Positions 1 to 64,000 of a DNA stretch of 64,000 nt are shown here, in pieces. A model generated the notes under the pieces. That model ran no database searches. It saw nothing but the letters and a program-made list of their open reading frames with translations, and was not told the DNA's origin. The DNA lies in contig OX393564.1 of assembly GCA_947652115.1 (NCBI GenBank), positions 14,835,276-14,899,275 on the forward strand, read 5' to 3'. How positions within the stretch are numbered: the stretch's first letter is position 1; each line of letters starts with the position of its first letter. Both the position numbers and the translations under genes were made by a program. This DNA is from Blastomussa wellsi. Lineage: Eukaryota > Cnidaria > Anthozoa > Scleractinia > Plerogyridae.

Positions 1-329
1 AATATCTGGCCAAACAGTGTTCAAAACCGGTTTGGTAGCACGGTGTGCAGAGTCCGTCTCGCCCGCAACGGAATAGCGCCTTCACAATACTTTCTCGTTC
101 TTGGCAGAATGGTGCTGTTAAAAGCTCTTGATGTAACTCATTCCAGCCCAGCAGAGCCCTTCTCTCCCGCATTTTATGGTGAGCGTTTTTTTTGCCCATT
201 GTCTTGGCGTATATACTTGTGCAGATATTTCTTCGATTGGAAATTATTTCTGGCACACATCCGCTCACTTGGTTGGGGTCACGCTCTTTTGTTTACTTCT
301 GTGTTATTTGCTTTTTCACACATATGAAA

Positions 330-597
330 GTACTGGTTCTGGACACAGCAAGTTTGCAATTTGTTTCCCTTATCGCTGGAAGCCGTTTAAAATAAACTCC
401 ATAACAACACACACACCAAAATACTGGTTCTGGACACAGCAATTTTGCAGTTTGTTTTAACTTATCGCTGGAAGCCGACTTTACACTAAACTCGGCAACA
501 TTTTGGAGCCGAGTTTAGTGTAAACTCGGCTTCCAGCGGTAAGTTAAAACAAACTAAAAAATTGCTGTGTCAGAACCAGTATTTTGGTGTGTGTGTA
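330..597. repeat. Foldback (hairpin) repeat with an extra partial copy
   Basis: The arm at about 408-503 is the reverse complement of the arm at about 509-597. Both contain an ACACACACCAAAATACTGG-type edge and an ACTAAACTCGGC-type inner stretch, separated by only a few bases. A further direct partial copy of the left arm lies at about 330-395. This is the architecture of a MITE or foldback element. No coding capacity is seen. The flanks (1-330 and 598-849) hold no gene I can support. Confidence 0.75.
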
Positions 598-849
598 ATT
601 AATAAAAAATGTGTTATCTGAAAACCAATACGTGAAACAATGAATGTGCATAATACCCCTTGTTATTCTAACCCCACAAAAATCACTGACACAGGCACCG
701 ATCCTTAACCTTCAAGGTAAAAACAGCAACGTCCCTATGGTGGCCCATTAGGGCTATGGCTACGTCCCATATGTACTCTAAACTTGTTGTGTGAAAAATC
801 CCTATCAGCCACTAAAATTCATTGAAAAAGAAAAGGTCTAAAGGCAATT

Positions 850-2310
850 TCAGTTTAAAAGTTCGTCTGGTTGAAAAAATCTGGAATTGAAACGGGAAAG
901 CTTGGCATTATATCTACATGCGAATCTGTCAACAGTGTGCGGCCCCCATCGAAAATCTAGCATATGGAAAACGTCATCATTCAAAGTATAATCATCAAAG
1001 TCAATAATCCTAGTTAAGTTGTCAGCCTCAGAACTTTAACCTCTAGGAATCCACTTCATCTCAAGTGAAATTTCAAAACAAACGCAAACATGAAATACGC
1101 GAAGAGCTAAATCCTGAAGTTCAGGAACCTTGCTACCAGAATGAACGATACTAACAATGTTTGTGTTGTCAGTAAACCATGCAATCTGCATACCACCGAG
1201 ACTAGGAGCAAAACTGATCAAAGCTAATTCTACAGTCTTTAGCTCCCTCCATGTTGAGCTTTTCGTTCTTTCAGCAGATGACAAAATTTTGGTGAAAAAC
1301 TTTGCCTTCGTTCTGGATAAAGGATCCACAGGCACGATCTGACGTGTCAGAGTAAACAAATTTTGCGGTATACACGGAAGTAACCAAGGAGAGCGACAGT
1401 TGAGGGAATCCACATTTTGATTCCAAAACACTAACTCTGCACAAGCTTCCTTAGACAACTAAACGGTAGAATTCCAAGACACTTTCGTATTTACAACAGC
1501 ATACAATGACCTTTTCATGATCCTAGTGACATCACCTACACAAGGCGTTAATGATATAACCTGGCCTACAACAGTGGCCAGAGTTTTTGCATTTACAGTG
1601 TTACAACCTCCCTTGAGAATAGAATCAATACTACTCTTTAACTTCGTTATTCTATGTTTGGTGACGGAAATAAAGCCTTGATTAGTGTCCAATACAGTAC
1701 CCAGCTAGATAATATTCTGAACTGGTTCACGAAGGGACTTGTCTTCATTAACAACGAAACCAAATTTAAGCAAATCTGCATTAACCGTCAAACTATTGAT
1801 CTCTGCTTGAATTTTGTTTGCACCACCTCCTAGACCATCGCCAAGAAAAATTACCATAGGTATGCCTTTACATCTCCACGAGGCTTCTACAGGCTTCAAA
1901 TACAAATACGGAGCGGACAACAAACCAAAGGGCAAAACCGCGAGTTGAAAATACTTTAAGACCCCATCGCCAAAATCCCAGGCGAAGACCAAAAATTTTC
2001 TGTGGTCAGGAAAAATTTTCCACGTGGGGATACCCGGATTTGAGATCAAATTTGAATAAATAATAACCTTTAGACATAACTTTAAGAGCTACTGACAGAT
2101 CTTCACGCAGTTTTGTTTGAAAATGTACAAGTTGACATGCCGCAGATCTAATATTAATCTCTTCTTGCCTGAAGACTGAATAGAAACTGAAAGTGGATTA
2201 ACTATGGGAGGTGGGTGATCCAAAACCTCCAAACATTTGTTCCTAATAAGATTAAAAAATGCCTCGGAAACAAACTCTCTCTCCTTTAGTGCTGAACCAT
2301 TATTAGGATT
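850..2310 (-). pseudogene. DIRS-type retroelement reverse transcriptase-RNase H, decayed
   Basis: Read on minus from about 2,412 down to the stop at 850-852. The N-terminal RT fragment (2,412-2,089) ends near LILDLRHVNLYIF. The palm fragment (2,049-1,705) has an FLGDG motif in the position of the usual catalytic Asp pair. RNase H-like fragments follow (1,692-1,459 and 1,458-1,036), with FTDNTN and the C-terminal KWIPRG. After an in-frame stop at about 1,036 the same frame continues with WGPHTVDRFA and RFNSRFFQP, a tail typical of DIRS-like polyproteins, and stops at 850. Several frame breaks and stops show it is dead. No tyrosine recombinase is visible in 1-850, so assignment to DIRS rests on RT/RNase H flavour and the gag fragments upstream. 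Confidence 0.7.
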
Positions 2311-2934
2311 AACCTTGGGAAGCGGAAAAACAATGGATGGAATTTTGTACCCATCGCGAATGACACTTAAATGAAACCCAGGGCACCAATATTCACCCAT
2401 TCCTGATAACACTTAGCTAAATTACCGCGGACTGAACAAACTTTAGCCTGACCCAAAACAAATTCACAATGGGTTAGGGCTTGAGAGGTGCAACAGATGA
2501 AGAACAATCTGAATCGAGAACCTTGGGAAGCGGAAAAACAATGGATGGAATTTTGTACCCATCGCGAATGACACTTAAATGAAACCCAGGGCACCAATAT
2601 TCACCCATTCCTGATAACACTTAGCTAAATTACCGTGGACTGAACAAACTTTAGCCTGACCCAAAACAAATTCACAATGGGTTAGGGCTTGAGAGGTGCA
2701 ACAGACGAAGAACAATCTGAATCGAGAACCTTGGGAAGCGGAAAAACAATGGATGGAATTTTGTACCCATCGCGAATGACACTTAAATGAAACCCGGGGC
2801 ACCAATATTCACCCATTCCTGATAACACTTAGCTAAATTACCGCGGACTGAACAAACTTTAGCCTGACCCAAAACAAATTCACAATGGGTTAGGGCTTGA
2901 GAGGTGCAACAGACGAAGAACAATCTGAATCGAG
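2311..2934 (-). repeat. Three tandem copies of a 208-bp coding segment
   Basis: Copies begin at 2,311, 2,519 and 2,727, each exactly 208 bp and differing at only a few bases (for example cccagggc or cccggggc, accgcgg or accgtgg). The unit covers the gag-RT junction of the surrounding retroelement. Because 208 is not a multiple of three, each added copy shifts the reading frame. This explains the repeated, near-identical short open frames on minus. The near identity suggests recent duplication or an assembly artefact. Confidence 0.95.
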
Positions 2935-3318
2935 AACATCATACTCAAAATCGGTACTTAAAGAATTTGCAACAACATTAGAAACAACTACACCTTGATC
3001 TTGCCCATCCTCGCGGTCGGCTAGACATTGTCCTGCATGTGGCCTGGAAGTTAACAGCGGACATTGCGCCCTCCAATGGCCCAGTTTATTGCATGCAAAG
3101 CAACAACCTAGCTTGATTTGTCTCCTCAACTGCCCATGTAACATTGGAATAGGTCTCATTGCTGAACTGGAATCTGTAGCGGAATTGTTCGGGATTGGTA
3201 GAGTCTTAGGAAAGTCCTGTCTAACAGGAGTGAATCTTGATTTGGCTTTTTGAGCATTCAAAGACCTTACACTTTTGATAGATAATTGTGATAAATGTAA
3301 ATTGTGCTGCTTAGGCAT
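2890..3318 (-). pseudogene. Retroelement gag C-terminal part with CCHC zinc knuckle
   Basis: A 142-residue frame on minus containing CFACNKLGHWRAQC, a C-x2-C-x4-H-x4-C zinc knuckle of the kind found in retroelement nucleocapsid or gag proteins. It is followed by a Ser/Asp-rich tail that runs into the 208-bp tandem repeats. It lies immediately upstream (minus) of the RT fragments, so it is the gag-like part of the same DIRS-type element. The frame is broken from the RT by the tandem duplication and is probably non-functional. Confidence 0.7.
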
Positions 3319-3510
3319 TTTTAGTTCGCACTTGAGATATTTTATACTTTTTTAATTTTCGTACAAAGTTTACATATTATTCTATTCGTTAAAATTGTAA
3401 TTAAGTTTGCTGTTACGTAGCTAGATATATTTTTTGAACAATTTTAGTATCTATTTGTAATAATTCAATATTTTAAATAATTCTTATGTAAAATAGTTAA
3501 GATATATTTT

Positions 3511-3850
3511 TTACATACTAATAGTGTCCGCAATAAGTTTGAATAAAGCTAAATACTCTGACACTTTAATAAAGTCTTCATCATCATCATCATTCTGCTT
3601 GGCATGCGATCTCGCTCTCGCTTCGGCCCTGATAATTTTCTTTTCATCGTCTGAGTCATCAGCGAGGTCGTTCTTTTTGTGCTCTTGAATGATCATCCAT
3701 CCAAATTCTGACTTATCCGCTACCAGAATATACTTTATATATACTGTCTCTCGGCAAGCAAACTCTCACCTTTATCTAAGGATTCTTTGACCTTGTCAAG
3801 CTGCATTCCATTTAGCTGACTGAAAAAGGAAGTGGAATTGATCATTGTGG
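3511..3850 (-). pseudogene. Gag N-terminal fragment of the DIRS-type element
   Basis: Minus-strand frames at about 3,840-3,740 ([20 protein letters not shown]) and 3,750-3,511 (ADKSEFGW followed by an acidic [12 protein letters not shown] stretch and an Arg/Ala-rich [12 protein letters not shown] stretch) read as consecutive pieces of one protein separated by a small frameshift. This acidic/basic pattern next to FGW is, to my recollection, common in gag-like ORFs of invertebrate DIRS elements, and it lies directly upstream of the zinc-knuckle part. AT-rich sequence with no open frame separates the two pieces (3,319-3,510). Confidence 0.45.
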
Positions 3851-4947
3851 TGTTCTTGGTAGAGCAGTAGAAAAAAAAAACAGGAAAATAAACATCTTTT
3901 GATGCATGGGTTTGATGTCAAATGGTTGCTTATTGACACCCTTTAGGTTGCTGAATGTGCTCTCTGGTAAGATCATTTTCTAAATTATAAATAATTATTT
4001 ATTACATATTTAAGAATAGATTTCAGAGTGCAACAACAAAACTCAAGATGAACACTGCTCTTATTAGGAGCAGTTTCTTTCTTATTGGGTCCACTAAAAT
4101 ACTGACTACCATAATGTAGAAACAAAAAAGCTAAAAGGAGCTATTCTAGCTAAAAGTCTCCAATATCCATACAGCTTATGGAATAACACAATCTCTATAT
4201 TCTTGACGTAGAGAAACACACATGGATAAGATTCCAACATGCTTCCAACTCTGTAATTATACATCCAGCTTGGAGACCCATTTTACATACTTTTAACCAA
4301 TGTCTTTTGCAAAGAATGAGTTTCTCCAGTTTAAGTGGCAGCTGACACAAGTGATGAAAGCCTTTTATAGTTGTTGTAAGAGGGCATACTCGACATCCAT
4401 CTGTAATTCTCAGGTTAATTCCATGAAGTTGTTGGCGGGAAATCACGCGATGTATGCAAGTCCCCCAGAGTGACCCCACGTTTTATTTCAAGAGTGGCTG
4501 AGCGATGCGTTTTTGCTTTTGAAGAATTGGTTTCAGCGAGACTATTCTGCAGCCAGGAAGTTTTCTTCGATTGTTATGTTTCAAATAATAACTGAGTGAA
4601 AGCAGGGTTTTATTGTGAAGAAGGGAACGGACAGCGAGCGAGCCAGGTAAAGATCGGTAAAGGAGGAGAAACAGTGAACGAACGCCATGCACGATGCAGA
4701 GCGAGTCAGGCTGGAGAAAACCGGCAAAAGAGAAGTGAGGAACAATGCGACAGGCCCGAAAGAAAAATGCAAAGAGGAAGACTGCACAAAGGACGGCCAG
4801 CAGCAAATCAATATTTTAACTGAAGGTAAGTCAGTACCATTTTTCTTGAGCTCGTTTCACATTGCGTCAAGTGCCCTTGTTGAAGCTTGTTGAAGATTCA
4901 GCTGTCAACCCATCAAAACATTCATAGCCTAGCTAGAGAATAAATTT
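3851..4947. other. Intergenic stretch without supported gene
   Basis: AT-rich DNA with short open frames on both strands (for example 4,195-4,479 minus and 4,483-4,806 minus) that carry no motif I recognise. The plus strand at 4,600-4,830 is purine-rich (AGCGAGCGAGCC, AAAGAGAAGTGAGG) and ends in a good splice-donor match (CTGAAG|gtaagtcag, about 4,826). It could be a 5' untranslated exon or retroelement leader, but there is no coding evidence. Confidence 0.4.
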
Positions 4948-7774
4948 TTGAAGCCGTTTCGCATGAAACCGCTTCAGCAATCCTTAAATATAAATACAGA
5001 AAAAGAAACCGCTTCGGCAAACCGGACGGAAAACATTAAGAAACTAATTTATTGGAATCGGAATGTTGAAGTCAAGTTACATATTGATGAGAATGTGAAA
5101 CCTATCCATCAATCGCACAGACGCATCCCATTTCATCAGCGAAAGAATCTTGAAGCTTGTGTTGAATCTCTGCTGCAACAGGATATTATTGAGCCTGCTG
5201 ATGGACCCACTCCCTGGGTTTCTCCTGTGGTTTTGGTGCCCAAGCCCAAACAACCTGGTGGAGTACGGCTGTGTGTGGACATGAGGGAAGCACACAAAGC
5301 CATAACCCGAGAGAGACACCTCATGCCTACCCTTGATGAAGTGGTACATGACCTCAATGGTGCAAAAGTGTTTAGCAAACTAGATCTCAATCAAGGATAT
5401 CATCAGCTGGTCCTGCACCCAGATTCCAGGCATATCACCACCTTTTCCACTCATCTTGGTCTGTATAGATGTAAGCGCCTAAGTTTTGAAAAATTTCAGG
5501 ATGTAATTGCTGCCTCTATCAGTGACATTCCCAATGTCAAGAACATTAGCGATGATGTCATCATCTATGGAGTCAACACGGAGGAGCATGACAAGACCCT
5601 ACATGCTGTCCTAACCCGCTTCAAGGATTTGAACTTGACTCTGAAGAAGGAGAAATGTCAGTTTTACATGCCACGTATTGAGTTCTTTGGCATGGTCTTT
5701 AGTGCGGATGGTATGTCACCCGACCCTGCAAAGGTGGAAGCTATCAAGCAAGCAGAAGCACCTACCTCAGTTAGTGATGTGCGCAGCCTGTTAGGCATGA
5801 CCAACTATGTGTCTCGTTTCATACGTCATTATGCTGACATCGTGGCTCCTTTGCGTGATCTTACGCACAAGGGCATTGAGTTCAAATGGGAAGATGTTCA
5901 CCAAGCGGCATTAGAGCAACTCAAGTGTAGTCTCACCTCCAATGAAGTAATGGCGTATTTTGATCCTAGTAAGAAATCCATCCTGCTTGTGGATGCTAGC
6001 CCTGTTGGATTAGGCGCCGTGCTAACTCAAGGTGGCAAGGTGATCTCTTACGCCAGCAAAGCCCTCTCTAGTGTGGAAAGGCGTTACTCCCAAATCGAGC
6101 GTGAGGCATTGGCAATTGCATGGGGTTGCCATCATTTCCGCATGTACCTCCTGGGAAGTCATTTCAAAGTCGTGCCAGATCACAAACCATTGCTATCCAT
6201 CTTCAACAGCCCTACTTCCCAAGCTTCAGCCAGGATTGAGAACTGGCGTCTCAAATTACAGTCCTTCAGCTTTGAAGTGTTGTATTCAAGAGGTGACCTA
6301 AATCCAGCAGACTACCTCTCAAGGCATCTCCAGGGTGATACAAAGTGTGATCTCATTGCTGAGTCTGCAGAGCAGTATGTCAACTTCGTGATGTCTCAAG
6401 CCACACCTAAGGCTCTAAGCAGAGAAGAGATCAGTGAAGCAACCAGAGAAGATGCCACTCTTCAAGAGGTAATGCGCCTCATCTCAACCGGCCAGTGGGA
6501 TAATCTGAAGCCAGTGGAGGGAGTCGACCCAAACACTCTCAAGATATTTGCCAACATCCGCAGTGAGCTGACCTCAATGGATGGTAACCTAGTGCTTCGT
6601 GGAAGCCGAATAGTAGTGCCCGATGCACTTCAGAAACGAGTGGTCCAATTGGCTCATGAAGGCCATCAAGGGCTAGTAAAGACGCGTAGCCTGTTGCGTT
6701 CAAAGGTCTGGTTTACAAGAATGGACAGCCTAGTTGACTCTATTGTGAAACGTTGTGTTCCCTGCCAAGTTGCAATGCCCAAGCCTTCCCGTGAGCCTCT
6801 GCAGATGACTCTGTTACCCAATGGTCCCTGGGAACAAGTAAGCATTGACTTTTGTGAAGTTGCTGGACACTATCTCCTTGTTGTAATTGATGACTACTCA
6901 AGATTTCCTGAGATTGAGATTGTTCACTCTACTTCTGCCAAAGCGGTGATTCCTAAGCTCGACCGTATATTTGCTGCCTATGGTGTACCCCAAGTGGTGA
7001 AGTCCGATAATGGGCCCCCCTTTAATGGTGGCGAGTTCGCGCAATTTGCTAAGCACCTTGGCTTCAAGCACTGAAAAGTGTCTCCTTTGTGGCCTGAAGC
7101 TAATGGGGAAGTGGAACGATTTATGAAAACCTTTGGAAAAGTACTACACACCACAGCCCACTGGAAACAAGATATGTATCAGTTTCCCCTATCGTGCTAC
7201 CCCCCATTGTACGACAGGTGTTGCCCCTGCCACAGCCCTATTTGGGAGGCCAATTAGAACCAAGTTACCCAGCCCTGTTGTTATGTCAAGTGGTGAACGT
7301 CATGACCCTGTGACCATGCGCGAGAGAGATGCTCAGCAGAAACTCAGGATCAAGAGCCAAGCTGAGTCTAGGAGAGCCATCAAAGATTGTGACATTCAGG
7401 TCGGAGACACTGTACTAGTTAAACAACCAAAGCGACAGAAGCTGTCAACACCATATCACCCGACCCCGTTGACCGTCACTAAGAAGCATCACAGCATGCT
7501 TACAGCAGAAAGCGCCAATCAAAAGGTGACACGTAATTCATCTTACTTCAAGAAGCTTCTGGCTGATGACCCAGCCACGTTCAAAGCCAGTCAAGCACTT
7601 GAGGAAGAGGCAATTGACCTAGGTGCCGAGAGCAGCCATATTCCAGTGACAGGCCAGGAGTCCTCAAGCCTTCTGGTGGACCCCGGTGGAAGTGCTGAAA
7701 CCCTGACTGAGCCTGTGCCTCGAAGATCTACACGTGTGCCCATGCCGCCAAAGAGACTCATCCAAGAGATTTGA
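4948..7774 (+). pseudogene. pol: Gypsy (Ty3-type) LTR retrotransposon pol: RT, RNase H, integrase
   Basis: The first frame (4,948-7,074) has an RT with VRLCVDMREAHKAI, KLDLNQGYHQL and the catalytic SDDVIIY. It continues with RNase H (LLVDASPVGLGAVL, SQIEREALAIAWG, DHKPL) and an integrase with the HHCC finger (HEGHQGL then CVPCQ) and core acids (SIDFCEV, VVKSDNGPPF). A TGA at 7,072-7,074 interrupts the integrase before its third acidic residue, which follows in the same frame (PEANGEVERF). A frameshift near 7,180 then leads into the integrase C-terminus (7,133-7,774), ending in a PKRLIQEI-type tail. Gag and protease are absent and the pol start is abrupt, so the copy is 5'-truncated. No LTRs could be identified. 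Non-functional. Confidence 0.92.
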
Positions 7775-8332
7775 TTAAGGATGAACATTTTTGAACATTT
7801 ATTTGAACATTTTTGAACATTTATTTGATGAAGATTCTTTATTACTGAGTTCAGCATGACTCTAATAGTGATTAATGGACATTGTTTGAGAATTGAGAAC
7901 TTAAAGGCTGTGAGAACATTGAGTAATTGAGCATTCCGTGATTATGGACTTTGTGCAGCACTACGCGCCCCCAGGCGTCAACTCTACCATCTGTGGAAAA
8001 TAATTATAGAATAAATGAGTCCTAGAAAGTTTGTAATTGTGGCTATAACATATTTGCAGAATAAATCCTTGGCAGTGATATAAAACAGCATTTCCATTGC
8101 AGATTGCTGACAGCTTGGAAGAACTAATATTGTCAAAATAATTTAGTGTAAGACATAAATAAAGGGGATTTACAGGAATTGACATCACCTAGAAATGGAT
8201 ATCCATATACACAACAAACAAATGATCCTGTCAGGGCTGAAAGGGATTCATTTAGAGGAGGTCCATATGGGGACAAACTGTGCCTTTGGGCCATACTCAA
8301 GATTGAGGACACAGTTATTTGCAATACAAACG
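7775..8332. other. Spacer downstream of Gypsy pol
   Basis: Begins with short direct repeats (TTTTTGAACATTTATTTGA, 7,790-7,830). The rest is AT-rich and without a supported gene. A 3' LTR would be expected here but no matching 5' copy was found. Confidence 0.4.
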
Positions 8333-8651
8333 AATAGACGCTTTCCCAGTTTCTTGCCCCATCTTGTTTGGGGGCAAACACGGCAAAATTTACAGTAAAT
8401 GTATGGGAAAACTTGGGAGTTTGATGCGCCATAATTTAAGAACCGTTGCATTTCTTAATTTTTGTGAATTGCAAACCGTAAAAATACTAGCTAAAAGAGT
8501 AAACTAATTAAATTTGAAGGGGATCGGTTTACTGAGACGTGTGAAATCCTTCTTATAGTTTTTCATACAAATGCTTCTAACTTATTACTGTTAATTTTGC
8601 AGTGTTTGCTCCCCAAACAAGATGGTGCGAGAAACAGTGAAAGGGTCTATT
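8333..8651. mobile_element. Foldback/MITE-like element
   Basis: The arm at 8,333-8,421 is an imperfect reverse complement of the arm at about 8,560-8,651. Both share CATCTTGTTTGGGG-, GCAAACAC- and AATAGACC-type blocks, with an indel of about 12 bases in the inner arm. About 140 bp of unique AT-rich sequence lies between. No coding capacity. It sits in the intron after the last recognisable BEN-type gene exon of copy 1. Confidence 0.7.
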
Positions 8652-8683
8652 GACCTTGTCGGGCATCAAATGAAGAAGATTAC

Positions 8684-9411
8684 CTTAAATCTTTCTGCCA
8701 GAACAGGGTTGACTTTTCCTGGTCTTGGAAGATCAGAACCTGTTATAATGTAAAAATGAACAAATTAATTAACAGAGTAGTTTTCTATGAAAAAAAAAAC
8801 ACTCTGCAAAATAAATAAAATGTGCAAGACAACTTCGGGGGACGGGACTGTTTTGGGCAACTGAAGCTGGAAAATTGAACATCTTTGCCAGCCTTGAAAG
8901 TAACATCTGGCAACATAGTTCAAGGTTACACAACATTAAGTTGTAAGACAGTTAAAATATGATAATTAAGATGCAAGAATTGTAATTACCTTCACCTTGG
9001 AATTGTTTTATTTGATTCTCCAACTCCCTAACTCTTCTTTTCAAACTTCTGCAAGACTCACAGGTTTCATCTTCTTCGTCTTCCTCACCACCATCACTCT
9101 CTTGTAATAAATTTCTTCTGGGGCATTTCCCGCCTACTGTGGGTCTCGATCTTTGTTGTCTGGGTAATGCTTGCATTGAACCAGCAGATGTTGATCCAGA
9201 GGGTGCATCATGTGGCTGAATTGCTCTTGTAGGAAGTTGTAATCCTCCTGGGGTGCTGTCCTTTAGTGACGCCAAAGTGTTTTGTAGCTGCACTCCGTAG
9301 CTCCGTTATTGTGGTTTGCAGTTGCACTAGAGGGTTTTGTGGGGGTGCTGGCACTCTTGTTGTGGAAATGTTATCACTGCTTGTAAATGTAAGGTCACAA
9401 CATTCCCTTAC
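8684..9411 (-). pseudogene. BEN-type gene copy 1, coiled-coil exon and following exon
   Basis: Minus exon at 9,411-8,990 encodes a low-complexity stretch and a C-x2-C coiled-coil segment (CESCRSLKRRVRELENQ). It ends at a GT donor in phase 1 and joins in frame to the exon 8,740-8,684 (SDLPRPGKVNPVLAERFK), which has AG and GT edges. The counterpart in copy 2 (62,702-62,784, ending VISPVLAAKYK) also follows a cysteine/coiled-coil exon and precedes the BEN exon, supporting homology. A frameshift near 9,293 breaks the coiled-coil exon, and its upstream part is cut by a transposon at 9,419. No BEN exon was found further down, so the gene is a pseudogene. Confidence 0.65.
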
Positions 9412-9418
9412 TACATTA
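9412..9418. repeat. Target-site duplication, left copy (TACATTA)
   Basis: Matches TACATCA at 15,812-15,818 with one mismatch and flanks the inverted ends of the 6.4-kb element exactly. The duplicated bases lie in the exon of the interrupted BEN-type gene. Confidence 0.75.
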
Positions 9419-10564
9419 GTGGGGCGGATATGTGCAGAATTTTACTAGAATTGTTCACTTCGTGTTAAAAGCACCATATTCTCAGGAATGATAGAACTTT
9501 TTATGACTGTAAATATCTGATATAGTGCCATCGTAAAATTTTCCGCCTAGGCGAGATTTACAGCTCTTTCCAAAATCTCCGCCATTTTGACCGGAAGTGA
9601 AATGCAATATTACCGGAAGTGCCCTTTTTTCTATTAAAATTAGTCCTAATGTTGAATAAAATGAATTCTAAATATTTTTCATACATTCTGAAAAATTATT
9701 ATACATCACAGATGACTTGTCTGCTTGAATAAAAAAATTTTTGACTTAACCAGAAGTGAAATTATCCTCAACCGGTAGTTATATTAATGTTAACTAGTAA
9801 CCAGAATGCAGTAATGTCGATTTCAAGTGATGATGTTATTTTGTTTTTATTGTACACAGCGTATTTTATAGAAATTTGTATAATACCCAGAATGCCCCTG
9901 TGTACTACTCAGAATGCTTTATAATTTGCACATCACATCCGCCATCTTTGTTCAGATCAGCCATGTTTATGACTGCTTGTGCAAACTGTAAGTATCCGCT
10001 CTTCCAGTGTAGACTTCTCAGTAGAAAAACATGATATATACAGACATTTAGATAAGAATTGATTAATCTACTTAAAAATAATAATCTTTACGACAGCTTG
10101 CGATAACTGTAAATATTGACTCGATCGGTCTTCAGTTCCACAAAGCAAATGTAACACATCGACTTTTTGTTAGGAAAAAAATTAACATTGGCTATCAACA
10201 ATGAATAACGTAATGCCCATGAAGACTAAACTAGAGGACAATGAACATGATTACAAAAATTATTTGTGAACAGCTAAAATAGAAGCAGACTGGCAACAAA
10301 TAATATTGCACAAAAAAGGATATTTCTAGCAATAATAATAATAATAATGTTATTCATTTTGTTTTCGAAAAGGACCTCAAAGATTAAGACTTAAAAAAAC
10401 TATTTACACTGTTGAACGTAATTGTTAAGTTATGTTTCAAATTATTATAATTATAACAGACCACATGTTCCGTTATAGTTTGAATTTTTATTCACAAATT
10501 AAGAAATGATGAGAAAATACAGAAACATACAAAACAACGAATTTATTTTCAGTGGCGTAGTCGT
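9419..10564. repeat. Left terminal and subterminal region of the 6.4-kb transposon
   Basis: About 200 bp of terminal inverted repeat is followed by AT-rich non-coding DNA. ETS-like CCGGAAGTG or its variants occur at about 9,590, 9,614 and 9,749. Weaker ACCAGAATGC or CTCAGAATGC forms occur at about 9,800-9,920. A short AAT microsatellite lies at 10,329-10,347. These are the likely transposase-binding and promoter sequences for the gene that starts at 10,565. No gene is seen in this stretch. Confidence 0.6.
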
Positions 10565-13500
10565 ATGGATTATGATAGCCAAACACCGTTAACAACTGTT
10601 TCAAAGACCGACTGGCAGATCTGTGCTATTTGTCAAAATGTCACCAGTGAGGCATTGCAATGTCCTGCTGATACAAAACGCTCAGATGTGGGAGCAGGCT
10701 ACAAGACCTTGGCAGCTAACATAGAGATGTTCGCAAAGCTGGGATGCATGCCAAAAGAATTATGCCTTTCCCGACTAGACGAAGGCAACGGGATTGAAGA
10801 AACATTTCTGGCAAACAAGGCACGTTGGCATAAAAGTTGTTATGCCCTTTTCAATTCAACCAAGCTTAAAAGAGCTGAAAAAAGGCATTCAAGACAACAG
10901 GAGGACCTAGTTGGTGGGAAGTTTACTCGATCAAGTGCCGGTGTATGCGCAGAAAATACAATTCCTGCCTGTTTTATATGTGAAGAGAGTGACGACCGAA
11001 TTCTCCACAATGTTTCCACCCTCGGATTAGATGATAGAGTACGGGAATGCGCATCTCTGCTAAACGATGAGAAGTTATTAGCAAAGCTAAGTGGAGGGGA
11101 TTTAATCGCTCTTGAGGCGAAGTACCATACTCACTGCCTTTCTGCGCTGTATAGAAAAGCACAATGTGCAAAGGAAGAGGGTGAAGAGAGGGAACAGCCC
11201 CGTCATCGTCTTGATGGCATCGCTCTAGCAGAACTGGTGTCCTACAAGAAGATTTTCGAACAAATGGTGCAGAGTTACCAACGTTTAAACTTGCAGATCT
11301 CGCAAAAAAGTACCAATCCTGTTTGCAGAGACTCGGTTGTGACACAATGGCTCGTGTTAACACTTCACGACTCAAAGAGCGCCTTGTTTTTCAAATTCCT
11401 GGCCTTCAGGCTTACAAACAAGGGCGTGATGTGTACTTGGCCTTTAGTGCTGATGTCGGATTTGCACTGCATAAAGCACACGAAGAAGACTGCGACGAGG
11501 AGGCCATGCACCTTGCCAAGACGGCCGCGATTGTCCGTAAAGATATGCTTGCAAATAAATACTGCTTTTTAGGATCCTTCGAACCTAACTGTCAGGCAAA
11601 ATCTGTCCCAGCTTCACTGCTGTCTCTTGTTCAGATGATCCTATATGGGCCAAATATTGACGAACAAGCATGTAGTTCAGGAAAGGTACAAGCAGCACTT
11701 ACTATCTCACAGCTTCTGCAGTACAACACCCGTGTTCGTTGTCGTGATAGAGAAGTGAAAAGGGAACGGAGAAGCAAATGTCGTGAGACACCACTACCTA
11801 TATACATAGGAGTATCTGTTCACGCCAAGACACGCAGTCGTGAGCTTGTTAAGACCTTACACGATTTAGGAATCAGTGTTTCGTATGACAGAGTGTTGGC
11901 AATTTCCACAGATCTGGGTAACGAAGTTTGCAGGCGCTACATAGAGGAAGGTGCAGTATGTCCTTCTAATCTTCGCCTGAATTTATTTACAACCGCGGCC
12001 GTCGACAACATTGATCATAATCCCACTTATACAACCGCTCAAGATTCATTTCATGGGACTGGCATATCTTTATTTCAGCAACCCACCACAGAAAACCCTG
12101 GAACAACAAGAGCACCTATTGATATATCACATGCAGCGGCCAACACGAAGTCAGTTCGTGAGTTACCTGAAACTTATACTGAAGTTGCACCAGTTATTGT
12201 TACAACCAAGAATCCTCAAGTTTCAGCAACCAACATTAACGTACAACCTGATGGAAGCTCCTATAATCGCAGTTTGAAAGATGAGGTCAGATGGCTCGAG
12301 AATTCCACTAACGTTATATGCAATCAGGAGGGCTTAAAGGAAGAGGAAGTAGTTTCCTGGGGGGCATTCAACTCTCGTGACCCGCAAAACAGTTCGCCAC
12401 CCACTACAGCTGGGTTATCAGCCCTATTACCACTGTTCCCTGATCAGGCTAAGTCCATTGCTATGATAAGACATGCTATGGATATGATCAAGCTCTCTGT
12501 AAACCATCTGAATCCCGGTCAAGTTCCAGTAATCGCCTTCGATCAGCCACTTTTTGCTGTCACGAAAGAAATTCAATGGAACTGGAGCGATACCTATGGT
12601 GAAGATAAGTTCGTGGTCATGTTTGGTGGCCTTCATATAGAGATGGTGTTTCTGAAGGTAATAGGAGGATGGCTGGAAGGTAGTGGATGGACCACTGCAC
12701 TGGCTGATGCAAACGTCGCGTCTACCGGGACAGCAGATTCCTTTATCAAAGCTACAAGTGTCACACGTTCCCGTCGGGCCCACCAGGTGACAGCTTGCTG
12801 TTTATTTCTCCTGATCCAGAAGGCGTTCGTAAAGTACAAAGAAGCAGCAGGAAACGAAGACGACGTCATGTCCTTTGACAGTTGGTGCACTCAGCGAGTT
12901 TCCGCATTTCCCCAGTTTCAGTATTGGTACACAGCCCTACAGCTTGAGCTCCTGCTGCTTGTTTTCCTCAAGTCGCTTCGTGCAGCTGACTTCCACCTCT
13001 ATGTTGATGCGCTCTCAAAGATGTTACCATGGTTTTTTGCAATGAATCACAGCAACTATGCTCGTTGGTTGCCAGTCCATCTACGTGACATGCGCGCACT
13101 TGATCAGATGGTTCCAGATGTTGCGTCAGAGTTCAAGAAAGGGCTCTTTACCGTGAACAAAACTCCAAAGCGATTTTCAGCGATAGCCATCGACCAAGCC
13201 CATGAACAAAATAATGCCATGGTAAAGGGAGACGGAGGAGCAGTTGGCTTGACTGAAAATCCAAACGCTCTTCGCAGATGGATGCTATCAGGCCCAGAGA
13301 TGGCAAGGCTGGTTAATGAGTTCGAGACAGGCATTAATCCTGACACAGAAGCAAAGGACAACTCAAAGCATCACGAAGATCACAGAAGTTTCCAGGTCTC
13401 ATTCCATCAAGATGTGAAATCCCTAGTTGCAGCAGTGGAAGAGTTGGGAAATCCTTTCCTAGAAGAAACTGGCGATCTCTTCGTACTTGACACCAAGGTA

Positions 13501-15135
13501 GTTGCAGAGGAATCAGCAGTAACCAGGATGCGCCATATTGAATCTGAAGGAAGAAAGCAGTGTGAAATGTTCATTTCTGAGCGTCTCATCGAGAGGAAGA
13601 AGCCATTAGCTGATACAATTGTAAGAAACAAGCTCAGCTTCTTTGAAACGACTTCAAAGAAACCTTCTAAAGCAAACCAGCAGCTAACTTCGATGAAGAG
13701 AGATTGCTCCCTCTTCTCCAGGTTGTACATTTCATGTCAGACCAGAAATGGAGATCTAAATGAATTTTTCAAGCATGAGAACCAGGGTTGTCCACCAACT
13801 TTATCAGACCAAGGAAATCTTCGTCTTCCAAAGAAGAAGTCAGAGTTGACGGAATGCCTTCAAGCGCTTACTTCACCACAAAGCCAGATGCCAAAGAATT
13901 TAGACGTACTTATTATTGATGGAGCGGCAGTGGTAAACATGATTAGACCTGGAACTGAACGAACTTTCTCAGGGTATGCTGCCGGATCTTTCGTTCCATA
14001 CATAAGATCGCAGCTTTCCCACGTCAACCGGCTAGATATTGTCTGGGACGTATACCTGGAGAACAGTCTGAAATTAACAACTCGGTGCCAGCGTGGTTCC
14101 GGAGTGCGACAACGTGTAGCAGCAGACAACAAGCTTCCCCGGAACTGGAAGGAATTCTTAAGAGTAGATCAGAACAAGCAGGAATTGTTCAAGTATCTTG
14201 CTGAGAGTGTAACATCGATTGATGCAGAGAAACAGATTATCTCTACCTATGGCAAGCAAGTCTTGAGCACCATTCCCATTTCATGCAACAACATCGAAAG
14301 ACTGGCCCCCTGTAGTCACGAAGAAGCTGATACAAGGATGCTTCTTCATGCGGCAGATGCAGTGCAGTGTGGCCATTCCAGAATTCTTCTGCGTACAGTT
14401 GACACGGATGTCCTTGTTTTGGCCGTTGCCTTTTTACAAAAATTGGAAGAGCTTCAAGGAAGACTTGTAGAACTTTGGGTTGGATTTGGCACTGGAACAC
14501 ACCTTCGCTTTATTCCTGCCCATGAAATCTCCAGAAAGCTAAGCCCTCAAGTCTCAAGTGCACTCCCATTTTTTCACGCTTTCACTGGCTGTGATACCGT
14601 CTCATGTTTTTACAGAAGAGGAAAGAAGACGGCGATGGACATATGGAACAGTTTTCCAGAGGCGACCACCGCATTTCTTACGTTAGGAAGTACGCCTCCT
14701 GAGGTCAACGACACGAGTATGGCGACTCTCGAAAGGTTTGTAGTTTTGCTCTACGACAGAACAAGTGCAAAAACAACCGTAAATGATGCACGTAAGCAGC
14801 TGTTCGTAAAGAAGGGCAGACAGTTTGACAACATCCCTCCGACCAGAGCAGCCCTATTGCAGCATTCCAAACGTGCTGTTTTCCAAGCAGGATACATCTG
14901 GGCTCAAACTCTTACTCCAAGCCCTACATTGCCAAGTCCACAAGACTGGGGATGGACCTTAGATGGGGGTTTGTGGAGGCCTTTCTTGACGTCACTGCCA
15001 GATGTGATGGGCTCCTGCCAGGAACTTGTTAGATGTGGCTGCATGAAGGGCTGCCGTAGGCAGTGCTCTTGTGTGAAGGCTTCTCTGCGCTGCACTGCCC
15101 TCTGTAAATGTCCCGATGAGTGCGACAACAGATGA
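10565..15135 (+). pseudogene. Giant transposon protein with FEN/XPG-like PIN nuclease domain, one frameshift
   Basis: Frame A (10,565 to about 11,275) has two zinc-binding-like units: CAICQ with ARWHKSCY, and CFICEE with KYHTHC. A one-base frameshift near 11,240-11,281 leads into frame B, which is open from about 11,280 to 15,135, together about 1,500 residues. The C-terminal third carries FEN1/XPG-like motifs in order: LIIDGAA (about residue 861 of the 11,323 frame), HEEADTRM (about 998), TVDTDVLVLAV (about 1,027) and FTGCDTVS. These correspond to the acidic residues and GCD motif of PIN nucleases. It ends in a CXC-type cysteine cluster (CGCMKGC then CSCVK then CKCPDEC). A middle region has conserved acids (IAFDQPL, AIDQAHEQNN) that could be an RNase-H-fold transposase; that part is speculative. 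Apart from the frameshift it is open throughout. Confidence 0.7.
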
Positions 15136-15811
15136 CTTTCTAAGTGTGAATGACTTATGTTTCTTCTAAACTTGCAGAGTATTCTGTATTAATATGTTAA
15201 ATTTATCAGTTACTGTAACATAAAAGTTATAACGGTTGGATAGCCAAAATGTGTGTTATTATGAGGGAAGAAGCATACCACTTCTGGTTCAGAATGTCAG
15301 ACATGCGCAGTTTGCCATGCGTAAATTCTTCCTTCAGAAATTAAGTAGTTTATTCTTTGTGAATGTGTAAACTGTATCTGGAACTGTATCATAAGATTTA
15401 TAAGATTTATAAAAGCAGATAGCCAAGCAGTATGTTATTTTGACGGGAGATACATAACCACTTCCGGTTTAAAATGGCGTTTATTAACATTCATTATCTT
15501 ATTGAATCTTTCTTGCGTTTTTGGGACTCAACATTACAGCACAATTGATTTTATACTCAAACTGGATCATCTATCTCCTACATGACCGTTTTCAAAGCAA
15601 ACACGCAAATATTTATAGCTTTTATATTAAGTTACAATTCTACTTCCAGTTCAAGATGGCGGCCATTTTGAAACACCCTCTTAACTCGGCTCAGATGAAA
15701 TTTTCATGGTGGCACCATATCAAACTTTCATCTATACGTTAAGGGCTACCTTTCCACCAAATTTCGTGCTTTTAACAAAAAGTGAACAATTCACGCACAT
15801 ATCCGCCCCAC
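15136..15811. repeat. Right subterminal and terminal region of the 6.4-kb transposon
   Basis: Contains CACTTCTGG, CACTTCCGG and ACTTCCAG blocks, the complements of the left-end CCGGAAGTG set, at about 15,280, 15,460 and 15,640. The terminal inverted repeat runs from about 15,640 to 15,811. No gene is seen. The short frame at 15,521-15,742 is part of this region and has no motif. Confidence 0.6.
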
Positions 15812-15818
15812 TACATCA

Positions 15819-16521
15819 GAAGTGAAGGAGTCTTCACTACCTCCACCCCTTACAAGAGAAGCCATTTGTTCAAGTAAGGAGTTATTCCGTTCTGTGAGGG
15901 CCTTTCTTTCTTTCTCTTTCTGTGCATTTGCCCTTTCTCTTTCAATCCGCTTCCGTTCTTTCTCTGCTGCTTCCTTTTCCCATACAAAGGCATTGGCTTT
16001 TTTTTTTTGTCCTTGTATTTTCTTTGCCATTCTTTTTAGCCGCTTTATTCTGTGTATTTTTCCCAGTAGACTTTTGTTTCTTGGTTGGCTGTTCATCATC
16101 TAAGTTTTGCAGAAAAAAATCAAGGAATAAGTCTCTGTGTTTAAATCAAGTACAATAGAGTTCCATTTTCTAGAGATTGTTGTTAAGAACTGTTGTTCAG
16201 GCTAGCACCTTCGTTGTCTTCATTCTAGCCAGCTGAATGATCCTAACTATAAAGCAACCAATGGAGATTCTATTTTTTGGTTGTGTGTATAATTTTCAAA
16301 TAATAATACAGTCCAACCTCTCTAAAGCAGCCACAATGGTGCTGAACTAAGTGTCTGTTGATTTACTGTATAACAAAGTTTGGTCATATATACCATGATT
16401 TGTTTCATATCCTTGCAGTCTTTTGTTCTTTTCCTTGATCCATTACTCTCTTCATCCACTTGAATATTTTGGTTTGACGGTACTTCTTTATCGGCAGCAG
16501 CCTCTGCAGCCTTCATGGTTT
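15819..16521 (-). pseudogene. BEN-type gene copy 1, exons 3 and 4
   Basis: Exon 3 (16,521-16,394) starts after a TTTTACAG acceptor in phase with exon 2 (phase 1), encodes a charged segment (VDEESNGSRKRTKD) and ends at ATCATG|gtatat. Exon 4 (16,098 down to 15,812) starts after CTTAG and encodes a strongly basic then highly charged coiled coil (EKERKRIERERANAQKEKER), ending in SEDSFTSDVV where the 6.4-kb transposon begins. A run of nine As near 16,010 switches between two plausible frames (DDEQPTKKQKS upstream or the coiled-coil frame), suggesting a slippage frameshift. The charged linker resembles exons 4-5 of the copy 2 BEN gene. Confidence 0.55.
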
Positions 16522-18039
16522 CTGTAAAAGAAAATCATAACTTTGAATCATGATTTTAAGATTTTAGAATTTGACCTTTGGAATTCTAGTTCCATTGTCA
16601 CTTTTGGTGCTGCTTAAATTAAGCCAGAAAAACTTGAATAAGATGGTCAAAATTACAAATCGAGGAAGCTAGGTTGACATTCTAGAATTTCCATGAATTA
16701 CAAACTAAATTACTTGCTAAACGTCGTGTTTACAAATCAAATTACACTAAGTAAGAAGGCTGATTTTAAATGTTTCATTTCTCATATATTAACAAATGTA
16801 TCTATAATGCCCTTCAGATATGATTGCTGATTTCTTTAAAGTGCACCTAACCCCAATTTTGTTGTTATCACTGAATTTTTTGTCGCAATTTCTGTTTTAC
16901 AGTAGTGAAAAAATTTTTGAATTTGCTCAAATCTACGATTTTTTAGAAATTTCCAAAGTTTGAAAAATCGCGCCAAAATTGCCGCCATCTTGGTTCAAGT
17001 TCGAGTGATTGGGGGATTGGGGCTAGTATTTGCTATGACGTAGAAAGGAGAACGACAGCGTGGTTTGGTTGCAGTTAACAACAGTCAACCCGAGTGTTTT
17101 TGACATCAAAATGCCAAAGAGATGTGTCGCTGCTGGCTGCAGCAACGAAAGAAGAAGGTATTTCCCTTCATAAACTGCCATTTTACGGCGACGATCGGCC
17201 CGAAGCCAAGAAAAGGAGAAAGAAATGGGTGGATTTTGTTCGGCTGAAGCGAGCGAAATGGGAACCATCTCAGTCTTCAGTGCTGTGCTCTGAGCATTTC
17301 AAAAGGGAAGATTTCGTTCGTTCAGCAGATTTGGGCGATGAGAAAAGTCACCACAGTTCAAAGAGAAGGCTGAAGACGGATGACCTTGGAGTGAATGTTT
17401 TCCCGAGTGTTCATGCGAAAACACTCATGCCAAATGCACCAAACGATAAGCCTGTGTCAAAGCGATCCAAAAGAATGGTAAGACGAGTGAGATGTACAGC
17501 ACTGAAGCCATTTGTCAGTGACCTGAGCTTCTCTTCTTATAGCATGCTATTAAACCTGACTTTTTTTTGTTTTAGACCATTAGAGAGGCGATTGCAAGCT
17601 CAGTTGGATCAGAAGAACAAAGCGCCGAAGAAATGTCATTTCCAAGTTGTAGTTCTGTTGGCACCTCGAGTGAGCCGCTGCCACAGCCTGATGACAACTT
17701 CCTTGCAGAAACAGCCATCTCGAAGGAGGTGAATATTTCAAATGAGGAGGTGATGGAGGAGGACTTGGTGTGCTTAAACTGCCACACTTTGGAGAAGGAG
17801 AACAGGAGGTTAAGGAACAGGATTGTTACTCTTGAAGAGCAGGTCAGCAAGCGGAAAAGAGAGAGTCGAAGGTACAAACGGCGAGGTAAGAAGCCGTGCA
17901 AGAAGGTATTACACAGAACATAAGCGATAAAATCAACTCTTACAGTTGTTCCGCTCTCTGTTCTATCATTTTACGTTTGTTCAGTGGCAGAGTTACAGAC
18001 ATTGATCAAAAATAAAATAAACTTGTGGGTTTTCTTAAC

Positions 18040-18085
18040 TGGTATTTGTTTATTTATTTATCTATTCATTTATTTATTTAATCAT

Positions 18086-18116
<31 letters not shown>

Positions 18117-18120
18117 CTTT
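18040..18120. repeat. (TTTA)n microsatellite
   Basis: Repeated TTTA units in intron 2 of the Kolobok transposase gene. They produce an artificial Tyr/Leu/Phe/Ile-rich open frame that is not a protein. Confidence 0.85.
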
Positions 18121-21100
18121 TTTCATCTCTTTTTACTGTAATTTGATTTCCTTTGCTCTAGCTTTAGTGCCAACCTATTTTTCTATTTTAAACAATACTT
18201 AGTTTTACTCAGCTCGATTAGCTTTTTAGTTATCCTGAGTGAAAGTTACCTTTTCCTGCGTATTAATATATTGTAATGTAATAATTGACTTTTTATTTTG
18301 GTAATAAAGCTTGTTGTTGTTGTTTCATTGTGCATGTACATTGTATACATATCTTTAGTCTTAATTAATACAATGTGCAGCTGATCCGAGGTCACTAACA
18401 TGGTAACCGAAACCAAGAACAGTTCCATTTACTCAGAGAAACTTCTTGGTTTTATTTCATGCTTTTTTGTTTCAGTTACAACACAAGGTACCAAGGATAG
18501 ACAGCTGGAAGAAAGTGAAGAGAAGGTGGACACCCTACCTAGAGGCTCTGTATGCACTTCCGAATCAGATGTCAGTGATGTTGGGGAGGGGGAAGGAGAA
18601 TGTCAAAGCGAAGTAGATTCAGACTCTGAATATAATTCTGTGACAGAGGTGGACACAACGGAAACAGAGACAGATGGAGAAGGCTGTGTACCTAGCAAGT
18701 ATAATCAGTACGTGCTCATATTGCCTGTGTCATGCGTGTTACTCCAAAAAACATCTTATTCTTCTGATAATATGTCAACATACATGTACATGTATCTTTG
18801 TTGCAGGTTATCGATGAAGGGAACAAATTTGCGCACAGAACCGAAGCATATTGTATTCATGTCCCAGCTGCTTCTCTTGTTCAAGTTTTGCCATGTGTGC
18901 AAAGCTGACAACCCAATGATTGAAGCTGGTGGTATTGGAACGCAAGCAGCCATCAAAACAACATGTGCCAATCCAGCATGTAGAAAGGAACAAACCTGGT
19001 ATAGTCAGCCCTTAATTCCTGGAACTCAGATGCCTGCTGGGAACTTCCTCTTGTGTCTCAGCATTCTACTTGTTGGAGGGTCAGCCACGAAGATCTTCCA
19101 GATGTTCTCCCATATGGGTCTAGGATGTATCTCTCTGAACACATTTTTTAAGTGTCAAAAGGTCAGTGAGGATGTACATGTATCGATCAGTAGAGTATTT
19201 ATCTTACAACACATCAGTTACACATTTTGTGTGATCTTATTTTGTGCCAGCTGTACACATACATGTTGATATTGTTCTGGATAACCTGATTTGATTTATT
19301 TTATTCAATGTGTACAGTACATATCTTTACATGTAATACAATTTTTGCGCTGACTATAAAAACTATGTACACACTCTGATTGGTCAACAACATTGATCCA
19401 TTAGTCCAGTGGAGAAATAAATCCATGATGTATTAATTGTTTACTAAAGTTTACATTAATGATGCAATTATTGTTGTCTTACTTAGTTTTGCATGCATTG
19501 GGCAGAAAATAATATTTCTTTTTGGACAAATGAAAGCAAAGTAATGGTATTAATAAATTGATCTATTTTCAGTCAGAAGGAAACATTGCCTATATTGTTT
19601 ATACTTCAAACATTTTTGAGATTTACCTTTTTTTAACTTGTCATTTTGCAGAACAAACTTTTCCCTGCTATTTACCTTTACTGGCAACACTACCAGACTT
19701 TGACGCTAGCAAAGTTAAAAGACATCAAGGATGGAATCACCATAGCAGGAGATGGTCGCCATGATTCCATGGGGCATAGTGCCAAATACTGCGCGTATAC
19801 CATCTTCTGCTGTACAATTCCCATGATTATTCATTTTTCTTTGGTCCAGGTCAGCATCATTGCATTTACAACTTAATATAATGTATACAATGCAGGTTAA
19901 ATTTGATTTCCTGTCTGATGCATGATCAAAAATTCCAAACTAAGGCAAATAGCAATAATTAGCCTTATTTGAAATGAAATCAAGTTTCACCTACAACATG
20001 CACATACTTTTCTCAAAGCCTTGACCTCTAGAGATTTAATGTTGTTATGAATGCAGTCACTTCCTTCCATCTTAGGTGTTTTGATACATTTATGGTCCCT
20101 TGTTTAATAACCAGTAAACTAGCTTAATGTGAGTGTCGTATACTAACTACATGTACTAAGATTCAGCCTACACCCCATTTACCTCAAGGTGCTTAGCCAC
20201 ATTTCTTACTACCTTTTGGCTAGCATTGGGTTATTATAACTCAATTAAATCAATTGGGTTTTGTTTCAGGGTTGCAGGAATTTGATGATATAATTGTGTT
20301 TCATTTTTTTTCTTCATGTTAACCTTAGAGAAATCAAGCTGGCAGCAGCACAGCAATGGAATTCATGGGATTTCAGGAGTGCATGCAGTATCTGATTGGC
20401 TATGGTCTGTTGATCAGCACATTCATATCTGACAGACACATATCTATTGCCAGTCACATGAATAAAGTGTTGCACCACATAAAACATTACTTTGATATCT
20501 GGCACTTGAAAAAAAGTAAGAGATTTCACTGCATCAATGTTTTTAAGTTGTGTGTTTCACAGGTGGTTTTCTCATGTTGATTAATTTATTTTTACTTTCA
20601 AATTTTTTTCACAGAAATACGCAAATCACTTACTGCCATCTCAAAGCTGAAGGGATGTGAAGTCCTAGCAGAGTGGATCAAGCCCTGTGAGCGGCACCTC
20701 TACTGGAGTGCTACCTCCACCTTCAATGGCTGTGGGCGTGTAATATGGGCCAAATTCAAGTCTTTCCTTAATCATGTGGTTAATAAGCACTCAGGATTTG
20801 ATGAACCACTATTTAATAAGTGTATTCATCGGGATATTCCACCAAGAAAATGGTTGAAAGTTGGTATGGGGATACTAGTTAGTTTTCAGTGGATATTTTT
20901 TAATTCAGAAAAGTGTGTTTTGAGGAATTTTAAAACTCATTTACGCTTTCTTGGTGAAATATGACAAAGGTTCATTTTCTTACCATAGGCTGCGCTCAAT
21001 TTTTTTCCCAGGGACCTTGGTTTATGATAAACTTGTTGAGACTCTTACTGAAAACTCCCTTGTTAAAGGAATCAAGCAGGCATCCCCATTATCACAGACA

Positions 21101-21231
21101 AGTATGTTGGAGGGATTTCACTCTGCATTGAACTACTTTGCTCCAAAAATGATTGCGTATTCCTATGTTGGCATGTATTGCAGGTAATTGAGTTCAAGTT
21201 GTTCCATGTACTAATATTAGGACCCCCGTGC

Positions 21232-21480
21232 TAACTTCCCATATAGTCTCCCTAGACATATTTCCCTATATGGTATTTCTAGATCACTCATGCCCATGGA
21301 AATTAATGAATGGGGAGACTATATGTGAAGTTAACATGTCTATACCAGGCTTTTAGCCAGAATTTGAACAGTGGTCATCCAAAATGAGCTTTATGGCCTG
21401 TTTGTGAAAATCATACAATTTCTTTAGAAAATGGGTGTCACAGGATGCGTGGACACCCATCTGGCTAAAACCCTGTTAGG
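21232..21480. repeat. Two small foldback repeats in a Kolobok intron
   Basis: 21,232-21,335 has inverted arms TAACTTCCCATATAGTCTCC and the complement GGGGAGACTATATGTGAAG. 21,350-21,480 has inverted ends GGCTTTTAGCCAG and CTGGCTAAAACC. Both lie in the intron between transposase exons 8 and 9 and look like MITE fragments. Confidence 0.55.
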
Positions 21481-22064
21481 GACTTTTTACAATGCAAAGA
21501 AAGTACTCAGTATATGATTTTAACTATTTACCACAGGCACATTTTAGCTGCAGTACATTACAACTTCAACTTGCACAGGGAAACGAAGAAAAAGAAGGCA
21601 GATGGCGAAGAAAGGATCAAAGTTTCATACCCCAAATTTAAAAATGGGGAAGCAACTGTGAGAGATGTTAGAGTTCAACCTAACTTTGGTGAGCAAGCTT
21701 GATCTTTTTTTTACTCAAGCTATTTTTGTTGTTGTTGTTGCATACATGTAGTTTGCCAGGAAAGCAAGTCGAGTAATAATCCAGTCTTCTTCTTCATATT
21801 TTTGGCTGTTTCAACAGGTTATGTAGAGGAAATTTTTCAGACCTACCTGAATGCTAGCAAAAGTGACCTGACAGAAGCTGCTGCAAAGCTACGTGAGATG
21901 ACACCTGCACCTATGAACACAATGGTTGAAAAGCAGCCAAGAGAAGAAGCTGTACAGAAAAGAATAAAAAGGCGCAGCATGGAGGTCAAGGATGTCCCTC
22001 CAACCACACCGGGTAGGTGAATGTGAAATACAGTGATCGCAAAAAATAGTAGTTTGTTGTTTCC

Positions 22065-22440
22065 CAGTAAGGTCCCGGGGGGGGGGGGGGGGTGGGGGGT
22101 ACTCCCTTGTATGGGCTATATAGGTATGCGGCCCCAAAGGGTAGGGGTTTTCAGCCGTTTTGGTCAAAAATAGGGTATCAAGTTTTGCTGATTTCGGCCA
22201 TTTTGGTCATAAATAGGGTATGGTTTTTGTACTCTTGCCCTAAGATCGTATGTTCTTAAACTTAGAAGCAGCTTTCTCATCATTATCGAAAAGAAAATCA
22301 ACAAAAGCCCTTCACAAATTATGTTTACGGTCTGAACAAGAGATCCAGTTATAAGGCAGGTCTGAAACAGGGTTTTGATGTACACCCCGACCCAATTTTC
22401 CTGGGAGTCGCCCCACCCTCCCCCCACCCCCTGGGAGTAA
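22065..22440. mobile_element. Non-coding repeat with G-rich inverted ends
   Basis: Begins with a run of about 14 G followed by GGTACTCCCTTGTATGGG and ends with a C-rich stretch and CCCTGGGAGT. Inside, the phrase TTTTGGTCAWAAATAGGGTA recurs twice. It lies in the last intron of the Kolobok transposase and has the look of a dispersed non-autonomous repeat. No coding potential. Confidence 0.55.
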
Positions 22441-22707
22441 GGTGCAGTATTTGACATAACCATTTTTTCACTTTCAGTGTCACAGGTCCCAGATGGGAGT
22501 GAAAAGCAGAAAAAGAAAGCGGCACCCAGGTGTAAACAATGCAAGCAACCATTGAAAGGACATAAAAATGTTGTCAACTGTCCTAAGAATAGAAAAGAAA
22601 ACTAACCTTAAACTTCTTTGGTTATTTTGTCATTGGGATTAATTACATTGATGATTCCTGATTTATTTTTGGGTGGGGAGGCGGGTAAGGGGGATGATGT
22701 GCAAGCT

Positions 22708-22912
22708 TTAGTTGAGTGTTTTTTTCCCCTCCTGTGTGGTCTTTGAGCCGATTTATGGCCATTCTGTTAGTCTCAGTGGAACCGGTTTGCTCTCTCTATA
22801 TATACTTAGAGAGAGAAAACCGGTTCCACGAAAACTAACAGAATGGCCATAAATCGGGTCTTTTAAATCGGCTAAAAGACCACACAGGAGGGGAAAAACA
22901 CTCAACTAAAGT
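22708..22912. repeat. Near-perfect hairpin repeat (about 205 bp)
   Basis: Left arm (AGTTGAGTGTTTTTTTCCCC, then GGCCATTCTGTTAG, then AACCGGTTT) is matched by the complement on the right (AAACCGGTTCC, CTAACAGAATGGCC, GGGGAAAAACACTCAACT). The loop is a TATATATA stretch near 22,800. It lies between the two convergent genes of the Kolobok element. A recent MITE is likely because the arms are nearly identical. Confidence 0.85.
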
Positions 22913-23180
22913 AAGCTAAGACGATTTTCATAGGTTGAAACAATCGTTATTTTCCCCATACAAATCCTTATAAATATGCAAATCGCTCAAGTCATGTAAC
23001 AATAATACAAAGGTCAACATACATGTATAAAGAGCTGCTCATATATCGAGCTTGGGCTACCTGTGATTAAAGATCTATTTCTCTCTCGAAGACATAACAG
23101 AACTTTATGGGCAGTACTGGTGAGTGTGACCAGCCAAATTGACCTATCAAACCTTGCACACTATCGATTAGTAATTTATT

Positions 23181-24341
23181 TTAGTCTGCATCCCCAAGGT
23201 CAAATCCTGAAAATTCTTCTGACTCTGGGTTTACTGGGAATTTCCTTCTAATTTCATCATAGGCACATGCTGGCAATGGAATTCTACGGTGTCCCAAGAA
23301 ACCATAAACTAATCTTGAAAATTCCCGATAGGAGACACTTCGTAAGAAACTGCAAAAAGAACAAAATCAAGAAATCATAGTTGAAATTATTTAAACCAAA
23401 ACATAAAAATCATTGTATAGAAAACTAGGTACCACCCCCACCCCCACCCCTGGTGTAACATTGCCACCTTCATTACAATCAATATATAGCCGAGCATCAA
23501 ACAAGTCCAGTAGATAGATAGATGGCCTTTATTTTAAAACGATAAGTATTAAAGCTACATGAGCTTGTGGGGTCATTTACTATTAACTAATTACAAGTAA
23601 AACTAAAAAACTAAAAAAACGGACAAGACATTTGAGCTTACAAATATGAAATTGTGAATATAAATTTAAATATATACAAAGTCATCTTTTCTAAAATTAC
23701 AAGTGGATGCAGTAATGTAAATACAAACCTGTCCTCATTTCCTTTTTGCTTGTATTGTTGTTTGTCCTTTGTCTTATACCTGGAGGCCGCCAATTGCAAA
23801 CTCCACTTCTCAAGACAGACTGGTCGAAACCCTGGATGCTCTGTTATACATTTCAATGTTTCATCATTTGAATCCTGTCGCACCATATCACTCCCCAGTG
23901 ATTCGCAGCACCCTTCCAACTCCTGACAACAGTAGCATTCACTAATGTTTTGAAGATGAGTTATGCTACATTTTCCACACTTACACCTACAAAAATACAT
24001 GAATAAATTGCTTCCATCCAGTTCAAGTGGATACGAGAACGACAGCAATTCGATAAGCTTATTATGAAAACAAACTTAGCCTACCATGTATCGACTCCTA
24101 CGCGGCCCATCAACCTGTCTTTTAGTGCTTTTTCAAGCTCTTCGTCCTCTTTCATTTCCTTTTCGTATTCTGCTGTCCATGCGGGATCAGCTAGTGGATC
24201 GTCGGCGTATGGAACGATGTCTTCATCACTCGAGTATGAATGATGAGTTGAACACATCGTTTCATCTTCAAACACGCTCTCCTCTGACGAACTCTCGGAG
24301 GAGTTTTGGCTTTCTTCGACAATATCTTCCTTCTGTGACAT
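23181..24341 (-). CDS. P2X7-receptor cytoplasmic (ballast)-domain-like protein, three exons, transposon cargo
   Basis: Exons on minus: 24,341-24,085 (acidic Ser/Glu/Asp-rich N-terminus), 23,986-23,729 and 23,349-23,181, all with GT/AG edges and compatible phases; stop TAA at 23,181-23,183. Exon 2 has WCKCGKC across the splice, then ECYCCQELEGCCES, CITEHPGF and VCLEKWSLQLAASRY. Exon 3 has YREFSRLVYGFLG and RRIPLPACAYDEIRRKFP. This order (Cys cluster, CIT-HPGF, VCL-W, YR-F-W/YG-LG, IP-C---IR--FP) matches the C-terminal domain of P2X7 receptors, known to bind zinc and guanine nucleotides. Here it stands alone, with no channel part, inside a Kolobok transposon and convergent to its transposase. 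The frame is complete and unbroken. Confidence 0.82.
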
Positions 24342-24660
24342 CTTTGTCTTTCATTCACTACTGTTAACAGATTAGTTTTGACAGGATCCAAGGGAAATAC
24401 AGAATGCCAAGCGACTACCAAATGAGTACACGAGACTGAGAATCATGGCAAGAAGTCGCATGCCGTTCTCCTTTCTACGTCACAGCTCTACTCGCCCCAG
24501 GTCCCATAAACGCGGACTTGAGCCAAATAATTCTCGACTTTAACCGCTCATAAAAAATAGAGGAATCATTCAAATCAAAAAATTTTTGCGCCAGTTTTCT
24601 TCACATAGCATAAACATTTATTGGAGCTGCAAATATATTTGGGGGTTAGGTGCACTTTAA

Positions 24661-24827
24661 GCTAATGTCTTTAGCTTAATGGAACGGAAATTTCAGGCAT
24701 CAAACTACCGACTTTTTTTAAATTAACCATGTTTGCCGCCCTAACCAAGAAATGGCGCCAAAAACCGTTCAAATTTTATTGAAAGCAGAACTTGGGAGCA
24801 ATAAAGGTTAAATTTTGTGTCTTACCA
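24661..24827. other. BEN-type gene copy 1 intron, residual part
   Basis: AT-rich intronic DNA between the Kolobok right end and exon 2 of the BEN-type gene. Nothing else seen. Confidence 0.5.
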
Positions 24828-25254
24828 TGAAGAGAGAGAATTTGGCCTTTCCAAATTTCTCCTTTGTACTGCATCTGTACATTTGCTCCAACTTTTGCCT
24901 GTCCTCCATCGACTGCCAACTTCTTTACTGAAATGGCTTCAATATGTTTGCCGTTCAGTCTGATCCATTCAACCACCGCGAAGTCGTTTGGTTTTTCCTG
25001 CATGAAAGTGAAAAACAAGCATGATTTAAGCTTTCAAGAATTTAAATCGTTTTGCGGAAGAAATAATTTCAGAGCCATGCTTATAATGATACAAAATATC
25101 GGCATATTCGCTCAAATGCTCATGGATAATTATCGCAACATACAGATCGAGCTGTACGTTGGAACAAATAATTCGAGAAGGCTAGGGTAGCGATTTATAA
25201 ACCACCACATTTGTCATACCTTTGTAAGTAAAACAATATAAACTTACTCACCAT
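24828..25254 (-). pseudogene. BEN-type gene copy 1, exons 1 and 2 (N-terminus)
   Basis: Exon 1 ends directly after its ATG (25,254-25,252), followed by a strong donor (gtgagtaag). Exon 2 (24,999-24,828) starts after CATGCAG and continues in frame: EKPNDFAVVEWIRLNGKHIE, then VGANVQMQYKGEIWKGQILS. It ends at CATG|gtaag in phase 1, matching exon 3 at 16,521. The fold is comparable to exon 2 of the copy 2 BEN gene (VVFKEDNVKAIV, then ALWKDAKHKEWYPAFIVDIG), a small SH3/Tudor-like beta segment by appearance. These exons are intact; the gene is broken further downstream. Confidence 0.65.
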
Positions 25255-25433
25255 GCTTTGGAATGTTCAATTATCCAATAATTGATCTGAATAAAAGAAA
25301 TATCGCTCGACTAACCACGTACAATACAATCTTGACCCGTAAAAGCGAAAAGCCCGCCGAAACTGCCAACAGCTCCAACGAATCTGAGCATGCGTTGCGG
25401 CCGTCGAGGGCTGGGAACTAGTTATCAACGAAC
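25255..25433. promoter_or_regulatory. Presumed bidirectional promoter, BEN-type gene and tnp2-like gene, copy 1
   Basis: 179 bp separates the start codons of the minus BEN-type gene and the plus transposase gene. The interval is more GC-rich than its surroundings near the plus gene (GCGTTGCGGCCGTCGAGGGC). Copy 2 has the same arrangement with 212 bp (57,739-57,950). A shared promoter is inferred from this conserved head-to-head spacing. Confidence 0.5.
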
Positions 25434-25730
25434 ATGGCGGCTGAAAACGTGGAAGGAGAAAGTATCGAAGAAAGCGTTAAAAAACGAAGAGGTAGTTATT
25501 TGTCTTATTTATCAAATCCGTCGTTAAAAGTCCCCAAAACATCAAAGTATCGTCAGAAACTTTCTAAAGAAGATTTTCATTGCGCATCTTCTGAAGACAA
25601 AGCAGGTGGAAGCAGTTTATATCAAACCGAAGACGTCGACAGCAGTTATTGTGATGAGGACTGTGATCAAAGTGAGGATATTTGTCTGGAAAATCGTGAA
25701 AGCTTCGATCTACTGGAAGGCTTTTTGCGG
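25434..25730 (+). pseudogene. tnp2-like transposase copy 1, exon 1 first half
   Basis: ATG at 25,434 follows an ACGAAC context. The frame encodes a charged, Ser/Asp-rich N-terminus (MAAENVEGESIEESVKKRRG, then ESFDLLEGF) and is interrupted at 25,731 by a Merlin transposon. The same frame resumes at 34,730 (PQNEKDVVAQDQ) once the transposon and one copy of the 9-bp TSD are removed. Copy 2 has a comparable acidic first exon (57,738-56,904). No domain is recognisable in this half. Confidence 0.75.
25722..25730. repeat. Target-site duplication, left copy (TTTTTGCGG)
   Basis: Pairs with TTTTTGCCG at 34,721-34,729 (8 of 9 match). A length of 9 bp fits the Merlin superfamily (8-9 bp). Excision with one copy retained restores the transposase frame. 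Confidence 0.75.
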
Positions 25731-25804
25731 CTTAACTGCAGAATACCCTGCCATTTTGAAGTTATACCCCTAAAAAGGCCGGATACTAGGTCATAAAGCA
25801 TATA

Positions 25805-25935
25805 TCAGGGTGGATACGCGGATACGCAGTTAACATGAATTAGTAATGAGTAAATCTCATGAGGGTGGATACGCGGATACGTGGATACGCAGTCAACATG
25901 AATTAGTAATGAGTTATGCCCAAAGATTTGCATGA
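25805..25935. repeat. Left subterminal GGATACGC repeats of the Merlin element
   Basis: Two blocks (about 25,810 and 25,862) each contain two or three GGATACGCG/GGATACGT units followed by ACATGAATTAGTAATGAG. They are the inverse of the GTATCCGCGTATCC units at the right end. Confidence 0.8.
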
Positions 25936-26149
25936 AATAGTAATGAGTTATGCCTGAAGATTTATATGCTGTGATATGTATTTTTCTCGTTCTTTAATTG
26001 ATGTGTATTTCTTGTTGATCCAAGGCGTGATAACTTAGCGAAAGAATAAAAATAATCTATAATGTCTATCGCTAGAGATGGATATACTTGTATTTTTCGT
26101 TCTTAAAGTGAGAAACAGTATTTACCCACAACTGAAGATATTACTCCCG

Positions 26150-26590
26150 CGGTCCTGGTCATCACAATGTACACCCCAATCCAATTTATATCCTTCGTTC
26201 TAAAAGCGTGAAAAGCACGATTATAGTTGATCAATATCTACCATCTTATTTCTGAAAGTATACACTGATACAGCTACGCTGCAAGCTCATTCCCAGTATC
26301 CTTTAGCGACGGCGTTGATTTGAACCGTCAAACATTTATTGCTGCATCATAACTGTTTTACTTATTTACAGCTCACAGTGGTGGACGTCATCATTTACAC
26401 CCAAAACACAATGTATATGCTTCGTTCTAAAAGCGTTAAAAAACTCCAGCGAACATATTCAACAAATTTGAGTCTTCTTTATAAAAGTATACACTAAAAC
26501 AGCTGCGCTGCAACCTCGTTCCAAGTGTCCATTGACGACAGCGTTGCTTTCTACCGACAAAAATTTATTGCTACCTAACTGTTCTAATGA
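26150..26590. repeat. Two diverged tandem copies of about 220 bp
   Basis: Copies at about 26,150-26,360 and 26,380-26,590 share GCTTCGTTCTAAAAGCGT, AAAGTATACACT, CAGCTRCGCTGCAA and TTTATTGCT blocks in order. They lie between the left Merlin end and the transposase stop. Confidence 0.7.
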
Positions 26591-26591
26591 T

Positions 26592-27591
26592 TTACAACTC
26601 GTAAATTTTTTTTATGTCCTCTAAAAACACCTTCCACAGATCATTCCCCCGATGAATATATCTCCATTTGAACTCTGCCAAATATGACGAATAGTGTTCT
26701 TTTTTCCTTCCATGAGTCGGTAGCTTGGCTTTCATCTGTCTCCAATGTCCTTCTATTTTGTTCGTGTGTAAGCCCTCCTCATTAACTGTCTTATGGTGAT
26801 ATCCATGCTTTTCCAGGTTTACATATGCTTTCCAGCAATCAGACACGATTGTAGTGCCGGGCTCAATCCATTCTTTTATTATTTCCAACAAAGTACTTTC
26901 ACTTCTGTCTTCTACAGTCACAATGAAACACTTTCGTGAATCTTCTTCTATTCCTCCGAATACCCACTGTCCCTCAACCACATACCCGCGATGATATTTC
27001 CTCTTGCCTATCTTGCTCTCGTCGATTTGAACAAGCTTTCCTGGTCCGCCAATTTTCTCCCTTCTTTGGAACAATGCCACCTCGCAAACTTCCCGGCAGA
27101 ACATGTCCCAATCCACCGCAGTGTGAGACCCTAGCCCAAGTTGCTGTTTAATCTGCCACTGTTTCATATCTTGGCACCACCAGTAAGTAAATTTCAACAC
27201 CTCCTCGAGACTTTGGACTTCTCAAACCAGCTTCCTTCTCTGATACTTTTTTCACTTCGGTGGCGTTTACCGTTTAACTGCTTCTGACATTTCCATAAGT
27301 ATCCGTCAGATCGATCCATACATTCCGTCCACTTCATGTCTGATGCACAAATACTACAGGCTCGGCTAGCGGCAAGTAAACCATCCTGTTTTAGCCACGA
27401 CAGAGTAAAGTCTTTGTCCCAAAGATATTTTTCATCAGGTCGTCATAACTAGTAAAATTGCCCTGCTTGTCTGATCTCTTGTAACTTGCTTCGAATTCGC
27501 GACACTGAGTTCCTTGCTCTTTACGATCTGCAGATGAACGACCAACTTGTACACCAGTTGTCCGGCGACGTTTAACTGAATACATTTTCAA
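26592..27591 (-). pseudogene. Merlin transposase (IS1595/ISXO2-type DDE), frameshifted
   Basis: Minus frames in order: 27,591-27,391 (basic N-terminus); then a zinc-ribbon-like segment (ACSICASDMKW, DGYLWKC) in another frame to about 27,205; then 27,200-26,592 with the catalytic core. The core has QIDESKIGKRKYHRG (first Asp), WVFGGIEEDSRKCF, TIVSDCWKAY (second Asp), HTNKIEGHWRQMK (the Asn/Glu/His position) and YLAEFKWR. This is the typical arrangement of Merlin or ISXO2-like transposases. Two single-base frameshifts (about 27,405 and 27,210) interrupt it, so it is probably inactive unless those are sequencing errors. Confidence 0.88.
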
Positions 27592-28190
27592 CTTTTTATC
27601 CTATATGCAATGCTTTGTCACCAAGTTTTCTTGCTTTAGCCACCCCAAATGACAACGCAAACATTCGCACGCGCTACTTGTGTTAGTCTAACCAAGCACA
27701 ATGCCCAATTTCAATGCAAACAAACATTTTTACCTGTTCATGTGTCTATAATATTTCAATAAATTTCAATAACAACTTAACAAAACATACCGCTTAAAAA
27801 AAGTGCATTGAAAAGGCTGTTTAAAAGAAACCGCACACACTATAAATTACACCTTTTCATGTGTGATAGCCGATACTTATAATGGCCAAAGTTATTATAT
27901 AAAATACGGTACCAGATGTATTACAGTTTACTCGTGAACTAATTACGCTATTCATATCACAGCCAATTTGAACACCTCTGATTCACATCACCCATCTAAA
28001 TCACAACACCCAAAACAATGGAATTCACTGAGCAAATAGATACCGCCAGAACTTTTCATTTGAATTTATTAGACCAAACAATGCATGTGTTGACGTAAAC
28101 TTAACGCAGCTTTGAAATCTTAAATAATTACGCTTACCAAACGAGCTTCATTACTACATTTCATCTACTACAGTAGCATTCAATCGCAAA
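27592..28190. promoter_or_regulatory. Intergenic region between divergent Merlin genes
   Basis: About 600 bp of AT-rich sequence between the minus transposase start and the plus ATPase start. It presumably holds both promoters. No discrete motif is recognised. Confidence 0.35.
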
Positions 28191-29300
28191 ATGTCGAATT
28201 CTAGGCTAGCGAAACTGCGAAAACAGCCCGACGCCACTTGGTCACTTCTTCAAAAACGTCTTATCTCGTTGCCAGATCCTTTTGAAAGCCTTTTTCCACA
28301 CAACGTATGGTCCTTTGTAGAACAAAAAGCTGCTTCCCTTAGTACTAACGCTGGATATGTTGCGACTAGCCTCCTGACAACCACGGCATTTGTTGCTGGA
28401 ATGGAAACAACATTGGTCAATGGCTCGCAGGAAATGCCGCTCAACTTATACTCCGTTTTCGTCGGACCACCGACAACAGGAAAATCGCAGGCCTTAAAAG
28501 AATGTGCAGTCTCCCCGATGTCAGCCGTGGCAAGGGAACAGGATTCTTCGTCCAGCGTTATTAACAAATGCACTTCTTCTGGACTAGTAAAAACTATAGC
28601 TGTGAATGAGAAGGGATATCTCTTATCCGCCAAGATCTACGACGTCCTTTTCAAGTTACTGAAATCAGATGAAGAAAACGCTACAGGAGACGTCCAAGTT
28701 TTATGTCAGCTGTTTTCCAGTGAACAAACGTCCTACCGTTACGCCACCGAGAGTTCAAGAGAAATCGCGGAAAACACTCCATTTTGTATCCTTGGCTCAA
28801 CACAAGTACCTTTTGCCGCACGCCTATTTACCGTCCTTGACCAAGGACATGGCCTACTGGACAGGTTCCTAATAACTTTCCCTAAGTGTCTGCGTCCAAA
28901 GCCACAAGAAACTGAACAAGCCATTGAGTATTTGAAGAATTTGCCTCTCGCTAGCTGCGACGACATCTTCGTTGAAATCGCAAGGCTCCACTCCAGTCGG
29001 GCAACTTATTCCTTGAACGAGGAAGCAAGACACCTATTAAATATCATCAACGAGGAATTTATCACTGAGGTCAACGCAGCCATCAGCGAAGGTCGAACTC
29101 CACCAAAGACCAAGAAGGTTGACATTGTCCTACGAGTAGCTGTTTCACTACACATGCTTAATGCAGTTATTGATCAACTCCTACAAGGGCAAGAACCAGA
29201 AATGCCAGGTGAAGAGATTGAGAAAGCAACTCTTGAAAAGGCCATCAGTTACGTTTCCTGGGCAGAATCCCAAAAGGAAATCTTTGTTGAGGTAAAGTAA
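28191..29300 (+). CDS. DUF3987-like P-loop ATPase, Merlin cargo (first exon)
   Basis: A 369-residue open frame with a Walker A motif (GPPTTGKSQ, about residue 92). The order of conserved blocks looks like DUF3987/YfjI-type helicase-like ATPases: a hydrophobic N-terminal helix region, Walker A, VINKCTSSGLVKTI, then CILGSTQVPFAARL and GLLDRFLITFPKCLRP, then a helical C-terminal part. The frame stops just after TTTGTTGAG|gtaaag, which is a good splice donor, so this is probably a 5' exon whose 3' exons were removed or displaced by the hAT insertion at 29,804. It is divergent from the Merlin transposase and lies within the element's TIRs. Its role in transposition is unknown. Confidence 0.65.
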   Translation: MSNSRLAKLRKQPDATWSLLQKRLISLPDPFESLFPHNVWSFVEQKAASLSTNAGYVATSLLTTTAFVAGMETTLVNGSQEMPLNLYSVFVGPPTTGKSQALKECAVSPMSAVAREQDSSSSVINKCTSSGLVKTIAVNEKGYLLSAKIYDVLFKLLKSDEENATGDVQVLCQLFSSEQTSYRYATESSREIAENTPFCILGSTQVPFAARLFTVLDQGHGLLDRFLITFPKCLRPKPQETEQAIEYLKNLPLASCDDIFVEIARLHSSRATYSLNEEARHLLNIINEEFITEVNAAISEGRTPPKTKKVDIVLRVAVSLHMLNAVIDQLLQGQEPEMPGEEIEKATLEKAISYVSWAESQKEIFVEVK

Positions 29301-29798
29301 CAGTTTTCGATCAGTTTATATAAAGAACGTTTATTTGCAGATAATTTAACCTCGCCTACAAATAACTATGTAATTGTTTAAAATCCATGTTTTCAAAAAT
29401 TTAGAGACCCCAAATTTACTATCAAGACTCCACTTATTCCCTCATAAAAATAGTTCATGATTACCTATTTGTGTCGACTTATATCACATGTTTGTAACAC
29501 GTTGGATTCTTTCCAATATGCAATTGGGAACACACTCTCTCGCGTGGGTGACTTCACAACGCAGATTAAGTACACATGAGGTCATTAGTTCGACGCTTAC
29601 AGATTACACATTCTATTTTTTTTCCTTTTTTATGCTCCTCTTTGCAAAATATAATGCACATGATGTTCCAGACGATTAAAATAAAATGCGATAAGTACAA
29701 TATATAATTGGCTCTTATAATACACCTACGATTTTAAGCAACTGAAAAGATTGAATTCTTTAATTTACTTCAACTTGTCGTGGTCATTAATCGCCATT
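29301..29798. other. Merlin interior between the ATPase exon and the hAT insertion
   Basis: AT-rich, no convincing open frame. It probably contained intron or 3' sequence of the ATPase gene. Confidence 0.4.
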
Positions 29799-30134
29799 TA
29801 TTCCAGGGCCGTACCTAGCGGGGGGGCAGGGGGGGCAGTTGCCCCCCCTAGGAAAATTAAATGTTTATTTTTTTAACGAAGTGTTTGTTTTTGATGGGAT
29901 ATTTCTTGTAGCCATATTGGTCCAAAATCTCAAAAAAACCGGCTAATTGACTGACAAATATTCCTTCAATGTAAATTCCACATAGTTATTTTAGAAAATC
30001 TTTCGCAGCCAAAGCCAGAAAGAGTTTTCTTATGACAATAGCTTGGGCCGTGATATGAACAGGTGAAATGCGTTCAAGAGTAAACGAGTGGGATTGGGAC
30101 CGAGCGAATGTTGATGAACTACGCCGGGTCGAAG

Positions 30135-33100
30135 ATGAAGAAAATAACAGACTTTTATACCAAGAAATCAGGTAAGTTTGTGGTTCTTTTGTAAAAAATG
30201 TTGTTTAAGTTAATTTTATAGCAATAATAACTAATTTAAACTGCCGATAGCATCGAAATACCGTGCAATTAATACAAATCGTTTTTCCATCCCGCCGCCA
30301 TGTTGAAAACTGGCTGGCAAGAAACTCGTGTCTTTAATAAACTTTCGTATATAATTTAAAACATTTCGCAGATTCAGCCCAATCAAGGCCTGAAGAATCT
30401 CCTTCTGCGAGTGATCATAATGGAGGTAGTAATGAAGGTAAGCAGAAAAAATTGTCATTGGACGGAGACAGAGAAAATACTTATTTATTAGACCTTCACT
30501 ATGTGAACTGTCATTTAAATTATAAACACAGAAAGAAGCTGTGCTCCTCCTAGCAAGGCAGCAAAAGTCAGCAACGATCAGGCTGTAGCGCCCAGGATCG
30601 AAGGTAAATTTTTTATCTTAATTTTATTTATCTGAAAAGCAAACTTTTTAATTATCGACCAGTACTGAGAAAGAGTATTTAAACCGACGTTGTAAGAAGT
30701 CTAGTGAATTCCAAACAAACTGACTAGTATTAATGTCGTTCTAATGATTGAAGAAGCTAAGTTGCATAATCTAGTATTTGTAATGGTTACTAAGTAATTA
30801 ATTTCCTTTTACATAAGTATAAAAATAAGTGTTTCCCTTTTAGGTGGAATAATGATAGAAGGAAACCCCTTGCCCTTTGAAGTTCTGATGGAAATTTTTA
30901 AATGGTTTTCAACAGAGGAACGACTTCAGCAACTGGCGCCAGTGTGCAAACTCTTTTATCAAGCCGTCCATATACCAAAATTTTGGAAGATAGTTGACAC
31001 TAATTCAGAATTCACACTTTCTTCTTTTCATTCTGTTTTTGGGCATGCTGAACATATAACACATCTCGGTTTTTGTTATTCTCAACGACAATTAGGGAGA
31101 AATCTTATACAAAATGCTCTGAATAATTGTGTCAACCTTGTCCACTTAGACCTGGCGTACAACAGGTCAATTTTCACTTTGCATTTTATACAAAGCATGC
31201 CATTTTTAAGACACCTTGACATAACAAGCTGCCAAAATGTGAAGGAAAGTAGTTTAACACTATCCCTTAAAAACAAGAGAGGACTGCAGGTTTTAAAAAT
31301 GGCAAATTGTTTTCAGATAGAAGGAAATTCACTCGTTTCCTTAATAAGGGGTCTGCCTGACGTAAGGAACGTAGTTGCCAATTGGTGTGGCTCAATAACA
31401 GTAGAACAAGCCCGCGATGTTTTGCAGCAGTGCAAACTGCTGGCGTTTTCATTTTCACCATGCTGGGGGCCTCCAAACTTGTGGGAAGAATTTGTACAAG
31501 ATTTTAAACATATAGAGTTTGGTGAGGATCTGTTAGATCACGTCAAACGAGTAAACCTGCCGGGATTTTTGTATGATGACGAAATAGAATAAATTGAGAA
31601 TGATTTGTAATAGGTTCTATGAAAAATGGTGTAGTAAGTAGAAGTAAGAAAGTGTTAATAAAAAAGACAAATATATATGACAGCTCTTGTTTTTAATAAA
31701 AGGTCAGTCGCTGCTCGCGTTGATTGTTATTTTTATTAATTTAAAAATTGCAGCTGAAGCAAGTCCATGTGTTAGAGATCCCTATGATCCAGTGAATTAT
31801 ACCGGGAAAACTTTATCAGACGACCAGAAGCTTGAGCTTCTTACCGTAAAGTTTAATTTTCCGCACGGATTCAAGTTCCCGACAACAGCCGGAAGGCGTT
31901 TCCAACTGTCATGGATGGAGAAGCGGCCATGCCCAGCATTAGAAATGACACAGCTCACTGTATCTATTGTATATGTTTTTCCAACAATACTGGTCCAAAT
32001 GAATCGCCATTTATCTCAAAAGGCTTCCAAAACTGGAAGAAAGCAGACGATGTGCGCTTTGACGGCCATGCCCGCAGTGAAGAACACCGAATTTCAGAGG
32101 AAAAGATGACTAACTTCCTAAAGACACGCCGTCCAGGCAATGACATCAGTGCAAGACTACAAAAACAGTTAGCCGAGCAACAACTTCGTACAATGAAAGG
32201 TGTCCTGTCTATTATTGATGTAATAATTGCATTGGGACAGAGGGGCATTCCATTAAGAGGCAATTGGGATACCTCTAAAGGAGAGGAAGATGGAAATTTC
32301 TCCTTCTTTGTTGACTGGAAATCCAAATATGATCCAGAACTCAAGGACCATTTGGATCACGCTTCTGGTAATGCTAAGTACACGTCTCCGAAGATTCAGA
32401 ACGAAATAATTAATTTTTGTGACAGATTGATTAGAAACCGTGTCCGAGCATCAATACCAAAGTATTGGAGTGTAATGGCCGATGAAACACAAGATTGTTC
32501 TACAACTGAACAACTCAGTATATGTGTGCGATATCTCAGCAGTGAAAATGAAGTCTGTGGAGAATTCATTGGATTCGTAAAGCTTCAAGAAATGGATGCC
32601 CAGACCATTGCAGATACCTTGTTACACGCACTACAAGAATGGGGCTTTAATATGTCCGGCCTGGTTGGCCAAGGATATGATGGAGCAAGCGTCATGAGTT
32701 CAAGTAGGAATGGGGTGCAAGCTAAAGTTGCAGAGAAGTACCCCAATGCTACGTACGTTCACTGCAGGTCCCACGTTTTGAACCTTGCAATCTCGAGTGG
32801 TTGCAAAGCTGTGCGATCCATTCAGAATCTATTTGATAATGTCAGCAAACTTACATGGTTTCTAAGTGGCAGCGCCAAAAGGAAAGAAATATTTCTTAAG
32901 ACTGCCGCGGCCACCGATGACAGTGAACTGTTGAGCGCTCTAGTCGCAAGTGCTGGTGAAGACGAAAAAGATGAATTTGCCAAAACATTAGAAGAAGGAA
33001 GCAAGCGACAGACTGTACCGAGATTCTGTGCTACTCGTTGGAGTGCAAAGGTTACTACCCTCTCTGCTCTTCTCGCTAAATATGGCTCTGTACTTCTTGC

Positions 33101-33968
33101 TCTGGATGAAATTTCGTCATCAAGCAGTGGCGATGCTAAACGTGATGCTTCAGCTTATTCACGTATTCTCCAAGACTCTGAATTCATAGTCGCTTTGACG
33201 GTTTCTCAGTTTGTTCTGTCATTTTTGGCCCAAGTTACAAAGTCTCTACAAGCTAAGAGCTGTAACCTTGGCGATGCATACCAAAGTGTAACTCTCGCGA
33301 AAGAATGTATTAAATCAGCAAGAGGAGATGAATCCTGGCAGAAGTTGTGGAGACGAATCAGCCAGGTAGCTGACTCTATCAACGTCACCCTGGTAAAGCC
33401 TCGTACAACGACTGTTCAGCGTCATCGAGCAAACGCCGGACACAACGATCAGCCATCGGATTACTACAGGATTAATGTGTTCTATCCATTTATAGATCAC
33501 GTTGTCGGTGAACTTGAAACGAGATTTTCAATCCAGCACGAAGGCCTGATTGCCGCTCAAAACCTACTTGCCCAAGTTAACTGACAGGCATATCGAGAAG
33601 ATCAAGGACTACTTCAGCAAGCACTAGATTTCTCGGAGAAGTCTAATTTTGACGCAGAGCTGGCAAGGTGGAAGATGAAACACGCGATGGAGCCAGAGTC
33701 AGAACAAGAGGGTGCAATGCCTGATTGCAGTCCGCAAGAATTTCCCGCCATTCACAAGGTGCTGTCGATCTTTTTAACCACGCCTGTCGGAAGCGTTAGT
33801 TGCGAACGCTCCTTCTCAGCCCTACGCCGACTGAAGCTATGGACTCGGTCATCAATGACAGAAGATCGATTAAGTGGCCTTGCTATGCTGTTAATTCATC
33901 GCGGAACGGATTTCATTCCCACTCCAACAGAGATCTATGACATGAAGTCAAACTGGAGAGGAATCTAA
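30135..33968 (+). pseudogene. hAT transposase (ZMYM1/TTF-type), frameshifted
   Basis: Exon 1 (30,135-30,171) encodes MKKITDFYTKKS, the usual hAT N-terminal peptide. Exons 2 (30,372-30,437) and 3 (30,532-30,603) follow in phase 1, and exon 4 starts at 31,754 (AEASPCVRDPYDP). Exon 4 contains a TTF-type zinc finger region (HCIYCICF) and the catalytic core (MADETQDCSTTEQLS, GQGYDGASVMSS, HCRSHVLNLAI). The C-terminus is the hAT dimerisation domain (SCERSFSALRRLKLW, 33,675-33,968). Frameshifts near 31,920 and between 33,584 and 33,675, plus a stop at about 33,582, show it is inactive. The F-box exon lies in intron 3. Confidence 0.88.
30844..31592 (+). CDS. F-box/LRR protein exon inside the hAT transposase gene (alternative last exon)
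   Basis: An unbroken frame of 246 residues from ATG at 30,852. An F-box comes first (LPFEVLMEIFKWFS, then LAPVCKLFYQAV). Leucine-rich repeats follow (LVHLDLAYN, FLRHLDITSC, LQVLKMANC). F-box/LRR proteins are substrate receptors of SCF ubiquitin ligases. The exon begins after a pyrimidine-rich CCCTTTTAG acceptor at 30,843, and its reading frame is in phase with hAT exon 3 (GAA G|GT GGA ATA ATG). An AATAAA lies at 31,657-31,662, before hAT exon 4. A transcript could therefore join the transposase N-terminal peptide to the F-box protein, or use the internal ATG. While the transposase is decayed, this exon is intact. Confidence 0.75.
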
Positions 33969-34326
33969 GAACAGCCTGTAGAGGCAGCGTTTGTATTCTG
34001 ATACTGAAACCTGCAATTCTAGCTTAGTTCCTTCAAGCCAATCTTTGTTCAAATAAACGAATGCTTTTTTTGAAACTAAACAAGGTGTTGATGCCATAAT
34101 AAATCATTACAATTTAAAACAAAAAGCATCAGTGTGTGTTTTTTCTTTAAAGGTCTCAGAGGCAACCCTCTGTGTGTTTGTCGGGGGGGGGGGGGGGGCA
34201 AAAACTCCAACTTTAGACCCCGTTTGTATACGGGAGATGATTGTGTGGAGCTTGCCCCCCCAGATGAAAAATCCTAGGTACGGCCCTGTATTCCCTTTTT
34301 AGTTTTTGAGTGAGTTGATAACGCCA

Positions 34327-34670
34327 TTATTTCTAGGGGAGGGATGGTCCTAGCCACTTCGTATCCGCGTATCCACCTCAAACTACACTTACATTATTTC
34401 TAGGGGAGGGGTGGTCAAAGCCACATCGTATCCGCGTATCCGCGTATCCACTTCACACTACACTTAGATTATTTCTAGGGGAGGGGTGGTCTTAGCCACC
34501 GCGTATCCACGTATCCGCGTATCCACTTCACACTATACTAAGTTTATTTCTAGGGGAGGGGTGGTCTTGGCCACCGCGTATCCACGTATCCGCGTATCCA
34601 CTTCACACTATACTTAGATTATTTCTAGGGGAGGGGTGGTGTTAGCCACCGTGTATCCAAGTATCCGCAC
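34327..34670. repeat. Right subterminal tandem repeats of the Merlin element (about 75 bp x 4-5)
   Basis: Units starting TTATTTCTAGGGGAGGG at 34,327, 34,394, 34,469, 34,544 and 34,619 each contain GTATCCGCGTATCCAC motifs. They are the complement of the left-end GGATACGC clusters, consistent with transposase-binding sites or a right-end minisatellite. Confidence 0.9.
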
Positions 34671-34729
34671 CCTTCAGGAAAGCACCTTTGCAGTGACAGG
34701 GTATTCTGCAGTTACTCCCTTTTTTGCCG

Positions 34730-35360
34730 CAAAACGAGAAAGACGTTGTTGCACAGGACCAACTGACAGATGGATCTTCAGTGATTACTGCTAACAAGCT
34801 TTTTTGCAGTGGATTTCGTGAAGATGGTTGCTGTGACACGCCTCCACAAGTTCCGGATTTCTCTGATGATCCAGCGCTTGGTACTAGTCAGATTTCTGAC
34901 GATTGGGATGAAAACAGGATGGATGAGCAGCTTGAGACTGACGAAAGCGAAAGTCTGGATGGCTTTGTGAAAATTTACGAGTTATCCTCTTCTCGTGACT
35001 CACCTTTGTATGCTGGCTCGCCTGTTACATTTTCTGTTAGCTTACTGTTGATCATAACGTTTGCCATGAGGCATAATCTAACTGGATTAGCTTTGGCTGA
35101 CCTTTTGACGCTGATAAATGTGCACCTTCTAGTCCCCAACTGCTTTGCGAAATCAACTGCTGTTCTTAACTGCTTCTTTCGACAGCTTAAAAAGCCTATT
35201 GAATATCATTATTACTGCAGTTTTTGTTATCAATATATTGGACTGAAAAAGATCTCCTGTTGTTCCAACAAGTACTGTTTAACTGATTTCAGCAAGAAAG
35301 GGACACTGTCGTACTTTATTGTCTTACCACTGGCAGTACAGCTTCATTCATTGCTTGCAA
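34730..35360 (+). pseudogene. tnp2-like transposase copy 1, exon 1 second half
   Basis: Continues the frame of 25,434-25,730 after the Merlin insertion. It has an acidic linker (DWDENRMDEQLETDESES) then a conserved helical and cysteine segment (LLLIITFAMRHNLTG, LADLLTLINVHLL, YYCSFCYQYIGL). The exon ends at TTGCAA|gtatgt (35,360). Copy 2 exon 1 has the same order ([39 protein letters not shown] then C-x2-C). It is therefore the N-terminal accessory region of the transposase, including a putative zinc-binding unit. In this copy the second cysteine pair reads SCCSNKYC. Confidence 0.75.
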
Positions 35361-35419
35361 GTATGTATTGCTACATGTAGATAATTGATAATAAATAATC
35401 CTTAGTGCATTAATTGAGC

Positions 35420-35763
35420 ATTTTATGTTATTTAGTGTTAGTATATACTAAAACAGTGGATAGCGTTAAGCGCGTGCGCTGACTGGCTACTCAAACTCGG
35501 AATATCCTTTGCTATTCACTAGCAACTCGCAAGTTTCGTGCTCCCACGCACGAATTTCGAGAAAAATGGCAGACTGGTTCGCGACCATAACAGGTGAACA
35601 AATTATCAAAATAAACGATGAAGCAGTTCCCGAGAATACAAAGAAGGCAACCACATTTGTATTGGCTGTGTTTAGAGGTAAAAGCTTATGTTTTATCTTA
35701 AAGTTTATCGATAAAACCCGAAGAAAAAGGTTTTGTTTACAAATGCAAATTAATCTTGCGTAA
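35420..35763 (+). pseudogene. Possible first exon of a Crypton-type recombinase element
   Basis: ATG at 35,565 opens a short exon (DWFATITGEQIIKI, then AVPENTKKATTF) ending at TTTAGAG|gtaaaag. NTKKAT-type segments precede the tyrosine-recombinase region of Crypton/ZMYM-like proteins in many invertebrate sequences. It lies within an intron of the tnp2-like gene and nothing further of such a protein follows, so at best it is a truncated fragment. The 5' flank (GCGCGTGCGCTGACTGGC) is unlike the surrounding AT-rich DNA. Confidence 0.3.
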
Positions 35764-35837
35764 ACCTAATTTGATTCTCTTTTAAACAGAAGTTGTTGTT
35801 CTTTTGTAGGGCCTGAGGTGCCTGATTTACTGCAGTA

Positions 35838-38438
35838 TCCATTAAAAAGGCAGAAAAAAATTTAGATGCCGTCGAAGACATCTTTGATGGACAGCTTTAT
35901 AAGAAGCATTTTGGAGAAGATGGATTCTTAAGGGGAACCTCAATGCATGAGAAACAAACACAAGTCCATTTGTCTCTACAAATAAATACGGATGGTGTTG
36001 CAGTATTTAGGTCCTCAAAATTCTCCATATGGCCAGTATATTTTACCGTCAATGAATTGCCTCCAAACTGCAGGTAAATTGATTTCAAATTGAGATGCAT
36101 GCAGGTTCCTGGTGTACAGTCAACAGTTGTATAGTTATAAGGATGATTGCTTACTTTAACTTCTCAAACTCATTAATAATTCATTAAGAAAATACAAAGG
36201 AAATTAATTTTTAATGAGTGTTTTGATACCGGATCAAACACTGCTTAGTATTTGCCGTATTTGCATTCTTAATTTCACCTTCAAAAATGATTTTGTTTGA
36301 GAAGAAATATCAAACATTCGACACAGTGTTTCATCACCAGATGAAACACCTCGAACTTCGTCAAAAATACTCCGCTGTGCGTTGTATTTTCAACTCTCTT
36401 CTTGGTGTTTGATCTGGTGATAAAACACTGCATCTCGTGTTTGATATATTACTTCACATATCAAAACTTGTGATTCCAAGGTTAACAACTCCGTTACTTT
36501 TGACACTCTTTATTAAATTAACCTTCATAATCTTCTACTGTAACAAGTTACTACATGATTTTTTATGATCTTGTTTGCAGGCAGCAAAGAAAGTACCGTC
36601 TGTTTGCTGGTCTTTGGTTCGGTGCTTCTAAACCACATTTTCAAACATTTATGCACCCATTTGCAACAGCACTGAATGATTTATTCTCTAAAGGTAGGTA
36701 AATTTTAAGTTGTTCTTTTAAAACGTTTCTTCATAATTTGCAACAATAAAAAACAATCCGGTGAAACGTATTGTCTGAGTACAATTGGAACTTTTGTGAA
36801 GTAATCAACCAAGAATGTTACATTTACATTTATGGTATCTTGTTCTTTTGTTACACAGGGATTCCAGTAAAAATGAAAGATGAGCAACGATTACTTCGCT
36901 GCATTTTACTTCTGGGCACATTTGATGCTCCTGTTAAGTGTCTCTTTCAAGAATTTTGCCAGTTCAATGCCTTCCATGGTTGTCCCTACTGCCTGAGCCC
37001 TGGTGAAACAGTCCAAACAAGCAGCAAAGGCCATACTCATGCCTATCCATTTGATGACAAAAATCTTAAAACTGGTCACGGGGAACCAAGAACACATGAA
37101 CAGACATTGAAGTTTGCTGCTGAAGCCACCAAGAAAAGTGCAGAAAATGGTATTCAGAGTAGTGTCAAAGGAGTTAAAGGATATTCATGGTTTATGTTTA
37201 TACCCAAGTTTGATATAATTAGAGGTGTAGCCATTGACTACATGCACAGCACATTGCTTGGTGTGGTCAAGATGTTACTTACTCTTTGGAGTGACAAGTC
37301 CTACAAAGGAGAGCCATGGTCTGTCTGTAGCAGAATGAAAGAGATAGAAGAAAGGTATTTGAAAATTGGTCCCCCTTCCTGCATCACTCGTCTTCCAAGA
37401 AGTCTGATCACCAACTTTGGCCATCTTAAAGCGTCAGAGTTGAGAACCTTCCTGCTGTTCTACTCTATTCCATGTTTGTATGGCATTCTTCCAGAACAGT
37501 ACTTTCAGCACTACATACTTCTTGTCGAAGCCATTTATCTCCTCCTTCAAGATTCAATCTCACCCAGTGACATTGTTAAGGCCTCTGCTTTACTAAAGCA
37601 TTTCTGCATTAGGATAAAGGAGTTGTATGCGGTACGTTATGAAACATTTAATGCCCACTGTTTACTCCATCTAACAGAAAGGGTCATTGATCTTGGCCCT
37701 TTGTGGACTCATTCTTGCTTTTGCTTTGAGGATTTCAATGGGGAATTGAGGAGCCTGTTCCATGGAACTCAAAGTATTGAGGAGCAAATTGTGCTAGCCA
37801 TCAGTGTGCAGCAAAAAATTCCTGAGCTGGTTCCTCTGCTTGAAAATGGTTCCAGCTCTCAAGAGTTTTATGAACGCCTGTCCAGAAAACGACCCCAGGT
37901 TTACAAGAAAAAAAAAATTTCTCCTGATAGCAAATTCAGCATTGTGGGAAATTTTCTCCTTACTGCCATTGAATCATTGGTAGGACCAGTTGAACAAGTT
38001 CACCAATTCCAGAGGTTACTAGTCGGGGAGCAGTTGATCCACTCCCAGGTGTACAAAAGCATGACAAGAAGGAACAACTACACCATTGAATTTAAACCCA
38101 GCAGTGTAAATCCATCACCTGGTTATGGACACATCATGTTTTATGTAATTATTACGCTGAAATGTCCAAATCCTTCATTTTGTGATGACAAATGCAAGTG
38201 TAAAAAACCACTTTATTATGCCTTGATCAATATTCTGCAATCCAAAAAGAACCTTGTTATTGCTAATGATAATTACACCGGTGCTACTGTCCCTCATTTG
38301 GTTCCTGTCATCAGGAGTGACATTAATTGTATCACTGCCATTCCAGTGGAGGATATTGTTCGATTATGTTTTTTCATTGACTGTGGATATGATACTTCCT
38401 TTGTGGGAATCTTTCCTAATCAGTATGAAAAGGACTGA
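35838..38438 (+). CDS. tnp2-like transposase copy 1, exons 2-4 (catalytic part)
   Basis: Exon 2 (about 35,838-36,073, after a TTACTGCAG acceptor) has DAVEDIFDGQLY and INTDGVAVFRSS then WPVYFTVNELPP. Exon 3 (36,582-36,694) has LFAGLWFGASKPHF. Exon 4 (36,859-38,438) is one long frame with CILLLGTFDAPVKCLF, NAFHGCPYCLSPGE (C-x2-C), [43 protein letters not shown] and a C-terminal Cys cluster (CDDKCKCKKPLYYAL). This is the pattern of animal tnp2-like (Transposase_21-type, EnSpm/CACTA-related) proteins; the DYMHxxLLGV and FNGELxxxFHGTQ blocks are the best markers. All three exons are open. In copy 2 the region of exon 4 is divided among seven exons. Confidence 0.75.
36210..36470. repeat. Foldback repeat in a transposase intron
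   Basis: Arms contain ATATCAAACA/TGTTTGATAT and GTGTTTCATCACCAGAT/ATCTGGTGATAAAACAC blocks in inverted order. MITE-like, non-coding. Confidence 0.6.
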
Positions 38439-38499
38439 AATGATTACATAGTAGACCATAGTAGCCAAGTAGCCCACCAGGCCAGAGCTTATCCCAGTT

Positions 38500-38740
38500 T
38501 ATAAAGCAACTAGGAGTATTTCTACTCCTCCTGGATGGGATGCTGGTCCATTGCAGGGTTTTTCCCAGCAGTTTATCACGGGTACCCACTAATATACCTG
38601 GGTGAAAAGAGGCACTATGAGAGTAAAGTGTCTTGTCCAACAACACAAAATAAATTGTCCCAACCAGGGCTTCAACATGGACCGCTTGATCCAGAGGCCA
38701 ACAAACCTCGTACTGGGGCTGTTTATCAAGGGTGAAATGG
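38500..38740. repeat. SINE-like conserved repeat downstream of the transposase stop
   Basis: Contains TGGATGGGATGCTGGTCCAT, GCAGG, GGTACCCACTAATATACCTG and GGTGAAAAGAGGCA. From memory this series is shared by dispersed short repeats in several invertebrate genomes. No A/B box or tail was pinned down, so the class is uncertain. Confidence 0.35.
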
Positions 38741-39109
38741 ATTGAGGTCTTAGCTACATGTGCAGACATATATTGTACTGCATTTTTACCCTATAACCAA
38801 CAAATACAGGGACAGTAAATCAAGAGGCACCGAACACTCGCAACTTCATATAAAACAGTTACATGTAGAGTCATCATTGTTTTATAGATGTATATTTTTG
38901 GTCATAACATAGATTTATGGTAATGATATTGAAGTGTATCATTGCAAAGAATTGTATATTAGTGACTGGTAAAATATTTCTTGTGAAATATATCAGTTTC
39001 AAATTTTGTAATTTACATTCTACATATCTCAGACAGTACAAGCAATATATTGTACACAAATAATATACCTCGTGCTAAAAACCACGAAGAAGAATTATGA
39101 AGCTTGCCA

Positions 39110-39450
39110 TGGTTGTATACGTTAAGTATACATCACTCTAGATAACATACTTTCAGGTATTTGTTAGAAAGATTTGAGGGAATGTATACACAAATTATAC
39201 AACACAGAGGAAACATAGCTGTTATGTATACACAAAGTATACATCACAGAGCTCATGAGGGCGTGTAGTATACACACAGTATACATCATATACCTGATGT
39301 AACAGTGAGATATACAAAAAGTATACATCAGCGTTCAATGGTAAAATGAAATTTTGCTTGGTGTATATCTGATGTATACTAAATATGTACACCACAGCAG
39401 TGAGGTACAAACAGTGTATACTCTCTGTATACAAAAAGTATACTAACCAT
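39110..39450. repeat. Cluster of GTATAC palindromic motifs
   Basis: At least eight copies of TATACAnnnnGTATACATCA-like palindromic units within 340 bp, spaced irregularly, 0.7-1.0 kb downstream of the copy 1 transposase stop. They may be subterminal transposase-binding repeats marking the right end of copy 1. The element terminus itself was not identified. Confidence 0.6.
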
Positions 39451-39552
39451 ACTTAAGGGATATCTCCATGCAGTTTGCAGAATTAACATAAAAAAATTAT
39501 AGACAATAATAGGTACAATTTACTGTTACATTGGTATACCCATGCTTAGAAA

Positions 39553-39786
39553 CAGGGTGCAAAGAAAATTAATTTTACAGCCTACCCTTTGGGCAAGCTG
39601 GAACCAACATCTACTAGCCCGAAAGTCATTTTTACCAGCCCTATACTGCCTTACAGTACTTTTGTAATTTTAATTCTCCGAAAAATCTTCGCTTGCCCGT
39701 CTGGCAAGTTAAGCACAGAATTCACTAGCCCGATCGCAAAATCCACTAGCCCCGGGCTGTCGGACGCGACTTTCTTTGCACGCTGT
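39553..39786. mobile_element. Short MITE-like repeat
   Basis: Inverted ends GTGCAAAGAAA (39,558) and TTTCTTTGCAC (to 39,781) flank about 200 bp with repeated CTAGCCC and GGCAAG phrases. Non-coding. Confidence 0.5.
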
Positions 39787-39969
39787 TAGAAATGAAGACA
39801 AGTTTTGCACATGCGGAGAAAGAAACTCTACTGAATAACATATAGTAACAACAAAAGGGAATATCTGAAGTCCACTCTTTTAGGAACTGCATGCAGTAAC
39901 AGAAACCATTACAAACCTTAATACATAGAGAATGAATATCTGTTCACATATATCCATGCATATACTACT

Positions 39970-40490
39970 ACTCTTCCCAGTTGTCCGAAACACCCACAGA
40001 TTTTACTGCCGCCTTCAGAGCAAAGTTTTTGATGCCATGAGTTTGTTTCAAACCAATCATGCGGTACATTGAAATGCACCATGTAAGGACATTTTTTTCT
40101 GTGGCATCCTGAGTTTTCTGTATCATTGGAATTGAATTGTTTCGTATTGAATTGTTTTGTAGTATTGAGTTATTTTGTATTATTGAAATTGAATTTATTA
40201 CACGATGTTCATTCACAATGTATTTATCTTCAAGACGAAAGTTTAACGCTCTTTTAGTCTGCCATAGAACTGCTCTGAAATTTTATCTTTAGCTGATCAA
40301 TAAACAGCAGCCATGCTAACAGTTCTATGGTAGACAAACAGCATCACACAGAAAAAATGTCCTCGTGTGGTGGATTTCAATGTATCACGTGACTAGTTTG
40401 AAACAAACTCTCGCATCAAAAAATGTTACTTTCAAGACAGCAAAAAAATGTGGGTGTCATGGTCTACTACGAAAAGTAGTAACTACCGGT
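39970..40490. repeat. Large imperfect palindrome between the two element copies
   Basis: Arm 39,984-40,125 and arm 40,337-40,475 are reverse complements (GATTTCAATGTA, TTTGAAACAAACTC, ATGTCCT blocks). A second inner pair is CTGCCATAGAACTG (about 40,260) and CAGTTCTATGGTAGAC (about 40,321). The left spacer has an ATTGAATTGTTT minisatellite. Both arms keep a similar open frame (ISMYxxxxLKQT), which may reflect an ancestral coding fragment or chance. Confidence 0.65.
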
Positions 40491-40612
40491 ATTTTAGTCT
40501 GTAGCTACAGTCACAAATGTGTGACAGAACTGGTTATGGAATGTACATTAATTAGTTTGGTTTTAGTTTAGTTCATGTTATGGTCTATAAACCTTTTCAA
40601 CTTCAATCACTT

Positions 40613-42442
40613 TCTGTGAAGTTAGGGAAGTGGCTCACATAGACATAGTCAGCACCCATGAAGTCCATAAATACACATTTGTGTATGATGCTCCTGATTG
40701 GAGCAACATGAATGTCTTCATCCCTGAATTAAAAGAAGATAAGATAAATTTAATTATACCATAATCATAGTATAGCTATGTTTATCATTACGTCGTCTAT
40801 TGCCATTAATGTGTCCAACCAGAGCTGATTGGCTGTCAAAACAAAGGTTCTTTTGTTCCAGTGGTTGGCAAATTTGAATATCAGTTCAGCTAGTTCAGTT
40901 CAGTTCATTTATTTGCCTTTATAAATTATAATTATATTAATTAAATTATATTAATTAAATTAATCAAAAGAAATGTTTGTAAACAGTAAATATCGCTATA
41001 TAACTTTACATACAATATATACCTAGAGAACATGTGGCTGGTTTTTTGAAGGATAGGAAAATGACAGACGCCGTGGCTTAATTGTGTTATTAAAAGACTT
41101 AGGTTTTTCAGTGGATCATGATTTAACTTATGGATGGCATAATCTAACTTTTTGACAACCTCAACATGATAAGTAATAAGTGTGGAACATTATTATATAT
41201 TATTATATTATTATGATTTGTGATCCTTGAGGGCTACTCTTGAGATCAACTGTATCACCACTGGCCAACATACACTATAGTACTGTGGCTTATTAAAGTT
41301 CTTATTTTTTTTCAATCATCAATGTCTAAACAATACAATATTTTCAGGTACCTTGGCCTCTGCATGACTTGAATTTGTCTCTGTATTCCTTGAATTTGAT
41401 CCGCTTCAGTTAACTGGAAATCTTGTTGCAGTCGCAGGTTTACTATCACAGCAAAGTATTGCTCTCTGTGGCACTTGCACAAACCAACACACGCATTCTG
41501 GCAGATGGGTGTATGTCTCAAGAAATACATTATTTGCCCACATTTTATCCTCTTCTGATTATCTTCATATGTGACAGTATGACTATTTCTTCTGAAGACA
41601 CGTCCATACGACTTTGAGTGGAAGACTTCCCCATGAATTTTTGCCCTTTTGAAAATCTGGCACCATCCCAAAGATTCTTCCCCACTCACATCTATGATTG
41701 CATTCTCCACATGTTGTGCAAGCTTTATATCTGAAAAGGCACCAAGTAAGTGCACCCCATTCTCAAGCTTTGTTGACCTGGAAAAAATATTAATCACATT
41801 ATAAAATATTAAAATATTAATCACATTACATGAGAAGAAACTGTTCAACAGTGTGAAAATGATACATTGAAAAAGTTTGTTATAATTACCTACATTTCTT
41901 CTACAAAAGATCTCATGGCAAGTAATCTGCCATTCTGTAGAGCAAGATCATCTACAACAAAGTCAGCCTTGAGTGGTTAAATTTACTTGGAGGTAAATGT
42001 GTACATGTACGGGTTGGGGAATAGTTTTCACCTAAGCAAAAAGAAAATCAACCGCCAAATTGGTTTTCTCTTACAATGTGTTTCCATCACGGGCCAATTA
42101 AGGTCCAACCTGCCTCCAGCATGGCAAATTGCGTACCATGTGATATAGCTCTTTCCTATATGGAAATTGAAGAGAAGGGTATGGGTATAGGTATGTGTAT
42201 GTCTCAGATAGGACATCAAAAACAGAGAAACATTGATAAACAATGTGTGTGCAATGGGAAATTATTATCCTACAGTACATATCTCCGTAATGGAGTTGAA
42301 CCTGAAAACAAAAATGAAAATGCATATACTTCTGTTCTTTGCCAAACTTCATTCTTCTGTACAAGTTGTAGCTAGGCGAGTCTTTTTCCAGTTGTCTAGC
42401 AAGTTCTGGAGTAACCTTGACTGCAGACATTGAGGATGCAAT
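40613..42442 (-). CDS. tnp2-like transposase copy 2, exons 8-10 (C-terminus)
   Basis: Exon 8 (42,442-42,330) has VTPELARQLEKDSPSYNLYRR. Exon 9 (41,777-41,352) has FRRNSHTVTYEDN, IKCGQIMYFL and a cysteine cluster (CQNACVGLCKCH then YFAVIV). Exon 10 (40,733-40,613) has EDIHVAPIRSIIHKCVFMDF and stops with TGA. These match the C-terminal part of copy 1 (TRRNNYTIEF, GHIMFYV, CDDKCKCKKPLYYAL, IPVEDIVRLCFFIDC) in the same order. Splice sites are GT-AG. The intron between exons 7 and 8 contains the Ngaro-like retroelement. All three exons are open. Confidence 0.65.
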
Positions 42443-42706
42443 CTAAATGGACAATATAATCATACACATTGAAACCTTTAAAACGTTCCCTGGCAGAAAA
42501 TTTAGGTTAAAATAAGCTTTCAGCTGCCAACCTATATAGCTGCAGGCCCTGACTATCGAATGATAAAAAAGATGCCAATGAATGATTATAAAATAGCAAA
42601 AAGGAAAAAATACAGATGAAAAATGTGGGGGGCAATTAAGGGCTCTCTTTCAACAAAAAAAAGAGTTGAATAGTCACCATCTTTGTATAACTAATCATAC
42701 TAACTT

Positions 42707-43390
42707 TTATGCCCCTTTTCCTCGACACCGAAGGGACACACCCCAGTGCTGCTTTGCCTGAGCTCTGTTTACTGGGCAACTATAAAACACATCAAATGAT
42801 TGGGCTAATATGGCTATGGGCAAAGGCCCATAGCCGCTTTTATTCAAACATCAAATTTCCTTAACAATCTTTCATAAGAAGTTTGGCCCAGTAAAGGTGT
42901 GGGCACTAAAAACGCATACACTAAAACATACTAGAAAGGAAAATCGTGGCTAGGACCAGGGGAGGAGGAGGGAGTGCTAAAACAAGTCTTGCACCGCAGA
43001 CTAACCGGGACGGATTGTTGAGCACATGGCTTGAGAAGTCATATGATCAACACGAAACCCTTACAGGGGGGTCTACTGCAATACTAATATTCCCCCCGTC
43101 AGGCCCAGGCCCACTCTAAATCAAGCAATACACAAGCAGAGAAAGGGACATAAAAATCCTATTTCCTGAGAAATATTCCCTTTATGCCCCTTTTCCTCCA
43201 CACCGAAGGGACACACCCCAGTGCTGCTTTGCCTGAGCTTTGTTTACTGGGCAACTATAAAACACATCAAATGATTGGGCTAATATGGCTATGGGCAAAG
43301 GCCCATAGCCGCTTTTATTCAAACATCAAATTTCCTTAACAATCTTTCATAAGAAGTTTGGCCCAGTAAAGGTGTGGGCACTAAAAACGC
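42707..43390. repeat. Split direct repeats A-B-A at the 3' end of the Ngaro-like element
   Basis: Two copies of a roughly 209-bp unit (starting TTATGCCCCTTTTCCTC, containing GCCCATAGCCGCTTTTATTC) flank one copy of a roughly 208-bp unit (starting AGTGCTAAAACAAGTC). The second B copy is at 49,496-49,704. A 57-bp linker (42,916-42,972) separates the outer A from B. Confidence 0.9.
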
Positions 43391-43914
43391 CAAAAGCATA
43401 TGATCACATATGCTGCCCCACCCCAGGCAAGAGCAGCACAACAAATCCAAAGGTAAAAACCAAAGGTAGAAAACCTATCAGAAACAAACACTACTAAATC
43501 TGCCTGGAGAGGCAGCTGCCCATGCTAACTGCACTCATCATGAGAACAATAAAGATACAGTGAAACAAACAAACCAGGCTTAATAATACAGCCCTACCTC
43601 CAAGGATCAACATGGCAGGACAGTCGCCCATGCTAACTGAAACCACCATGCCTCCTCAGATAGGCATTAGACCAAAGTAAACAAACAATCTGTAATGCCC
43701 ACCAGGCCAAATCCTGCACATAAGGGGCAACAAGGTGGGACAGCCGCCCATGCTAACTTAACCCACTCTGCTGCCCCCCCTACAGGAATGCACTAGGACT
43801 GAAATTGCTATGTAACTTGCCTATGCTAACCCGAGAACCCGGAAGGAACCCAGTGAAGCAGCTGCCCATGCTAACTGTATGCAACAAGTACTTGACAAAC
43901 TTAATCCTAGACCC
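43391..43914. other. Ngaro-like 3' untranslated stretch with CCATGCTAAC repeats
   Basis: Contains repeated CCCATGCTAACT phrases (about 43,520, 43,630, 43,750, 43,825, 43,865), each preceded by a CAGCYGCC or CAGTCGCC block and spaced 40-120 bp. No gene. Confidence 0.6.
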
Positions 43915-44766
43915 TTAGGCAACAAGGCTTGGTACCCTTACATAACGTTGGAAAGCGTTTGATTTCCAACGACCTAGAGCCCGTATTTGGGCATCAGAAA
44001 GACCTCGCTCCGCCGCATGCGAGGCAGCCCCTATACAAAAACTATGGCCCTTATAACGAGAAGGAGCCAGGCCACACAGCTGAATAGCCCTTGAAAGGTA
44101 TTGTGAAAATTTTGAACGCGAAACAGGCAACCCATCCACTGTAATAAAGATAGGGCCTGGTCCGGTCCCTCGCAGGGCTAGATACTGGGACAATAACTCT
44201 ACTGGACAAGAAGGGGGGTGACGGGAAACCACTATGGAAAAGGGGCGCTCATTATAACTATGTTTAAAATTCCCGAAAGTCACTTTAAACGCTGTCAATT
44301 CATCGGCAGCATTCAACAATTTGGTGAGCTGATAAAGCTGGAGAGGAGGAGGAGCGCCCTGCTTAGAAACTGATGTAATTTCTGCAATACGTAAAAAGGC
44401 ATAAAAGGCCAGAGAACACATAGCCTGAAATTGAATGATCTGATACACTGAACCTTCTAGACAGGATGCGGCAGCAACCAGTCTGTTTAGTATAGGAAGC
44501 GTAATTGGAAGACGAGAATCTAGGCGAAAACTTACTTTCCCATACCCCTTGAGCATTTGAGAGACATAGAAAACTTTGGAGGGGTCAGAGAGGCCCATGA
44601 GTTTATGACAATAACCTAGTGCTGAGACATAAGTGTTCACAGTGGAAGGGGCATAACTAGAGTTATACAAATAGGATATAAATAGGGCCATGACCGAGGG
44701 TGAGATAGGAAGTGCCAAAAAGTTGAAAAACTGAGTTATAAAAATGATGAAAAAGTTTCCAAGCAC
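43915..44766 (-). pseudogene. Tyrosine recombinase of the Ngaro-like element, catalytic Arg lost
   Basis: A 283-residue frame with an N-terminal SAM-like part (APSTVNTYVSALGYCHK) and a catalytic domain. The first Arg is in FLRIAEI. The H-x-x-R box reads HSFCIG, where recombinases have Arg at the Cys position. The later block is LGRWKSNAFQRYVR, with the Tyr nucleophile. TGT for Cys is one transition from CGT for Arg, so decay by CpG deamination is likely. The N-terminus is out of frame with the RT tail: a frameshift lies at about 44,705-44,760. The family integrates circular DNA copies by recombination without an integrase. This copy should be unable to recombine. Confidence 0.88.
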
Positions 44767-44820
44767 GCTGATATGTGGGGATGGACGAGGGCTGAAGACT
44801 CGAATGCAGCAGAAATGAAG

Positions 44821-46529
44821 CTATCGATGCCAATTGAGGGGCTGTAGATGCTGAGGGATCTCTGTGGGGAATGGATGCATATGAGCTGGTGCCAGCTGCT
44901 TGAATGTCTGCAATTGTAAGCGAGACAATAAATCAGCTAATTTGTTGTGTAAACCGGGAATATGCTTTGCTTTGAAGTGAACATTGCGACGCAAACACAC
45001 TAGCACCAGCTCTCGTACAAAGAACATCAAGTCCTTATCCCGACAGGACTGTTTATTTATAACATGCACTAAAGCCTCATTGTCGGTAAAGAACAAAACA
45101 CGACGATTTTGCATCTCATGTCCCCACAGGTGCAAGCTTAACACAATAGGGTAAAATTCTAAGTATGCAATATTGCGATGTCGCCAGCTATCGGGCCATT
45201 CACCATAGCACCAATGCCTACCAAAAATAGCACCAAAACCAAGGGTGCCGGAAGCATCGGTATACAGCTGGAGTTGATGTGAGTCATACCAACCATCCGA
45301 GAGAAAAAAGGATCGACCAGAAAGAAACGTTTGCCAAACTAACATGTCTGCTTTCACCTCTGGGGACAACCTAATGCGGAAGTGAGGGTGCACGACGCCA
45401 AGAGTAAGGTCAATCAAACGACGTAAAAAGGCCCGACCTGGAATAACTACTGAACATGCAAAATTCAGTAATCCTGTTAGGGACTGAATCTCCTGCAGAC
45501 TGACCTTACGGCGCTTAAGAAAGGCAGAAATGAGGGCTTGACACTTATCTAACTTCTCCTGTGGCAAACGAGCCTCCATGAAGATTGAATCCAGCTCAAT
45601 GCCAGCAAATGAAATTATCTGGGAGGGACCAACAGTTTTCTCAGGTGCCATGGGAATGCCCAAATAGCTACAGAGCAACAAAAATAAATCTAATTGTTTC
45701 CGACAGAGGTCCTCTGTAGGAGAAATTATTAAGAAATCATCTAACAAGTGCAAAGTGTCATTTATGTGCAACTTATTCTGGGCAATCCATTCAATCGCTG
45801 TCGAAAATGTTTCAAAAGTTTTGCAGGAGCTTGAGCAACCCATTGGCATACAGCGGTCGTAGTAATATAATCCTCGCCAACACATTCCAAGGAGATTATA
45901 ATCCTGCGGGCGAATGGGAATGATGCGAAAGGCATTTTTTATATCCGTCTTAGCAAGAAAACAAGTTGAGCCTACAGACTTGATGCGCCGAATGGCATCT
46001 TCCACTGTGGCATAAGAAACCCTTGTGTGGTCAGAAGAAATTCCATCATTCAATGATGAACCCTTAGGAAATGAAAGGTGGTGAATGAGACGGAATTCCC
46101 CTTCGATTTTCTTGGGAACTAACCCTAGAGGAGAGATGCGAAACACCGCAAAGGGCGGCGACGAAAAAGGACCAGCAAGCCTGTGGGGTTTTGTATGGCT
46201 GATAGTAAATTGGTAGAGGTACAAGAAAAGCGGGGTCCCTCATAATGTAAGGGGAAACCCATTGTAAAACCAGTGGCTAAATATTGCACGATTGAATTGT
46301 CATACCCAGAAAGAAATAAGAGTAGGTTATTGGTTTTTACGGGTGTTGGCAAGGGTGGTTGAATTGGCCTGGGGCAGGGTTGAGCTGCTAGGAGACTTAT
46401 TGGGTGCTCGGGCCCTGGAGGAGATCCTAGGGTTTCCTCTGAGGCCACGAAAATTACAATGGAGAGCCCGGTGGGCCCCCTCACACTTACAACATGTGTG
46501 CTTAAATGAGCAACCAGCACAGTCACCAC
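44821..46529 (-). pseudogene. Ngaro-like reverse transcriptase-RNase H, frame break near the N-terminus
   Basis: Main frame 46,224-44,821 (467 residues). RT blocks are SPLGLVPKK, RLIHHLSFPKG, FLAKTDIKNAFRIIPI, MPMGCSSSCKTFE and the catalytic LLDDFLI. RNase H blocks are LYTDASGTLGFGAIF, NIAYLEFYPIVLSL, FFTDNEALVHVIN and KAKHIPGLHNKLADLLSR. The N-terminal part (NSIVQYLATGFTMGFPLHYEG) is in another frame upstream (to about 46,529), so a small deletion or frameshift lies at about 46,180-46,230. It overlaps the end of the gag-like frame. Apart from this break the catalytic parts look complete. Confidence 0.88.
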
Positions 46530-47577
46530 CCCGATGATATCTGAAGCAGTATCCCCTGGGAATACTTATAGGGGAAAATAGCTTGGTTCCAGTAACTGAG
46601 GTTGGCAGTTTCCTAAGGGGACTTTGGGACCGAAGCCAAAGCTCCCAATGGACAGAGCCCCAGGGAAGGGAAGTGGTCTGGGATTGGCGCAAGAACCTAA
46701 AGTTCTCGTCATAAAAACGCCAATTATGACCACGTACCGCAAGATCTTGAATAGTAGACCCATACTTCATGAGTCCCGGAGCCTCATTGGGGTAGCGACT
46801 GGCATAAACACCCACAAACACGTGAAAGGCCTGAAGCCAGGTATCAATAGAACTAATTTTTTTGGGTTTGTTAAGGGGCTCCAAAGCTAAAGTAGGCGAA
46901 AGCCCTTCAGTTGATTTCTGTAAGGTAAGTTGAAAATTACCATCCAGAGTAGGATTAACTAACAAGGACCCAAAGTCAATATATTCTTGCTGCCAGATCT
47001 TTGTTTTGAGCTTCATGGCAACCCTAGCATCCACAGGTAAGTTGATGGAAGTGAATGGGTCTTGTGGTCGAGGCAGTGAAGGGAACAAGCCTTGCTCACC
47101 TGATAAATCTGCCTGAACCGAAGTGACTGCTTGCTGAATGGGGTGTCCAACAACTGGAACCTCAGTCTGACACTGCGAAGCAGTAGCTAACACAGAGGGC
47201 TGCACAAATGCAGGGGCTTGACTGGCAGGAGGGCCATGTTGGGACGGAGTTGACTCAGTTGACAAGGTGACGTCAGACTGCATGGCAGAAGAACCAGAGA
47301 GAAGTGGTTGAAGCTGCCTGGTCACCTCTGTGGTCACTCTTGCCACGACTTGATCCAGGAACCCGGTAGACAAAACTGGATCTGAGGGGATATTGCCCAC
47401 CTCTCCACATGTAGAGATCACATGGTTGGCTGCCAGGGGAGCCGGTGCTGCACTGGAGGAGGAGGGAGTTCTTCCTGTGGCTCTCCGCCTGCGGGCAGGA
47501 GGAGTGTCGGAGCCTGCCAAAGCTTCCAAAGCTTGAGAGGAGGGGCGTTTCTGACGTACAGATCGTCTGGGAGGCAT
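46327..47577 (-). CDS. gag: Gag-like zinc protein of the Ngaro-like element
   Basis: A 416-residue open frame starting MPPRRSVRQKRPSS, with a low-complexity basic Pro/Ala/Ser-rich N-terminus and a conserved helical middle (LQAFHVFVGVYASRYPNEAP, then GLMKYG). Near the C-terminus is a cysteine/histidine unit (CFRYHRGGDCAGCSFKHTCC, then CEGAHRALHC) that resembles the zinc unit of DIRS/Ngaro gag-like ORF1 proteins. It directly precedes the RT frame on minus. Unbroken, so it may still be translatable. Confidence 0.8.
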   Translation of the reverse strand: MPPRRSVRQKRPSSQALEALAGSDTPPARRRRATGRTPSSSSAAPAPLAANHVISTCGEVGNIPSDPVLSTGFLDQVVARVTTEVTRQLQPLLSGSSAMQSDVTLSTESTPSQHGPPASQAPAFVQPSVLATASQCQTEVPVVGHPIQQAVTSVQADLSGEQGLFPSLPRPQDPFTSINLPVDARVAMKLKTKIWQQEYIDFGSLLVNPTLDGNFQLTLQKSTEGLSPTLALEPLNKPKKISSIDTWLQAFHVFVGVYASRYPNEAPGLMKYGSTIQDLAVRGHNWRFYDENFRFLRQSQTTSLPWGSVHWELWLRSQSPLRKLPTSVTGTKLFSPISIPRGYCFRYHRGGDCAGCSFKHTCCKCEGAHRALHCNFRGLRGNPRISSRARAPNKSPSSSTLPQANSTTLANTRKNQ

Positions 47578-47883
47578 CTGAAAATAAAAAGTGGAACGCG
47601 GAGCACCAAGAAAATTTTTGGGTATGGATAAGCAAGGCCAACAACAGTGGCAACAGTAGCAAGACCCATAAGAAACTTCAATGAGAATCCGGGCCTTGGA
47701 ATAACAATGATATTGAGAAACAGAGCCTCACCCTAGCCTGTAATAAGGAACACGTTAGCAATAAAGGCTCATAAGCAAGTAAAAAATATACACAAGAGTA
47801 CACAAGAGCTCAATAATAGGAATAATTTCTGGTTTTGGGTTGTTGTGGCTTGTTATGTTTTGTTTTAATTAGCAATATCATAC

Positions 47884-48307
47884 AAGAGCAACAAGGGCTC
47901 CACTATAATGACAAATGAGCGACAGGGGCTCAGTAACAAAAGCAAATTAAATGAGCAACAAGGGCTCAATTATAAGTGAGCAACCGGGGCCCAGTAACAA
48001 AATCAAATAAATGAGCAACAAGGGCTCATCAGTAATTAAGTGGAAACAGAGAGCAACATGGGCTCTTAAAAACAACTTTTTTGAGCGGAAGGGCTCAATA
48101 GGCAAATCAAATAAGGGAGCAACAAGGGCTCGGCAATAATCATCAATTTGGAAAATAGAGCAACGAGGGCTCATAACAAAAATTTTGGAGCAACACGGGC
48201 TCAGGAAATATCAAAGAAATGAGCAACAAGGGCTCATTTGATATTAAACAATATAAACAAGAGCAACAAGGGCTCAATAATGACAGTAATTTGAGCAACA
48301 GGGGCTC
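47884..48307. repeat. Array of 13 short interrupted palindromes (GAGCAACAAGGGCTC)
   Basis: Thirteen copies of a 15-nt unit with GAGC and GCTC arms, spaced about 20-50 bp by unrelated AT-rich sequence. Variation is confined mostly to the loop (CAACAAGG, CAACATGG, CGACAGGG, CAACACGG), so the arms are conserved. One copy reads GAGC/GCCC. It lies between the hydrolase and gag-like frames of the Ngaro-like element, that is in its transcript. Possible RNA hairpins for packaging or dimerisation, or just a minisatellite. Confidence 0.85.
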
Positions 48308-48330
48308 AAGAACAAATTGAAACAATTCAG

Positions 48331-48679
48331 AAACATGAGTCAACAATAAATATGAACAAGCTCTAATTCAAATTAGACAGTTAACATAAATTATTGCAAT
48401 TTATTATTATTATTATTATTATTATCATTATCATTAAGGGATTTTATTGTATGTCATTTAACGTTTTTTTTTTGTTTATGTATTTGTTCTCATTATTATT
48501 ATCATTGTTACGATTTCTGTAATAATTTTAAAATTTATTATTATTTTTGTTTGTTATTACAAAAATAGTGAAGAACAGGGTCTTCGAGAATTATCTCAAG
48601 GAAGAGCCGGACCCGGGCTAATTAACGTAAATAAAGCCGGGAACAGGGCCGCGTAAAAATAATAAGCAAGGGAAAGGTT
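48331..48679. other. AT-rich spacer in the Ngaro-like element
   Basis: ATT microsatellite (about 48,400-48,420) and T-rich runs. No gene is seen. Confidence 0.5.
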
Positions 48680-49342
48680 TTACGGCGCGGGTGGACAGGC
48701 CAACATGCGTAAGGCCTGCAAGATGGCGCCCCGATAGCTGCGATACAACAAGTACTGCCCAGGTGAATTCACATGGACTCCGTCCGATAAATACAGGTCT
48801 CTAGATGGCTCGGAAAAACCGCGATGCTGCCAACAGAAAACATTTGGAATGGGGTCCAGAACTCCGCGAAGATACTGGTTAAGAATCAGTGCTGCGTCAT
48901 TGAAAATCGGAGCACAAACACGAGGGATCACCTCGCACACACCAATAACTCGAACGGCGTAGGAGTCCAGCAACAACCGAACCAATTCCTCGATCTCCGA
49001 TCCAACGACCTCTGGCCTTAAAGCAGAAAGGTCATTGGTGCCTATTTCCAAAATTACAGCATGCGGAGAAAGGGAAGAAAACACCCCAAGGTCATACTGG
49101 ATGAGTTTTCTCACAGTGCGACCGCCGACACCATGCAAATGAACAATGGCATCTTTCGAGAGCTTAAAACCCTCGTCCGCCCGAGGATCGAACTGTGTTT
49201 GAAGGTCATCCCGAAGTCTCCTAATAAACGAATGACCGAACAACAGAACAGTGGGAGGGGAAGAAGCCATCCAAATGCAAATTTTGAAATTAGAGCCAAA
49301 GAAAAGCCCACTCAAAACCCAGACTACACAATATAGCAGCAA
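48680..49342 (-). CDS. SGNH/GDSL-type hydrolase of the Ngaro-like element
   Basis: A 220-residue open frame; a likely start is the internal Met in WMASSPPTVLLFGHSFIRRL. The SGNH blocks are visible: GHS (block I, Ser), GVGGRT (block II Gly), EIGTNDLS (block III, GxND) and SDGVHVNSPGQ (block V, DxxH). SGNH hydrolases are esterases or deacetylases, and such an ORF is a known accessory of Ngaro retroelements. It is the first gene of the element on minus, 340 bp inside the 5' repeat. The frame is complete and the catalytic residues are present. Its role in the element is not known. Confidence 0.88.
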   Translation of the reverse strand: MLLYCVVWVLSGLFFGSNFKICIWMASSPPTVLLFGHSFIRRLRDDLQTQFDPRADEGFKLSKDAIVHLHGVGGRTVRKLIQYDLGVFSSLSPHAVILEIGTNDLSALRPEVVGSEIEELVRLLLDSYAVRVIGVCEVIPRVCAPIFNDAALILNQYLRGVLDPIPNVFCWQHRGFSEPSRDLYLSDGVHVNSPGQYLLYRSYRGAILQALRMLACPPAP

Positions 49343-49495
49343 TCAATAGCGAAGAATAGACAAAACAATGTCCGAGACAACAAAACAAAACCTGCACCGG
49401 GAGCGGGATTAGGCACTAAAAGCTCGATAAGAAAGGGTACCACAGCCCGATCAAAATGGCTATTAGAATGAAAAAAAAAATAATCCATACCTTAA

Positions 49496-49704
49496 AGTGC
49501 TAAAACAAGTCTTGCACCGCAGACTAACCGGGACGGATTGTTGAGCACATGGCTTGAGAAGTCATATGATCAACACGAAACCCTTACAGGGGGGTCTACT
49601 GCAATACTAATATTCCCCCCGTCAGGCCCAGGCCCACTCTAAATCAAGCAATACACAAGCAGAGAAAGGGACATAAAAATCCTATTTCCTGAGAAATATT
49701 CCCT
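49496..49704. repeat. 5' split direct repeat (B copy) of the Ngaro-like element
   Basis: Near-identical to 42,973-43,181, beginning AGTGCTAAAACAAGTCTTGC and ending GAAATATTCCCT. Defines the right boundary of the element on plus. Confidence 0.92.
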
Positions 49705-49818
49705 ATCATACATGCAAGATACAATGTTGTGAAACAAGTTGAAGGATTTAATAATGCATTACTACACTTTTAACCCACTTTTATTGTTTTTATAAGTTTT
49801 TCGTTACATGTAGGTCAC

Positions 49819-52800
49819 CTGCATATCTATGCTCTGTGTTCCATGGAACAGAGCAGTCAGCTCACCATTTGCATCTTCAAATTCGAATGCAGAATGTGCC
49901 CATAGTGGTCCATGATTACGAACGGAAGCATTGATGTGGAGCAGATTATGGACATTCATGGCCATGTGGCGTTCACCTGAAAGAAAAGCAGACATCCTTG
50001 TCATTTTTGTTAATTGTAATGATTACAGTGATGGTTTGGATCAAGGAAAAGTATAAATCTTACAAATCTAATGATATTTAAAAAAAAAAAAACAAACAAA
50101 ACATCAACAAACAGGGGAGTGACATACATATGTTTCAGTGAAAGTGTTAAAGTGACCTGAAATTGCAAATATTTAGGAATGTGTAATATTATCTAATAAG
50201 AAATCACAACAGACTGTAGCCTAATTACAGCATCTGTGAATCAACTTACCATAAAGGGCATCAAATAGCATCACAAATTTTCCAATGAGGTTCCCACTCA
50301 GATTAAGATCTTCTAGACAAATGGCCTCTTGGTTGACAAGCCAAACTCCAAATGCAAGAAGCATAAAGTGGTGAAGATAAATATCTGGTAGAACACCATT
50401 CAAGCAAGGAATACTATAGTGAAACAGCCAATTTCGGTACTCGGTTGCTGTGGAAATAATGCCTTGTGTTGAGCATGATTACCTTTAACAAAAGGTCTGC
50501 ATGTGTAAGGATCCCGTGGACAAATAAAGTTCAGTATTCAACATTTATGTTTATTATTTAGTGAAAATTTGGCAAGATGTTCCCCAGGAAGCCACTGTAG
50601 CTCATTATACAGTCATTTATCTATTTAGCCTAAACTGGGGTTTTATTTTCAGTATTTTACTAGCAATAACGTCATATAGCAAAAAATCAATCAACAATAA
50701 TAAACTTAAATAAATTAAATATTAATTTCCATCTTTATTAACTCCATTTTGAAATCACTGGTTATCCTTGCAATGTGATTGGCTCTCAGCAGTGCGATTT
50801 ATTCCCAAATCGCACTATCTTTTGCTCTAAATCGCATCTTTTTCTCAACCAATGAGAATGAAACAGTAAAACAAAACAACCAATCAGAAAAAAAATCAAA
50901 AAAAAAATCAAAAATCAAAATCAAAATCAAAATCAAAATCAAAAAAAAAAAAAATCAAAAAAAAAAATCAAAATCAAAATCAAATTGTGCGATTTCAAAA
51001 TGGATTTAATAAAGTGGTAATTGAACTTCGGGTCGTGCAATTTTGGTCTGAAATCATACTTGTGATTTCAAATCGAACTCGCGCTGCGCGCTCGTTCGAT
51101 TTTGAAAGCACGCGTATGATTTCAGACAAAATTGCACTCCACTCAGTTCAATTTCCATTATATATCAATTAAAAAGTCTACATGCAGATTTAAAAGTTTG
51201 CATGGATTAAAAAGTCCACATCAAGCCCCTATTGCATTAACTCATCCACATGTGCACATGAATGAGTTATACATGTATTTATAACGTACATTGCAAGTGC
51301 AACTTCACCTTTAAAATATTTGCGATGAGTTTCAATAGATCTGGGTGTTCTTGTGATGTTCAATGGTGGCTGGATGCTGCATAGGCGCTCATCAATAACA
51401 CCAATAGCATCTCCACAGTACCAGGGTTTATCTTTGTATTTTGTATCCAACCAAAGGCCCATTAATTGCTTTGTGACTCCCAACAGCACACCATGCATGT
51501 AGTCTAAGCACACACCTTTACTGATGTCAAAGTTCCTCAGGCTTGCAAACTGACAAACACCTTTCATGCCATTTACCTTGACAATATGACAGAAATGGCA
51601 ATTGCAAACATACCTAGTCAGTTGATAGTAGAATACAAAGTAACAGTACATTTCTTAATCATTAACATCATCATCAACATTGTCATCATCATCATCATCA
51701 GACATACATACATGTTAGGCTTCAGTACAATTTTTCAACTTTATGATTTAGCTGCCTTTACCCACTCAGTGTTACTCAGTACATATATTCAACATATATG
51801 GTTTGCCAGTGCTAGAACTGAACACCTTGAGGAGGATAGTTAATGTACCTGTACACTGGTTCAGCCAAATAAGCTGCCAATTAGGAAATGAAATTTAATT
51901 TAATTTTTAGAACAAGAACCCAATAATACTTGTTTTGAATTGGAGATAGTCAGGTGCCTTTTATTTTATTTTATTAATATTTTTACCACTGTAAAATTAA
52001 TACTGCATGGCCACAAAATCGCACACTTCACAAATCCATTCATGATTTACATTTACTACTGGTATGCACAGAATCTTTGGTTGCTTCATTTTGAATAGTG
52101 ACACTACTACACTATGGCCAAAATATCTGTGATAGTAAACTTACTGGTTTGCCTCCTGATTCACCCTTAAGAAAGTGTAACCCATCTGCAACCATACTTT
52201 GACTAGTGCGTTCTCTGGCAAGGCCATCAGAGGACTCAAAGTTAAAAGGAAAAACTGTAACTCTTCCTCTCTTTCCGTCTTTGTCACTGGATTGACATGA
52301 AATTCCCAGAATCATACAATAACAACAGCTGCAAAAGCCATTAAACTGAAGCATTTCTAAAAAGCTGGATCTTGCTGGAAGATCGAGGACTGAGCCAAGA
52401 AGATATACTTTACTTGTGATTCTTCCTTTATCTGGAATTTCCATTTCAAGTCCTGCACGTTAAACAGAAGAGTGCTTCATGTCGCACATGTTTTATAGGT
52501 TCTATGTGAAAGAAAGTTACACCAAAATTCATACAATTCTGCACAGAACATGTAGTGTATGTCTTTGGCAGTCAAAATTAATATGTCAATTAAGATACCT
52601 AATCAAGGCTAGATTATCGTCAGTAAATCTTGCTCTCAAGTTCATAGTAATCAAGTTTTGTTTCTGGGTGTTTACCTAAAAATTAGGTTATCTTAGGGAT
52701 TTTGTCTAAAGTACATTGATGTGGTGATAAAGATTATAAAATTATGTACCTTTTGTTTCTAGTTCTTCTAATGAGGTTCTGAAAGGCTTTAAAAAGGTAG

Positions 52801-55800
52801 ACATGACTGGTTTTTTGTCACTAAACCAGAGACCACCCAACACCATGTTCTCCAGGTGCCTCCTGATAAAACAGTAATCACAGGCTTAAGGTTGGCACAC
52901 ACAAGGGGACTAGTCCCTGTGACTAGTTCCTGCAACAAGTCAGGGGACAAGTCCCATTGTGTGAACTTGGCAAAATCAAGGACCCACATATTCAAACTGG
53001 TTTGAATTTTTGGGACAAGTCCCTGCGACTTGTTCCTTAAAACACTTTTTATGAACTGTTCGTGGGACAAGTCCCTGCGACCAGTCCCTTCACATAAACT
53101 CTTCACTGAGGACACTGAGGAGACTAGTTGCAGGGACAAGTCACAAGTCCCATTGTGTGTGCCCGACCTTAATGAAATATCTGTCAATTAATAATTTACG
53201 AAGATTGCATATCCCTAGCTCCAGTCCTGGATAATGCCACAATCAAATTCCATGACTTTCCAGGTTTCAAAATGTTTCAAAAACTTCACTTGGGAAACTC
53301 ATTCAATTTGCAATTGAAGCAAATCTTTCAAAGGAAGAATGTGTATCCTTGTTTTACATGCATGGACATAGACCCTTTGCATAAATGGCACTTAAATTGA
53401 ATAACAATAGCTCGTTTTTACTCACGTGACCAAAAGCCTAGTAACCGTCGCTACGCCGCCATATTGGTGGAGTAAAACTGTAAACAAACCGAGTCACGTC
53501 TTCACTGTGAAGATGGTTTTTTACATGGTAGTTGGTTGTGGAAGCGAAAGCACTCCAGGTAAAGATCTTCATTTTGCTTAAGTCCCATCAGTAGTCACCA
53601 ACCAAGGAGAAGAAGCGGAAAAATTATCCTTTAAACGGCGATCACGTTGGATTTCTGCAATAAGTCAGTCTGATTTGACTGAAAAGATTCTCGCAAATGA
53701 TCGTGTATGCAGCTGCCATTTCGTCTCAGGAATAGCACCGAAAAGTTGGGACAAATACAATGTTGGCTGGGTGCCGACTTTAAACCTGGGCCATAAAAAG
53801 AGTGTGGAGAGAGGAAACATCGACTGACAAGCATCAAGGACAGAGAGCTAATGAGAAAGAAAGGAGGCGAAGGGAGCAAGCTTAAGAAGAGAGGGAACGG
53901 GCGTGCTTGCAGAACTAATCGCAGCAAAGAAACTTAAGTTGAATGAAGCGGGTGAACAGATTCAGGTCTTTCCTTTGTCGAAGAACCGCTAAAAGTGTGT
54001 CGATTCCAGTACACAAACAGAGGAGTTAGATTATTTAGTAGCTGGAGTGCCACCACAGCGACCATTTTGCGAAGATCAATTTCCGAACGACGACAAGAAA
54101 GTAAATTTTTATACCGGATTACCTTCGCTTAACGCGTTGAAAGTTGTTTTCCTTTGACTTAATCCCTTCGTAACTCGAAAGGCCCAACGTATTACTCGTT
54201 TTCAAGAATTTGTCATGACTTTGATGAAGCTTAGACTAAATAGAAAGAATTCAGCTCCTCTTCCGACGGAGCTGGCACACTTTTAGACTCAAGTTTGGGC
54301 TCCTCTGCCAGGTTATCGCCCTACGATATGTCGAAAACCCTATCTAAGGTTGCATCCAAGCCAGTTTCATTTCTTTACTGAAGTAAAATTAATTTCGCGA
54401 ACTCTTGCGTACTCGACTTACTTTACATACGAATGTAGAATACACGAACACTTCCCTTGCGTGAATGACATTTTTCCATTTATTTTTGTGCATGTCTCGA
54501 GGTAAAAGAGTACGCTAGCTACATGGTAGCAGGATTCCCCAAGACCGCACAGCAATGAGCAGAAATAATAGTTCCTTTCTTTTCGGTAATAATCCACACT
54601 GGAATCAACGAGTCATTCATTCTCTGCGAATGTCTTACCCTCGCTAAAACTACAAAATTATCCTTGACTATGTGGCCCGGTACACTTGAAATAAATCCAG
54701 ATACAATCTGGTTGTACGCTTGAAGGCTTCGAAATGCTTTAAAGTGCTGTTTTGTGTTGTAACTTGTGTCTAAGACAAGGTAAAATAGTAGATCGGTCGA
54801 TTCCACCGCAGGTAAACAATCAGGTTGAAAGTTCTTGCCCTCGAACAACGCAGGATCGATCCCAACTGCTGATATTTTTTGAGGTAACGTTTCTTCACTT
54901 TTGGCTCCAACTTATTAGCATAATCTAAAAGAGTTATGGAACCTTTTTCGCTGATATTTTGGCTTGACTTTACTTCATTCTCCTCAGTATCGAGCGCCAT
55001 TTTAAATTTCCGCGGGAAATGTACTCCACCAATATGGCGACCGGACGTTATGTGACGTCACGTGAAAACAATCTATACTTTATACATCCTTAGCCTCGAA
55101 CTCGTGGTTTTAGACAAAGGATTTTTCGCATGAATGTGAGGCCAAGGATGTATAAGTATTCTTATTCAAATTTAGACGCCATTTATGCAAAGGGTCTATG
55201 GCACAAAGCAGACACTACTATTTGAGGGTCTGGTGGATAATTATAGATTAAGATATTCAGTGTAGTAGTATCAACAATTATGTCAAATACCTTTTACTTG
55301 GGGGTAATTCATTAATTTGGAAGTACACTGGCCAAACACTTGAACCTGATGATTTAAACACAGATACACCATCTGTATTGAACTTTAAAGAAAAGTTCTC
55401 CAGTTGAGAAAGTGGACCATCGCCTTCAAACAATTTACTGTAAAGATGGCCATCATATACATCAGTGATGTCGTCAGCTGCGTTTTTCTTCCTCTGAAAG
55501 CGGTGTTTTATATCTTCCTGGAATTCCTTTTCTAATGAAAAATAAATGTTGATGAAAATTCAAGAAGTGATCAGTGTAATAATGTTCATGGCAGAAATTG
55601 AATATTCTGTGGGTCAGAAAACACCTCTTCTTAATGGTAGCCGCTCATTTCGCTAACGAGTCGTTTCACTAATGTCCAGTTTGCTAACGTACTGAGACGA
55701 TCCGCTAACGTCCAATTCGCTATTAAATCATCTCCAAAGAAGAGTATAACTGATGATAAAAACTAGTTTTGCAAGGGTATAAACAAATTTAGTAATAAAA

Positions 55801-57738
55801 TTTCTTGTGCTGGGTATAGATCAAATAGTAATAAAAAACTGATACTCAAGACTCAATTCATATATAGATTATCCTTCGTTCTTTTGTCCACTGCCAAGCG
55901 AAATATTTTTAAACAGATTTGATAAATAGTAAGTTCAATACACTTTAAAAAGCAACTTGACAACGTTAGCGAATCGACTGAACACATTAGCGAATCGTCT
56001 CAGTATGTCAGCAAAGTGGACATTAGCAAAACGACTCGTTAGCGAAACGACCGACATTCCTTCTTAATACTAATCTGTTCTTTTTATTATATGATTTAGT
56101 GATCCCAAATAAAAGGAGAAGTCTTATTGGTTCCCTAAGCAGTATGAATTTCGCAATTAAATATTTATACAGGCTGCTAAGATGGACAAGTTGCTTCTAC
56201 AATCCATAGCTGAAAATTAACAGATTTTTGTTCAGCAGAAATTGTTTAACTTATATGTCTAACTTCAGTGTAGCTGCATGCGCCTTTCAATAACATGGGG
56301 ACTCTAAAATTAAAAGCTCAACCGACAAATGCTTTTTCTGTTTCCGTCAATCAAATGTTCGGCGGCTCCTCCCAGCTTCTAACTACGTTGTCTGAACAGA
56401 ACAATATGATTTCATTATCGTGCACTTGGCAGTAGTCGAAAGCTCCTTGGTACTTGGTGTAGTTTTTAATCATTATTCAGCCCGTAAATTCTTTGTTCTA
56501 ATCAGTCAAGTCATGCTGGACAGCCACCTTCCTTACAGAATTGTAACTTTGAATGGCTGAGGTAACTGTTTGAACAAATTTAGGCACATGTTGTTTATGT
56601 GATCCCTAGCAAACCACTATGTGCAACATCCATGAAGTACCTACCCGAAAGCTGGGAGGAGCCGCTGAACATTTGATCGACAGTAGCAAAAAAAACACAT
56701 TTACACAGTTGTGCTTTGAATGTTACTGAAAGGCGCAGTAAAAATGTTCACAAAAGCGATGCAAGTTTATGGAGCTTAATTGCCTGCAGTTCAGTCCATA
56801 AATCTGTAAAAAAAAAGAACTACATGGACCACATGCTAGTTCAACAACATATATATATAATAAACCATACTCATTATAGATATCTGCTTGAAAGGTTACT
56901 TACTTTGTGCAAGTTCTCTCAGCTGATTTTCCATGGAAAGAATGACAAAATATGGTTGTTTCTTCAAATTACTCACATCCTTCCCGCATATAGGGCAGAC
57001 ATCAGGAGTATCACCCGTGACACCAAGGTATTCAGAACAAAACTTACAATAGAAGTGTTTCGTTATAGGAAGTTGTAAGTCCACAAAGTACTTCTTTAGT
57101 GCATTCAATGAGCGGACACACTTGTTTTGCGGTCTGGGAATACAGTGTAAGTTGATCAGAGAAATAACGTCTGAAAGACAACTTCCGTTTAGGTTGTGAG
57201 TAACGGCCAGAGTGAGAATCAAAAGAACGCTTTCAGACAATTTAAGATGCGAGCCAGGGTACACATAGGGGTCCTTATCTGGCGATTCATTCGTTTCACT
57301 AAAGTCGTTGCCACAAACTTCATTCTCCGGTTCCTCATCTGAAAACTGCATGTCAGTCTCACAGTAGCTGCTGCAGGATCCATCACTTTCGGAATCACTC
57401 CAATTCGTATCCAAAGAGCCAGCGCTGTTGTCTTCGGGTGAAGAAAATTGTTCATGGCTGTGGGGAGATACAGGCAAGGAGATGCCAGAATCTTGAAAGT
57501 GCTGTTCACAATCATCTGAATCGTTTGATAAGCCGAGGTTGAATGTCACACTTCCGAACAGCGCGTCGTTAATTTCCTCGGAGTTTTGAACATCATCATC
57601 TGTGCTGATTTGTCTGGTTTTATGATTTTGTCGATGGACAGTACTTTTGGGTTTTTGTAGGGATACATCTCTTCGATGAGTGTTGTAACGACCTCTTTTA
57701 GTTGGTCGGCTTTCCAACGGAACTGCAGCCAGATCCAT
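49819..57738 (-). CDS. tnp2-like transposase copy 2, exons 1-7
   Basis: Exon 1 (57,738-56,904): acidic N-terminus, [26 protein letters not shown] and CPICGKD. Exon 2 (55,531-55,291): [35 protein letters not shown]. Exon 3 (52,862-52,750): [11 protein letters not shown]. Exon 4 (52,452-52,145): [20 protein letters not shown] and a C-x2-C. Exon 5 (51,576-51,309): [20 protein letters not shown]. Exon 6 (50,447-50,250): [20 protein letters not shown]. Exon 7 (49,976-49,819): [20 protein letters not shown] then HGTQSI. All edges are GT-AG and every exon is open. Each block aligns by order with copy 1. The gene continues in exons 8-10 beyond the Ngaro-like insertion. It may be intact if splicing bridges the 7-kb insertion. 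Confidence 0.72.
50780..51140. repeat. Low-complexity AAAATC run within a palindromic region
   Basis: (AAAATC)n and poly-A blocks at about 50,885-50,985. The flanks contain GTGCGATTT/AAATCGCAC and related TTCGATTT inverted motifs (50,790-51,120). It lies in an intron of the copy 2 transposase. The lysine-rich open frame here is an artefact. Confidence 0.7.
52886..53172. mobile_element. MITE with TTAA target sites
   Basis: TTAA, then GGTTGGCACACACAAGGGGA at the left, and the complement TTGTGTGTGCCCGACC followed by TTAA at the right. Internal GGGACAAGTCCC palindromes repeat several times. TTAA duplication is compatible with Kolobok or piggyBac mobilisation. Its right TIR starts 24 bp upstream (minus) of exon 3 of the transposase. 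Confidence 0.75.
53513..53990 (+). pseudogene. THAP-domain protein fragment
   Basis: From the ATG at 53,513 the plus frame reads [17 protein letters not shown], a stop, then [35 protein letters not shown] and [11 protein letters not shown]. This is a THAP zinc-finger arrangement (C-x-C near the N-terminus, W, C-x2-H, P). At least one stop and later frame breaks make it non-functional. THAP proteins bind DNA and are frequent in transposases. Confidence 0.7.
54519..55000 (-). pseudogene. SWIM/YqaJ-type transposon protein, N-terminal fragment
   Basis: Two minus frames, 55,000-54,770 (start [20 protein letters not shown]) and 54,848-54,519 ([20 protein letters not shown], then [19 protein letters not shown], ending [11 protein letters not shown]), overlap and appear to be one protein split by a frameshift near 54,835. 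The second part has the order HxxxFKAFxSLxAYNQ ... [13 protein letters not shown] ... ISAHC that precedes the SWIM zinc finger in YqaJ-type mobile-element proteins of invertebrates, as I recall. The exonuclease part is absent, so this is an internal-deletion remnant. Confidence 0.45.
55632..56072. repeat. MITE-like inverted repeat with TTCGCTAACG motifs
   Basis: Arms 55,640-55,735 and 55,968-56,068 are reverse complements (CGCTAACGAGTCGTTTC, TGAGACGATYCGCTAA blocks). Within each arm the TTCGCTAACG motif repeats. A related stretch with TTCGCCAACG motifs occurs at 58,440-58,545. Confidence 0.75.
56330..56700. repeat. MITE-like inverted repeat
   Basis: Arms TTTTTCTGTTTCCGTCAATC followed by AAATGTTCGGCGGCTCC (56,333-56,395) and their complement (56,647-56,696). 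About 250 bp of unique sequence lies between. Non-coding. Confidence 0.7.
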
Positions 57739-57950
57739 GGAGCGTCAAGCGTCATGCACATGTACGTGCTGTCGTACGCGCTAGACCACAATGCACGGGC
57801 AGGCACTGGCACGTGATCAGAAAAGAGCAAGAATATTGTGAACTGCAAGTTGCTCACGCTTTGTGTCTTAGAGTGTCTTTGAGTATCTCCGCGTAATTTC
57901 AGCTTCATCAATTTCAATATTGTTTTCCGAGTTAATTGACGACACCTACT
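57739..57950. promoter_or_regulatory. Presumed bidirectional promoter, BEN gene and tnp2-like gene, copy 2
   Basis: 212 bp between the divergent start codons (57,738 minus and 57,951 plus). More GC-rich than the surroundings on the transposase side. Same arrangement as 25,255-25,433. Confidence 0.5.
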
Positions 57951-60900
57951 ATGAGAGAAACAAAGACGCCTTCTCGCTTCACTGAGGACCTTGGTAAGTC
58001 ATGCACAGTTTAATTCCATAACAATAGGTGAAACGAACATGCCCGGCGGGATTGTGCCATATATACAATGTGGGCGAAGTGCATACCGGCGGGCTCACGG
58101 TTAATGAACTTGAAGCTTACTATTTCGCTTTCTTAACAGCCAGCAGCTTATAGTGGTGCATCTCTTCGGTATCATTTCTCTTCCTAAACGTATTTTGAAT
58201 AATATAACAACAGTTAATATCACGAAGCGGTGGCAAGGATACGCAGCGATAGCACTCTTTGCATTGCTGAAACCATGCGCATGCAGTTTCTCTCTTCGGT
58301 ATTCAGGAATAAAAACCACATTTAATAGCGTTTTTGTCGCTCTGTAGTAAAAATTTTGAACAAACAATTGATCAGTATACTGACTCGTTTCTGATCGACA
58401 TTGCCCAACTTTAATGAACGCACTCCTCCTCCGACTCCCCGGTCGTTTCGCCAACGTGTCAGTTCGCCAACGACCATGCAGTGTACCAACGTATGAAGTC
58501 GATTCGCCAAAGCTTATAAGTGTAGGTCAGTTTCCCAACGTCTAAAATACTTTTTGGAAAAGGTCTGAAATGTATTTACAAATCACCACAGGAAGAAAAT
58601 GTCACCTTTGATGTATGTAAGATATATATTGTTCGTTTCGGCATTAAAATGTTCATTTCACCCTTTAATCTCGATCTCTCCCGTCGGCCATGACGATATA
58701 ATATCCATGACATATTTAATATGAGTATGAAACGCTTGCAAAATCTTTTTATTCACAATATTTGCATAGTTTAAAGAGCCTGAAACTTCTCATATAAAGG
58801 GAATTATCTTTGTTCATATTAAGAATATGTGAATAAAACAGCTCATCGGGTTTAGTTTCTGTTATATGGCTTTCCTAGCTGGTGTGAAAACTTTTGCAGG
58901 TCCTTCGAGAAACGAACTAGCCTCAGGTTGTCATCTTTTGTTTGCAACATACTGCATTCCATCCAGTTTTCATTTCATGTCCTTTAAAAGGCCCAGAATT
59001 CGTTTAACACAAATTAATACTCTAGCTGTCACTTCCCCCCAGTTAATTCCACTATAGACCCTATGCATAAATGGCTGCCAATTAAAAATTCTCTTGTAAA
59101 TATTAAAAGTAGCCCAACTAACCTCGTTTTTGAGTTGATAACTCAAAAGAATTTTTACTCTCAAACGAGGTTGGTTGGGCTAATTTAAATGCATACAAAA
59201 GGATTTTAAATTGGCAGCCATTTATGAATATAGGGTCTATAAGCTGAACTAAACTTACTATCACACTAGACTTATATACCATCCAAAATCAAGCAAAATA
59301 ATTGCTAAATATGGGCCTTTCATATTTTTTTAGACCACTACCTTGTTGTCTTTAAAGAAGACAACGTTAAGGCGATTGTTAGTCATGGGGAAATTAAGGA
59401 CTGTGACGATATAGTGAGGGGTGCATCATGTGAGGCCCTCTGGAAGGATGCCAAACACAAAGAATGGTATCCTGCCTTTATTGTGGACATTGGAGGTGAG
59501 TCCATTTCAACAAACATCATATATTTTAAATTCCATTTTTAATAATAATTATTAGATTAAAAACACATGCTACAGGGACTGCATAAACAGCCTTATGAAC
59601 TGACTTCAATTTATTGGCCCATGCCACTGATTGTGGTTCAATTAAATAGTAATTTTTATTGTTTCTAAACAGCCAATAAAAAGTGGCATGTGTCTGTTGA
59701 AGGTTTTCTTGGTGTAAGAGCATTGCTTTGCATTCATAATTCATTCTATCCCTATAATGTTTTAGATCTTGAATGTTTAAGAAGTGTGCAGAGTAAGCCA
59801 AAAGGAAAAAATCAGAAATCCAGAACTACAGCCTGTAAAACAGCAGGAACCAAGGAATCGGCCAAGAAAAGAAAAACTCCAGGTACATGTAGAGCTAAAG
59901 CAAGACTTCCTTAAACACTATACATGTAACTTTGTTCTAAGGCTTTCAATAACAATAATATTGAGTGAAAAGTACATAACCTTCCACATGTTTTGAGGCT
60001 GCTGCCTCTTTATCAGTGGACCATTGATGAAAAGGCAGCAGCCTCAAAACATATGGAAGTTTACATACACAACAATGAATGTTTACTAGTTTTCTTTATC
60101 AAACAAACCTTGCCCATCACAGTTTCCTTCTTGTTTTTGTTTTTTTTTTTTCAATTACAATTCTTTTCATACATGCACAGTAGACACTATCTCTCTCCAA
60201 GACACCCTTGGGAACATTCCTAGCAGTCTTTTTTACAACATACAATAAATATTTAATGTAATGATTGTTACTGTGAATATAGTACCTAACCTTATTGTTA
60301 TGTTGTTTAATGCTCTTGTGAAACTCAGTTCAAGAGATCCAGTCCCAAGAAGTCCAGTCTGGGAGTGAGGAAGAGCAACAGAAGAAGCAAAGTGAGACGA
60401 GGAAAGAGGCTAAGGCTAAAAAAGCTGTGAATGCAAAGGCAACAAAGGATGCACTGCTCAAGAGAAGGCTTGAGCAAGCCAAACAGTTTGAAGGTTACAA
60501 AGTTCCCAAACCAAGTGCTAACTCTGGGATGTGTTCCCAGGAGGAACTTCCTTATGAGGATGTTTCAGAGGACAGAGGTGTGCATGCTCAGCAAGACAAG
60601 GACTACCGCTCTCAATTCAACAAAGACAAAGCAAGGCATATACATGTATATAAGCTACCAGCCTCCAGAACTGCAGTCCCTAACCAAACCAGAACCAAGG
60701 AATCTCAAAAAAGAAAAAAAACAGGTATAACATACTAGTTAACACTATCAAATATCAGTAATAAAGCAGACTGGACATGGCTCCAGTTTAATTGACAATA
60801 ATTTGGACATAAGAGTACATCTATACATATTTTTGTGGTTTAACAAAATAAAAAAGTGAATCAATAATACTGAGTGACCAAGTAATGCTCCCTTACTGTA

Positions 60901-63613
60901 ACAAGAAGAAGCATAGCTAAATAGCCAATATCAGAGAATTACAGCAATGTCAAGATATATATACACGCAGACATCCCCACTGAAGCAAATAATAAGGAAA
61001 AGGCAAACCAAAACATTGACTCAGTGCTTTTGAAATTCAGTCCATGAGGTGCAGTCTGAAAATGACAGAGAAGAAAAACGAATGAAGACAAAAGACATAA
61101 GCAGTGATGCTAAAGGAAAAAAGGCTGTGAATAAAAAAGCTACTAAAGGCGCACAATGGAGAAAAAGCCTTGAGACTGCTAATTCTGAGGTACATTCCCA
61201 GGAAGGGCTTTCTAATGATGATGTTTCCGATGTGGAAAGTATCTGTAGCCTGCCAGGGAATCAACATGACGACTGCTCCTTGGTACATGTAGATGATTAC
61301 TATGCTACTTCTGATGACGAAGATGAAACAGTCTCAGATGAACTACACAGTTCACCTCTGAAGGAGCCCTTTCAAAAGGGTAAGTCAAATTTTCAGTCCT
61401 GGATATTACCAGCTGTTTTGAACCCATTTGAAGCGGATATTACTTGATGCATTTGATAATCATATAGATTATATGAATTTAAACTCCAAATTTGTGATTC
61501 AAGTTGTCCAGAAAACTGTTCCTTCAAGAACCTCTAACTGATCTGTGAAAGCAGCAGCAGAGAGAAATTTTGGAATGATTCTATTGAAAATGTAATTTGC
61601 ACCACAATCAGCTTTTATGCATTTCCACTGAGAAAAAGTCTAAACAATAAAAAAATTACGTTGGTTGTTTATCTTTTTCTATCTACAGGTGCATGTTCTT
61701 CAAGCACACCATCAAGAAAAAGAGCAGCCTCAGATGCTTCTAAGAAAAAACAAGGTGAATTTGTTAGGCTGTTCACAGTTCTAGTAAATTGAAATGTCAA
61801 ACACGAGTTAAATGATTATATCTTCCCAAACTGCACCTACCTTATAACTGCTCTGTCAAAATAGAGACAGACGTTTCAAATTCATTTTGACAAAAAAATG
61901 TTTTTGTAATAACCTCATCTATTTATATTCAGGAGTAAATAGTTTTCCCACTCAGTGAACAACAATAATAATAATGGTACATCATTTATTGAGCATGCAT
62001 GCATGTTGGCAGGCAAGCACCTGATTTCATTGATTTTATTTACGGACAGTTTCCCTCAATTTGCCTATCTACAGGTCAACTTCCCCGCTACTGTGGCTGC
62101 CAAGAGAGCATTTTCTTGAGAGAAGAGATTAAAAAAATGAAATACAAAGTAGAAGAACTCCAAAGAAAATTAAATGGCAAGAATTCCTGTCATTATCATA
62201 CAGATTTAATGTTTGACAACTATATATAGAAATGATCATAAAACTTGTCTTTCCAGTTTGTCAGTTTCCAGTCACTTTCCAGTTTGTCAAAATTCAGGGA
62301 TTCACTCTATCCTACACAGAAGCAGATTCAGAATGCTGCTTCTGCTTCAGGGATTAATTGGACTTACTTACAAATTTCCTCTAAAACTTTGGGCAAACCT
62401 AAAGAAAAATGCTCAACTTGAGCAATTTTTATGAGAAATTACAGAGACATGCAAAATATACACTCAGGTACATGTAATCTGACTTAATTGATAGAAGATA
62501 GTAACCCCTCAAAAACAGGTGATTTATTTGCCAAGCTAGGTACTAGGTACTAACTTGTTTTTACAACCACAGAAAACACAATTAGTAAATTCTCTATAAA
62601 GATGCATGTTAATTATGTCATGTCTGTACAGCCATGGTTCATTGCCTGCCAATTCATGTCTGTCAATAGGTTATTGTAAATTTGCTTTGTTTAATATTTC
62701 AGAGCAGTCAAGTTTACTGACTGAAAGTGACAAGAAACCCCTCGCAGGGGTGATTTCTCCAGTTTTAGCAGCGAAATACAAGGTACACTTGCAAATATGA
62801 TACATATTTACTGTAATAGAAAATCAGCAATAACAATACATGATACGTAATGTCACTGCAACATTGATGACCAAAATGAATCCTTACTACATGCATGTAC
62901 AAGATAATGCCATTTATTTTAATCAAAACAGCTATTTTTGTTGAAAATGTTTCATCCAACACTGCACTCTCCACTCTCCTCACTTGTTCAAAGCAAAAAG
63001 AGAAATATTCAACCATTTTACAGTAATGTGCTTACTGATCATTTACTTTTCAAAACAATGTTATTAATTCTGTTATAAGGTCTCCATGATCCCTCACATC
63101 GCATGGCCACAAAAAACCTTGCCTTCACAAAGAGACTCAGTTACTTTCAGTTACATTACAATGCATGGTCTAGTTGTCGTATGGTCATAGATTTGTTGCT
63201 GTAATGTCAGAAAAATGCAATTTGACAAACATTTTGAATATATGCAGCCATCTTTCTAACCTCAGATGATTTGTTTTCTGAAGATAAGGTTTGGCATATT
63301 GAAATATTACATGAGGAATTCTGAGTGAAATCTAGGCTAGATTATTAACCTCTACATCATTAATAAATGTTCTCATTCAAACTGTTTTCTCTACTAACAT
63401 GTAGATGGAAGAGATGATGGTTGGGAGCGGCGTCTTTTGGTACCCCTCCCAACGCTTGAATGCCTTGGCAGAGGGGAAAACCATAGGAACGATGACATCC
63501 TATTTATTGGACGTCATGTTTGATAAAGAAAAATTGAGTATTTCGAACTTGAAAGGAGGAGGGCACTGTGGCTACCAGCAGCTGTGCCCCAGAATAGTGG
63601 GAGCCATTACAGG
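57951..63613 (+). CDS. BEN-domain protein, copy 2, at least nine exons
   Basis: Exons: 57,951-57,993; 59,334-59,495; 59,767-59,881; 60,329-60,725; 61,042-61,380; 61,689-61,753; 62,075-62,175; 62,702-62,784; 63,405-63,613. All join in phase. Exon 2 is a small beta-rich unit (HYLVVFKEDNVKAIV, LWKDAKHKEWYPAFIVDIG). Exons 3-6 are basic and acidic linkers, with exons 4 and 5 sharing KEAKAKKAVN/KGKKAVNKKATK segments. Exon 7 has CGCQES and a coiled coil. Exon 9 is the BEN domain (GSGVFWYPSQRLNAL, LLDVMFDKEKLSISNLKG). BEN domains bind DNA and recruit chromatin factors. Exon 7 uses a GC donor (AAATG|gcaag). The gene probably continues past the window. It diverges from the transposase gene of the same element. 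Confidence 0.8.
58430..58550. repeat. TTCGCCAACG motif cluster
   Basis: GGTCGTTTCGCCAACG, AGTTCGCCAACG, GATTCGCCAA and GTTTCCCAACG occur within 110 bp in intron 1 of the BEN gene. Related to the MITE at 55,632-56,072. The rest of the intron (57,994-59,053) holds no gene. Confidence 0.55.
59054..59242. mobile_element. MITE sharing ends with the THAP/SWIM element
   Basis: Ends TATAGACCCTATGCATAAAT and its complement, as in 53,368-55,199. The arms run almost to the centre (AATTGGCAGCC, AGCCCAAC, CGAGGTT blocks). About 190 bp, in intron 1 of the BEN gene. Probably mobilised by the element family at 53.4 kb. Confidence 0.75.
59979..60062. repeat. Hairpin repeat in a BEN-gene intron
   Basis: Arms ACCTTCCACATGTTTTGAGG and CCTCAAAACATATGGAAGTT with GCTGCTGCC/GGCAGCAGC inside. 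About 84 bp with a short loop. Confidence 0.8.
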
Positions 63614-64000
63614 TATGATCGATATTCAACATGCATGATAAATAACATTACAGCAAAATGCAGGACTACATAGCATGTTTTCACTGTACTCTATAACCAT
63701 TTATCAAACCTTCAAAACAATACACACATGCATGCATGTACTTGACTCACATACATGTACAACAAGGACTGCAGTCACTAAATTTGTGTAATAGTTCAAT
63801 TTAATTTGATCAGTGTATAAAGCATCATAGATTAGAAATATAAAAAATTTACAGTTATAACCCACACTGGGTTTTTGTAATTGGACCCGTCACCAGCCAT
63901 CAATTATCTTACTTGTTCTGCGAAGCACAGAGTTTTGTTTCCAAAATAGTTTGGGTTTGACAATCAACAAGTTAGGCCCGGTCCAAACGCCGCTCCACTC
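63614..64000. other. Intron or downstream sequence of the BEN gene
   Basis: Begins with a splice donor (ACAG|gtatga). ACATGCATGCATGTAC repeats occur at about 63,730-63,760. No further exon is recognisable before the window ends. Confidence 0.4.

Follow-up and report, generated by a model that had tools for sequence, protein, structure and literature searches.

The DNA analysed here, the window, is a stretch of 64,000 nt from Blastomussa wellsi (GCA_947652115.1, contig OX393564.1, 14,835,276 to 14,899,275, forward strand), and it holds two divergent pairs of genes, each made up of a BEN-type gene and a tnp2-like transposase gene. In copy 1, BEN1 is on the minus strand and tnp1 on the plus strand; in copy 2, tnp2 is on the minus strand and BEN2 on the plus strand. 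A first-pass annotation had described the two pairs as starting head to head, 179 and 212 bp apart, and direct reading of the start codons confirms both distances, with the ATG of BEN1 at 25254-25252 (-), that of tnp1 at 25434 (+), that of tnp2 at 57738 (-) and that of BEN2 at 57951 (+). The features of copy 1, in window coordinates, are:

8678..9420, minus: BEN1 coiled-coil exon 9420-8985 (frame slip) and linker exon 8740-8678, 97% identical to P0124 (112 aa)
9417..15813, plus: DUF6589-like transposon inside BEN1, with inverted repeat TAGTGGGGCGGATATGTGC and CAT on each side by eye
15797..16531, minus: BEN1 K/E-rich exons 16531-16395 and ~16100-15797, with a frame slip; P0125 and P0124 matched in two frames
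24823..25254, minus: BEN1 start, ATG exon 25254-25252 and N-terminal domain exon ~24997-24823, 73% identical to P0125 residues 7-61
25255..25433, no strand: shared intergenic (promoter) stretch, 179 bp
25434..38438, plus: tnp1 exons 25434-~25732 resuming ~34721-35365, 35815-36074 (frame slip), 36579-36692 and 36858-38438
~25733..34720, no strand: Merlin-type element in the first exon of tnp1, both ends by eye

Copy 1 is broken, with insertions in BEN1 and in tnp1 and at least one frame slip in each gene. P0124 is uninterrupted at the site where the DUF6589-like element, whose DUF6589 Pfam match (E 0.0017) is below the cut-off, splits BEN1, and P0003 likewise reads uninterrupted across the site in tnp1 of the Merlin-type element, which contains an IS1595-like transposase, a DUF3987 gene and a nested hAT-like gene. 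The linker exon of BEN1 takes the position just before the BEN domain in relatives. The earlier description of BEN1 as a BEN-type gene stands for its family, the BEN domain of which is known through the relatives P0125, P0137 and P0142, and does not stand for the window itself, where searches by pattern, profile and tblastn did not find the BEN-domain exon. A weak match at 2.5-2.8 kb was rejected as this exon, as it lies, by eye, inside a retroelement.

The features of copy 2 are:

40606..57738, minus: tnp2 exons ~57738-56905, 55540-55290, 52867-52748, 52453-52190, 51576-51310, 50448-50251, 49983-49810, 42442-42326, 41782-41429 and 40728-40606
57739..57950, no strand: shared intergenic (promoter) stretch, 212 bp
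57951..63614, plus: BEN2, from 57951 through the BEN-domain exon 63402-63614, continuing past the window

Copy 2 is nearly open, with a retroelement inserted within the tnp2 gene at 43.9-49.3 kb. BEN2 has about ten exons by eye and no stop as far as 63614; its last exon, in which one stop stands close to the end, is at 82722-82841 in window coordinates, ~19 kb past the window. Its relatives P0121 and P0122 are 92% identical over 70% of the query and 78% identical over 75%, respectively. The exon correspondence claimed between the copies was also found for the transposases, whose exons follow the same order at 30-58% identity exon by exon, and the motifs TDG, CPYC or CCYC, DYMH, and FEDFNG or FEDANG occur in both transposases (TDG, CPYC, DYMH and FEDFNG in tnp1). 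With the exons joined, tnp1 and tnp2 are 33% identical over 921 columns, and this figure, together with their differing exon structure and the separate close copies of each transposase elsewhere, shows that the window did not arise by a simple, recent inverted duplication of a single pair.

Family assignment of the two proteins

Transposases of the CACTA and TRC type carry catalytic D, D and E residues, with a C(2)C motif between the first two, and the motifs listed above show this signature in both copies. The in-window transposase ORFs alone gave no Pfam transposase match, and the window's own transposases are absent from the results of a Pfam search of the whole genome. P0003 of Montipora, which is 87-88% identical to the main part of tnp1, matches PF02992 Transposase_21 with an E-value of 6.8e-9 and 35.7 bits, above the cut-off of 28.6; P0012 has no Transposase_21 match in Pfam. 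By way of P0003, the window's transposases are thus predicted to be of the Transposase_21 (tnp2) type that characterizes CACTA and animal TRC (CMC) transposons.

The BEN-domain exon of BEN2 (63402-63614) has no Pfam match and matches BANP with an E-value of 0.002. Neither this exon, compared with phage records, nor tnp1, compared with plasmid records, found a match. Among the proteins scanned, Pfam recognized BEN in 1 of 10 from the BEN1 family (E 0.0071) and 1 of 3 from the BEN2 family (P0121 of Montipora foliosa, a BEN2 relative, E 0.0012), both below the curated cut-off. A search of solved structures with the sequence of P0142 returned no BEN match. In Foldseek, BEN domains account for all of the first 21 matches found with P0125 and all of the first 15 found with P0121, including Bsg25A, which we take to be one, at E-values all >0.001 and from a weak model in the case of P0121 (mean pLDDT 51.6). 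Together, the BANP, Pfam and Foldseek matches assign a predicted BEN fold to both the BEN1 and BEN2 families.

Recurrence of the pairing and the ends of the element

The arrangement had been counted twice, which is correct for the window and too few for the genome, where it is far commoner. At all 13 loci found for the two BEN families a related transposase lies nearby and diverges from the BEN gene, which rules out chance head-to-head placement; the paired loci are on contigs C1, C5, C8, C9 and C12, and close BEN copies are present at several of them. For the BEN1 family, the nearest neighbor at 9 of 9 loci is a divergent transposase at least 50% identical to P0003, with gaps of 443 bp to 25 kb between the listed matches. 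Random strand assignment reproduced this divergent pattern in 0 of 200,000 draws, and random positions placed a mean of 0.036 of the nine loci within 25 kb of a transposase. For the BEN2 family, a divergent transposase from the corresponding family lies near each of the four loci found, the C8 partner being known from one exon match. In the compact copy on C8, BEN (-) occupies 17591947-17594966 and the transposase (+) 17595555-17599582, with 589 bp between the listed matches. Pairs stand tail to tail both in the window and on C8.

On the transposase side, where scores cover 53 of 201 and 53 of 191 candidates, there are 11 closely related loci, and 2 of them are without a BEN gene within 25 kb (C1:20018471 and C5:10277630). 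At C8:17601217 the BEN gene of a neighboring pair is nearer than the transposase's own divergent BEN gene, and a 3' transposase fragment on C9 (15093331-15097796) is without one. Pfam has 41 tnp2 matches in the genome; for 20 of them the surrounding 10 kb was searched (six of these stretches partly masked), and the sole BEN match was the last exon of BEN2. Pfam's best tnp2 matches proved a misleading place to search, being of other families and mostly 23-33% identical to the transposases used. The pairing belongs to two related groups of transposases, 33-51% identical to one another, and not to every tnp2-like gene in the genome.

Other corals give indirect signs of the same pairing. The BEN1-family model P0137 of Acropora muricata includes 15 residues that are antisense to the main exon of tnp1, as expected where a transposase lies head to head upstream, and the BEN relative P0131 and the transposase relative P0005 are on contigs of the same length, 811377.

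The left ends of the copies on C8 and C9 begin at CCCTTAAC, just beyond the BEN gene; they are identical at 140 of 142 bases from that point inward and, deeper inside the element, at 990 of 992 non-gap columns, and their outer flanks are unrelated. Because copies on two contigs have this left end in common while their flanks are unrelated, it marks a transposon terminus and places the BEN gene inside the mobile element, as the first-pass annotation had proposed. That annotation had named two outcomes that would count against it, a pair unique to this locus and BEN genes that are host genes lacking a transposase; neither was found, as the pair recurs at every BEN locus found, with a transposase of its own, and a single-locus host gene pair is contradicted by the many loci and the transposon boundary. 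Each of these two left ends contains 15 GTATAC palindromes, and the window has a corresponding array on the right side of copy 1:

39115..39443, no strand: right subterminal array of copy 1, 12 GTATAC, several as GTATACnnnnnGTATAC dimers
39438..39459, minus: candidate right terminus of copy 1, reading inward CCCTTAAGTATGGTTAGTATAC and starting CCCTTAA as the C8 and C9 left ends do

The palindromes often form dimers with an 11-bp distance between the two, and elsewhere, in the rest of the window and at 34 other loci, GTATAC reaches at most 3 per 360 bp. Subterminal repeats are thus present at left ends (C8 and C9) and at a right end (the window), and the candidate CCCTTAA inverted repeat is likewise pieced together from these different copies; a single intact copy would presumably be bounded by both ends. 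The 651 bp on the right side of the C8 copy hold one GTATAC dimer and no clear terminus, the 40 kb to the left of the window hold no GTATAC array for copy 1 (the best match to the left-end sequence has 6 mismatches in 24), and no terminus of copy 2 was identified.

A two-gene element and alternative readings

The pairs are best explained as autonomous animal CACTA/TRC-type transposons, or their remains, in which the second, BEN gene probably encodes a protein that binds the GTATAC arrays much as TnpA binds its repeats. Such an element would consist of two divergently transcribed genes, one for a tnp2-like DDE transposase and one for a BEN protein predicted to begin with an N-terminal domain, to continue through a long middle part that is basic and coiled-coil, and to carry the DNA-binding BEN domain at its C-terminus. 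The coiled coil most likely makes the protein oligomeric, and the most likely targets of its BEN domains are the GTATAC palindromes of both end arrays, which are often spaced by about one helical turn. The link between GTATAC and BEN is one of analogy only: the NAC1 BEN domain selects ACATGT, an indication in the available text of PMC7764960 that BEN domains bind short palindromes. Binding would join the ends and aid cutting by the transposase, a TnpA-like role, and the protein may also act on the element's promoter. The fuller proposal, in which an animal CACTA-type lineage uses BEN as a dedicated end-binder whose oligomers read helically phased GTATAC dimers and build the transpososome, we hold to be about evenly balanced.

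A possible but less likely reading keeps the two-gene transposon and has the BEN protein act on host chromatin or the shared promoter, through anti-silencing, insulation or repression, instead of on the ends. BEN proteins are described as chromatin boundary and repression factors in the available portions of PMC6911014 and PMC6317261, and those of PMC1636069 describe plant TnpA as regulating its own methylated promoter and contacting TnpD. However, GTATAC is concentrated at the element ends and is absent from both intergenic stretches of the window. Considerably less probable is that BEN is carried as a passenger, having entered a CACTA-type element through a single capture of a host chromatin gene and taking no part in movement. 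The many more distant tnp2-like genes of the genome that had no BEN partner in the searches made would fit this idea, but an unused gene would hardly be retained for as long as the pairing has been, given that it was kept in the same orientation at 13 of 13 BEN loci across such diverged transposase groups and has left indirect signs in other corals. Domesticated host gene pairs that share a bidirectional promoter and multiplied through local or segmental duplication would account for the clusters on C1, C5, C8, C9 and C12 and the tail-to-tail pairs, but this idea is highly improbable, being largely refuted by the left boundary, which is exact and lies next to unrelated sequence in two copies >98% of whose bases are identical, and further opposed by the end arrays, by the decayed state of the window copy and the insertions nested in it, and by close BEN copies at several loci.

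For the preferred reading, a transposon with a BEN protein acting at its ends, BEN is an unexpected partner for a cut-and-paste element. If it is correct, BEN proteins would belong to the machinery of transposons besides acting on host chromatin, some BEN genes of hosts might have arisen from transposon helpers, and the pair would be a route for BEN genes to spread among animals. The compact C8 copy, which shares its end nearly base for base with another copy, makes the proposal directly testable. In those portions of the literature searched that were available, we found neither a BEN-encoding transposon nor a role of a BEN domain in transposition.

Comparison with known systems

Plant CACTA elements are the textbook two-protein transposon, in which TnpA binds subterminal repeats and a short motif is repeated at both ends. 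The coral element resembles En/Spm (TnpA, TnpD) in its tnp2-type transposase, its second, here predicted, DNA-binding protein and its subterminal repeats at both ends. Unlike TnpA, which is a splice form of one unit, the second coral protein contains a BEN domain and is encoded by a divergent gene of its own, and the candidate coral ends start with CCC whereas plant ends start with CACTA. We know of no animal protein established in TnpA's place, and the BEN protein is a concrete candidate whose fold is known, for which a candidate binding site can be named and which has a divergent promoter. PIF/Harbinger is an animal two-gene DNA transposon that pairs its transposase with a Myb-like DNA-binding helper; it differs from the coral element in transposase superfamily and in helper domain. 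Host BEN proteins (BANP, NACC1, Insensitive and BEND6) are, to our knowledge, encoded by host genes outside mobile elements. They share the BEN fold and, in the available text of PMC7764960 and PMC11472053, have short and in some cases palindromic targets.

Animal TRC elements (SmTRC1 and its Tribolium and Aedes relatives) have Transposase_21, CCC termini and spliced transcripts, which the coral element matches with its predicted Transposase_21, its candidate CCC ends and its predicted splicing, but a BEN-type second gene is not mentioned for them in the available portions of PMC1636069, which give SmTRC1 a length of 4.5 kb and a 54-bp inverted repeat. Fungal DNA transposons with TET/JBP (PMC12730594) and KolobokP with a homing endonuclease (PMC9587614), as the accessible parts of these papers present them, carry other cargo than the coral element and are like it in encoding an unexpected second protein.

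The gene pairs in the window

Reading the sequence (G000:C5:14835276-14899275, in a genome totalling 367.8 Mb) bore out what the first-pass annotation described: four gene starts with gaps of 179 and 212 bp between them, and a matching exon order in the two transposases, whose strung-together exons are 33% identical over 921 columns. The closest named relatives of tnp1 are from Montipora capricornis and Acropora millepora (88%), that of BEN2 is from Montipora foliosa (92% over 70% of the query), and both transposases also match animal tnp2-like proteins of corals, scallops, an oyster, a starfish and a soft coral. Pfam scans of the in-window transposase exons alone, and of the Acropora cervicornis relative P0012, gave no match; Transposase_21 scored above cut-off in P0003, P0056, P0074 and P0101. 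The TDG, C2C, DYMH and FED.NG motifs, which we take to be catalytic, are retained in both copies.

Copy 1 (BEN1 and tnp1, near 25.3 kb) is decayed: BEN1 and the first coding exon of tnp1 are split by insertions, and frame slips are present in both genes; the relatives P0124 (BEN) and P0003 (transposase) are free of these insertions.

Insertions in copy 1
9417-15813, DUF6589-like transposon splitting BEN1, with a 1306-aa open frame and a weak Pfam match
25733-34720, Merlin-type element (~9 kb) splitting the first coding exon of tnp1
26592-27221, minus strand, IS1595-like transposase in the Merlin-type element
28128-29300, plus strand, DUF3987 gene in the Merlin-type element
31857-33584, nested hAT-like gene (DUF4371) in the Merlin-type element

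The DUF6589-like transposon has imperfect inverted repeats of ~130 bp and a 3-bp CAT repeat on either side. Mirrored GGATACGC / CGTATCCG repeat arrays lie near the ends of the Merlin-type element (25.87 and 34.33-34.67 kb); this element is perhaps a two-gene transposon in its own right, with DUF3987 as partner. In copy 2 (tnp2 and BEN2, near 57.8 kb) the transposase exons, two of which are separated by a retroelement, cover nearly the entire length of relatives. The one stop in BEN2 falls close to the end of the gene, on an exon ~19 kb past the window.

Other features were noted in passing. A THAP-domain frame (E 2.7e-10) lies within 17079-22620 (plus strand), with apparent further exons to 22.6 kb, and is possibly another transposon. 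A two- or three-exon gene at 23184-24350 (minus strand), within the first long intron of BEN1, has a first exon with no Pfam match and by eye resembles the P2X7 intracellular-domain family. Also by eye, DIRS-like retroelement frames (reverse transcriptase and tyrosine recombinase) and, after them, an SGNH-hydrolase-like frame (48680-49342) lie at 43915-49342 (minus strand), and an element with a decayed THAP-like frame lies at 53377-55200 in a tnp2 intron; sequence similar to its end, ..CATAAATGGC.., occurs again at 59063-59240.

Recurrence of the pairing

BEN proteins and transposases served as separate queries against the coral's own genome. For P0125, of the BEN1 family, 24 exon matches fell at nine loci, and at all nine the nearest transposase gene is divergent, 443 bp to 25 kb away, the transposase set being the 11 loci at least 50% identical to P0003 from the best 53 of 201 candidates. 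With strands dealt randomly, this pattern came up in 0 of 200,000 draws; when positions were randomised, a mean of 0.036 of the nine BEN loci lay no more than 25 kb from a transposase. The BEN2-family query found four loci, each beside a divergent transposase of the tnp2 family (tnp2 protein search; loci from the best 53 of 191 candidates).

BEN2-family pairs
C9, transposase 15165101-15156790, BEN2 at 15167756
C8, transposase 17569658 (one exon), BEN2 at 17568192
C1, transposase 20070482-20066368, BEN2-like at 20074070
C5, the window, copy 2

The first-pass annotation held that uniqueness of the pair to this locus would tell against a transposon; a divergent transposase stands at 13 of 13 BEN loci of two families in this genome. 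Several of these loci show a single exon, and stops occur in some.

From the transposase side, a divergent BEN gene lies within 25 kb at 9 of the 11 first-group loci, among the matches listed; none was found within that distance of C1:20018471 and C5:10277630, and at C8:17601217 the BEN gene of another pair, in tandem orientation, is closer than the divergent one. In the second group, a divergent BEN gene was seen neither for the 3' fragment that lies near 15.09 Mb on C9 nor for four weak single-exon matches (C12:25309406, C58:16945, C9:18645387, C2:33901809). Among the matches listed in the same searches, tnp2-like genes at most 41% identical to P0003 had no BEN partner, and in ~8 kb upstream of 20 of the 41 Pfam-matched tnp2 places (six stretches partly masked) the sole BEN match was the last exon of BEN2 itself. 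The pairing thus marks a clade and not every tnp2-like gene.

A copy-1-type pair lies tail to tail with a second pair, of another family, both in the window (25434-57738) and at G000:C8:17591947-17619405, as if these elements insert near one another. On C1, C5, C8, C9 and C12, tnp2-like genes are numerous, belong to several families and are gathered in a few clusters, perhaps near centromeres.

The BEN partner

BEN2, read by eye, comprises about ten exons up to the BEN-domain exon at 63402-63614; the BEN domain of BEN1 itself is absent from the window. The BEN1 family is known from 19 matches; among them, P0125 appears to be full length, and the Porites protein P0142 carries the name "BEN domain-containing". 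A long helix is predicted for the central part of the BEN protein, with the BEN domain at the C-terminus. Sequence support for that domain is weak: BEN2 matches BANP at E 0.002, Pfam BEN falls below cut-off in P0121 (BEN2 family, E 0.0012) and P0142 (E 0.0071), the remaining 11 BEN-family proteins scanned with Pfam gave no BEN match, and a sequence search of P0142 against solved structures found no BEN. With Foldseek, the first 21 matches of P0125 and the first 15 of P0121, whose model is poor, are all solved BEN domains, most with DNA, every E-value being at least 0.001 (Bsg25A is counted as a BEN domain). BEN identity is clearer from the modelled fold than from sequence.

Traces of the pairing may extend to other corals. 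The Acropora muricata BEN1-family protein P0137 contains 15 residues that match the opposite strand of the main tnp1 exon at 93% identity (E 0.002), as expected if the gene model starts inside a head-to-head transposase. The source contigs of P0131 (BEN) and P0005 (transposase) are both 811377 long; as one coincidence between 19 BEN matches and 120 listed of 304 transposase matches, this is no more than suggestive. Among the openly licensed papers listed in literature searches, no title or abstract opening describes a BEN-encoding DNA transposon, and a term search of the main text of PMC10027918, on transposon-derived transcription factors in animals, found mention of neither BEN nor CACTA.

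Element ends and a possible role for BEN

The left end of the element is seen in a compact copy on C8 and its counterpart on C9.

Compact C8 copy
17591947-17594966, minus strand, BEN
17595555-17599582, plus strand, transposase

On the left (BEN) side, 140 of the 142 outermost bases of the two copies are identical, as are 990 of 992 non-gap columns further inward. Identity starts at CCCTTAAC, give or take one base (C8:17590758, C9:14803865), and the flanks outside are unrelated; in two insertions on two contigs, this boundary is exactly where the element ends on its BEN side. It encloses 15 GTATAC palindromes in 360 bp, a number of them at 11-bp spacing. Downstream of tnp1, window copy 1 has 12 GTATAC in 330 bp, followed by a candidate right terminus reading inward CCCTTAAGTATGG; its left end was not found within 40 kb to the left of the window copy. 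Every other fetched locus and the rest of the window hold at most 3 GTATAC per 360 bp, no GTATAC dimer occurs in 268 kb of other loci, and the right side of the C8 copy has one dimer in the 651 bp covered. Of the shared ends enclosing both genes that the first-pass annotation proposed to look for, the left terminus is exact in C8 and C9, and the candidate right one belongs to another copy, copy 1 of the window. These left ends and the candidate right terminus start with CCC, as do animal TRC elements (PMC1636069).

In En/Spm of plants, the second protein, TnpA, coats the ends. Here the transposase carries the DDE motifs; by analogy, BEN oligomers would coat the element ends through predicted binding to GTATAC and recruit the transposase. 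We propose this because BEN domains recognise short sites, several of them palindromic, and GTATAC, a 6-bp palindrome, is phased in the ends, its repeats about one helical turn apart. ACATGT is the site selected by NAC1 (PMC7764960), and palindromic DNA was used in the BANP and NACC1 crystals (PMC11472053). The alternative would be a BEN role purely at the shared promoter; against it, GTATAC is absent from both intergenic stretches of the window.
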